From Brevundimonas sp. (GTDB lineage: Bacteria; Pseudomonadota; Alphaproteobacteria; Caulobacterales; Caulobacteraceae), in NCBI RefSeq assembly GCF_018608325.1, contig NZ_JABAZW010000142.1:325-41311 (forward strand): a DNA stretch of 40,987 bases. The letters run 5' to 3'. Positions 1 through 40,987 of the stretch are shown here, one piece after another. Every line of letters starts with the position of its first letter. Positions within the stretch are counted from its first letter, which is position 1. Under the pieces are notes generated by a model. It was not told the origin of the DNA, did no database searches, and saw nothing but the letters and a program-made list of their open reading frames with translations. The position numbers and the translations under genes are program-made.

Positions 1-1071
1 GGTCAGGCCGACTACGCCGACGGGCGGCTGGCTGAAGACGCCGGTGGCCACGGCCTCGTAGTCGAAGTGCTGGGCATTGTCGCGGAAGACGGTCTGGTGG
101 AAGGCGACGGCCTCGCGGATCGCCACGGGCGTCAGGTTCATCCGGTCGGTGACATCACCGATGGCCCAGATGTTTTCCGCCGTCGTCTTCGACCAGGGAT
201 CGACCTTGATCGCGCCCTCGTCGTTCAGTTCGACCCCGGCGTGCTCCAGACCCAGTTCCTTGACGTAGGGGATGCGGCCTGTGGCGAACATGACCACGTC
301 CGTCTCCAGCTTCATGCCGTTTTCAAGGTGGTTCACCAGACCCGTCTCGGTCTTCTCGATCGACTGGTGCTGACAGCCCAGGATCACCTTGATGCCGCGC
401 TTTTGAATTTCCGCCGCCAGATGGGCGCGGACGTCATCGTCAAAGCCGCGCAGGATGTTCGGCCCGCGATAGATCAGGGTCGTCTCCACGCCCAGACCGG
501 CGAAGATGCCCGCGAACTCCACTGCGATATAGCCGCCGCCTGCGATCAGGATGCGTTTGGGCAGTTCGGGCAGGTGGAAGGCTTCTTCGGATGTGATGGC
601 GTGTTCGATGCCGGGCAGGTCTTCCGGCTTCCAGGGGCGTCCGCCGGTGGCGATCAGGATTTTCTCAGCCGTGATCGTGCGGTTCTTGCCGATGATCTCG
701 ACCGTGTGCGCGTCCTTCAGGACTGCGCGGCCGTGGACCAGTTCGACACCTGCCTTGCCCAGATTGGCGGCGTAGATGCCCGACAGGCGGGCGATCTCGA
801 CATCCTTGGCCTCAAGGAATTTCGGCCAGTCGAACTTGGCGTTGTCGAAGGACCAGCCATAGCCCTCGGCGATCTCAAGCGCGTGGCTGACTTCCGAGGC
901 CATGACCATGAACTTCTTGGGCACGCAGCCCCGGATCACGCAGGTGCCCCCGACGCGGTATTCTTCCGCCACCGCCACCTTTTTGCCGTCCAGCGCCGTC
1001 AGCCGCGCCGCCCGCACCCCGCCCGAACCGGCGCCGATGACAAACAGGTCGTAGTCGTAGGTGGTGGACAT
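1..1071 (-). CDS. gor: glutathione-disulfide reductase (C-terminus cut by window edge)
   Basis: Minus-strand reading from ATG at 1071: MSTTYDYDLFVIGAGSGGVRAARLTALDGKKVAVAEEYRVGGTCVIRGCVPKKFMV..., with FAD-binding GAGSGG and redox GGTCVIRGCVPKK motifs and later ATGRIPY...AIGDVTDR. The open plus-strand ORF 67..1104 is its antisense. Confidence 0.93.
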   Translation of the reverse strand, partial: MSTTYDYDLFVIGAGSGGVRAARLTALDGKKVAVAEEYRVGGTCVIRGCVPKKFMVMASEVSHALEIAEGYGWSFDNAKFDWPKFLEAKDVEIARLSGIYAANLGKAGVELVHGRAVLKDAHTVEIIGKNRTITAEKILIATGGRPWKPEDLPGIEHAITSEEAFHLPELPKRILIAGGGYIAVEFAGIFAGLGVETTLIYRGPNILRGFDDDVRAHLAAEIQKRGIKVILGCQHQSIEKTETGLVNHLENGMKLETDVVMFATGRIPYVKELGLEHAGVELNDEGAIKVDPWSKTTAENIWAIGDVTDRMNLTPVAIREAVAFHQTVFRDNAQHFDYEAVATGVFSQPPVGVVGLT

Positions 1072-1158
1072 CTTCAACTCCGCACCCGACGCGCTCTGCG
1101 GTGAGCACGGCGGCGCAAGGGGACAAATCAGTAGGGCCGAACGGCTCAGGTCGATCTA

Positions 1159-1396
1159 GGCGCCGCCTGTGCGTCGGGCAAGGCGTGGCTCAGGGCGGCG
1201 ATGCCGCAGACTGCACGCGCGCGAAGCGATAGCGGGTCACGTCGCGGGTGGTCGACGCCCAGGGCAGCAGGCCCAACTGACGCCGCTCATCCAGCAGTTC
1301 CAGCCTCAGGCCGTTGGTGTCCGCCGAGCGTCGTGCCGCATCCGGCCAGTAGGCCGCTGAGGGCTACAGCCCCCAGACCGACCCGACTGGAAATGC
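1159..1396 (-). pseudogene. possible frameshifted small lipoprotein gene
   Basis: Minus strand from TTG near 1396 reads (M)SISSRVGLGAVALSGLLAGCG (lipobox LAGC), then coding-like peptide continues in other frames: YWPDAARRSADTNGLRLELLDERRQLGLLPWASTTRDVTRYRFARVQSAAS... and IAALSHALPDAQAAPRST. Confidence 0.3.
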
Positions 1397-2083
1397 TCAA
1401 GGGGTGATCGTCTCGACGTTGTCGTCGTGGCCGATGATGGCCAGATCGGCCAGATCCAGAAACAGGCCGTGCTCCACCACGCCGGTGATCAGCTTCAGAT
1501 CGTCAGCCAGACGGGCCGGATCTGTGATCGCCTTGCAGGCGGCGTCATAGATCAGGTTGCCGCCGTCGGTGCGGACCAGACCGCGATCCGCCTGACGCAC
1601 GCGTGCCGGGGCGGCGATGTCATGATCGGCCAGAACATCGGCGATGCGGTTGCCCGTGGTCTTGTGTCCGAAGGCGACGACCTCGATCGGCAGGGGGAAG
1701 GTTCCCAGCACCGGCACGACCTTGGCGGCGTCCGCGATGACGATGCAGCGGGCCGACGCCTCCCACACCAGTTTCTCACGCAGCAGGGCCGCGCCGCCGC
1801 CCTTGATCAGGGCCAGACCGGGGCCGATTTCGTCGGCGCCGTCGACGGTCAGGTCGATGCGCGGCGTGTCCTCCAGCGTGGACAGGGTCAGGCCCAGTTC
1901 ACGCGCCAGATCAGCGGTCTTTTCCGAGGTCGGCACGCAGCGCAGGTCGGGCAGGTTGCGCGCCGCCAGCGCCTTGACGAACCAGGCGGCGGTCGAGCCG
2001 GTGCCCAGTCCCACGATCATGCCCGCTTCAACGTGCTGGGCGGCGGCTTCGCCGGAAAGGCGTTTTTGATCATCTGCGCTCAT
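1397..2083 (-). CDS. rpiA: ribose-5-phosphate isomerase A
   Basis: MSADDQKRLSGEAAAQHVEAGMIVGLGTGSTAAWFVKAL...VDGADEIGPGLALIKGGGAALLREKLV, typical RpiA motifs. Confidence 0.95.
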   Translation of the reverse strand: MSADDQKRLSGEAAAQHVEAGMIVGLGTGSTAAWFVKALAARNLPDLRCVPTSEKTADLARELGLTLSTLEDTPRIDLTVDGADEIGPGLALIKGGGAALLREKLVWEASARCIVIADAAKVVPVLGTFPLPIEVVAFGHKTTGNRIADVLADHDIAAPARVRQADRGLVRTDGGNLIYDAACKAITDPARLADDLKLITGVVEHGLFLDLADLAIIGHDDNVETITP

Positions 2084-2188
2084 GCCCGCTCCATACGGGC
2101 TGTGCGCGAAGGCGTGAAGGGGGCAGGGCTTGGGGCAGGCGACAATCGTGCTATTCGCGGGCTGATCGTTTCAGACTGAGGTAAGCCC

Positions 2189-2884
2189 GTGTCATCAATA
2201 AACCTGTTGGAAGCCGCTCTGGACGCCGCCTTCTCGGACCCGTCGCGGCAAGGCGGCGTGCAGACGGCCTTGCTGGCCGCCGAGCTCTATGTGTCGCCGA
2301 CCGGCGGCAAACCTGCTGACGGCGTGGTTCTGGGGCGTGACGCGCCGTTCCGCCTTAACGGCATTGTCCTGCAGGAAGGGCATAACGCCACCGCCGCCTT
2401 CACGCGGACAGAGTTCGCCACCGCCCTGTTTGGTGAACCCGCAAGTATGGCCATTCGCGGTCGTCATCTGCTGGAAGCCTTCATTGGCGGGTGGATCGTG
2501 CTGAATCCGGGGCAGGAGAGAGGGCTGGTGCTGTCTCCAGCTGATATCGCAGCCATTCTAGCGCACGCGGGCGATGCGCAGCCTACCGTCGAAGATCCGA
2601 ACATCGAAGTCTTGACGCCAGAGCCCGCGCCAACCGCTCTGATTGCGAACATGAAGGTAGTGCTGGACCATCCCGCAATCCGTTCGGCCTGGGTGTCGAC
2701 GACGCGGGATCGGACGACCGGGCAAACCGGATGGCGGATGGAGGTCTATGGCGACCTTGAACTGGCCGAAGTCCGCGAGCGCGTACGTCAGGGCACCCGT
2801 GGTCTGGACTTCGGCGATGAGCCGCTGGATCTGCTGATCGGCCCCGCGTCCGACGCGGTCGGCGCAGGCCTGCGGATCATCTGA
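2189..2884 (+). CDS. SseB-family N-terminal domain protein
   Basis: 231 aa ORF; LYVSPTGG...AFTRTEFATALFG...AIRGRHLLEAFIGGWIVLNPG resembles the SseB N-terminal domain. Confidence 0.6.
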   Translation: MSSINLLEAALDAAFSDPSRQGGVQTALLAAELYVSPTGGKPADGVVLGRDAPFRLNGIVLQEGHNATAAFTRTEFATALFGEPASMAIRGRHLLEAFIGGWIVLNPGQERGLVLSPADIAAILAHAGDAQPTVEDPNIEVLTPEPAPTALIANMKVVLDHPAIRSAWVSTTRDRTTGQTGWRMEVYGDLELAEVRERVRQGTRGLDFGDEPLDLLIGPASDAVGAGLRII

Positions 2885-2890
2885 TCCGGG

Positions 2891-4243
2891 TCAGTTCTTG
2901 CCGGACGCCTTGGCGGCCTTGGCCTTCTCGCGGAAGGCGGCTCCAGCGTCCGGCTTGAACGCCTGGCGGGCGCGACCAAAGGCCAGGGCGTCGGCGGGCA
3001 CGTCCTTGGTGATGACCGAGCCGGAGGCGACGATGGCCCCGGCGCCAACGCTGACCGGCGCAACCAGCGAAGAGTTTGAGCCGATGAAGGCGCCGTCGCC
3101 GATCTCGGTGCGGGCCTTGTTGAAGCCGTCGTAGTTGCAGAAGATCGTACCTGCGCCGATGTTCGCGCCCGCGCCGACCGCGCCGTCGCCCAGATAGGCC
3201 AGGTGGTTGGCCTTGGCCCCTTCGCCCAGTTTGACGTTCTTGACCTCGACGAAGTTGCCGACCTTGACCCCTGTGGACAGGTCCGCGCCGGGGCGCAGGC
3301 GGGCATAGGGGCCGACCTCGGCGCCGGATGCGACGCGGGCGCCTTCGATGTGGCTGAAGCTACGGATGCGGGCGCCGCCTTCGATGCGGGCTCCGGGGCC
3401 GAAGACGACGAAGGGTTCGATGACCGTCCCGCCGCCGATCTCTGTGTCCCAGGCGAAGTGGACCGTGTCAGGCGCGCTCATGGTCACGCCAGCGGCCAGG
3501 AAGGTCTCGCGCTGCACCTTCTGGAACAGGGCCTCGGCCTGGGCCAGTTCACCCTGCGCGTTGACGCCCATTACGGAGTCTTCGGGCGCGAAGACGGCGC
3601 GGGTCGGGTGGTCGGCCTTGCGGGCCAGTTCGACCACGTCGGTCAGGTAGTATTCGCCCTTGGCGTTGTCGTTCCTCACGTCCGCCAGCAGCGAGAACAG
3701 CAGGGCGGCAGGGGCGGCCATGACGCCGGAGTTGCAGGCGGTGATAGCCAGAACCTCGGGTGAAGCCTCCTTGGCCTCGGTTATGGCGGTCAGGGTGTCG
3801 CCTTCGATGATCAGCCGCCCATAGGCACCCGGATCGCGCGCTTCAAAGCCGATGACCGTCACGCCCGTTGATCCGAAAACGGGTTCGATATCGGCGGCCT
3901 TCAGCAGCGGCACATCGCCATAGGTGACCACCACCTCGCCCTCGAACCCGGCCAACGCCTGTTCCGCCGCGCGGACGGCGTGACCCGTGCCCAGCGGCGG
4001 GTCTTGAACCGCGATGGCCGCTTCGCCCAGACGTTTGACGACATGGGCGCGGACCTCGGGCGAATGAACGCCGACCACCACCACGATCCGCTCGCAGCCC
4101 AGCGCCTCGGCGGCGTCAATGGCGTGGTCCAGCATGGCGCGTCCGCCAACCGGGTGCAGCACCTTGGGCAGCGGCGATTTCATCCGCGTGCCTTGCCCGG
4201 CGGCGAGAATGATGGCGGCGCGAGCGCGTGTCTGGCTGGTCAT
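2891..4243 (-). CDS. glmU: bifunctional UDP-N-acetylglucosamine pyrophosphorylase / glucosamine-1-phosphate N-acetyltransferase
   Basis: [32 protein letters not shown] plus left-handed beta-helix hexapeptide repeats in the C-terminus. Confidence 0.96.
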
Positions 4244-4324
4244 GAATCGTCCCGGCGTCTAGGTCTTCCTTCGCCGTCTACAATGCGCAGGCGAGCAATA
4301 GAACCGTCATCAGCTTTTGACGCC

Positions 4325-4431
4325 GTCATCCTCGGGCTTGACCCGAGGATCGGGCGCTGGGCGTGACATGCTGCTTGTTTCGTCGCACGTGCGGCGGAAC
4401 CTCCGATCCTCGGGTGAAGCCCGAGGATGAC
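4325..4431. repeat. pair of REP-like palindromes in opposite orientation
   Basis: GTCATCCTCGGGCTTGACCCGAGGATCGGG (4325-) and GATCCTCGGGTGAAGCCCGAGGATGAC (4405-4431), intergenic between glmU and gph. Confidence 0.75.
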
Positions 4432-4452
4432 GAACAAGGATGACCTGAGACC

Positions 4453-5172
4453 ATGACCCATCGCGACCTAGAAGGCTGGACCATCGCCTTTGATCTGGAT
4501 GGGACGCTGGTCGATTCCGCGCCGGACCTGATCGGAACCCTGAACCGGCTTCTGGTCGAAGAGGGTCTGCCGACGGTCGCGATGGAAGAGGCGCAAAAGC
4601 TGATCGGCTCCGGAGCGCGGGCCCTGCTGGTTCATGGCTTTGAGGCAGCAGGCGCATCGGTCGAGCGCGCGGAATCCGACGAGTTGTTCGAACGGTTCCT
4701 GACCGACTACACCGCCCATATCGCTGACGGCTCCCTGCCGTTCGAAGGCGTGGTCGAGACGCTGGAGCGGTTGACGGAGCGCGGCGCTATTCTGGTGGTG
4801 GCCACCAACAAGCGCTCGGACCTGTCGGAACTGCTGCTTGAAAAACTGGAACTGACCCGGCATTTCGCCGCCATCGTCGGTCCCGACCGCGTCAGCGCCC
4901 GCAAACCTTCCGGCGCCCATCTGAAGGAGGCCGTCACTCAGGCCGGTGGTGATCCCGAACGCGCCATCATGGTCGGTGACGCCGCGCCCGACGCCGGTGC
5001 AGCGCGTGACGCAGGCATGCCCTGCATCCTGACCACCTTCGGCTATACCCCCGTGCCGGTCGAGACGTTGGGCGGCGACGTGTTGATCGACGCCTTTGAA
5101 GACGTTGAGGAAGCCATCGACGGCGTCCTGTCCGACTTCTACGTCCTGAAGGCGCTCAAAGGGATGATGTAG
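4453..5172 (+). CDS. gph: phosphoglycolate phosphatase-like HAD hydrolase
   Basis: IAFDLDGTLVDSAPDL, later ATNKRSDLS, RKPSGAHL and MVGDAAPDAGAARDAG HAD motifs. Confidence 0.88.
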   Translation: MTHRDLEGWTIAFDLDGTLVDSAPDLIGTLNRLLVEEGLPTVAMEEAQKLIGSGARALLVHGFEAAGASVERAESDELFERFLTDYTAHIADGSLPFEGVVETLERLTERGAILVVATNKRSDLSELLLEKLELTRHFAAIVGPDRVSARKPSGAHLKEAVTQAGGDPERAIMVGDAAPDAGAARDAGMPCILTTFGYTPVPVETLGGDVLIDAFEDVEEAIDGVLSDFYVLKALKGMM

Positions 5173-5280
5173 AAAAACTGAGGGTGGGTTGCAGAAAAAC
5201 TGACGCCCGAACCCGCGCCGGTACGGTTGCGGATTGCGGGCGCAATGGACAGATTGGCGCACTGTTTTGAAAGTACGTCC

Positions 5281-6570
5281 ATGCTCGCCCGCCTCTTCAA
5301 AATCCCCCTGTGGCAACGCACAGCCGCAGGGTTCGCCCTGGGCATCCTTGCTGGACTGATACTGAGAGAAAAGGCCGAGGTCTGGCTCCAGCCGATCGGC
5401 GACGTCTATCTGAACCTGATCCGCATGGTGGTCGCGCCTCTGGTGCTGTTCACCATCGCCAGCTCCATCGCCAAGCTGGGCGAGGGGGCAGGGGCCGTGC
5501 GTCTGGGTGTGCGCACCATCGTCTGGTTCGCCATCACCTCCCTGTTGGCCGTTCTGGTCGGTTTCGCCTTTGGTCACATCATCAATCCGGGCGTGGGCCT
5601 GTCCAACCTGCCACTGGGCGAGGTCAAGGAACGGGTGATCCCGACTCCGCTTGAGGTTCTGATCGGCGTGGTGCCGCGCAACCCGTTTGCGGCTCTTGCC
5701 GAGGGCAAGGTGCTGCAGATCATCTTCTTCTCGGCGCTTGTCGGGATGGCGCTGGTGGCGCTGGGCGACCGGGCGCAGGGCGTACGGCGGCTGGTGGACG
5801 AAGGCGCCGCAGTCGTCTTCCGCATCACCCGCTGGGTGATCCAGCTGACGCCCATCGGCGTGTTCGGCCTGATCGGTTCCGTGGTCGGCGGTTACGGCTG
5901 GGAAGCCCTGCTGCCCCTGCTCAAGTTCATCGCCGCCATCTATGCCGCCTGCCTGTTCCACATCCTGATCGTCTATTCGGGTCTGTTGAAGTTGCATGGG
6001 CTGAAGGTCCGCAGCTTCTTCCGCGGCGCCTTTGCCGCGCAACAGACTGCCTTCGCTACCTCGTCGTCGCTGGGCACCCTGCCGATCACCCTGCGCCAGA
6101 CGGTCGAGCGTCTGGGCGTACCCCAGGCCTATGCCGCCTTCGCCGTGCCCCTGGGCGCCAATGTGAAGATGGACGGCTGCGGCGCCATCTATCCGGCCAT
6201 CGCCGCGATTTTCATCGCCCAGTATTTCAAGATCGACCTGACGATCACCCAGTACATCCTGATCGGCCTCACGGCGGTTCTGGGCTCGCTGGGCACGGCG
6301 GGGGTTCCGGGAACCTCCATCGTCATGCTGACCCTGACCCTGTCCACAGCGGGCCTGCCGCTGGAAGGCATCGGCTATATCGTCGCCATCGACCGCATCA
6401 TCGACATGATGCGCACAGCGACCAATGTGACCGGCCAGATGGTCGTGCCGGTGCTGGTGGCCAAGGAAGAAGGCATCCTGAACGAGGACATCTATAACGG
6501 TCACGTCGCCTGGCTGCCGGGCGACCCGGATGCGGACACCGCAGAGACGGTGAAAGCCGCAGGAATCTGA
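5281..6570 (+). CDS. dicarboxylate/amino acid:cation symporter (DAACS family)
   Basis: Multi-TM protein with TSSSLGTLPITL, PLGANVKMDGCG, GTAGVPGTSIVML and DRIIDMMRTATNVTGQ, diagnostic DAACS motifs. ORF opens at 5227; ATG at 5281 (MLARLFKIPLWQRT) is the likelier start. Confidence 0.92.
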   Translation: MLARLFKIPLWQRTAAGFALGILAGLILREKAEVWLQPIGDVYLNLIRMVVAPLVLFTIASSIAKLGEGAGAVRLGVRTIVWFAITSLLAVLVGFAFGHIINPGVGLSNLPLGEVKERVIPTPLEVLIGVVPRNPFAALAEGKVLQIIFFSALVGMALVALGDRAQGVRRLVDEGAAVVFRITRWVIQLTPIGVFGLIGSVVGGYGWEALLPLLKFIAAIYAACLFHILIVYSGLLKLHGLKVRSFFRGAFAAQQTAFATSSSLGTLPITLRQTVERLGVPQAYAAFAVPLGANVKMDGCGAIYPAIAAIFIAQYFKIDLTITQYILIGLTAVLGSLGTAGVPGTSIVMLTLTLSTAGLPLEGIGYIVAIDRIIDMMRTATNVTGQMVVPVLVAKEEGILNEDIYNGHVAWLPGDPDADTAETVKAAGI

Positions 6571-6626
6571 AACGGACGCTTGCGTGATGCGGAGGAGCGG
6601 GCTACATCGCCGCCTCCGCAAGGCAA

Positions 6627-6701
6627 GGACGCGTAGCTCAGCGGGAGAGCACCTCGTTCACACCGAGGGGGTCACAGGTTCAATCCCTGTCGCGTCCACC
6701 A
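6627..6701 (+). tRNA. tRNA-Val (anticodon CAC), CCA encoded
   Basis: GGACGCG acceptor pairs with CGCGTCC; D-arm GCTC..GAGC; anticodon stem CCTCG-TTCACAC-CGAGG; T-arm ACAGG-TTCAATC-CCTGT; ACCA end. Confidence 0.95.
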
Positions 6702-6924
6702 TCCTTCCCTTTTAAGCGATTGCCCGACACCGCTGTTTTGCAGGGCTTGTCTGGCGGCAGACACTCGGCGATCGTGCCAAGTCAAATACAGGAAAGCCGT
6801 CGCCCTGCGATGAGAACGACGGCTCAGGCTGCCGCGGCCGATCGGCATGCGAATCTGGACCGTTTTAGGAATGGTCCGCCGTCAGATCGGCCGTGGGGTA
6901 GTCACGCGGGCTCAAGGCTACGGT

Positions 6925-7377
6925 CTACGTGCACTCACATTTCAGACCAATGACATGATTGGGTGGCAGGTTGGTGCCACCGGTTTGCGGCGCCACCTTG
7001 TGACCCCAGTTGGCGCCATTGCCTCCATAAAGAATGGCCCGGCATTGTTGCTGCAACTCGACGCCGGCGATCCGACCCGCGATTTCCGGGTGGTGATATG
7101 TGGTCGGTCCACGCAGTTGGCGGAGCGTTGCACTGTCACGCGGGACCAGCAGCACGGTTTCGCCATTTCCAATCGCGAAAAGCTGCCTGTTTTCAGCATC
7201 CTTTGCGGCGCATTCAGCGACTTGCATCGGAGCGAAACTGGCTTTGGCGACGGTGGCTGACGCCCCGCTTGCATGAATGGACGCCGCAGCCAAGGCGACG
7301 GTTGCTGTAATCGCGGCAAATACTGGAACTTGATAAGACTTTTTCAAAATGGCCTCCCTAAGGCGTCTAGTTTTCAC
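6925..7377 (-). CDS. hypothetical secreted protein
   Basis: 150 aa ORF with N-terminal signal-like segment MKTRRLREAILKKSYQVPVFAAITATVALAAASIHASGASA; two C-terminal Cys. Confidence 0.5.
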   Translation of the reverse strand: MKTRRLREAILKKSYQVPVFAAITATVALAAASIHASGASATVAKASFAPMQVAECAAKDAENRQLFAIGNGETVLLVPRDSATLRQLRGPTTYHHPEIAGRIAGVELQQQCRAILYGGNGANWGHKVAPQTGGTNLPPNHVIGLKCECT

Positions 7378-7637
7378 CCTCTAACCGAGCGTGTTATCGT
7401 CCGAAGACGCCATTGGGATAACATGGATTCATCAACTTGGAAGTGTGCAAAAATCTCCCATAGTTGTGTTTTGCGGGCTCTCCGCCGCATTGGGAGCGAT
7501 GTTGCGCTTTCAGCCGCTTCACCGCGCTTCAGGTAGAAGTTGCGTGGGTTGGAAGGGCGGTATGGCGCAGCCGAGAGCGCGTCGCGCCGGGTTGCTCTAA
7601 AGCCGGTCAGTGCTCGCATATGCGCTGAAAAGACGAT

Positions 7638-7685
7638 GGTGGGTGATCACAGGTTCGAACTGTGGACCCGCTGATTAAGAGTCAG
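7638..7685 (-). other. prophage attachment site: truncated 3' half of tRNA-Lys(CTT)
   Basis: Reverse complement CTGACTCTTAATCAGCGGGTCCACAGTTCGAACCTGTGATCACCCACCA contains anticodon loop CTCTTAA, T-arm CACAG-TTCGAAC-CTGTG and ATCACCC-ACCA, but no 5' acceptor or D-arm follows upstream. It sits where host genes end and phage genes begin. Confidence 0.82.
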
Positions 7686-7801
7686 AGGCGAGGCGTTGAT
7701 TTTACTGATATTCGCTTGATTGTTCTGTGAATGTTTACGGCTGCTAAACGACTGATTTGATTGGAGTATGATGTTGAGTCTGACGGGCGATGCGGTTGGC
7801 T

Positions 7802-8605
7802 CTAGTGCGGCTTGCTGGCCCATATAATCACTGTCTCGCCAGCTAGGTTTTCGATGAGCCTCTCTCGGATGAGAGGCTCATCCTCCTCATCAGGAGACAC
7901 AATGGTCGCGACTGACCGAACTTCAAATCCGACCCCTTTCAGAAACTCGGCCAGTCTGGTGTGCCTGAAATAGTGGATGTGCCACGGCGGCGCCCACCAC
8001 TTCCAATCCTGACGCTCTGCCTGCGCCTTGGCGCTTCCCCAGTGCGGTAGAGCGAGTATCAGCAGGCCGCCAGGGCGAAGCAAATCCCAGAACTTTCTCA
8101 GCGCTGCATATGGATCCGGCATGTGTTCAAGTGCGTGGCTTGAGCAAATGGCGCCAACCCCACTTAGGATAGGAAAATCCGGGTCAAGGACCGTTCCCGA
8201 CCATGCCTGAGCGCCATGGGCGCGAATAAATGAGGTAGCGTCGCCGTTCGGATCTATACCCCAAGCGTCATATCCAATCCGCGACCATTCAATGGGCCCG
8301 AGGCCGTGGGAGCAGCCTACGTCCATCAATGTCTCGCCATCCTGAATGCCGTTGCACCGCAGATCGCGTTGAAAATCAGCAGCCTGTTGACGCCAAGGGG
8401 ACGGATCGCGCAACCAATCCGCCGCTATTCCATCGCCTTGGTCACTGAAGCAGTTCTTCTCTCGATATGCGTTTGACAAGTCCGGTATGGGCCAAATCAT
8501 TTCGGCTCCGCACTCACATTCGACAAGCCTCCAGTCGTCGTGACGCAAGGTCACTGCACCAGATCGGGACGCGCAAGCGGGACAGATGAAGCGTTCGTGG
8601 AGCAT
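7802..8605 (-). CDS. class I SAM-dependent methyltransferase with N-terminal zinc-ribbon-like segment
   Basis: CPAC...CECG cysteines; LMDVGCSHGLGPIEW, AICSSHALEHMPDPYAALRKFWDLLRPGGLLILALPHW motifs. SD GGAG upstream. Confidence 0.85.
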   Translation of the reverse strand: MLHERFICPACASRSGAVTLRHDDWRLVECECGAEMIWPIPDLSNAYREKNCFSDQGDGIAADWLRDPSPWRQQAADFQRDLRCNGIQDGETLMDVGCSHGLGPIEWSRIGYDAWGIDPNGDATSFIRAHGAQAWSGTVLDPDFPILSGVGAICSSHALEHMPDPYAALRKFWDLLRPGGLLILALPHWGSAKAQAERQDWKWWAPPWHIHYFRHTRLAEFLKGVGFEVRSVATIVSPDEEDEPLIRERLIENLAGETVIIWASKPH

Positions 8606-8641
8606 TGAAAATTATCGCTCCAATAATCCTCGAGCGCAAGG

Positions 8642-10261
8642 CTAGGTGGTGATCTGGCTTGGCGCACTAGTGTAGTCGCTTACATAGCTTGCTGGTGCGT
8701 AATAGGATCCGACAACCTTTGCGCGACCGGTAGCGTCAGAGAACTCGATATTATTCTTCACCTTGTTGCCACCCGAACCAAGGAACGCGGGTGTCTCGAT
8801 GACAAGTGATGTGTCGCCGGTTCCGACGAAAATATCTGACCAGGTATTGTTGGCTGCAGAGCCGTTATCGTTAAAATCGACACCCTTCAGTCGCCGGATA
8901 GGCAAGATGCTGCCACCGCTCGTGTAGGCCTGGCTAAGGACTCCGTGCTTAGCGTTCTTGTCAACTCGGAAGCCGTTGATCCGAGCCATCAGGCATTCCG
9001 GTGAAAAACGCAGACCGATCCCATTATTCAGATAGCTCGCCCCTCCATTGATATCGACTTGAGCTACAGCGCCTAAGACGATTCCGTCTCCCCCGCTCGT
9101 TCCGACATCCACGCCGGTGAGAATGCAATCAAAACAACCTATGAAGAGGGCGGCGTCGGTTAAGCTGCCGCAATAGTCGATTGCCAGGTCATAGGCTTTC
9201 GATAGGCCACGTGCCGCCCCAAGATACAGACCGGAACGGTTGCTACCTTGGAGGTAGAGATTGCTAGATTGCAGTCCAAAGCCGTAGGCACCGTCAGATC
9301 TGTCCATAAACTCGACGATATGTTGCGGCAACGGGATGTTTGTCGGGTTCCCGTTCAGAAGAAGGTTTTCAAGAACCACGTGTCCTGACTTTGGACGCGC
9401 CCGGATCAGTGGGGCAGTAGAGCCGTCAGCCAGCTTGAGGCCCACGCCACGGTCAAAACCCCGTCCGTTCAGACCGCGTGTACGTTCACCAGCACCAAGC
9501 CCAATGAAGGCGACGCCCAAGCCCGCAACAGTTGATGTGTCCCGCACCTCCAACCCGCTTGTCACGTAGAAAGTTGCCGTTCCGCGCGGGTCCGTCCCAT
9601 CCTGTGGCGGGATGAAAAGGGCGCCATTGTAGGGCTGGAGCAGATCGATAGCCCTCTGAAGTTCTGCTTGGTTGTCTTTCAGCGTGCCATTCGGGTTGAA
9701 CAGCGAGACGCCGAAATCCGTCACTGCATTGGCAAAATGTTTGTGGCGATCACGAAGATTCGACGGAACGATGCCCGCACCGGAGCCTCCGATGGGAACC
9801 GGGAAGACCTTGCCCGAATAGTCGCCAGCATCGACATTACCGAGGTTGGAATTGGCTTTACCGATAAGACCGATACTTTCACCAGCCTCTTCCACGGCAT
9901 CAGCGATGAGCTGCGCCAGATCCTGCTGCTGAGCGGTCAGTCGGTTCAGCGCTTGGTCAACAGACCCGACAGGGACATTGTTGGCTGGCGAGAAGTTGGA
10001 AGCGCGCATCGGCCGGACGTTCCGCCAAATCCGCACCTCACCTGTCGCGGGCACGTTCAGAGAGACGGCTCCGCCTGCGTACCCGCCTCCATCCAGCAGA
10101 GTGCCGCTGAATGTGAAGTCTGACTGAAGCAACTTGACGCCATCGATCGATACCGACAGGTTCTCCTTTGCGAACAGGCTGAAGCTGATCGGAAATACGG
10201 CCTGCGCCGATGCGGTGAACGTCGCGAACGTCGGTTCGTCGGGAATGGTGAGGCGGGCCAT
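8642..10261 (-). CDS. tailspike / tail fiber with T7-tail-fiber-like N-terminus and probable right-handed beta-helix
   Basis: N-term VFPISFSLFAKENLSVSIDGVKLLQSDFTFSGT...GEVRIWRNVRPMRASNF; C-terminal repeated short beta-helix-like strands (VVLENLLLNGN, LYLGAARGLSKAYDLAIDYCGS). Confidence 0.82.
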   Translation of the reverse strand: MARLTIPDEPTFATFTASAQAVFPISFSLFAKENLSVSIDGVKLLQSDFTFSGTLLDGGGYAGGAVSLNVPATGEVRIWRNVRPMRASNFSPANNVPVGSVDQALNRLTAQQQDLAQLIADAVEEAGESIGLIGKANSNLGNVDAGDYSGKVFPVPIGGSGAGIVPSNLRDRHKHFANAVTDFGVSLFNPNGTLKDNQAELQRAIDLLQPYNGALFIPPQDGTDPRGTATFYVTSGLEVRDTSTVAGLGVAFIGLGAGERTRGLNGRGFDRGVGLKLADGSTAPLIRARPKSGHVVLENLLLNGNPTNIPLPQHIVEFMDRSDGAYGFGLQSSNLYLQGSNRSGLYLGAARGLSKAYDLAIDYCGSLTDAALFIGCFDCILTGVDVGTSGGDGIVLGAVAQVDINGGASYLNNGIGLRFSPECLMARINGFRVDKNAKHGVLSQAYTSGGSILPIRRLKGVDFNDNGSAANNTWSDIFVGTGDTSLVIETPAFLGSGGNKVKNNIEFSDATGRAKVVGSYYAPASYVSDYTSAPSQITT

Positions 10262-10290
10262 TGCGGCAGATTGTGCGACCGTCGCAATGG

Positions 10291-10302
10291 CTCAACGCAC
10301 GG
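10291..10302 (-). promoter_or_regulatory. late-module element copy A (upstream of tailspike)
   Basis: CCGTGCGTTGAG; 30 nt before ATG 10261; upstream stop TAA at 10306-10308. Confidence 0.75.
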
Positions 10303-10305
10303 GGG

Positions 10306-11046
10306 TTAGTGGGTTGTTGGCCTGACCAAGATCACAGGGTGTCCACCGCTGACGGGCCGCTGGGCGTCCTGCAGGATCATCCCGTCACGCTCCATTTCGG
10401 CGAGCAGCGCTTTGACCCTGGAATAGCCGTGTCGCTGGAACCGCTTGATGATGTCGCGCTGGGTCGCGCCCGGAGAAGCGTGGACCTGCTGGAGGATTCG
10501 GCCCTTCAGGTCGTCCTGGCTGGCGCTGCGGCTCGTGGTGAGAGAGCGCATGGAGGGCGTCATCGGCAAGCCGAGCACCTCCCACAGCTCACGAGCCGAC
10601 TGCCGGCAAAAGGTCACTCGCGCCTCGTTCACCATCTGACGGCGCTCCTGAAGAGTCAGGCCGTCGTGCAGTTGGGGGACGTGGGGCAGGGCGACTTCCT
10701 GACCTGAAGGGCCGAAATGGTCAGCGAGAACCTGGAAGCACTCTCGCCGGTATAGGGTGATCTTGTCTCTGATCTCAGGCCGCACCCGCGCGGCGTCGAC
10801 GCCGAACAGCCAGCCGTTGAGCAGGTGGAGGGGGAGGCAGATGGTTTCCTGGACGCCGCCGCTGGAAGGTGTTGCCATCATGGCAACGGCTTCTTTCAGG
10901 ATTGGATCGCGGTCTATGCGCCGGTACTGCGCCGACCAATCCAGACCCAGCGCCTCGACTATGGGACGCATCGCCACGAAGGGTTCGCCCTCGCGCTCAA
11001 AGGCGAACAGGGTGTCGCCGTGAAAGTCTATGGTGGCGAGTTCCAT
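10306..11046 (-). CDS. P22-type antirepressor N-terminal domain protein
   Basis: Internal start MELATIDFHGDTLFAFEREGEPFVAMRPIVEALGLDWSAQYRRIDRDPIL...GVQETICLPLHLLNGWLFGVDAARVRPEIRDKITLYRRECFQVLADHF, P22_AR_N-like; C-terminal winged-helix-like region. Confidence 0.85.
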   Translation of the reverse strand: MELATIDFHGDTLFAFEREGEPFVAMRPIVEALGLDWSAQYRRIDRDPILKEAVAMMATPSSGGVQETICLPLHLLNGWLFGVDAARVRPEIRDKITLYRRECFQVLADHFGPSGQEVALPHVPQLHDGLTLQERRQMVNEARVTFCRQSARELWEVLGLPMTPSMRSLTTSRSASQDDLKGRILQQVHASPGATQRDIIKRFQRHGYSRVKALLAEMERDGMILQDAQRPVSGGHPVILVRPTTH

Positions 11047-11351
11047 CAGTGGCCCCGCAGGAATGCCAGAACCTCGCCCAGCATGGACCGATCCGTTCCA
11101 TCGGCGCGCTCGGCGTTCCCCTCGTCGATCCACGCTAGCACGACCGCCAGCTTTCCTGCGGCGTCGGCATGGGTCTGGATCGGGGCCTTGGCCACCAGAT
11201 CCCATATGGCCTCTTTGGTGGTCCACGCGGGTTCGAAGACGGCGTCATGCTCGGAATCGTGCTCCGACCAACGCATGATCGCATTCGTGGCGAAAAACGC
11301 CCTCGCCAGTTCAGCGGGTGGCGCGGGTATGCTAGAGGCTTCGCAGGCCAT
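11046..11351 (-). CDS. hypothetical protein overlapping antirepressor start
   Basis: MACEASSIPAPPAELARAFFATNAIMRWSEHD...; start preceded by GAGGATCACGTC (SD); overlaps the next gene's start at 11046. Confidence 0.6.
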   Translation of the reverse strand: MACEASSIPAPPAELARAFFATNAIMRWSEHDSEHDAVFEPAWTTKEAIWDLVAKAPIQTHADAAGKLAVVLAWIDEGNAERADGTDRSMLGEVLAFLRGH

Positions 11352-11420
11352 GACGTGATCCTCGGTGATCCGTTTCGGTTTAGGGCCGAGGAAAGGCTGC
11401 AATCCTTGCCTTGGCCCGTA

Positions 11421-11469
11421 CTTTCTGGCATTAGAAAGTCATGTCGTCAAGCGTTTCTAACGTTAGAAA
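11421..11469. promoter_or_regulatory. paired operator-like palindromes in divergent region
   Basis: CTTTCTGGCATTAGAAAG (11421-11438) and perfect palindrome TTTCTAACGTTAGAAA (11454-11469); centres 32 bp apart, flanking/overlapping the RHH gene start. Confidence 0.65.
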
Positions 11470-11653
11470 GAAAACCGGCCGTCCCCCGGTGAACGCGGTG
11501 CCGTTGTCGGTGCGCGTCCCTCCCGACCTCCTGACCGCTGTCGATCAATTCATTGACGAGCGCCGAGCATACGGCGAAGCTCTATCCAGGCCCGAGGCTA
11601 TCCGTCGCTTGGCGACCGAAGCGCTTCAGAAGATGGGGCTCTATAGGCTCTGA
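11441..11653 (+). CDS. ribbon-helix-helix (Arc/Mnt-like) regulator
   Basis: 70 aa: GRPPVNAVPLSVRVPPDLLTAVDQFIDERRAYGEALSRPEAIRRLATEALQKMGL, a typical RHH pattern; divergent from antirepressor operon. Confidence 0.75.
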   Translation: MSSSVSNVRKKTGRPPVNAVPLSVRVPPDLLTAVDQFIDERRAYGEALSRPEAIRRLATEALQKMGLYRL

Positions 11654-12008
11654 CCCTTTTGACGCCGCGATCATCCAAAAAGGCGTTGCAGCTAATGTCC
11701 TGCTTGCACACTCGCGTTCGGAATGCAGTGCGGATCGCAACATCACCGAGAACGATGTCGAGGGCTGCCATCCGTCGTTCGGCAGCATCTGCGCCAACTT
11801 CCTGCGCCAAATCTGACCGGATGCTTTCTCGGACATCGCTACATAGAAGCACCGCGACCCTTCCAGAATCGAGCAGCGGCTCAGCGCCATAACCGATGTA
11901 GTAGGCTGCCTGGTCGGTGCAGGCCTGATATCGAATCATATTGTCGTAGTTTTGAGCCGCCGTCATTTGCAGGGCGACTGCTAAAAGCATCTCAATACCC
12001 ACCATCAC
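11598..12008 (-). CDS. hypothetical protein with N-terminal signal-like sequence
   Basis: MMVGIEMLLAVALQMTAAQNYDNMIRYQACTDQAAYYIGYG...; overlaps end of upstream gene. Confidence 0.5.
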   Translation of the reverse strand: MMVGIEMLLAVALQMTAAQNYDNMIRYQACTDQAAYYIGYGAEPLLDSGRVAVLLCSDVRESIRSDLAQEVGADAAERRMAALDIVLGDVAIRTAFRTRVCKQDISCNAFLDDRGVKRVRAYRAPSSEALRSPSDG

Positions 12009-15000
12009 GCGCCTCGTCCCTTCGCCTGATCTTCTCTGCCGCCATGTCCTGTAGGTCGCTGGCGTACCGCTCGTTTATCATGGCGCTCGCATCACGACGA
12101 TAGGCGGTGATCACGTCCTTGATGTACTCGGCCTTGCCGCCGTCAGGGCCGTCGGTCAGGCTGAAATAATAGTCGCTGTCGGCGTGTTGACCGGACACGA
12201 CCGCGTTCAATTGTTCGAACGCAGGCTCGCCCGCCAGACGTAGCATTTCGCTGTAGATGTCTGGACGGTTCTTTAGACTGACGCTTTCGCCCATGACGCT
12301 GATCGTCCGCCCCGGCATCGACACCGAGACGCCGTTGTTCAGGATTTCGAGATCGATGGCCGAGCCGCCAGCCGCGCGGGTTTGCACCGGCACGATGGCG
12401 TCATAGACGGTTCCCAGGCCAGTCTGATAGGTGCGCGGTTTGCCCCACAGATCGCGCTGCGGAGGCAACTCGTCGCTGAACCCCGGGATGGTGTTGCGGA
12501 TTGCATCGACCACGCCTGCCGTCTCGCGCAGGTAATCGTCGGCTCCACGGCGCGTCATGCGGAGAGCGGAACTGCCGGGGATCATCCCGGAAATGCGCTG
12601 CTTCAGAAGACGTTCGGCATCGTCTGGCGTGCCGTCGAGCATTGCTGACGTGAACTCTGAGGCGCCCTTCAGGATGGTCTTGTCGAAGAAGGCCTGTCCG
12701 ATGGCCTGCACGGCGTGGGCCGCAACTTCGTCCCATTCCTGGCGCCCAGCATCGTCCCAATCGCTGTTCTTCATAAGGTCGGCCATGTCGCCAATCAGGG
12801 CGAGGCCTTGCCCCAGTGGGTCGGCGCGCTCGAAGCTGTACCAGCGATCACCGAATCGGACGGAGTAGGGTTGCCAGACCTGACCGCCATACTCGTCGGA
12901 TCGCATCAGGGCCTCTTTCTGGGCGCGGTTGCCCGGCCCCTGGCCCGTGATCTGTCCGTCCATCGCCATGCCCATCCAAACGGACCACAAGGCCGTGCCG
13001 ACGGCCATCCGCGCCTTGGCGGTTTCAGCAGCGGCACCCCCAGCAGCAAGATCATTACGGAAGCGGCGGCTGAAGGGAGCGAGGGGAGAATAGCGCATCC
13101 CCATGCTGATTAGGTTAGCGGGCGTCTTGATGAAGGGAAGAATGACCGTTCCAAACGGCACCGGCGTGGAGTCTGCGCCTTCACGCAGCGCCATGAAGCC
13201 CTCGGCAATGGTTTCGCGCGGAGATTCCTTCTGCCCCTTGAACTCTCGGGTTGTGATGTCCCGCGTGAACGTCAGGTCGTGCATTTCCTGCTCGGCCGCT
13301 TTCAGCATGTCATCGGTCGGGTTCTCCAGCAGATCAGCCATGCGCTGCGCCGCAGGTCCGCCCTCCAGCCCTTCGTGCATCGTCTGACGGAAAGCCTGGG
13401 CGTGCAGTTCGCCCCGCGCCGCAATCGACTTGAACGCATCATCGGTCAGGTTGTTGATGTTCGACGGCGCGTTGACGATCATGTTCATGATGTCGAGCGT
13501 ACGGCCCAGCACGCTATCTTCTTCGACGCGCCATGCGGCTGCTGACAGGGGGCGGTCTGCGCCGCTGCCCAGCATCCCAGCCTCTTCGCGCTCGGCGCGC
13601 AGCTTCAGGCCATCGGGAATGGAGTCGTCCAGACCCGGCGCCATGCCCCGAAACAGGCCGTCCCGACGCAGAGATTCGCCCGCGTTCGCCCCGATCCGTT
13701 CCGCCGCCTGCATGGGGTTCAGCTTGAACATGTCGCGAAGCGCCATCTGGTAGCCATGCACCAGCGCCGTCGCCTCACCGATCTGCGTTGACGCATTGCC
13801 TCCGAACGCGCGGGCGAGGCGAGGGGACACGGCACGGCTGGCGATGTTCATGCCCAGAATGCCGACGTTGCCGACGGCGTTGATTACGGGCGTGCCAATG
13901 CCGGACAACAGGCTGTTGGTGTAGATGAACTTGGCGACATCGCGCGTCCGCGCGCCCCAGCCGTTCTTGATCATCTGGTTCAGCGCTACGTCGCCCGCCT
14001 CAGCAGCCGCCAACACCCGGCTCGCCAGTTCCTGAGCGCTGTTCGCTCCGCCGATATCCGCCAGCAGGCTATCGACCTGACGCAGATAGGAGGCGGGCTG
14101 TCCGGCCGGAATCTTGAAGGCGTTCAGCGCGCGACCGGCCTCGGCACGGGCACCCAACAGTTCATTCTGGATGGCGCTGTGTGCGGCGGTCGCGCGACGG
14201 AAGGCGTATTGGTTCGCGACCGTCGGGTTTTCCTGCACCGCCCGCGCAAGCTCCAGCACCTTGGACGCGCTGGCGTTGGTTGCCTCGCGGAAGGCCAGTG
14301 CCGTTTCTGCATTGACCGCCTCCCCCGCGCGACGGCTGGCCATCTCCTGAACCCAATCGACCTTGCCGGATGCGGCACGGGTATCTTCCCACGTCCGCGT
14401 CGCACGGCGGGCCAGATCGGCGTCCTTGGCGAAACGATCCGCCATGCCGACGATGACGGCCTGCACGTCCTCGGGCGTGTCCAGGCGCGATAGGTTGATA
14501 TCGAAGACGTTGGCGGACGGCGCGGCCTCGGCCACCTCTGCGGCCATCTCGGCGGGTTGTTTACTGGTCGAGCGCTCGGCTCGCTGTATTTTACGCGTGA
14601 GCAAAGCCGCGTCTGTTTCGGTGCGCTCCCTAAACCTCGGCGCCTCAGGATCGCCCAGCACAGCCTTGATCTGTTGCTGCATGGCCTCGCCTTCAATCTC
14701 GGCGCGCGGCTTGGGTAGATCGGGCGGCACCTGCAGCCCTTCGGCGGCCGCAACCTCACGCGCCATCAACTTGGTCTGGCGCGCGGCGCGCAGCGCACGG
14801 ACGCCGCCGATCAGGGCGTCTGTGGCCAGCCCCAGGCCCGCACCCTCCAGCGCGTTCTTGGCGCGGCCCAGCAGTTCGGGGTCATCCTCCTTGGCGGCGA
14901 GGAAATCAAAGACTGGAGCCACGGCGTCCGGCGCATGCTCCGCCAACAGGTTGGACAGGCGTTCCTCCTGCCCGTCGAACACGGTGAAGTCTGCCAGTGC

Positions 15001-16107
15001 GCCTTGAGCCATTGCCTTACCGACACGGCCTGCGGTCGCCGCCGCCTTCCAGCCGCGCAGCGCTGCGCCACCGCCTGCCCATCCAGCCGCGAACTGTGTG
15101 ATGCCCTCGATCAGGCGCCCCGTGACCGTCTCGGGGCGCTCTTCCTCCGTTTGGGGCGCACGGATGCGCGCGGCTCCAAGGCGCTGCCATATTGACCTTT
15201 GTCCGTACTGCGCCGCCTCCTGATCGGCCTGCGCCTGTTTGCGCGTCGTCAGTTCCAGCTTGAAGGGCGTCGATGCATCACCATCCAGACCCGACCACGC
15301 AATGGTGCCGGGGACGTACTGCTCGATCCAGTCGCCCGCCTCGTCAATCAGGTCCATCGTGGCGTTGAACGCCCGCTTTCCGCCCGACACGATGGCCTGA
15401 CCGCCTTCGAGAAACAGACCCTTGCCGACATCCTTCGCCACGCCAATGGCCATTTCATCGGTGATGCCGAAACCGGCCTGCACAGCGTTGCTCAGGTCGC
15501 GCGTTTCCTGATCCAGGGCTGCGCTCTCACGCTCTTCCTGTCGCCGGGCATAGGACATGTCGAGCGGGGCAGATGCAGGGTCGCTGCCGACCACGCGCGC
15601 CCAGACGTTGCGATTGGGGTCCAGCTCGTAACCCTGCGCGCGCAGGCTCTCCGGCGTGTCGGTCGGCGCCAGATCCTGGCTGTTGATCACTCGATAGTTG
15701 GCATTCGTCGCATCGCTGCCGCGCCCAGCCAGAGCCTGCACATAGTTGCGCGTCTCGGCCGAATAGCGGCTCCAGTCCTTTCCGCGCGACCGCGCATTTC
15801 CGGGACCGGAGTTGTACGCCGCCAGCGCCAACTCAGTGTCGCCGCCGAAGGCCGTGAGCTGCTGAGACATGTAGCGAACACCGCCGTCGATGTTCTGGCG
15901 CCAGTCATTGGGGTTCACACCCATATCGCGCGCCGTCCCCGGCATCAGCTGCATCAGGCCGCGCGCGCCGACCGGGGAGACTGCGCTCGGATCGAAGCTC
16001 GATTCCTGACCGATCTGGCGCACGATCAGCTCAGGATCGACGCCATGCTCCTGCGCCTTGCTCCGGGCGAAGGACTCGATTTCGTTGCGGCTGGGGTTAG
16101 CGGCCAT
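11992..16107 (-). CDS. internal virion/ejection protein with N-terminal lytic transglycosylase (SLT) domain
   Basis: 1371 aa from internal Met (MAANPSRNEIESFARSKAQEHGVDPELIVRQIGQESSFDPSAVSPVGARGLMQLMPGTARDMGV...AYNSGPGN); T7 gp16-like organisation. Confidence 0.87.
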   Translation of the reverse strand: MAANPSRNEIESFARSKAQEHGVDPELIVRQIGQESSFDPSAVSPVGARGLMQLMPGTARDMGVNPNDWRQNIDGGVRYMSQQLTAFGGDTELALAAYNSGPGNARSRGKDWSRYSAETRNYVQALAGRGSDATNANYRVINSQDLAPTDTPESLRAQGYELDPNRNVWARVVGSDPASAPLDMSYARRQEERESAALDQETRDLSNAVQAGFGITDEMAIGVAKDVGKGLFLEGGQAIVSGGKRAFNATMDLIDEAGDWIEQYVPGTIAWSGLDGDASTPFKLELTTRKQAQADQEAAQYGQRSIWQRLGAARIRAPQTEEERPETVTGRLIEGITQFAAGWAGGGAALRGWKAAATAGRVGKAMAQGALADFTVFDGQEERLSNLLAEHAPDAVAPVFDFLAAKEDDPELLGRAKNALEGAGLGLATDALIGGVRALRAARQTKLMAREVAAAEGLQVPPDLPKPRAEIEGEAMQQQIKAVLGDPEAPRFRERTETDAALLTRKIQRAERSTSKQPAEMAAEVAEAAPSANVFDINLSRLDTPEDVQAVIVGMADRFAKDADLARRATRTWEDTRAASGKVDWVQEMASRRAGEAVNAETALAFREATNASASKVLELARAVQENPTVANQYAFRRATAAHSAIQNELLGARAEAGRALNAFKIPAGQPASYLRQVDSLLADIGGANSAQELASRVLAAAEAGDVALNQMIKNGWGARTRDVAKFIYTNSLLSGIGTPVINAVGNVGILGMNIASRAVSPRLARAFGGNASTQIGEATALVHGYQMALRDMFKLNPMQAAERIGANAGESLRRDGLFRGMAPGLDDSIPDGLKLRAEREEAGMLGSGADRPLSAAAWRVEEDSVLGRTLDIMNMIVNAPSNINNLTDDAFKSIAARGELHAQAFRQTMHEGLEGGPAAQRMADLLENPTDDMLKAAEQEMHDLTFTRDITTREFKGQKESPRETIAEGFMALREGADSTPVPFGTVILPFIKTPANLISMGMRYSPLAPFSRRFRNDLAAGGAAAETAKARMAVGTALWSVWMGMAMDGQITGQGPGNRAQKEALMRSDEYGGQVWQPYSVRFGDRWYSFERADPLGQGLALIGDMADLMKNSDWDDAGRQEWDEVAAHAVQAIGQAFFDKTILKGASEFTSAMLDGTPDDAERLLKQRISGMIPGSSALRMTRRGADDYLRETAGVVDAIRNTIPGFSDELPPQRDLWGKPRTYQTGLGTVYDAIVPVQTRAAGGSAIDLEILNNGVSVSMPGRTISVMGESVSLKNRPDIYSEMLRLAGEPAFEQLNAVVSGQHADSDYYFSLTDGPDGGKAEYIKDVITAYRRDASAMINERYASDLQDMAAEKIRRRDEARDGGY

Positions 16108-17740
16108 GAAGAATCTCGTTTCGCTTCTGGTTGAATTCGCGCGTGGACATGGGGCGTCCGGTTCCCGCGCGTTGGTTGCGTTCGGCAGACAGGGCGGCGA
16201 GGCGGGCGGCCTGATCGGTTTGCGCGGCCTGCTGATTGGCCGGACGGCCCGCGCCCTGACCGCCGAACACGGTCTTGGCGACAAACTCTCCGAACTCGAT
16301 CCGCTGTTGCAGCGTGGCGTCAGGGTTGGCTCGCGCCCAGGTCACGGCGTGCGCTTCAGCCTGCGCCATAGGAACCGCATTGCCGCGCTGGCTCATGCCG
16401 GGGCGGCGTGACGCATCACGAACCGGCGCGAGCACGTCCGCGACGATGGGCTTCAGGGCGCGGTCGTTCAGACCCTGCAGGGTGCGCGCCTGCCCCTGCG
16501 TGATGATGCCTGCCGAAAGGGCGTCTGCGATCTCGGATGTCGACAGGGTTCCAGCCTGTGCCGAATCCCTGATCTCGCCATAGGCCAGACGCGCATTGGT
16601 GCGCTCAAGCTGCGCATCGCGGTTGGTGTCCGCGCGCTCGCGACGTTCTTGAGTGCGAACCGAGTTGATCAGGCCCGCCTTCGCCGTGTCGCTCAGATCG
16701 GCCCGCGCCTTGATGTCGCTCTCTGTGACCTCCCCCATCAGAATGCCAAGGCGCAGATCGCCAACGGCTTCCCGCTCGGCGGCGCGTGCAGCACGCTCGG
16801 TTTCCTCCTGCAGACGCTTCTCTTCACGGTCGGCTGCGCTGAAGACGCGCACCTGTTCCAGCGCATCACGATTCACGCGTGCGCGACGTTCAGGCGTCAG
16901 GTCTTTGAAGGCCTCGCCCTGCAGCACCTCAGCGTTCAGGAAGCGCGTCGCTGCCGCCAGCCCAGCCTGTCCGCCCCCGGCGTCAGAATAGGCCTGCACC
17001 GCAACGCGAGCGATGCCCGCACCCAGCACGGCCTCATCGACCTTGTTGTCATCCAGAGCCCGCTGCTCAGGCGAATAGGTGATGGCGGGATTGTCTTGAC
17101 GCTGCTGCTGCAACGACTGCCGCTCGTCGGCGGCGGCGAGATATTCCGGCGCATCCTGGCCGCCCGGCTGCGAGGCCAGCGCGATCAGGCGCTCATCCAG
17201 CTCACGCACCCGCACAGTGAGGGCCTGGTTCGTCTCTGCCTCGTCCCGTTGCGACCGCGCATCCGCAACGGACGACAATCCGCTCGCCGTCACGCCAGTG
17301 GCGTATTGCTCTACAGCGACGGCGAAGTCCGGGGGCGCGCCCTGGATAAAGCCGGACACCATCTCCTTGGCGGCCTGCTCATATCCGATGGGATCATAGC
17401 GAAAATCGCGGCGGATCTGGCGTTCACGTGCATCCACATCACTGCGAACCCGCGCACTATAGGCCGTCTCCACCGCAGACTGCCGCGCCGCCGCGACATC
17501 ACCAAAGGTGAAGCGCGGCGCCACATAGTCTTTCTCGCCCGCCGCAATGGCCGCGCCTTCCTCCATTCCGCGCGCCTGGGCGCGACGTATCTGGTTGGGC
17601 TTGGCCGCCTCCGACAGCCGGTCGAATACGCGGGTCGCCTGATCCCACATCTGACCTTCGCCGTTCCGAAGATCGACCTGCGGCGCGATGTTCGAGACTT
17701 CGATATTGCGGCGCGGCTGCGCGCTCTGTCCGGTCGCCAT
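16097..17740 (-). CDS. internal virion (ejection) protein, gp15-like position
   Basis: 547 aa coiled-coil/helical ORF between the transglycosylase ejection protein and a small internal protein. Confidence 0.65.
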   Translation of the reverse strand: MATGQSAQPRRNIEVSNIAPQVDLRNGEGQMWDQATRVFDRLSEAAKPNQIRRAQARGMEEGAAIAAGEKDYVAPRFTFGDVAAARQSAVETAYSARVRSDVDARERQIRRDFRYDPIGYEQAAKEMVSGFIQGAPPDFAVAVEQYATGVTASGLSSVADARSQRDEAETNQALTVRVRELDERLIALASQPGGQDAPEYLAAADERQSLQQQRQDNPAITYSPEQRALDDNKVDEAVLGAGIARVAVQAYSDAGGGQAGLAAATRFLNAEVLQGEAFKDLTPERRARVNRDALEQVRVFSAADREEKRLQEETERAARAAEREAVGDLRLGILMGEVTESDIKARADLSDTAKAGLINSVRTQERRERADTNRDAQLERTNARLAYGEIRDSAQAGTLSTSEIADALSAGIITQGQARTLQGLNDRALKPIVADVLAPVRDASRRPGMSQRGNAVPMAQAEAHAVTWARANPDATLQQRIEFGEFVAKTVFGGQGAGRPANQQAAQTDQAARLAALSAERNQRAGTGRPMSTREFNQKRNEILHGR

Positions 17741-17745
17741 TCAGA

Positions 17746-18228
17746 TCACCACTTGAACGCGCTGTTGGGCAGGGCGCGGTTCGGCGCCTTGCTTCCGCCC
17801 AGCCCTGCCGACACGGCGTTCGACACGCCGTCGGCCAGGGTTGTTCCGGCGCCGACATAGCCCATGATGTTTGCGGTCGATCCGGCGCGGCGCTTGGCCT
17901 TCGCGCTCATGCGCAGGGCGCCAGACTGATTGGTGAAACCGACCCGTTCCACATTCTCATCACGGACGGCCTGACGTGCCAGCTCCTTCTCAATGGCGAT
18001 GCCGCTTGGACTATCCAGAGACAGGCCGCGCGCGGCGCGACTGGCCATGAAGGCGGCCATGTTGGCGTTCAGCTCCTCGCGGCGGCGCTCGCTGCTCTGA
18101 AGCGCCTGCAGGTCCACGCCCTTGGCCTGTGCCTCCAGCATGACGCCTTCAGTCTTTAGGGCCTTGGCCTGGGCGCGACCGCTCATGATCTGGGTTGCGG
18201 CCGAGAGGCCTGGCGCTGCATCGCCCAT
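17746..18228 (-). CDS. small internal virion protein, gp14-like position
   Basis: 160 aa, helical, Ala-rich, TANIMGYVGAGTTLADGVSNAV; synteny with T7-like ejection proteins. Confidence 0.6.
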   Translation of the reverse strand: MGDAAPGLSAATQIMSGRAQAKALKTEGVMLEAQAKGVDLQALQSSERRREELNANMAAFMASRAARGLSLDSPSGIAIEKELARQAVRDENVERVGFTNQSGALRMSAKAKRRAGSTANIMGYVGAGTTLADGVSNAVSAGLGGSKAPNRALPNSAFKW

Positions 18229-20327
18229 CAGCTTGTCACTTCCATGGTGATAGTCCGCACCTCCAGCGGGCCGCCGACGTGCTGCTCAATCGTGAAGGTT
18301 GGGTATTTTGCGCGGCCCAGCGGACGGAAACGACGCACGCCCGTCGTAGGCGTCACCTCGCCGCCAATCACGCCTGACCAGCCGGACGGATCGCGCCCGT
18401 TGCCCTTGAAGCCGACGGATTCTATGACATCGACATCGACACGCGTGATCTTGTAATTGGGTCGCAGCCCCATCTGCTGATCGATAGGTGGCACACCCTC
18501 GACAATCAGGGGGAAGTCCAGGCCCACACGCACGGCGCCGAAGCTGTCATCTACGCCGATCAGGCGTCCGTCAGGTCCGACCTCAAACTCGCCCAGCTTG
18601 GACGGGCCAGACCAGACGCCGATGGTGTGGCCGGCATAGAGCGGAACAGGCGTGTTGAGGTCGGGCAGAGCCACCATGCCGTCAGCCCACGCCGTCTCGT
18701 CGAAACGCTCCAGGCGGAACTTGCGAACACCGTCGACGACGCGCTCGGCCACAACGAACAACTGCCCGTCCGCGACGACCAGCGATCTCCAAGATCCCGC
18801 CGTGTGCCACAGGCTCCAGGCTGAGAACTGCGCGCTGCGGCGATAGGTCAGCACGGCCATCTGTCCGTCATCGCGCAATACCGGAACCAGACGGTCACTC
18901 TCTGTGCCCGCCGCCAGCAGCTCAAGCTCAATCGGCGTTCCCATCAGGTGGAAGGCCAATTCCGACAGGTCGGCAATCTCCCACGAGCGACGCACGTTGC
19001 CGGTCGGCAGGCAGATCATGGTGCGGCCGCTGTCGCGCTCGATGAACATCATGCCCTCGCTGACCAGCAGCGGTTGCGGCGAGGCGGCGGACTCGGGGCC
19101 GATCTTCAGCAGTTCGAAGTTGGTGGGTGACAGGGGGGCAGCGACCTGCTCCGGCACGTAATAGACCCCCGCTTCGGTGAAGAGTAGAAGCTGCTCAGTC
19201 GATCCGAAGTGACGCAGTCCAAGGCTCGTTTCTCGACCCACGCGCTCGATGATGGCGTCAGTCTCAAGGCCGGTGCCGGTGCTGAAGTCCTCGATGTCTC
19301 CGGTCGCGCTGGCGGCCATGACATTTTGCGCGGCGTCGAAATCACCCAGCATCAGACGATTGCGGTGCAGCGCGGTCGATCCGGGATAGCCACGCGCGCC
19401 ACCGATCAGAGCCTCATCCCAATCCACGGTTGGCGCTGGCGTGGCGAAGTTGGTTACCGCGCTCATCTTGGAGCGGGCCGTGGGTCCAACCAACGCCTCA
19501 GTCGCGTCGAACAGGGTGAACCCGTCGATCATCTGGATCTGAAGTGTGGTGGCGCTTGGCACAGCCGACACAACGCCGTTGATCTGCGTATCCTCGCCCT
19601 TGACCTGCTGCCCGATAATGAAGCCGTCAGACGACGCCAGGGTCACGGTTACGGTTGGGTAGAGGGCACCGATGACGTTGCCGGTCGCCGCTGTCGGGCT
19701 GCTGACGCCCGCGATCTGGATCTCCACGCCCGTGTACCGAATGCGCGTTCCGACATGGCTCGGCAGGAAGAAGTCTGCACTTGTCGCCAGATTGATCGCG
19801 CCACTGTAGCCCGACGGCGACAGGCTGATCCCGCGCGCGGCGTAGCGCCAATAGGGTTGGAGCCGCGAACCATTCAGCCCATCAGCGAAGGCCAGCGGCG
19901 CAATAGCCCAGGTCGAGCCGGTCAGGGTCAGTATCTGCGGTTGGAACGACCGCGCCGCAACGACGACCTTTCCGTCCTCGATGGCGATCTGCATCGTGAA
20001 CAGGTCAGCCTCACGCCATGGCACAGCAGTAGCAATTACCTGCTGCACGGCGCCATCCAGACCGCGCACTTCGAACCGACCATCGCCAAACACCAGCAGA
20101 CGCGCATCGCTGCGTCCGATGCCGTAGGTTTCCAAACGCGATACGCCGTTCAGACCGGCGACATCGGCGGTCCCCCAGCGGCGCTTGAAGCCGCCTCCAG
20201 CCATGTTCAGGGCATTGCGAAACCGGCGCGCACCCTCATTGCGAACCTGCAGGTCGGTGCGCAGCAGGTATTCCTCGGCAAGCTCACCGGCCGCCATGCT
20301 GGTGATGAATGGAAAACGGCGCGCCAT
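18228..20327 (-). CDS. tail tubular protein B / nozzle-like protein
   Basis: MARRFPFITSMAAGELAEEYLLRTDLQVRNEGARRFRNALNMAGGGFKRRWGTADVA..., typical stabilisation/nozzle-protein N-terminus; large beta-rich ORF. Confidence 0.8.
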   Translation of the reverse strand: MARRFPFITSMAAGELAEEYLLRTDLQVRNEGARRFRNALNMAGGGFKRRWGTADVAGLNGVSRLETYGIGRSDARLLVFGDGRFEVRGLDGAVQQVIATAVPWREADLFTMQIAIEDGKVVVAARSFQPQILTLTGSTWAIAPLAFADGLNGSRLQPYWRYAARGISLSPSGYSGAINLATSADFFLPSHVGTRIRYTGVEIQIAGVSSPTAATGNVIGALYPTVTVTLASSDGFIIGQQVKGEDTQINGVVSAVPSATTLQIQMIDGFTLFDATEALVGPTARSKMSAVTNFATPAPTVDWDEALIGGARGYPGSTALHRNRLMLGDFDAAQNVMAASATGDIEDFSTGTGLETDAIIERVGRETSLGLRHFGSTEQLLLFTEAGVYYVPEQVAAPLSPTNFELLKIGPESAASPQPLLVSEGMMFIERDSGRTMICLPTGNVRRSWEIADLSELAFHLMGTPIELELLAAGTESDRLVPVLRDDGQMAVLTYRRSAQFSAWSLWHTAGSWRSLVVADGQLFVVAERVVDGVRKFRLERFDETAWADGMVALPDLNTPVPLYAGHTIGVWSGPSKLGEFEVGPDGRLIGVDDSFGAVRVGLDFPLIVEGVPPIDQQMGLRPNYKITRVDVDVIESVGFKGNGRDPSGWSGVIGGEVTPTTGVRRFRPLGRAKYPTFTIEQHVGGPLEVRTITMEVTS

Positions 20328-20938
20328 CAGCAACGTCCACGACGACGCCGCCACGCTTCTGCCAGCGGAGCCGAGGTCAGAACATCGACGCCCGGCTCCT
20401 GCCGCTTGTCGCGCAGAATGGCGTCACGCATCTTCTGGTCGGCGTCTCGTTCCTTCAGCCGTGCGTCTTGTGGCTTGTCACACAACGCCTCAAGGAACAG
20501 GGCCTGCAGACGCGTGACGATGGCCTCGGACAGGTCGCCCGGCCAGACAGACTCATGCGCGCGCACGTTGGCGACGACCTGTAACGTGGCGCCCTCGTAG
20601 CGATCCCGCGTCAGGATGCGACCGCTCTCGATGGCATAGTCACCAGATCGCAGGCGCTGCCCCCGATACATCAGATACTGGATATTGATGACCTCGGACG
20701 GCGCGACCCAGGCGTGGCGATACGGACCCAATTCGACTGCTGACTGATAGGTTACCGGCAGGGTCTGCTTGGCGAAGGTCCAGGCATGACGCGTGAAGGC
20801 GGCGCGGACGATGCCCTCATAGTTGCTGTTCGCCACACGCGCGGCGCTGTCGTCGCCGTCCAGCGACGGCAACTCCTCCTCACCGATGCGGTGCAGTGCG
20901 GCCTGAATGACCTCGATAGGTGCGGCATAGGCGGGCAT
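20327..20938 (-). CDS. tail tubular protein A / head-tail adaptor-like protein
   Basis: MPAYAAPIEVIQAALHRIGEEELPSLDGDDSAARVANSNYEGIVRAAFTRHAWTFAKQTLPVTYQ, a gp11-like adaptor signature. Confidence 0.8.
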   Translation of the reverse strand: MPAYAAPIEVIQAALHRIGEEELPSLDGDDSAARVANSNYEGIVRAAFTRHAWTFAKQTLPVTYQSAVELGPYRHAWVAPSEVINIQYLMYRGQRLRSGDYAIESGRILTRDRYEGATLQVVANVRAHESVWPGDLSEAIVTRLQALFLEALCDKPQDARLKERDADQKMRDAILRDKRQEPGVDVLTSAPLAEAWRRRRGRC

Positions 20939-20967
20939 TGCGCCAGATTGAGCGGCGCAGGGAAGTC

Positions 20968-20979
20968 CTCAACGCACGG
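20968..20979 (-). promoter_or_regulatory. late-module element copy B (upstream of tail adaptor)
   Basis: CCGTGCGTTGAG; 30 nt before ATG 20938. Confidence 0.75.
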
Positions 20980-21075
20980 GCCTTGGCGTAAGTGCGAGGC
21001 GGGGGTATGGAGCGTGCAGGTCGGTGGCGCAGACCGGATTACCTACGCATGGCCGCGCTTAAGCCTGACTATCAT

Positions 21076-21285
21076 ATGCCCCAGACGCCTCGCGGACTGG
21101 CCCGGCAAGGCGCCCGGCTCAAGATCATGTGCTCTTCGGCGACCTGCACCCACGAAACCAGCTTCTCAGCGCATGAGCTGATCCGAAAAGGATACGGCGA
21201 CATTCATATGAGCGCCATCGAGCGGCGCCTGTTCTGCGCCAGGTGCAAGGCCGTGAAGCCCGTCGTGCAGATTGATCTGGCGTAG
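21076..21285 (+). CDS. small Cys-rich (zinc-ribbon-like) protein on opposite strand to late operon
   Basis: MPQTPRGLARQGARLKIMCSSATCTHETSFSAHELIRKGYGDIHMSAIERRLFCARCKAVKPVVQIDLA; C-x4-C ... C-x2-C. Confidence 0.55.
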   Translation: MPQTPRGLARQGARLKIMCSSATCTHETSFSAHELIRKGYGDIHMSAIERRLFCARCKAVKPVVQIDLA

Positions 21286-21427
21286 CAAAACGCCCCCGGC
21301 GTGAACCCCGACCGCTATCCATGCACAGACCTCAGGTGCATCTGAGGATCGATCGACAGATCGAATTACGGTCGGAGCTGGACGAATTATGAGTCGGTCT
21401 GGCTTGGGATGCAAGGCCGTAGAAACG

Positions 21428-21452
21428 AAAAAGGCCCCGCCGAAACGGGGCC
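21428..21452 (-). terminator. rho-independent terminator of capsid operon
   Basis: Minus strand GGCCCCG-TTTCGG-CGGGGCC-TTTTT immediately downstream of the 21477 ORF. Confidence 0.88.
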
Positions 21453-21476
21453 AGTTCCAGGAGGGTAGGGTAGGGA

Positions 21477-21806
21477 TTACTTCTTGGAGCCCGCTTCCTT
21501 CAGCGCGTCACGCTCAGCGGTGACGGCTTCCAGACTGGTCTTCAGTTCAGCGTTCTCCGCATCACGAAGCTCTGCCAGTTCGCCCGCTTCCTTCAGCGCG
21601 GCCTCCAGTTCGGCCACGCGAGGGTCGGGACCGGCAGCGGGCGCAGGCTTGGTTACGGCCTTGTCGCGCTTGGCGACAGCAGCCTCAGCGGCCTTGTCCA
21701 GCGGATGCCAGAAGGTGCCGGGGATGGCGTCGGATTCGAACTCCTGACCGGTTTCGATCAGGCCGTCCTTCAGCGCCAGACGGGCGAGGGCTTGATATCG
21801 TGCCAT
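21477..21806 (-). CDS. hypothetical phage protein with coiled-coil C-terminus
   Basis: 109 aa; N-term LIETGQEFESDAIPGTFWHPLDKAAEAA; SD AGGGGG upstream. Confidence 0.6.
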   Translation of the reverse strand: MARYQALARLALKDGLIETGQEFESDAIPGTFWHPLDKAAEAAVAKRDKAVTKPAPAAGPDPRVAELEAALKEAGELAELRDAENAELKTSLEAVTAERDALKEAGSKK

Positions 21807-21817
21807 GTGCGCGCCCC

Positions 21818-22252
21818 CTACAGCGGATTCTTCTGGACGGCAGCGACGATGCCTGCCGTGATCTTGCCCGCCGTACCCGCGCCAGCGACGGTGAAGTTCA
21901 GGCGCGAGTAGCGTTTGCGCGCCTTGTACGGGATCTGATCGATGGCGAACTGGAAGCCGGGCTTCAGGTCGGCAACCGGAACCGCGCCGGACGACACGAC
22001 GGTGTCGACGCCCGAGCCGAAGTTTTCCGCATCGCTGGTCTGATAGCTGACCTGAACAGTCGTGGCGCCAGCAAAGGCCTCCACGACCTGGACCAGCAGC
22101 GGCACTTCTGGGCCAACGCCCAGATCGCGCGTCAGGGGAACAGACGAACCGTAGGGAATGCCAGCCGCCAGATGGTCGATCACATTGGTGGACGCGGCGG
22201 TCGCTGTGACCGCCTGCGCCGCTGAATACTGAAGGGTCTTGTCGAAGATCAT
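21818..22252 (-). CDS. Bbp16-like capsid cement protein
   Basis: MIFDKTLQYSAAQAVTATAASTNVIDHLAAGIPYGSSVPLTRDLGVGPEVPLLVQVVEAF...RYSRLNFTVAG; SD AAGGAG. Confidence 0.78.
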   Translation of the reverse strand: MIFDKTLQYSAAQAVTATAASTNVIDHLAAGIPYGSSVPLTRDLGVGPEVPLLVQVVEAFAGATTVQVSYQTSDAENFGSGVDTVVSSGAVPVADLKPGFQFAIDQIPYKARKRYSRLNFTVAGAGTAGKITAGIVAAVQKNPL

Positions 22253-22265
22253 GGTGATGCGCTCC

Positions 22266-23279
22266 TTAGGCCACAGCGGCTTCGGTGTTCAGCAGGGCGT
22301 CGGTTTCGCGGATCGGGATGCCGCGATAGGTCATCACCTCCTGACCGGCGATTTCCATCGGGGTCAGGCGGACGAAGTTGTCCGATGCGCCCTTGTTCTG
22401 CGCCAGGGCCTCCAGGGCCTCAAGCACATCGCGGTTGCAGTAGATGGCCTGACGCGGCGCGGCCTCGCCGTCCGGCAGATTGGCGCCGGGGCGCGCAACG
22501 CGGCGGGACTGCAGCTTGTAGTAGGCTGAGCGCAGGAACTTGTAGAGGTCGACATTGCCCGCCTGCATAGCGGCGACATCGATGTTGGCGACGCGGGAGT
22601 TATAGCGCCAGTCACCGACCGACAGGCCCAGGTGCCAGCGAAAGGTTTCCTCCAGCACATAGTAGGGGTTGCCCGCCGCGTCCGTGACGCGTTGGCGGCC
22701 GTTGTCTTTGCGCTGCAGGCCGCCCGGCGCATCGGCAGGATGGATCAGCGACGTGAAGCGGTCACCCCAGGTCACAGCCCAGATCGAGGTGTTGTTCGAT
22801 CCGGTCCCGCCAGCATTGACGACGTTCTTGTTCGCCAGCGAGTTATAGCGCGCTCCCAGACCCTTGAACTTCTCAGGCGTGGTGGCGGTGTCGTGGTAGA
22901 AGATGCCGGTCGCGGCCTCCTGCGACATGGCCTCCAGCACGCCAGAGGCTTCGTTCAGGCGAAGCTGATTAACCTTGGCCGCCTCGATGTCGAGCATGCG
23001 CTCGTCAACGGCAGACATCTGCTCGATCCAGCCGGTTGTATCCTCGACCGACTGGGTGTGGCCCTTGGACTGCGGCACGCCCTGGTAAAGCGCGCCCCAC
23101 GAAACCGAGGGCAGGCCGGTGCGGATCGAATGGCGGTGCTTGTTGCCGTTGTTGCAGGGAATGACCCAGGCGTCATCTAGAACCGGGTTGGTCTGCGACA
23201 GCACTTCCAGCACCGCGCCCTCTGGCGTGGTCCGCAGCGTGTCGATCAGATTCAGATAGGAGTTGCCGATGGTGGCCAT
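22266..23279 (-). CDS. major capsid protein
   Basis: 337 aa, MATIGNSYLNLIDTLRTTPEGAVLEVLSQTNPVLDDAWVIPCNNGNKHRHSIRTGLPSVSWGALYQGVPQSK; between scaffold and cement protein; SD GAGGA. Confidence 0.85.
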   Translation of the reverse strand: MATIGNSYLNLIDTLRTTPEGAVLEVLSQTNPVLDDAWVIPCNNGNKHRHSIRTGLPSVSWGALYQGVPQSKGHTQSVEDTTGWIEQMSAVDERMLDIEAAKVNQLRLNEASGVLEAMSQEAATGIFYHDTATTPEKFKGLGARYNSLANKNVVNAGGTGSNNTSIWAVTWGDRFTSLIHPADAPGGLQRKDNGRQRVTDAAGNPYYVLEETFRWHLGLSVGDWRYNSRVANIDVAAMQAGNVDLYKFLRSAYYKLQSRRVARPGANLPDGEAAPRQAIYCNRDVLEALEALAQNKGASDNFVRLTPMEIAGQEVMTYRGIPIRETDALLNTEAAVA

Positions 23280-23292
23280 GTGTCAGTGATCC

Positions 23293-23967
23293 TCAGCCGT
23301 AGAGACGGGTCGCTAGATCCGGCAAGGCCGGGGCGGGTTGGGGGGCGGCCGAAAGCGCTGGGCCGGACAGTTTTGAGACGAGCTGTTCCAGGGCGATCAC
23401 GCCCTCTGCGTCGCCCATGTTTCGGCGCAGAGCGTCAGCGCCCGGTGCGCCGATGGCGGCTGTGACAGCGGAGTGAATGGCGGCGGTGCGGGCCGCATGG
23501 GACGAACCTAGCTTGGCCTGCTCAGCCGCGATGAAATCGTTCTGCGCCTGGGCGGCGGCGATCTCTTGGGCGGCATAGACGCCCAGAATTTCGGACACGG
23601 CCTCCTGCGGCATGCCCAGCTTGTGCATCACCGGCAGCATGGCGGCCGCCAACGGATCGGCGGCGTCGAACTCGACAGGCTTCCCGTCCAGACCGACGAT
23701 GGGCTCGGCTAGGGTCAGGGTGTATTTGTCGGGACTCTCGGGAACGCCTGCACGACGTGCGGCGTCCGCAGCTTCCAGCTCAGCGAGGCGCGAATAGGCT
23801 TCCGGCTTGATGCCCGTCGCCTCATCCCAGAACGCATCAGGCAGAGCGTCGGGGCGGGCCGGGGCCGCAGGCTCAGGAGCGGCCATCACAGCGGCTGGTG
23901 CGACCGGAACTGCGGTCGTCGGCGCTGGCGCCGGGGTGGGTTCTACAGGGGCGGTTGCGTCCGTCAT
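23293..23967 (-). CDS. scaffolding protein
   Basis: MTDATAPVEPTPAPAPTTAVPVAPAAV..., Pro/Ala-rich N-term, helical C-term; upstream of capsid gene. Confidence 0.72.
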   Translation of the reverse strand: MTDATAPVEPTPAPAPTTAVPVAPAAVMAAPEPAAPARPDALPDAFWDEATGIKPEAYSRLAELEAADAARRAGVPESPDKYTLTLAEPIVGLDGKPVEFDAADPLAAAMLPVMHKLGMPQEAVSEILGVYAAQEIAAAQAQNDFIAAEQAKLGSSHAARTAAIHSAVTAAIGAPGADALRRNMGDAEGVIALEQLVSKLSGPALSAAPQPAPALPDLATRLYG

Positions 23968-23998
23968 GGTCGCGACGTTGCGGCGCGCGACCCATGCC

Positions 23999-24010
23999 CT
24001 CAACGCACGG
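23999..24010 (-). promoter_or_regulatory. late-module element copy C (upstream of scaffold)
   Basis: CCGTGCGTTGAG; 32 nt before ATG 23967; directly abuts upstream stop TGA 24011-24013. Confidence 0.75.
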
Positions 24011-24268
24011 TCATTCTGGCGCTATGGACCTCAGAACACCGTTCATGAAGCGTCGTGCGCCCTCGGCCTCCCGCAGCGTTTCGTTGCTGGAATTCAGAGG
24101 GGTGACGGCGTTGGCGCGCTCCAGAAGCCAGCCCATCACCCTCAGGCCATCATGTCCGCTGAACAGGCGACGCGCTGTTTGCTCGATCTTTTCGTCAACA
24201 TCGCCAGCGATGGATTTCGACGGTTGAGCGCGTAACGATGCAAAGGTTCGCTTAGGCTGTTGCACCAT
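24011..24268 (-). CDS. hypothetical protein
   Basis: 85 aa MVQQPKRTFASLRAQPSKSIAGDVDEKIEQTARRLFSGHDGLRVMGWLLERAN...; SD GGAGGG. Confidence 0.55.
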   Translation of the reverse strand: MVQQPKRTFASLRAQPSKSIAGDVDEKIEQTARRLFSGHDGLRVMGWLLERANAVTPLNSSNETLREAEGARRFMNGVLRSIAPE

Positions 24269-25793
24269 CTGGCATCCCTCCCTGTGCCGCAGCCGCCATG
24301 GCAGCTTCCTGCGCGATCTGCTCTGGCGACTTCATGACGATGTGCCGCTCCTTCGCCGTGGCGATCAGGTTTTCCATTGTCGCGGTTGCGTCGATCTGGA
24401 CACCGACCTGCAGCGCGGCGCCGATGTTGGATGCCATAGCCAGGACCTGCCCCGTCAGGTTCATGTCCTCCAGATCCTTCGCCTTGGACAACGGACTGAT
24501 CGGACGCACGTTCACGACCTGACCGCCCTTCAGCTTGACCTCCGGCAGGACGCCGCGCTGCGCCAGAATCCAGGCCACGCGCTCGATGATCGGCAACACC
24601 CATTCACGGACGCAGCGGTCACGGGGCAGTTCCTTGCGCCGCGTGTTCCAGGCCTTCTCGTCCATCCACTGGCCCAGCGTCGGCGGTGTATCGCCGGGCT
24701 GCTCGGGACGATCCTGATAGGCGGCGCGCTTGATCTCCTTGCGCATCTCGTCCTCTTTGAAGAACGAGGCGTCGAAGCGCGCTTCCGGCATGAAGGGCTC
24801 GGGCGGTTTCGATCCCGGCGCGCGGGCGTAGGCCTTGCCCGCCTCTATGCCGCCTTCGAAGTTGGCCAGTCCGTCCTCTTCATAGGAGAACGGCGCGTCA
24901 ATGCTGTTGCCCAGACCCTTGAGATTCAAATAGCCAAGCTCGTCCAGAACCCGCGCGCGCGGCGTTGCTTTCTTGAACGGACCCGGCCCCCATGCGCTGT
25001 CGGCCTGTTGACGAAACCTGCAGGCGATGACCGCGCATGATCCGGCGCCCTCGAACACCTTGTGAAACCGCTGCTTGTTGCCGACCATGATGCGATAGTT
25101 CCAGCGCTCGACGCCGGGCGTGCTGTAGTCGCGGTCGCAGCCCTCGACGACGGCCTGCTTGCGGTTCGCCTGGTTGCTGGTCGGCATAGGGAACTCAGAC
25201 GGAAGCGCCACTCCCCAGAGCATGTGCTGCTCGGCAGGCGTCAGAGACATCTCCCGCCATTTGCCGGTCACGCTGCCATCGGGCCCCCGCTCCATCAATA
25301 GGTCGGGTATCTCGATGGGCTGGAAGTGCAGGGGATTAAGCGCTCCCATGTCGCTGACTGCCAGCGCCATGGCTGATACGCCCCAGAATGCGAAGCATTC
25401 CTGGGCTGCGTCCCAATAGTTCGACCGCTCAATCTCAGCGAATATCGTGTCGCCAATCGCCTTGAGTTGCGGCGCGATCTCGCGGCGCTGCCCCTCGCTC
25501 AGGCTCTCGGCAGGTTCAAACATCACCCAGCGCTCATGACGGGGGGTGAAGGTCGAGATCATGTCAGAGGCGAAATCCTCAGCTACGATCTCCAGCGTAT
25601 TGTCGAACTGATCGTCCTGCTCCTCGATCTTCTGCGCGGCGTTCGATGAGTTGGTGCTTCGGGATTGAGCGTCCGCAATCCGCCGATAGGTCGGAAGGGC
25701 CAGGCGCAGCGTCTCGTCAATCCACACCTGATGGCGGGCGCGGTCCTGCCGGGCCAGTGTAACGCGCGCCAGAACCTTCTTGGCGTCATCCAT
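24252..25793 (-). CDS. portal protein (T7-like head-tail connector)
   Basis: 513 aa, MDDAKKVLARVTLARQDRARHQVWIDETLRLALPTYR...EDFASDMISTFTPRHERWVMFEP; C-terminal Q/A-rich. Confidence 0.85.
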   Translation of the reverse strand: MDDAKKVLARVTLARQDRARHQVWIDETLRLALPTYRRIADAQSRSTNSSNAAQKIEEQDDQFDNTLEIVAEDFASDMISTFTPRHERWVMFEPAESLSEGQRREIAPQLKAIGDTIFAEIERSNYWDAAQECFAFWGVSAMALAVSDMGALNPLHFQPIEIPDLLMERGPDGSVTGKWREMSLTPAEQHMLWGVALPSEFPMPTSNQANRKQAVVEGCDRDYSTPGVERWNYRIMVGNKQRFHKVFEGAGSCAVIACRFRQQADSAWGPGPFKKATPRARVLDELGYLNLKGLGNSIDAPFSYEEDGLANFEGGIEAGKAYARAPGSKPPEPFMPEARFDASFFKEDEMRKEIKRAAYQDRPEQPGDTPPTLGQWMDEKAWNTRRKELPRDRCVREWVLPIIERVAWILAQRGVLPEVKLKGGQVVNVRPISPLSKAKDLEDMNLTGQVLAMASNIGAALQVGVQIDATATMENLIATAKERHIVMKSPEQIAQEAAMAAAAQGGMPDGATA

Positions 25794-26095
25794 CAGTAGA
25801 GGACCAAGTCTGGACGGGTAAGTCCACCGCCGCCGCCACGTCCACCCCCAAACTGCGCGCCGCCAGATCCTCCACCTCCAGAAGAGCCGGTGGACTGTGA
25901 TGGGGTTGAGCCACCACCAAAGATCGGGACCGATCCGCCCGAAGATACCTTCCCGAAACGACGGATGCGGCGGGTCGTGGCGCCCGTCAGATAGGCCTGC
26001 GTTTCTTCGGTGCGTGCGACTTCAGCGCGCCGCTGCTCACGCTCGCGCGCCTCGACAACGGCGGGATCTTCTTGCTGCGGTTTAGGGCTTCTCAT
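25793..26095 (-). CDS. hypothetical Gly-rich small protein
   Basis: MRSPKPQQEDPAVVEAREREQRRAEVARTEETQAYLTGATTRRIRRFGKVSSGGSVPIFGGGSTPSQSTGSSGGGG...; TGATG junction with portal. ORF could extend to GTG at 26143. Confidence 0.6.
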   Translation of the reverse strand: MRSPKPQQEDPAVVEAREREQRRAEVARTEETQAYLTGATTRRIRRFGKVSSGGSVPIFGGGSTPSQSTGSSGGGGSGGAQFGGGRGGGGGLTRPDLVLY

Positions 26096-26507
26096 TCGGC
26101 TGGCTCTCAAACGCAGGACGCGCACCTTGAGCGAGCAAGTCACGGCATAGGGCTTGAGGCCTCAACGCACGGGTTCTGACGCCTACGAGGTGCGCCACAG
26201 CGGGCGTGCACCAGAAGCCGAAACGGAAGGCGGGGCGGCTGGCGTCTCGCACCTTGAAAGCCAGCAGGGTGCGGCTGGCAGGCAGGGCATCAACCCAGGC
26301 GTCCATCTGCGCCGAAGACAGGGCGCGAAGGTGGGTCTGCTTCAGCGTTACATCATACAGCAGCCAGACGGACTGCTCCGCGTCGTACGCAAAGGCGACG
26401 ACATGCCGAAAGCCTGGACGACACAGGCGCCACCACCAATGCGGCTGCTCGCCGTCATAGAAGGCGACATACCATTCGCCAATCGGAGCGATCTCGCGAT
26501 CAATCAT
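26082..26507 (-). CDS. hypothetical phage protein
   Basis: MIDREIAPIGEWYVAFYDGEQPHWWWRLCRPGFRHVVAFAYD...FWCTPAVAHLVGVRTRALRPQALCRDLLAQGA; ATGA coupling to terminase. Confidence 0.65.
   Translation of the reverse strand: MIDREIAPIGEWYVAFYDGEQPHWWWRLCRPGFRHVVAFAYDAEQSVWLLYDVTLKQTHLRALSSAQMDAWVDALPASRTLLAFKVRDASRPAFRFGFWCTPAVAHLVGVRTRALRPQALCRDLLAQGARPAFESQPNEKP
26161..26172 (-). promoter_or_regulatory. late-module element copy D (inside CDS 26082-26507)
   Basis: CCGTGCGTTGAG; inside coding sequence (encodes TRALR context), 66 nt before ATG 26095. Confidence 0.6.
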
Positions 26508-28126
26508 GACCGCGACCGAAACACGGACTTACGGCCACGGTCGAACACGCGGGCATGCACCTTGGTCTGGACGGCGGCCGTGTTCCGTCCCGCACCGAAC
26601 AGCAGGTTGCCGCCCTCGCCCATGCCCAGCACCATGTAGCCGAGGGCCTCGCAGGGGTGGCTGTAGGCGTTCTTGACGATATCGCCGGAGACGAACTGAC
26701 CTGCAGAGGTGTTGGTGACCTTGAACTGATAGCCGCCACCGAGGCCCTGTTCCAGCATCCGGCAGTTGGGGTCGATCAGGAATGCCTGATACCCATCAAC
26801 CTGACGGGTCAGGATGTTGTCGATCACCTCTTTCCGACCACCCTTGCCGGCAAATCGGTTGGCGCCGGGCGCGCGGCGCACAGGCATTCCGTGCTGTCGG
26901 AAGATGTCGAAGGCCGTCTTCTCCTCGGCCTGTCCTCGAATGTCGCCGCCAGGGTCACCAAAGAACTTAACGCGGGCCGGGTCGACATCAGGAAAACGAC
27001 GCAGCAACTCGGCCTTGACGAAGGGGGCGAAAGTCACGGCTCCCACGTCCTCGGCGTACAGTTCCGCCAGCGCGAAGATGCGGCCCCGCACCGTCTGGCC
27101 GAAGACGGCGGCAGGCGTCAGGCCGAAGTCAAGACCGACGTACAGGTCCAGGTCCGGCTGATATTTCAGAGACGAGGACGCGACGTGGCTGTTACGCTCC
27201 GTCGATGCGCGGAACAGTGGGTGCACGGCCTTGCCGCGCATGATCGAGGCGGCGATGTTGCGGCAGTTCGCGTCGATCCACTGGCGCGTCACGCCGTGAA
27301 TCTTCTTCGGATAATAGTCAGGCCTCAGCCAGCGCAGGTTCTCGGCGTTCGGATTGACACAATACTCAACCTCGTCGCCCGGATTTAATGGTTCAAGGCC
27401 GTGCGCCCGCAGATCGTCATCCAGCACCAGCAGCGCGGGGGGCTGAACGAACAGGTTCCAGCCGGGCGGCCTCTTGTGCTTCTGTACATCGTCAGGCGTG
27501 AAGTGGTCGGGGACGGGGGCCTTGCCGAACATGATCGGCGCCCAATGCAGGCTCTCCGGCGCGTTCATGTCCGCGATGCCGCCAGACCAGTTGCAGCCGC
27601 CGTTCTTGACCGACGGATAACGTCCGCAGCGCGAAAGCCCCTCTGAAACCAGCAGTAGGCTGATGTACTGAAGCTCGTTGAAATAGATGCCAGTAAGCTG
27701 CAGCGAGCGCAGCTTCTTCACATCGTCTTCCTTGTCCAGCGCCAGGAAGATGAACTCGGCTTCGATGTCGCCATAGCTCATGTGGTAGGTGAACGGCGGC
27801 GACCAGCTCATTTCTCCGAACCCGCCGTCCGCCTCCTTCCCCTCGGGGAACAGGTTGCAGAATGACGGAATCGTGGTCGTCTTCAGCTCAGGGAAGGTCG
27901 AGCGGACAATGGCCCACCGGCTTCGACGGCGACGATCACGCTGTGGCGGCTGGGCGCTACAGTGCATGAACAGCCGCATGATCGCGGCGTCCGTCTTGCC
28001 CGAGCCAATCGGCCCCTGGATGATGTCGAAATCACCCGATGAGTGCATGAACGCCGTGAGAATTTTCCCATCGGGTTCAAAGACTATCGGCTCTTTCGGA
28101 GGTGCTGGCGGGGCTTTACGGGCCAT
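26504..28126 (-). CDS. terminase large subunit
   Basis: Walker A-like IQGPIGSGKTDAAIMRLF; nuclease-domain motifs YVGLDFGLTPAAVFG and FFGDPGGDIRG. Confidence 0.92.
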   Translation of the reverse strand: MARKAPPAPPKEPIVFEPDGKILTAFMHSSGDFDIIQGPIGSGKTDAAIMRLFMHCSAQPPQRDRRRRSRWAIVRSTFPELKTTTIPSFCNLFPEGKEADGGFGEMSWSPPFTYHMSYGDIEAEFIFLALDKEDDVKKLRSLQLTGIYFNELQYISLLLVSEGLSRCGRYPSVKNGGCNWSGGIADMNAPESLHWAPIMFGKAPVPDHFTPDDVQKHKRPPGWNLFVQPPALLVLDDDLRAHGLEPLNPGDEVEYCVNPNAENLRWLRPDYYPKKIHGVTRQWIDANCRNIAASIMRGKAVHPLFRASTERNSHVASSSLKYQPDLDLYVGLDFGLTPAAVFGQTVRGRIFALAELYAEDVGAVTFAPFVKAELLRRFPDVDPARVKFFGDPGGDIRGQAEEKTAFDIFRQHGMPVRRAPGANRFAGKGGRKEVIDNILTRQVDGYQAFLIDPNCRMLEQGLGGGYQFKVTNTSAGQFVSGDIVKNAYSHPCEALGYMVLGMGEGGNLLFGAGRNTAAVQTKVHARVFDRGRKSVFRSRS

Positions 28127-28156
28127 GCGCCAAAGAGAGGCGAGGCCCGGTTACGC

Positions 28157-28168
28157 CTCAACGCACGG
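28157..28168 (-). promoter_or_regulatory. late-module element copy E (upstream of TerL)
   Basis: CCGTGCGTTGAG; 31 nt before ATG 28126. Confidence 0.75.
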
Positions 28169-28203
28169 GGGGCTCAGATGATGTGAGGGTGTGGGGGTGG
28201 CTA

Positions 28204-29652
28204 TCACGCAGCCATAGACAGGAAGGCCTGAGCGACCGGCAAGGCGAGGCCGTTGGCGATGACGTCGTGCCCGTCCTGCGAAGGGTGAACATCAGAAGCC
28301 GTGCCGTAAGAGGCTGAGAAATCCGACCCGGCGGCATAAATCCCGAGCGCGTGGAAGTCGACGAACCGGACCCGAGCCTGATCGGCCGACGCCACAGCAG
28401 CAACACCGGCAGCGATGGCAGACGTGTAGGTTCCGGTGGCATCGACAAACGGGCCGACGACGACAATGCGAAGATAGGGCAGCGCCTCGAGAAGCTCGGC
28501 GAGCCTCGCCGTCACCTCAGCGGTCAGGCTTGCAAGGTTGACTTCGTTGCTAGCATCGTTCGTACCGAGCGCGATCACCAGCATGTCGGGCGCTTCGGCG
28601 ATTATGGCCGCAACATCCAGTGAGAACGGCGTCGTGGCCAACCAGCCCCGACCTGAAGTGCCAAACGGTACTGACCGATCCCAGGCCCCCAACTTCCATG
28701 CGACCTGTTGCGCCCAGATGCCGCCGGCGTAATCGGCCAGCTGGTACTCGGTGATGCTGTCGCCAGCGAACAGCAGCTTCGCGCCAGTCAGTTCAGCGGG
28801 AGTGACCGAGGCGTCCGCGTCCACGTTTATCTCACCCAGCATCGTGCCGTAGTCGGCGATGATGTCGATGCGCCGGGTCTTCTTGGTGGTGTTGACGCGG
28901 TTCCAATAGACCAGCAGCACAGCCCCTGTTCCCGACCCACCTGTCACCGCGACCGTGTTGTTAGGCACCACGCTGTAGGCGCCGGAATCGGTGACGGCGA
29001 GGCTGATTATCGCTCCCGAGCCGTTGACCGCTCCGACCCGCACCTGAGCAGGCGAGGTGAACGTCCCGCCCGTCAAAGTCAGCACGTCGCCGACGACGTA
29101 GCCCGATCCGGACGGAGTGCCGATGTTGGCGCGACCACAGCGAAACGAGACGAGGTTCGCGCCGAAATCGCATAGAAACCGATGGCGAGCCGTCGCGCTA
29201 CTGGCCTTATTGGTCAGGCCCGGCAGGAACTGATCCCATGGCGTTTTAGTCACCAGCTCTCCATCGACCAGGATCGAGAAACCGCGCGTGGAGCCCGACA
29301 CTCGGGCACCGCGAATATCGAACCGGCGGCCCGTCAGCTTGAAGCTGATATGGGCGCCTGCACGCTCTGGAGCGTTGAACGCAGTGTCGCCGCTGTACTG
29401 AGTCCAGGTGCCAGACCGAGAGATCAGCAGGCTATCCTTGCTGATGGTGTTCGGCGTCGGGATGGTGCTGGCCCCGCCCACCGCGCTCATGTTCATGGTT
29501 GGCGGAGACGCCATGACGGGCGGCAGTGCCTGCAAGCCGGAGAAGCGCTTGGCCCAGCGATGGAAGGGAAGATCCTTCAGGCCGTCAGCCAAGGCCAAGG
29601 CCTTATCGCCGGGGGCTTTGACGTTGACGACATCGGCGCCGGTGAAAGCCAT
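28204..29652 (-). CDS. SGNH/GDSL-family hydrolase (virion-associated or tail-associated)
   Basis: LLFAGDSITEYQ, VIALGTNDAS and DVHPSQDGHD blocks; N-term phage structural-like region. Confidence 0.85.
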   Translation of the reverse strand: MAFTGADVVNVKAPGDKALALADGLKDLPFHRWAKRFSGLQALPPVMASPPTMNMSAVGGASTIPTPNTISKDSLLISRSGTWTQYSGDTAFNAPERAGAHISFKLTGRRFDIRGARVSGSTRGFSILVDGELVTKTPWDQFLPGLTNKASSATARHRFLCDFGANLVSFRCGRANIGTPSGSGYVVGDVLTLTGGTFTSPAQVRVGAVNGSGAIISLAVTDSGAYSVVPNNTVAVTGGSGTGAVLLVYWNRVNTTKKTRRIDIIADYGTMLGEINVDADASVTPAELTGAKLLFAGDSITEYQLADYAGGIWAQQVAWKLGAWDRSVPFGTSGRGWLATTPFSLDVAAIIAEAPDMLVIALGTNDASNEVNLASLTAEVTARLAELLEALPYLRIVVVGPFVDATGTYTSAIAAGVAAVASADQARVRFVDFHALGIYAAGSDFSASYGTASDVHPSQDGHDVIANGLALPVAQAFLSMAA

Positions 29653-29654
29653 GA

Positions 29655-29945
29655 TCAGTTCTCCAGTACGAGCAGGTCGTCGTTCAGCCCGATGGGCTGG
29701 CCGTCGAGCATGAGGATGCCGTCGATGATCTCCACCACACCCGTCGCAGGGGCGAGCCTGAAATCCGGTCGCTCATTCGCCCCTACAGCCACCACGCGGA
29801 AATCAGGCAGGCGTACGCCGATGACTTCGGCATAGGTGAAATCCGGGCGCGGGGATGCGTCCGGATCCACCAGCAGCACGCGGTAGTCCGGGCGCGGAGA
29901 TGCGTTCTCAGCAACAAACGTGATGTTGAAATCAGGGAGCGCCAT
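29655..29945 (-). CDS. small PDF-repeat protein
   Basis: MALPDFNITFVAENASPRPDYRVLLVDPDASPRPDFTYAEVIGVRLPDFRVVAVGANERPDFRLAP..., five tandem PD[FY] units. Confidence 0.65.
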   Translation of the reverse strand: MALPDFNITFVAENASPRPDYRVLLVDPDASPRPDFTYAEVIGVRLPDFRVVAVGANERPDFRLAPATGVVEIIDGILMLDGQPIGLNDDLLVLEN

Positions 29946-29977
29946 TTGAGGCGAGTAGGCGGATAGCGGCTGATGAC

Positions 29978-29989
29978 CTCAACGCACGG
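29978..29989 (-). promoter_or_regulatory. late-module element copy F (upstream of PDF-repeat gene)
   Basis: CCGTGCGTTGAG; 33 nt before ATG 29945; 1 nt from upstream stop TAA 29991-29993. Confidence 0.75.
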
Positions 29990-29990
29990 G

Positions 29991-30422
29991 TTAGTGGCGG
30001 ACGGAGACAACGTCTCCGCCAGACTTGCAGTCCAGCGTCATGGCGGCGCGAACCGCCTCCTCAGCGGTCGCTCCTACGGCCATGGCTCCAGCCGCGAACT
30101 CACCCCCGGAGCCCATCGCATAGTACGGAACATCCAAACGTATCAGACCAGCATCATTGATGAGAAAACAGGCGTCAGGCGTGGCGATGAAGCCCCAGTA
30201 GGACAGATCGGGATTGTTGGCGCTAGGCGTTGGAGGCGGAGCGCCAATGCAACCAGCCGAAACCCAGGAGCGAAAGTCCCGGCACATGGCTGCCGTTCCA
30301 GAGGCGGCGGCAAGCACCCGGCCCCGCTTGACGACCTTCACCTGACGGCCTTCGATCTGATCATGCAGGGTCATACGCGTGTCAGCCGCCAGCACGCCAT
30401 CCCGATAAGCAATCGTCGTCAC
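29991..30422 (-). CDS. HslV/proteasome-beta-like Ntn hydrolase
   Basis: GTG start giving (M)TTIAYRDGVLAADTRMTLHDQIEGRQVKVVKRGRVLAAASGTAAMCRDFRSWV...YYAMGSGGEFAAGAMAVGATAEEAVRAAMTLDCKSGGDV; overlaps stop of upstream gene at 30419. Confidence 0.8.
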   Translation of the reverse strand: MTTIAYRDGVLAADTRMTLHDQIEGRQVKVVKRGRVLAAASGTAAMCRDFRSWVSAGCIGAPPPTPSANNPDLSYWGFIATPDACFLINDAGLIRLDVPYYAMGSGGEFAAGAMAVGATAEEAVRAAMTLDCKSGGDVVSVRH

Positions 30423-31609
30423 ACCAGCATCTCCGGCGTCACCGTAACGCTGCCGACCTGCCCCCATCGCGCATGATAGGTGTAGGCGGTCGCCTGCCGC
30501 TCGCTCATCCACCCGCCGCGCGCCGCGTAGGCATCTCTGGCCGCCAGGGTCGAATGCTGGACCACCTTCATGCCGGAATGCTCCTTCACCTCTTCATGGT
30601 GCCGGTGGCCGCAATGGGCGTACCTCTTGGTCGTCGCGCCCCACTCGCGCGGGTATTGCGCCGCGAACAACAGGGGCAGGGCTTCGTTCTTTTTCAGATG
30701 TCCGTGGTGGAAGGCCAACATGACCTCACCATGCAGGTGGACATAGTAGGGCAACTCCGAGTCGATCACCTTCACGCGGGGCTCGCTCTCGTACAGGGCG
30801 GCGAACATGAGGCGCAGCCAAACCGATGAGGCCAGATCGTGATTGCCCTCCGCCATGACGACGAACACCGTCTGGTGCTTGGCCAACGCCATGTCGATCA
30901 CCCGGCGCAGGATGCGGATCGCCGCGCCGACCATCTTGGAGAACCGACCGTCCTGATCCAACACGTGGCCCGAGGTCGGCGTTACCGGTAGAAGGCCATC
31001 ACTATGCAGCCAGTCGCCCAACTGGTTGACGACGCAGGTCGTCGCGGCGGGAGAGGACAGGACCATCTGCTCAAAGCAGCCGGTCAGGGTCTGCTCTGCG
31101 ATGTTGAGATCCCAATCTGCGCCGCCCTCCTTGCGCCAGGCCAGCATCCCAACATGACTGTCGGTCAGGGTGTAGAGATTGCACAGGTGGTCCGCTGTGG
31201 CGCCGGGGGCGGGCAGGGGTGGCGCGCGCGGAACATCGTCCGTCATCGCCGCGATGGCCTCACGGATCAGCTCAAGGCGCCGGTCGTCGTCCAGTTTGGT
31301 CTTGACCCATTGCAGCTTCACCTCGCCATCCGCGCCGTACAGGGTCGAATGCCCCTTGGCGACCATGGGCGAGGGGATGGCGTGGTTCAGGTCGTAGTCG
31401 GGCGCATAACCCTGCACCGTGGCCAGCGCCTTTACGCGCGCGACCGTCTGCTGAAACCCGCCACGGCGTTGTCCAAGCTTCCGTGCGGCCGCTGAGACGT
31501 TTCCGTCCGTGTCGATCAGCGCCTGAATGACGGCTCGCTGGCTGTCGCTCTCGCAATAGTGCAGCAGTTCGGCGCGGGGCGTCGCGTCCGGCTTGAACGA
31601 CAAGCTCAT
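30419..31609 (-). CDS. calcineurin-like metallophosphoesterase with N-terminal HTH-like region
   Basis: TLTDSHVGM...NQLGDWLHSDG...VMAEGNHDLA...AFHHGHLKKN...AHCGHRHHEE phosphoesterase motifs; N-term TDGNVSAAARKLGQRRGGFQQTVARVK HTH-like. Confidence 0.82.
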   Translation of the reverse strand: MSLSFKPDATPRAELLHYCESDSQRAVIQALIDTDGNVSAAARKLGQRRGGFQQTVARVKALATVQGYAPDYDLNHAIPSPMVAKGHSTLYGADGEVKLQWVKTKLDDDRRLELIREAIAAMTDDVPRAPPLPAPGATADHLCNLYTLTDSHVGMLAWRKEGGADWDLNIAEQTLTGCFEQMVLSSPAATTCVVNQLGDWLHSDGLLPVTPTSGHVLDQDGRFSKMVGAAIRILRRVIDMALAKHQTVFVVMAEGNHDLASSVWLRLMFAALYESEPRVKVIDSELPYYVHLHGEVMLAFHHGHLKKNEALPLLFAAQYPREWGATTKRYAHCGHRHHEEVKEHSGMKVVQHSTLAARDAYAARGGWMSERQATAYTYHARWGQVGSVTVTPEMLV

Positions 31610-31824
31610 GTAGGCCACCCGCAAAGGGCTACGCCCGTCGCATTGTGGGATTTCACCTCCCGTATCGTCTGGTCAGTGTCGCGCGATGACCATGAGATTG
31701 GCTTGGCGATCCGGCAGTAGGTGTCTGCGCCGCGCTCAGGCTCAGTCGCGACGGAACCCGTCCGACTGGCGCAGGCGCTCAGGATCAGAATCACGGACGG
31801 CAGCGTCAACGCGTGCAACATCCG
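31606..31824 (-). CDS. o-spanin (Rz1-like lipoprotein), overlapping i-spanin gene
   Basis: MLHALTLPSVILILSAC lipobox; C-term YCRIAKPISWSSRDTDQTIREVKSHNATGVALC, typical Rz1/o-spanin pattern. Confidence 0.75.
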   Translation of the reverse strand, partial: RMLHALTLPSVILILSACASRTGSVATEPERGADTYCRIAKPISWSSRDTDQTIREVKSHNATGVALCGWPT

Positions 31825-32083
31825 CCCGTCGAACCGCATGGTCCGCATCGGCTCGTTCCTTTTCGATGATGGTGGTCGAGCCGTCTGAGCGGCCCTTTCT
31901 GTAGATGAACAGCAAGGCGATTGCCGCGATGCCGGAAAGCAGGCCCTTGGTTCCGAAGGTGCGGAACAGCACGACCAACAGGGTGATGACCGCGATGGCG
32001 CCGATGATGAACTTGGCGTGGTCGAGGAGCGCGGTCACGAGAGCGGATCCGCCGAAACGCCTTGGCCACAGGTTACAGGCCAT
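31742..32083 (-). CDS. i-spanin/Rz-like or holin-like membrane protein
   Basis: MACNLWPRRFGGSALVTALLDHAKFIIGAIAVITLLVVLFRTFGTKGLLSGIAAIALLFIYRKGRSDG... then charged coiled-coil; overlaps o-spanin; SD GGAGG. Confidence 0.65.
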   Translation of the reverse strand: MACNLWPRRFGGSALVTALLDHAKFIIGAIAVITLLVVLFRTFGTKGLLSGIAAIALLFIYRKGRSDGSTTIIEKERADADHAVRRADVARVDAAVRDSDPERLRQSDGFRRD

Positions 32084-32247
32084 GGGCCTCCAGGATAGTA
32101 AGGCCTCTGGAAATCGTAGCGCGGCATGGGAGGTGGCTGGGTCAGATAGTTGGGTCCAGCCTGAAGCGCCACGTTTTCGCGACGGACAGAAAAGACGCGT
32201 TCTAGCTCTTCGCGAAAAATGCGGCGGACGTCTTCTTCGGTCATCAA
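32035..32247 (-). CDS. small hypothetical protein in lysis cassette
   Basis: 70 aa MMTEEDVRRIFREELERVFSVRRENVALQAGPNYLTQPPPMPRYDFQRPYYPGG. Confidence 0.5.
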   Translation of the reverse strand: MMTEEDVRRIFREELERVFSVRRENVALQAGPNYLTQPPPMPRYDFQRPYYPGGPWPVTCGQGVSADPLS

Positions 32248-33146
32248 ACCCCACCTCCCACCTTCAGCTGCCGCCGTCCGGTCAGAACCAGGCCAGCAGC
32301 CAGCAGCACGACGACAAAGGCGGCGAGCGCCCAGGGGTTGGTGACACCTTCCAGCACAGGCTTGAGGACAGCAGCCGCGCCGCCGATTCCACCCAGTCCA
32401 GCCAGCACGCCGCCGATGGCCGTCTTGTCCGTCTTCAGGTCCGCACCGTCAGGCTTGGCGGCCTCAACGATGGCGGACGGAACGGGCAGCTTGGTCACCT
32501 CAGCAGCGGCGCGACCGTTTCCAGAAAGCACAACCTTCGCCGCCTCCTTCCGCGCCGCGATCAGCGAGTCGAGGAAGTTGCGGTAATAGCCAGCGATCAG
32601 CGAGGCCTTGTCCGTGCCGTTGACGATACGGCGGGCGCCCTCGGGGTCTTCGGTCGTGGCATTGAAATAGCGGTCCAGATCGTGGCCCGGAGCGAACAGG
32701 CCCTGACGCATCCCAACAACGATAGACCGGGCGCTGATCTCAGGGTCCAGCAACAGTCCGGGGTTGGCGATCAGGTCCAGTCCAAGGGCCGTGCTCATTC
32801 GGTGATAGTTTTGTTTATGGGTGACCTGCACGTCGCCGCGCCCGAACCATCCGTCGCGCCAGTAGGGCTTCGAAACCTTCAGCGCGCCAGAGGCATAGGC
32901 CGCGTCGAGACGGCGGATGGCCTGCGCGCCGCTCGTGGCGAATGTCTCGCGCACCGGCTGCATCCTGCCGCCCGTTTCGCGGAAGTCCGTCGCCAGCAGG
33001 TAGGCCAACTGTCGGTCGTCATCGACGCCGTGTTCGTCCCAGGCTGCAATCAGGCGTTCGACGCCTTGAACCTGATCCTTCGTCAGCCTGCCGCCGAACG
33101 GCGCGTTACGGAGGAAGGCGAATAGGGTTGCGTGGTCGCGGGTCAC
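32244..33146 (-). CDS. endolysin, GH19/lysozyme-like, with C-terminal transmembrane region
   Basis: LTKDQVQGVERLIAAWDE...QLAYLLATDFRETGGRMQPVRET...YWRDGWFGRGDVQVTHKQNYHRMSTALGLDL; C-term hydrophobic GGVLAGLGGIGGAAAVL...WALAAFVVVLLAAGLVL. Confidence 0.82.
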   Translation of the reverse strand: MTRDHATLFAFLRNAPFGGRLTKDQVQGVERLIAAWDEHGVDDDRQLAYLLATDFRETGGRMQPVRETFATSGAQAIRRLDAAYASGALKVSKPYWRDGWFGRGDVQVTHKQNYHRMSTALGLDLIANPGLLLDPEISARSIVVGMRQGLFAPGHDLDRYFNATTEDPEGARRIVNGTDKASLIAGYYRNFLDSLIAARKEAAKVVLSGNGRAAAEVTKLPVPSAIVEAAKPDGADLKTDKTAIGGVLAGLGGIGGAAAVLKPVLEGVTNPWALAAFVVVLLAAGLVLTGRRQLKVGGGV

Positions 33147-33382
33147 TCCGGCGCCCTCCGGCGTTGGCTAGGGCGTAGCGCGCTCGCCAACTCTTGAATG
33201 GATGCAGTCAGGAACTTCACCTGCTCCTGCAGGCGGATCACCTCGTCGCGCGTGGCGTCGTGGCCCGCCTCCTTGGCCTTCAGCGCATTCACACGGCCCT
33301 CCAGCCTGACAAGCCATGTCACAGCGGCGATCCCTGCCAGGGCGAGCGTGATGAAGTGCTGGGGTTCGAGGTTCACGAACAC
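33143..33382 (-). CDS. small membrane protein (holin- or i-spanin-like)
   Basis: GTG start; (M)FVNLEPQHFITLALAGIAAVTWLVRLEGRVNALKAKEAGHDATRDEVIRLQEQVKFL: one TM plus coiled coil. Confidence 0.6.
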   Translation of the reverse strand: MFVNLEPQHFITLALAGIAAVTWLVRLEGRVNALKAKEAGHDATRDEVIRLQEQVKFLTASIQELASALRPSQRRRAPE

Positions 33383-33450
33383 ACCCAGCGCGTATCGATC
33401 TCTCGACCTACAATTGTCTCAGTCGCCAGGGTCTGGTTCGCGCGTGTCAT
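33373..33450 (-). CDS. 25-aa small ORF overlapping downstream gene start
   Basis: MTRANQTLATETIVGREIDTRWVCS*, starting 31 nt downstream of a CCGTGCGTTGAG element and overlapping the 33382 GTG start. Confidence 0.45.
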   Translation of the reverse strand: MTRANQTLATETIVGREIDTRWVCS

Positions 33451-33480
33451 CCGCGCATAGCGCCCGCCAGCACCGTCACG

Positions 33481-33492
33481 CTCAACGCACGG
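33481..33492 (-). promoter_or_regulatory. late-module element copy G (upstream of lysis cassette)
   Basis: CCGTGCGTTGAG; 31 nt before ATG 33450; 2 nt from upstream stop TGA 33495-33497. Confidence 0.75.
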
Positions 33493-33494
33493 GA

Positions 33495-33644
33495 TCATTC
33501 CTCCGGTTCCTCGGCAGGAGGCTCCGGCTGGGGGGCGGGCTGAAGCATCGCTTCAACCTGCTTGACCATGCGGGCCATGCGCTGCATGTCGTCGGAGCGA
33601 ACGGGCAGGGGTGCTGGGATGCTACGGCGGACGGTCGGGGGCAT
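33495..33644 (-). CDS. small hypothetical protein
   Basis: MPPTVRRSIPAPLPVRSDDMQRMARMVKQVEAMLQPAPQPEPPAEEPEE; TAATG overlap with upstream ORF. Confidence 0.55.
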   Translation of the reverse strand: MPPTVRRSIPAPLPVRSDDMQRMARMVKQVEAMLQPAPQPEPPAEEPEE

Positions 33645-33778
33645 TAGGTTTCCGGCGCCTTTCGGGCCGAGCCGATGGCGGCGAAGACCGCAAGGAACAC
33701 CATCACCGCCACGCCAAAGCTTCCGGTCACATCGCCCGCAAGAAGGCCCGCGATTGAGGCAGCAAATGACCTTCGCAT
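33644..33778 (-). CDS. small hydrophobic protein
   Basis: MRRSFAASIAGLLAGDVTGSFGVAVMVFLAVFAAIGSARKAPET; overlaps stop/start with both neighbours. Confidence 0.55.
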   Translation of the reverse strand: MRRSFAASIAGLLAGDVTGSFGVAVMVFLAVFAAIGSARKAPET

Positions 33779-34020
33779 CACACCACTCCCGCCATAATGC
33801 GCTCCAACTCCTCAACCGTCCTCGGACTGTCGGTGCGGTCGATGATGGTCTGGATGACGGCGCGGGTGATGTGGTGGTTGCGCGTGTCGTAGCTGTGAAC
33901 GCTGCGTATCTTGAATTCTTCAGGTGTGTGCTCACCGACAGCATCAGCACACGCCTGCAACAGCAGCCCTGTCTTCTCCGGCTCGGTCAGGGCTTCGCGG
34001 ATCGTGGACTCGGCAATCAT
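33778..34020 (-). CDS. hypothetical protein
   Basis: 80 aa MIAESTIREALTEPEKTGLLLQACADAVGEHTPEEFKI...; upstream GGAGAAA SD. Confidence 0.6.
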   Translation of the reverse strand: MIAESTIREALTEPEKTGLLLQACADAVGEHTPEEFKIRSVHSYDTRNHHITRAVIQTIIDRTDSPRTVEELERIMAGVV

Positions 34021-34239
34021 GGCAGTTTCTCCAGTTGCGAAAAATTCTCAGAAAGGGTTCTGGACTCGAAAATTCCGTGTCGGATACCCCACGGTTCAGA
34101 CCGGACCGGCGATTTACCCCCACCCCCGGCGTCCTCGACCTGGCTGGGATTTCGGCCGGATCGGACGGCGGCTGGCAGGCGGGGCTTGGCAAACGAGCGT
34201 TCTCCGTCAGACGCCCATTTACCGACGGCACTAGGGGCG

Positions 34240-34767
34240 TCATTCATCGTCATCGTCCTCGAAATCAGCCCGTCTGACTCGCTCAGAGTCTGACGATGGA
34301 AGGCTAAGTGGCTGATATGGTTCGGCTTCGATGACACCCGGCAACCGATTGTTTGTCGGTTGCCCTCCCAAATGCACCTCTTTCGTGATGATCTGGACGA
34401 GCTGACGGGCCTGCTCGGGCATGGCTGCACGGGCGTCCTTGTCCGCGTCGATGAAGACCTTGGCGGCCTTGAGGCGCACATCCTCAGACATGCCTCGGCG
34501 CTGCAGATCGGCCGCCGTGAGCCAAGCCTGCTCTGTTTCAGAGGCCAACCACGCGCGCTTGACATCGGCCCTGAACGCTTTGACGTGCGGCTTGATTAGG
34601 GCTTTGGCTAAGCTTTCGGTCTTGTAGCCTGTGCGTTTGGCGGCATCCGCAACTGTCAGGCCCTCATGAACGATGAGCGTGATCGCGGTGCGCAGAGCGG
34701 GGCTTACACGGCCCTTGCGGATCATGGCGCCGTCGCGATCATACAGGCCGTGGTCGCCAGTGGACAT
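34240..34767 (-). CDS. HTH-domain phage protein (candidate small terminase or regulator)
   Basis: SPALRTAITLIVHEGLTVADAAKRTGYKTESLAKALIKPHVKAFRADVKRAWLASETEQ; position and HTH only. Confidence 0.55.
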   Translation of the reverse strand: MSTGDHGLYDRDGAMIRKGRVSPALRTAITLIVHEGLTVADAAKRTGYKTESLAKALIKPHVKAFRADVKRAWLASETEQAWLTAADLQRRGMSEDVRLKAAKVFIDADKDARAAMPEQARQLVQIITKEVHLGGQPTNNRLPGVIEAEPYQPLSLPSSDSERVRRADFEDDDDE

Positions 34768-35213
34768 CAGGCGGCGTCCTTGTGCAGTTCAGCGCGACGA
34801 GGGGCGGGTACAGCTCCGATGTCCTGGGCCTGTTGAACCGGCATGAGGACGAGGGCGAGGCCGAGGCTCTCAAGCCATACGTCGCCCATCATCGAGATCG
34901 AGATGCGGCCGGAGAAGGCGGCGGTCGAGTTGTCGGGATCATCGGACGAGCAGGGGGTGATGACGAAGCCCGCCTTTCCAGACGGCTTGTCGCCATGCTC
35001 CAGCTTTGAGGTGTACCGATCCGACCACCCCGCATGAGCATCGAGGTCTTCGCAGGTCATAGCCTGGGCCATGCGATGCGACCGAAGCAGGGCGGCTATG
35101 TCGGCGCGACTGTGAACGATGGTCGGCGCGGTTACAGCACGTGCGTCACGCCATGCTGCCCGGCCCATGCCGATGACTGGCTGTTCGGAGTGTGAGGCGA
35201 CGTCCTGCTGCAC
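34767..35213 (-). CDS. XRE-like HTH protein
   Basis: IAALLRSHRMAQAMTCEDLDAHAGWSDRYTSKLEHGDKP pattern of XRE-family HTH. Confidence 0.6.
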   Translation of the reverse strand: MQQDVASHSEQPVIGMGRAAWRDARAVTAPTIVHSRADIAALLRSHRMAQAMTCEDLDAHAGWSDRYTSKLEHGDKPSGKAGFVITPCSSDDPDNSTAAFSGRISISMMGDVWLESLGLALVLMPVQQAQDIGAVPAPRRAELHKDAA

Positions 35214-35404
35214 TTCTTCGGTCCCCGCAGAGAGGGCCGGTCCGAAATGAGGTGCGCCAACACCCTGTCGTTATGCGTGACGATGCTTAAGGCGCGGCTA
35301 ACGATAGGGCCGAAAAGGGGTCGAAAACCGAGCGAGAGGGGATGACCCCCTATGTATATGTCTCCATATTGATAAACGATATGTATCTACGATACCCCCC
35401 CCAC

Positions 35405-35556
35405 ATCCCACTCGCTCGATAATTGGGGTATAAAGTATTGATATATATAAGGAACCGAGTGGGATTTTAACCATCCCACTCGAATCCCGCTTGCCCCGTT
35501 TTTGACCTGTTCAGGTCGAGTGGGATGGTCGAGTGGGGATGACAAAATCCCACTTG
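35405..35556. repeat. iteron-like cluster of ATCCCACTCG repeats
   Basis: ATCCCACTCG at 35405-35414 and 35473-35482; inverted CGAGTGGGAT at 35456-35465 and 35517-35526; CGAGTGGGGAT 35530-35540; ATCCCACTTG 35547-35556; ATCCCGCTTG 35484-35493. Confidence 0.85.
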
Positions 35557-35610
35557 CATTAAGTGTTTGGTAAGCGGGTGGGAGGGGTGAACTGGGGTGG
35601 ACGAACAACG

Positions 35611-35639
35611 AAAAAGGGGCCGGATTCTCATCCAGCCCC
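35611..35639 (-). terminator. rho-independent terminator downstream of primase gene
   Basis: Minus strand GGGGCTGGAT-GAGA-ATCCGGCCCC-TTTTT. Confidence 0.85.
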
Positions 35640-35666
35640 CTCTGCATGCGTCCGTATGAAGTGGCC

Positions 35667-38096
35667 CTACACCGCCACCCTGTACCACTTCACCTTATGC
35701 CCGCCTGATGGCGGCTGACGGTCCTCTCGCTCCAGATCGCCCCCATCGACAAGGCCGTCCAGCATCTCCTTGAGGTCTTTGGAGCGCATGCGGTTCTTGA
35801 GGGCCTGGGCGATGTCGCGATAGGCCATCCAGCTCCGGCCGCGCAGAACACGCATGATGCGCTGCGCCTCGCCCTGATGCTGCGTCTCGGCCATGTAGCT
35901 GCCCGCCATCGACAACACCTGCTGGGCCGACCACATGGCCAGATCGGCGCCCCAATCCATGTCCTCCAGCGTGACGACGGGATTGGCCGGATTGATGCCG
36001 ATGGCGCGAATGACCGCCAGGCGCTGCGCCATCTCGGCCGTGCGGGTGAAGAACACCTGATCGTGGTCCATGCGTCCGATGCGCTCCGACAGGGCCATAT
36101 AGGCCTTGTGGGCATGGCCTCCGGCGCCGTCCTGCCATGGAACGATGATCATGGGCGCATCGGCTGACATGCTGTGGCTGGTGGCGCGGGTGAGGGGATT
36201 GCCGGAGTTATAGATCGCCGTCATCCCCTCGGTGATCGAGGCCGGAACCTCCATCTTGTCCGCCAGCGGCTCGCGCTCCTCGACCCGCAACAAGGTCGGA
36301 ATGATAAGGAAGCGGTTCAGGAAGCCGTTGAACACGTCGCCGCCCTCCAGGTTCTCGAAGAACTCCTCGTGCGTGGACACGCCGTACAGGCTCAACGCCG
36401 GGCTATGGACCGGCTCTCCCACGCGTCCCGCCCACTCCGGCATCGCCATGGTGTCGAAGCTGGATCCCCATGCCGACCGCAGGATGCCGGTAATGGCCCG
36501 CTCGTGCGTCGATGCCTTGCGCCCATTGATCCTGCCAAGGAACGACCCGAACTCGTCAATGCAGGTCAGGGTCAGCGGCTGACGGGTCAGGCGGCTGATG
36601 ACGGCGGACAGGGACATGAATCCGCCCGGACCGTAGTGGTGCCCCATGCTGCAGGCGTGAAGCACCCGCCCCACGCACTTCAACGGATGATCCTTCGCAG
36701 CTCCCGACGGCGCCAGAAACAGGCCGTACAGATGGGTGCCGGTCAGGGTCGGCCCGGCGAACTTGCGACCGGCAGCGGTGCCGATCAGCTCCAGGGCAGC
36801 CAGCAGGGCCCCGCCCCGCTGCGGCTTGCGGGCAGAGTCCGAGATCCAGTCTGTTAGCGCGCCCACAAGGCCGGGGACGCGGGTCAAGTGGTCGGGCAGC
36901 TCGTGGTCTGCACTCGAAACGCCCTTTCGAGTGTTTTCGAGTTCGGCGCCGCCCTCGAATCCAGCATCGGCGGGCTTTTGGGGCTCAAAAGGTGGCGAAA
37001 TGGACGATTTGGGCGCCAGCGAGGCCGAAGCTTGCTTAGGGCGCAGCGGCTCGGGCAGATCGTCGTCGCTGATACCCTGCTGGACCTCGGTTAAACCGAG
37101 GCCCAGATCAATCACCACCCCGTCTTCCTTCAGCCCCAGCCGCTCACGCAACCAGTCCGTTGCAGCGGGCTCTTCCACGTCGAGCGCCGCCATCACAAGA
37201 TCGATGGCGCTGTAGGTGTGGTTGGTGCCGAAGTCCTTGATGCCGTCGCGCTGGATCGACAGGTTCAGCTTGCGCTCTGGGATCGGCCGACCGGTACATG
37301 ACGCGCGCCACGTCGCGACCGCCTCGTATCCGCCGCGCGCCGAACGACAGCCGTAGAGGTCCAGTGCTGGAACCCATGCCGACAGGTTGTCCAGAGCCGC
37401 CGTCTTCGTCTCTGACCAGATGTCGTCGGGGTCGATATCAGGCGGCGCGGCCTTGCGCGGCCTGTTTGTGACGGACGACGTGCGTTCACGCGACCACCCG
37501 CATTGCTCCAGCGCCTCTTCCAGCGCCTCCATGTCCTCGTCAGTGAGAACCGGAAGCTCCTTGGCGGCGACCGGACCGCGCGTCCAACTGTAGGGCTGGC
37601 GCGTGTCGGGGTGGATCGACGGCGGACAAACGGTCTGGCGCGTGTCGAAGCCGGTCAGGACATCGAGCAGGCGACCATCTGGTCCGTCATACTGCGCCGT
37701 CTTCCGCGTCTTCGGCGCCAGATAGAACCGGCTCTCGCCTTTCTGGCCGCGCTTGACCATGGGCGAGGCCGGAGCGACCGCCAGCAGGGAGGTGAGGGCG
37801 TCAGGATCGGTCGCGTCGAAGTCCAGCACGACGACGTGCAGGTCCTTGCCGACCTGAGAGCCGCAGACGATGCCGATGTTTGCGCCGGGCGCGGCGAGGG
37901 CGACTTTCAGTTCGATGCCTGACAGTGTTTCGTCGCGGAATCGTTGCCATTTCGACATCCCCTGCCAGGCGCCGGATCGGTACGTGCCCGGACATTTTCC
38001 CCGGCCATTGTGGGGCGTGTAGTCGTAGGCGATCAGCGGTATTGGGTTAAAGCCGAGAGCGACAAGCTGCTCGTGGGCTGAGGCGAAGGGGGTCAT
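35667..38096 (-). CDS. bifunctional primase/polymerase (prim-pol N-term) with DUF3987-like C-terminal region
   Basis: N-term LGFNPIPLIAYDYTPHNGRGKCPGTYR...VVVLDFDATDPDALTSLL...SRFYLAP; C-term GLFLAPSGAAKDHPLKCV...CIDEFGSFLGRINGRKASTHERAITGILRSAWG. Confidence 0.78.
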   Translation of the reverse strand: MTPFASAHEQLVALGFNPIPLIAYDYTPHNGRGKCPGTYRSGAWQGMSKWQRFRDETLSGIELKVALAAPGANIGIVCGSQVGKDLHVVVLDFDATDPDALTSLLAVAPASPMVKRGQKGESRFYLAPKTRKTAQYDGPDGRLLDVLTGFDTRQTVCPPSIHPDTRQPYSWTRGPVAAKELPVLTDEDMEALEEALEQCGWSRERTSSVTNRPRKAAPPDIDPDDIWSETKTAALDNLSAWVPALDLYGCRSARGGYEAVATWRASCTGRPIPERKLNLSIQRDGIKDFGTNHTYSAIDLVMAALDVEEPAATDWLRERLGLKEDGVVIDLGLGLTEVQQGISDDDLPEPLRPKQASASLAPKSSISPPFEPQKPADAGFEGGAELENTRKGVSSADHELPDHLTRVPGLVGALTDWISDSARKPQRGGALLAALELIGTAAGRKFAGPTLTGTHLYGLFLAPSGAAKDHPLKCVGRVLHACSMGHHYGPGGFMSLSAVISRLTRQPLTLTCIDEFGSFLGRINGRKASTHERAITGILRSAWGSSFDTMAMPEWAGRVGEPVHSPALSLYGVSTHEEFFENLEGGDVFNGFLNRFLIIPTLLRVEEREPLADKMEVPASITEGMTAIYNSGNPLTRATSHSMSADAPMIIVPWQDGAGGHAHKAYMALSERIGRMDHDQVFFTRTAEMAQRLAVIRAIGINPANPVVTLEDMDWGADLAMWSAQQVLSMAGSYMAETQHQGEAQRIMRVLRGRSWMAYRDIAQALKNRMRSKDLKEMLDGLVDGGDLEREDRQPPSGGHKVKWYRVAV

Positions 38097-38440
38097 GCAG
38101 GTTCAATCACCCTCACACCAGAGCCGCGCGCCAACGCGACCATGTTCGCCGTTCCGCGTCCGCCTGGAAAGGCGACGACCAGATCAGGACGACCCTCACG
38201 CAACATCTGCTCGTTGCGGATCGGACCGGCAGCACGACCATGCTTGCGCCAGTCGGCTGGATACGATTCCACGGGAATCAGCTCGCGCGCTGCATACCGT
38301 GCCGCAAAAGCGTCTGCACCGGACGCCGCTCCGTGGATCACGCACGTAAACGGCCCATACTGCTCGTTTATGGCCGACATCTGCAGGGAGAAGGAGCGTT
38401 CGTCGCTGTAGTCGCGACCGCCACAAATCAGGACCCTCAC
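38093..38440 (-). CDS. DUF2493 / SLOG-family protein
   Basis: MRVLICGGRDYSDE...VIHGAASGADAFAARYA...YPADWRKHGRAAGPIRNEQMLREGRPDLVVAFPGGRGTANMV. Confidence 0.9.
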   Translation of the reverse strand: MRVLICGGRDYSDERSFSLQMSAINEQYGPFTCVIHGAASGADAFAARYAARELIPVESYPADWRKHGRAAGPIRNEQMLREGRPDLVVAFPGGRGTANMVALARGSGVRVIEPA

Positions 38441-38646
38441 CCCTCACCCCCGAGCGGCACGGTCAGCGCAGCGACGATCCGGTCACCCGCCGCCTTGTTC
38501 GCCTCGTTGACGATGATCAGGCAGGTAGTCAGCCACTCGTCGGGCGTGATTTTGTCGAACGCAGAACCCTTGCCGATGCTGTCGAGGTGCTGGCCCGCGA
38601 TGGCGCCCGCGCGGCGAACGTCGTCGCGTGTCATGTAGGGGGTCAT
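38437..38646 (-). CDS. hypothetical protein
   Basis: 69 aa; overlap with neighbours. Confidence 0.5.
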   Translation of the reverse strand: MTPYMTRDDVRRAGAIAGQHLDSIGKGSAFDKITPDEWLTTCLIIVNEANKAAGDRIVAALTVPLGGEG

Positions 38647-38795
38647 GTCTCGAACCTCGCAGCCCAGGCCGCCTCAAGCGTCGCGAAGGGCCCTGACTGA
38701 TAATGGCGAACGACCGGACCGCGCGACCCGATGTCAGTGTCGGTGGAGCGGAACCAGAACCCGCCGTTGCGATAGATGAATCGGACGCGGGTCAT
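38643..38795 (-). CDS. small hypothetical protein
   Basis: 50 aa MTRVRFIYRNGGFWFRSTDTDIGSRGPVVRHYQSGPFATLEAAWAARFET; tight overlaps. Confidence 0.5.
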   Translation of the reverse strand: MTRVRFIYRNGGFWFRSTDTDIGSRGPVVRHYQSGPFATLEAAWAARFET

Positions 38796-39094
38796 GCTGG
38801 CTCCTTTTGTGGGGCGCGGCGCGGCTCTTCAAAGTCGGTGGCGGTTTCCAGCCATGCGCTCAGGTCGCGGCGCTGGACCTTGCGGAACTGGCAGGCCGCG
38901 TAGAAGCCGTCCACGCTGGGCAGGTTGTGGAACCCCGCCAGCCTGACGACGGCGATCCCGCACATGAAGGACACCGCCTCAGCCCGATAGATCGCCCCTA
39001 TTCTGAGTTGCCTAATCCCTCGCGGCGTCAGGTGCGCATATTCGGGCGGCATCCCAACACACACCAAATCATCGCCCGGTTTGAAGTCGCACAT
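38792..39094 (-). CDS. hypothetical protein
   Basis: MCDFKPGDDLVCVGMPPEYAHLTPRGIRQLRIGAIYRAEAVSFMCGIAVVRLAGFHNLPSVDGFYAACQFRKVQRRDLSAWL. Confidence 0.6.
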   Translation of the reverse strand: MCDFKPGDDLVCVGMPPEYAHLTPRGIRQLRIGAIYRAEAVSFMCGIAVVRLAGFHNLPSVDGFYAACQFRKVQRRDLSAWLETATDFEEPRRAPQKEPA

Positions 39095-39264
39095 CACTGC
39101 ACCCCCTCGATCTTTCCAGCTTCCAGCCGGACGCGCTTGCCCTCGGGCAGCGCCTCGTAATGTTTGACCTGCACGGGCGGCCCGTTGTCGGGCTTGACCC
39201 AATGAACGAAGGCCTTGTCACGGTTCTGAAAGCCGCTTTGCACGGTCGCGTTGAACGGGATCAT
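39094..39264 (-). CDS. small hypothetical protein
   Basis: MIPFNATVQSGFQNRDKAFVHWVKPDNGPPVQVKHYEALPEGKRVRLEAGKIEGVQ; TGATG overlap downstream. Confidence 0.55.
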   Translation of the reverse strand: MIPFNATVQSGFQNRDKAFVHWVKPDNGPPVQVKHYEALPEGKRVRLEAGKIEGVQ

Positions 39265-39638
39265 GCGGCCCCTCCTACGATGGCGCTCAACCGCTCGCGC
39301 AGGTCGGGCGTCAGGCTGTAGGCGCTGGTTCCGTAAGCGCAGGTGATGTCGCCCGGCATCCGGGACATGGCCAGACGACCACGCAGCTTGCAGATCTGCA
39401 CATGAACGATCTTCGGCGTGGGGCCGCTGCCGTCAGGCCGTTCGAACACCTGCGTGTAGATGGTGTCCTTCGGCACGGCGTAGGGGCGCTTGAACAGCAG
39501 CGTCAAAATGCCTGCCATCTGCTCGGACAGGTTCAGGGCGCCGCGCAAACGATCACGCTCGGCAACTGTGCCGGTGAACTGCGCCAGCTTGTCACGCAGG
39601 GTCTGGTTTTCGTTTTCGAGTCTCTCTTCGCGGGTCAT
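39261..39638 (-). CDS. coiled-coil plus winged-helix (OmpR/CtrA-like DNA-binding) protein
   Basis: LRDKLAQFTGTVAERDRLRG then LTLLFKRPYAVPKDTIYTQVFERPDGSGPTPKIVHVQICKLRGRLAMSRMPGDITCAYGTSAYSL. Confidence 0.6.
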   Translation of the reverse strand: MTREERLENENQTLRDKLAQFTGTVAERDRLRGALNLSEQMAGILTLLFKRPYAVPKDTIYTQVFERPDGSGPTPKIVHVQICKLRGRLAMSRMPGDITCAYGTSAYSLTPDLRERLSAIVGGAA

Positions 39639-40231
39639 GCTGCTTGCTCCTCATGAGGAATACGGGCGCCCTTCGCGAGATTATCTCGCGCCCAGAGCGG
39701 CTGCAGATTGGTGTAATGGAAGCATCGGCGTTGCTGCGCCGGGTCGGTCAGATCAAATGCCGCGCAAGGCATGATGTGATCGACATGCCAGAGGCTGCTG
39801 TTGCTCCACGACATACCGTCGCTGAACTGATTTTCGATGTGGGAGAACAACTGCTGTCTCGAGCATCCGGTCAGATCCCAGAATCGATTTGATCGGTTTG
39901 CATGAGACAGAGCTGAGCGAATGCGCCGTCTCAGTCGTGCGACTAAAGCGTACTCGGGATCTATTTTTCTGCGATTCGTCACGTAGATGGTCGAGCGCTC
40001 GCGAAGTCGATCTGCGTTCTCGTCTTTCCATTTCTGATAGTAAGTACGAGCTTCTTCGCGGTGCTGTTCTCGATATTTCTTTGCGCGATCTTTGTTCGCT
40101 GAGCGATAGGATGCGTCATAAAGTCTTGTGCATACCTTACACTTAGGGCGCAGTCCGTTTTGGCCGAGCTTATGCTTTCCAAAATCAGAAGACTGCTTTT
40201 CCTTTCCGCATTCTGTGCATTTACGCATCAC
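39635..40231 (-). CDS. HNH endonuclease with N-terminal zinc finger
   Basis: CTECGKEK...CKVC; C-term [41 protein letters not shown]. Confidence 0.85.
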
Positions 40232-40987
40232 GCAGCCTCGCTTTCATCATGAGCAAATCTTCTGCCCACGAGATCAAACCACTTGCCGTTTTTGCGGACT
40301 TGAACGTGGGTCGGCTGGACCAACTCTGCCCATCGGTTCAGCGCCTCTTCGACGCACTCAGGCACGGGCAGGGCGCCGCCGTGGCGTTTCCACCAGGCTT
40401 CCGCCCGGTATCTGCCGGGCCCGCCGTGTTCGAACAGCACCCATTCCTGGTAGGACATCAGCCCCGCCGCATAGGTGACGCGCAAACTGTCCTTCGATCC
40501 CTGTTTCTGGTGACGACGCGCCGTCCACGTCACGACGGCGATCTCCTCCGGCGCCTGTTTCTTCAGGTCGCGCGACAGGATGGCCACGTCATCGGCCTCA
40601 GCCTCATGACGCGCACGATCCATTGACCACTCATGGCCGCAAACGATGCAGGTGCGTGCGTTGAGGGCGGCCAGCGTCTTGCAGTTCGGGCATTCCTTGG
40701 CGCGGATGTCGGAGACTTTCGCCGCGTCAGGCGCACCTTTCTTGCCGGGCCGTCGGTCGATGGTGATCGTGTCAACGGGGCCGAGACGCCGCGCTGTGCC
40801 AGTGAAGTCCAGCACCAGGCAGTCGTCCTTGCCCTCGGCCTTGCGGGTGCCGCGCCCCATCATCTGGACATAGAGGCCCGGCGACAGGGTGGGGCGAAGC
40901 AGGGCGATCAGGTCGGTGGCTGGAGCATCGAAACCTGTCGTCAGGACGTTACAATTGCTGAGGCAACGCAGCCGACCGGCCTTGAAG
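40228..40987 (-). CDS. DEAD/DEAH-box helicase, C-terminal part (N-terminus beyond window)
   Basis: Minus-strand reading from window end: [63 protein letters not shown] (helicase motifs V/VI) followed by CPNC...CIVCG zinc ribbon. Confidence 0.85.

Follow-up and report, generated by a model that had tools for sequence, protein, structure and literature searches.

A repeated 12-mer as the candidate upstream half of dispersed, mostly leaderless late promoters in a family of alphaproteobacterial phages

What does a short sequence do when it opens, in the same orientation, one block of phage late genes after another? The question is raised by a Brevundimonas prophage with leftward transcription in the window (the whole 40,987-nucleotide stretch analysed here). 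An initial annotation had reported seven identical copies of a 12-mer, always in the direction of late transcription, and an exact search recovered them all: CCGTGCGTTGAG occurs on the minus strand at 10291, 20968, 23999, 26161, 28157, 29978 and 33481, against an expectation of 0 copies in dinucleotide shuffles. No exact copy had been noticed in the host flank or the replication module, and indeed no further one was found in the whole 3,511,324-base assembly. With up to two mismatches allowed, the rest of the window remained near background; the sole one-mismatch match (40654, plus strand) lies within a helicase gene, on the strand opposite to late transcription. No CCGTGCGTTGAG clusters were detected in 389 other genomes of the same family, each of which has 0-4 scattered copies, about the level of a reversed-pattern control and of chance. 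A text search of the literature for the element returned no phage paper among the matches listed.

The element in the window

The copies and the main genes of the blocks that they precede are as follows, gene identities resting on PHROGs matches where stated.

33481-33492, minus strand: candidate late promoter element 1 (CCGTGCGTTGAG), lysis block; ATG at 33450, 31 nt downstream; T at -7; no Shine-Dalgarno (SD) sequence
33373-33450, minus strand: ORF of 25 aa that begins at the inferred start site of element 1, ahead of the lysis genes
32244-33146, leftward: endolysin (PHROGs match)
29978-29989, minus strand: candidate element 2 (exact match), with a 96-aa gene and a 482-aa repeat/fibre-like (decoration-like) gene; ATG at 29945, 33 nt downstream
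28157-28168, minus strand: candidate element 3 (exact match), upstream of TerL; ATG at 28126, 31 nt downstream
26504-28126, leftward: TerL (PHROGs match)
26161-26172, minus strand: candidate element 4, in the 3' end of CDS 26082-26507; block of the portal-preceding gene
24252-25793, leftward: portal-like connector (PHROGs match)
23999-24010, minus strand: candidate element 5, scaffold/protease and capsid block; ATG at 23967, 32 nt downstream
22266-23279, leftward: major head protein (PHROGs match)
20968-20979, minus strand: candidate element 6, tail tubular genes and internal virion proteins; ATG at 20938, 30 nt downstream
20327-20938, leftward: tail tubular-type protein (PHROGs match)
18228-20354, leftward: tail tubular-type protein (PHROGs match)
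10291-10302, minus strand: candidate element 7, 539-aa spike gene; ATG at 10261, 30 nt downstream

The PHROGs-supported gene order, in which internal virion proteins were also identified, bears out the proposal that each copy opens a functional block, with the refinement that copy 4 lies within the 3' end of a coding sequence. The reading frame of that coding sequence (26082-26507) is kept in relatives, which indicates that this stretch serves two purposes; the gene downstream of element 4 probably starts at ATG 26095, 66 nt away. In six of the seven copies an ATG follows at 30-33 nt. Elements 6 and 7 are each followed by a -10-like CAATCT (20945-20950 and 10268-10273, respectively), and a longer ORF from TTG 24003 begins within element 5. 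An M-x-T-R-A-like ORF start after the element, comparable to that of the 33373-33450 ORF, is also seen in several relatives.

Beyond the right edge of the window come the early genes and a repressor-like protein; just past that edge (L009, at about 1300), the helicase gene is broken by a run of N in the assembly. The late region also holds a P22_AR_N-type antirepressor gene (10306-11226) just before the candidate spike promoter, which was not found in the relatives compared.

Conservation, spacing and a second word

Relatives were collected via TerL. In the late direction, the element or a variant of it with one base changed is present in all those of sufficient length with a TerL identity of at least about 60%, and it is absent from those at 43% or below. 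Across 404 kb, comprising ten related phages and the window, the late strand has 72 copies of the core GTGCGTTGA and the opposite strand a single one, about 1.5 per strand being expected. Adding three more records gave 84 sites, or 52 non-redundant ones, from 14 phages including that of the window, with GTGCGTTGA at the same late-gene positions; as all of these sites come from related phages, the counts are not fully independent. The flanks have diverged, which indicates that the word was kept by selection rather than by recent copying, in line with the initial view of short selected signals and not duplicated DNA. The word is neither as frequent in the host as in the phage nor missing from homologous late modules.

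The distance to the start codon is also conserved, a regularity absent from the initial annotation. In 33 of the 52 non-redundant sites an ATG lies 28-32 nt past the last base of the 12-mer (other 5-nt bins hold about three), and nearly all of these ATGs open the downstream gene. Aligned on the ATG, 22 of 28 sites have T at -7 and 15 of 28 have A at -11, the spacer being otherwise featureless; TTGA falls at about -34, with 16-19 bp to the -10 element, a weak one in many of the copies. If transcription begins at the A of the ATG, -7 T and -11 A correspond to the best conserved positions of a bacterial -10. This signature, together with TTGA at about -34, suggests a promoter that starts at or next to the ATG and has the element as its upstream half, and the fixed distance implies leaderless mRNAs. 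An SD-like tetramer precedes the ATG in only 2 of 28 leaderless-type sites, versus 10 of 14 other sites in which one is found at +31 to +44 with a start codon after it (Fisher p 4e-5). From these regularities we infer promoter activity and start sites, that is, distributed late promoters that would start on the ATG or 1-3 nt from it, giving mostly leaderless mRNAs; for blocks with a later gene start, the simplest reading is the same start point followed by a short leader with an SD. Leaderless mRNAs are common in the host group: in Caulobacter crescentus, 375 have been mapped and are translated as well as others (PMC4117421).

Several late operons share a phage-specific sequence in the orientation of transcription which, by sequence, stands at or upstream of a -35 with a properly spaced -10. 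The comparison of related late modules in this way supports the phage-specific late promoter regulon that had been proposed. Strong hairpins with T runs, resembling terminators, lie directly upstream of the tail-gene copy in five viruses of both lineages described here (G390, G395, G400, G146 and G795), which suggests that the tail block needs its own start; the window's tail-gene copy has no such upstream hairpin.

A second lineage, likewise absent from the initial annotation, has the same layout with a changed word. This lineage B consists of four more distant phages (the G146 prophage and records G795-G797) with GTGCATTC in place of the word of lineage A, so that the layout is found in about 18 related viruses (14 phages including this one, and the four). 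The G146 prophage comes from a different species of the genus; its TerL is 35% identical and it is without GTGCGTTGA. Its own word, CGGTGCATTC, came from a k-mer list and from the regions upstream of TerL and the tail genes. The G146 prophage region has eight copies with C/G-GGTGCATTC and none on the opposite strand, five of them with an ATG 29-31 nt on, and positions and spacing in lineage B are as in lineage A. In G795, G796 and G797, GTGCATT occurs 15 times on the late strand and 0 times on the opposite strand; T at -7 is present in six of nine ATG-spaced lineage-B sites. The two words have GTGC-N-TT in common, the -35-like TTGAG having become TTC or TTG in lineage B. The same layout with a different word indicates that the layout is older than the word, and a word that changes while the layout stays behaves like the site of a lineage-specific factor, not like a housekeeping -35.

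Reading of the element and its alternatives

We consider it probable, with good confidence, that the 12-mer is the upstream half of dispersed, mostly leaderless late promoters used by host RNA polymerase together with a phage-encoded DNA-binding activator. The conserved bases would span about -41 to -30, taking in the -35 region (TTGAG), and would be followed 16-19 bp on by a weak -10 in which A at -11 and T at -7 are the main bases kept. Transcription would start at, or 1-3 nt from, the ATG of the first gene in most blocks to give leaderless mRNA, and in the remaining blocks at the same point, followed by a short leader with a Shine-Dalgarno sequence. The element would be bound by a factor produced towards the end of the early phase, for which the XRE-type protein described below is the likeliest candidate; this factor would recruit RNA polymerase, and all particle and lysis blocks would thereby be switched on together.

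Activator-dependent, dispersed phage late promoters are familiar from Mu C and P2 Ogr. As in those systems, of which that of the Mu C late activator is described in PMC4461284, several late operons each have what appears to be their own host-polymerase promoter with a shared phage-specific upstream signal; unlike in them, the word is different, the element overlaps the -35, the inferred starts are mostly leaderless and the candidate activator is of another type. Closer to the host group, the Caulobacter gene transfer agent is controlled by the GafYZ proteins, which assist RpoD polymerase where the -35 is poor (PMC11150451). Alphaproteobacterial particle genes, dedicated activators and a poor -35 are shared features, whereas the GafYZ system has a single main promoter, a far-upstream site, IHF and anti-termination, and no sequence link to it was found here. 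By analogy, it shows that a dedicated-activator mechanism exists in this host group, by different proteins.

Host RNA polymerase might read the promoters alone, the extra conserved bases tuning strength only, and TTGAG at -34 with A-11 and T-7 does resemble a housekeeping promoter. We consider this improbable, given that GTGCG is as strictly kept as TTGA across phages with 44-80% protein identity, that lineage B retains the layout without the -35 likeness and that the word is absent from the host chromosome. A quite different role, shutting off late transcription in the lysogen, would fall to the elements if they were stoperator-like sites of the prophage repressor. The mycobacteriophage cluster A stoperators (PMC9283540) are likewise short (12-13 bp), asymmetric, repeated, one-way and phage-specific. 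Stoperators also occupy early promoters, however, and here there is no copy in the early control region by the repressor gene, where operators would be expected, and none in the early genes; the fixed ATG spacing and coupling to a -10 are not expected of stoperators either, and the elements here would activate transcription and not stop it. This makes such a role very unlikely.

We hold in equally low regard direct reading by a phage RNA polymerase or phage sigma factor, which the strict conservation of the word and the poor -10 might suggest. The initial annotation had left the choice between a phage polymerase promoter and an activator site fused to the -35; the second is favoured by the conserved orientation and position and the weak -10. 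The first is disfavoured by the scans against PHROGs and Pfam, in which the phage ORFs examined gave neither an RNA polymerase nor a sigma factor, and by the position of the conserved block, which ends about 30 bp before the inferred start, whereas a T7-like promoter block spans it and goes with an encoded single-subunit polymerase. There was also no sigma-70 region 4 match on the contig; a whole-genome profile search for a single-subunit RNA polymerase carries no weight here, as its control gave no match. Finally, the fixed distance to the start codon could mark a translation signal at the RNA level, as in the repeated, one-way start-associated sequences of mycobacteriophage cluster K (PMC3203893), which are ribosome-binding sites that include the SD and stand 3-7 bp away from the start codons of mostly non-structural genes; this is hardly credible here, where the element has no SD, stands about 30 nt from the ATG of late genes and would not be transcribed with a gene whose start site is at its ATG, where leadered genes keep the distance from element to start site and not that to the ATG, and where one copy lies within a coding sequence.

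A candidate activator

If a phage-encoded activator binds the element, as the preferred reading has it, three window genes are candidates.

34767-35213, minus strand: XRE/HTH_31-like protein, 148 aa (Pfam HTH_31 8e-5, below the curated cut-off), shortly before the first candidate late promoter
34240-34767, minus strand: HTH protein, weakly like small terminase subunits (phrog_2538, E 0.006); second candidate regulator
39261-39638, minus strand: small protein with a weak OmpR-type winged-helix match (PF00486, E 0.0032, below cut-off); third candidate regulator
35667-38096, leftward: primase (PHROGs match), for orientation

The XRE gene stands at the end of the early genes, and its protein is conserved in every relative whose sequence extends over the region, the distant G402-G404 among them. 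In a profile comparison with the G146 prophage, homologues were found, among the window genes compared, only for late genes and the XRE protein, which is the sole early or regulatory gene of those compared to be detected in both lineages; the 34240-34767 and 39261-39638 proteins co-occur within lineage A and were not detected in G146. XRE homologues are also present in G795 and G796, with modest homology between the lineages (about 35%). Along with the motif, one residue of the recognition helix differs: every lineage-A protein has DRY there, against DGY in each of the three found in lineage B. Searches of 50,697 deposited phage records and of 384 further genomes of the class found no homologue, and a wider search that used the lineage-B protein added no new lineage. 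The protein was modelled poorly (mean pLDDT 65), and no match in the fold comparison was significant; those obtained were weak and of XRE type.

In Pleomorphomonas phages a small XRE-like gene also lies ahead of the terminase gene pair, and a k-mer search found no comparable repeated element in phages of this type, so XRE gene and element are not strictly tied. We regard the XRE-type protein as the best candidate for the late activator, with belief and doubt evenly balanced; this identity, like the need for an activator, we infer from the comparisons. One such prophage has a window-like order, with the small XRE-like gene (L028:8687-8983) followed directly by an HTH gene in the position of the small terminase subunit (8980-9567) and then TerL; CTTCCAGCCCC repeats also occur in that lineage, at L058:8328-8412. 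A 60.8-kb contig (record G398; L097, L120), whose second XRE match is partial and lies right at the contig end, could reflect a duplicated or chimeric assembly.

The interval from the primase to the XRE gene (35400-35560) contains several CCCACTCG copies, in both orientations, next to a G run and an A+T-rich stretch. Different repeats (GAGTGTCAC, CCTCACTCGA and GGCGTCACT) occupy this place in relatives, again with an A+T-rich stretch, and for that reason we rejected the CCCACTCG repeats (35400-35550) as operators of the XRE gene; an iteron-type origin fits better, and the interval looks like a replication origin with lineage-specific iterons. A conserved TGCGTTGGCGCGC lies about 40-50 nt upstream of the XRE start in seven loci of relatives (L060, L062, L065, L068, L069, L074 and L075). 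It shares TGCGTTG with the late element, is altered to TGTTGGCGCAC in the window, and is a possible autoregulatory site.

Taken together, these comparisons lead us to propose, tentatively and with doubt slightly the weightier, a family of alphaproteobacterial podovirus-like phages that would run their whole late programme from dispersed, mostly leaderless promoters, in which a small XRE-type activator replaces -35 recognition and activator and site change together (DRY with GTGCGTTGA, DGY with GTGCATT). If this is right, gene starts would be corrected, as gene callers may overlook the short leaderless ORF ahead of the lysis genes or set a start within the element (24003). The two matched pairs of site and candidate activator would bear on how a small phage activator replaces -35 recognition, dozens of near-uniform natural leaderless promoters would be available for in vivo work on leaderless translation, and a late-gene switch open to direct testing would be in hand for an uncharacterised alphaproteobacterial phage group.
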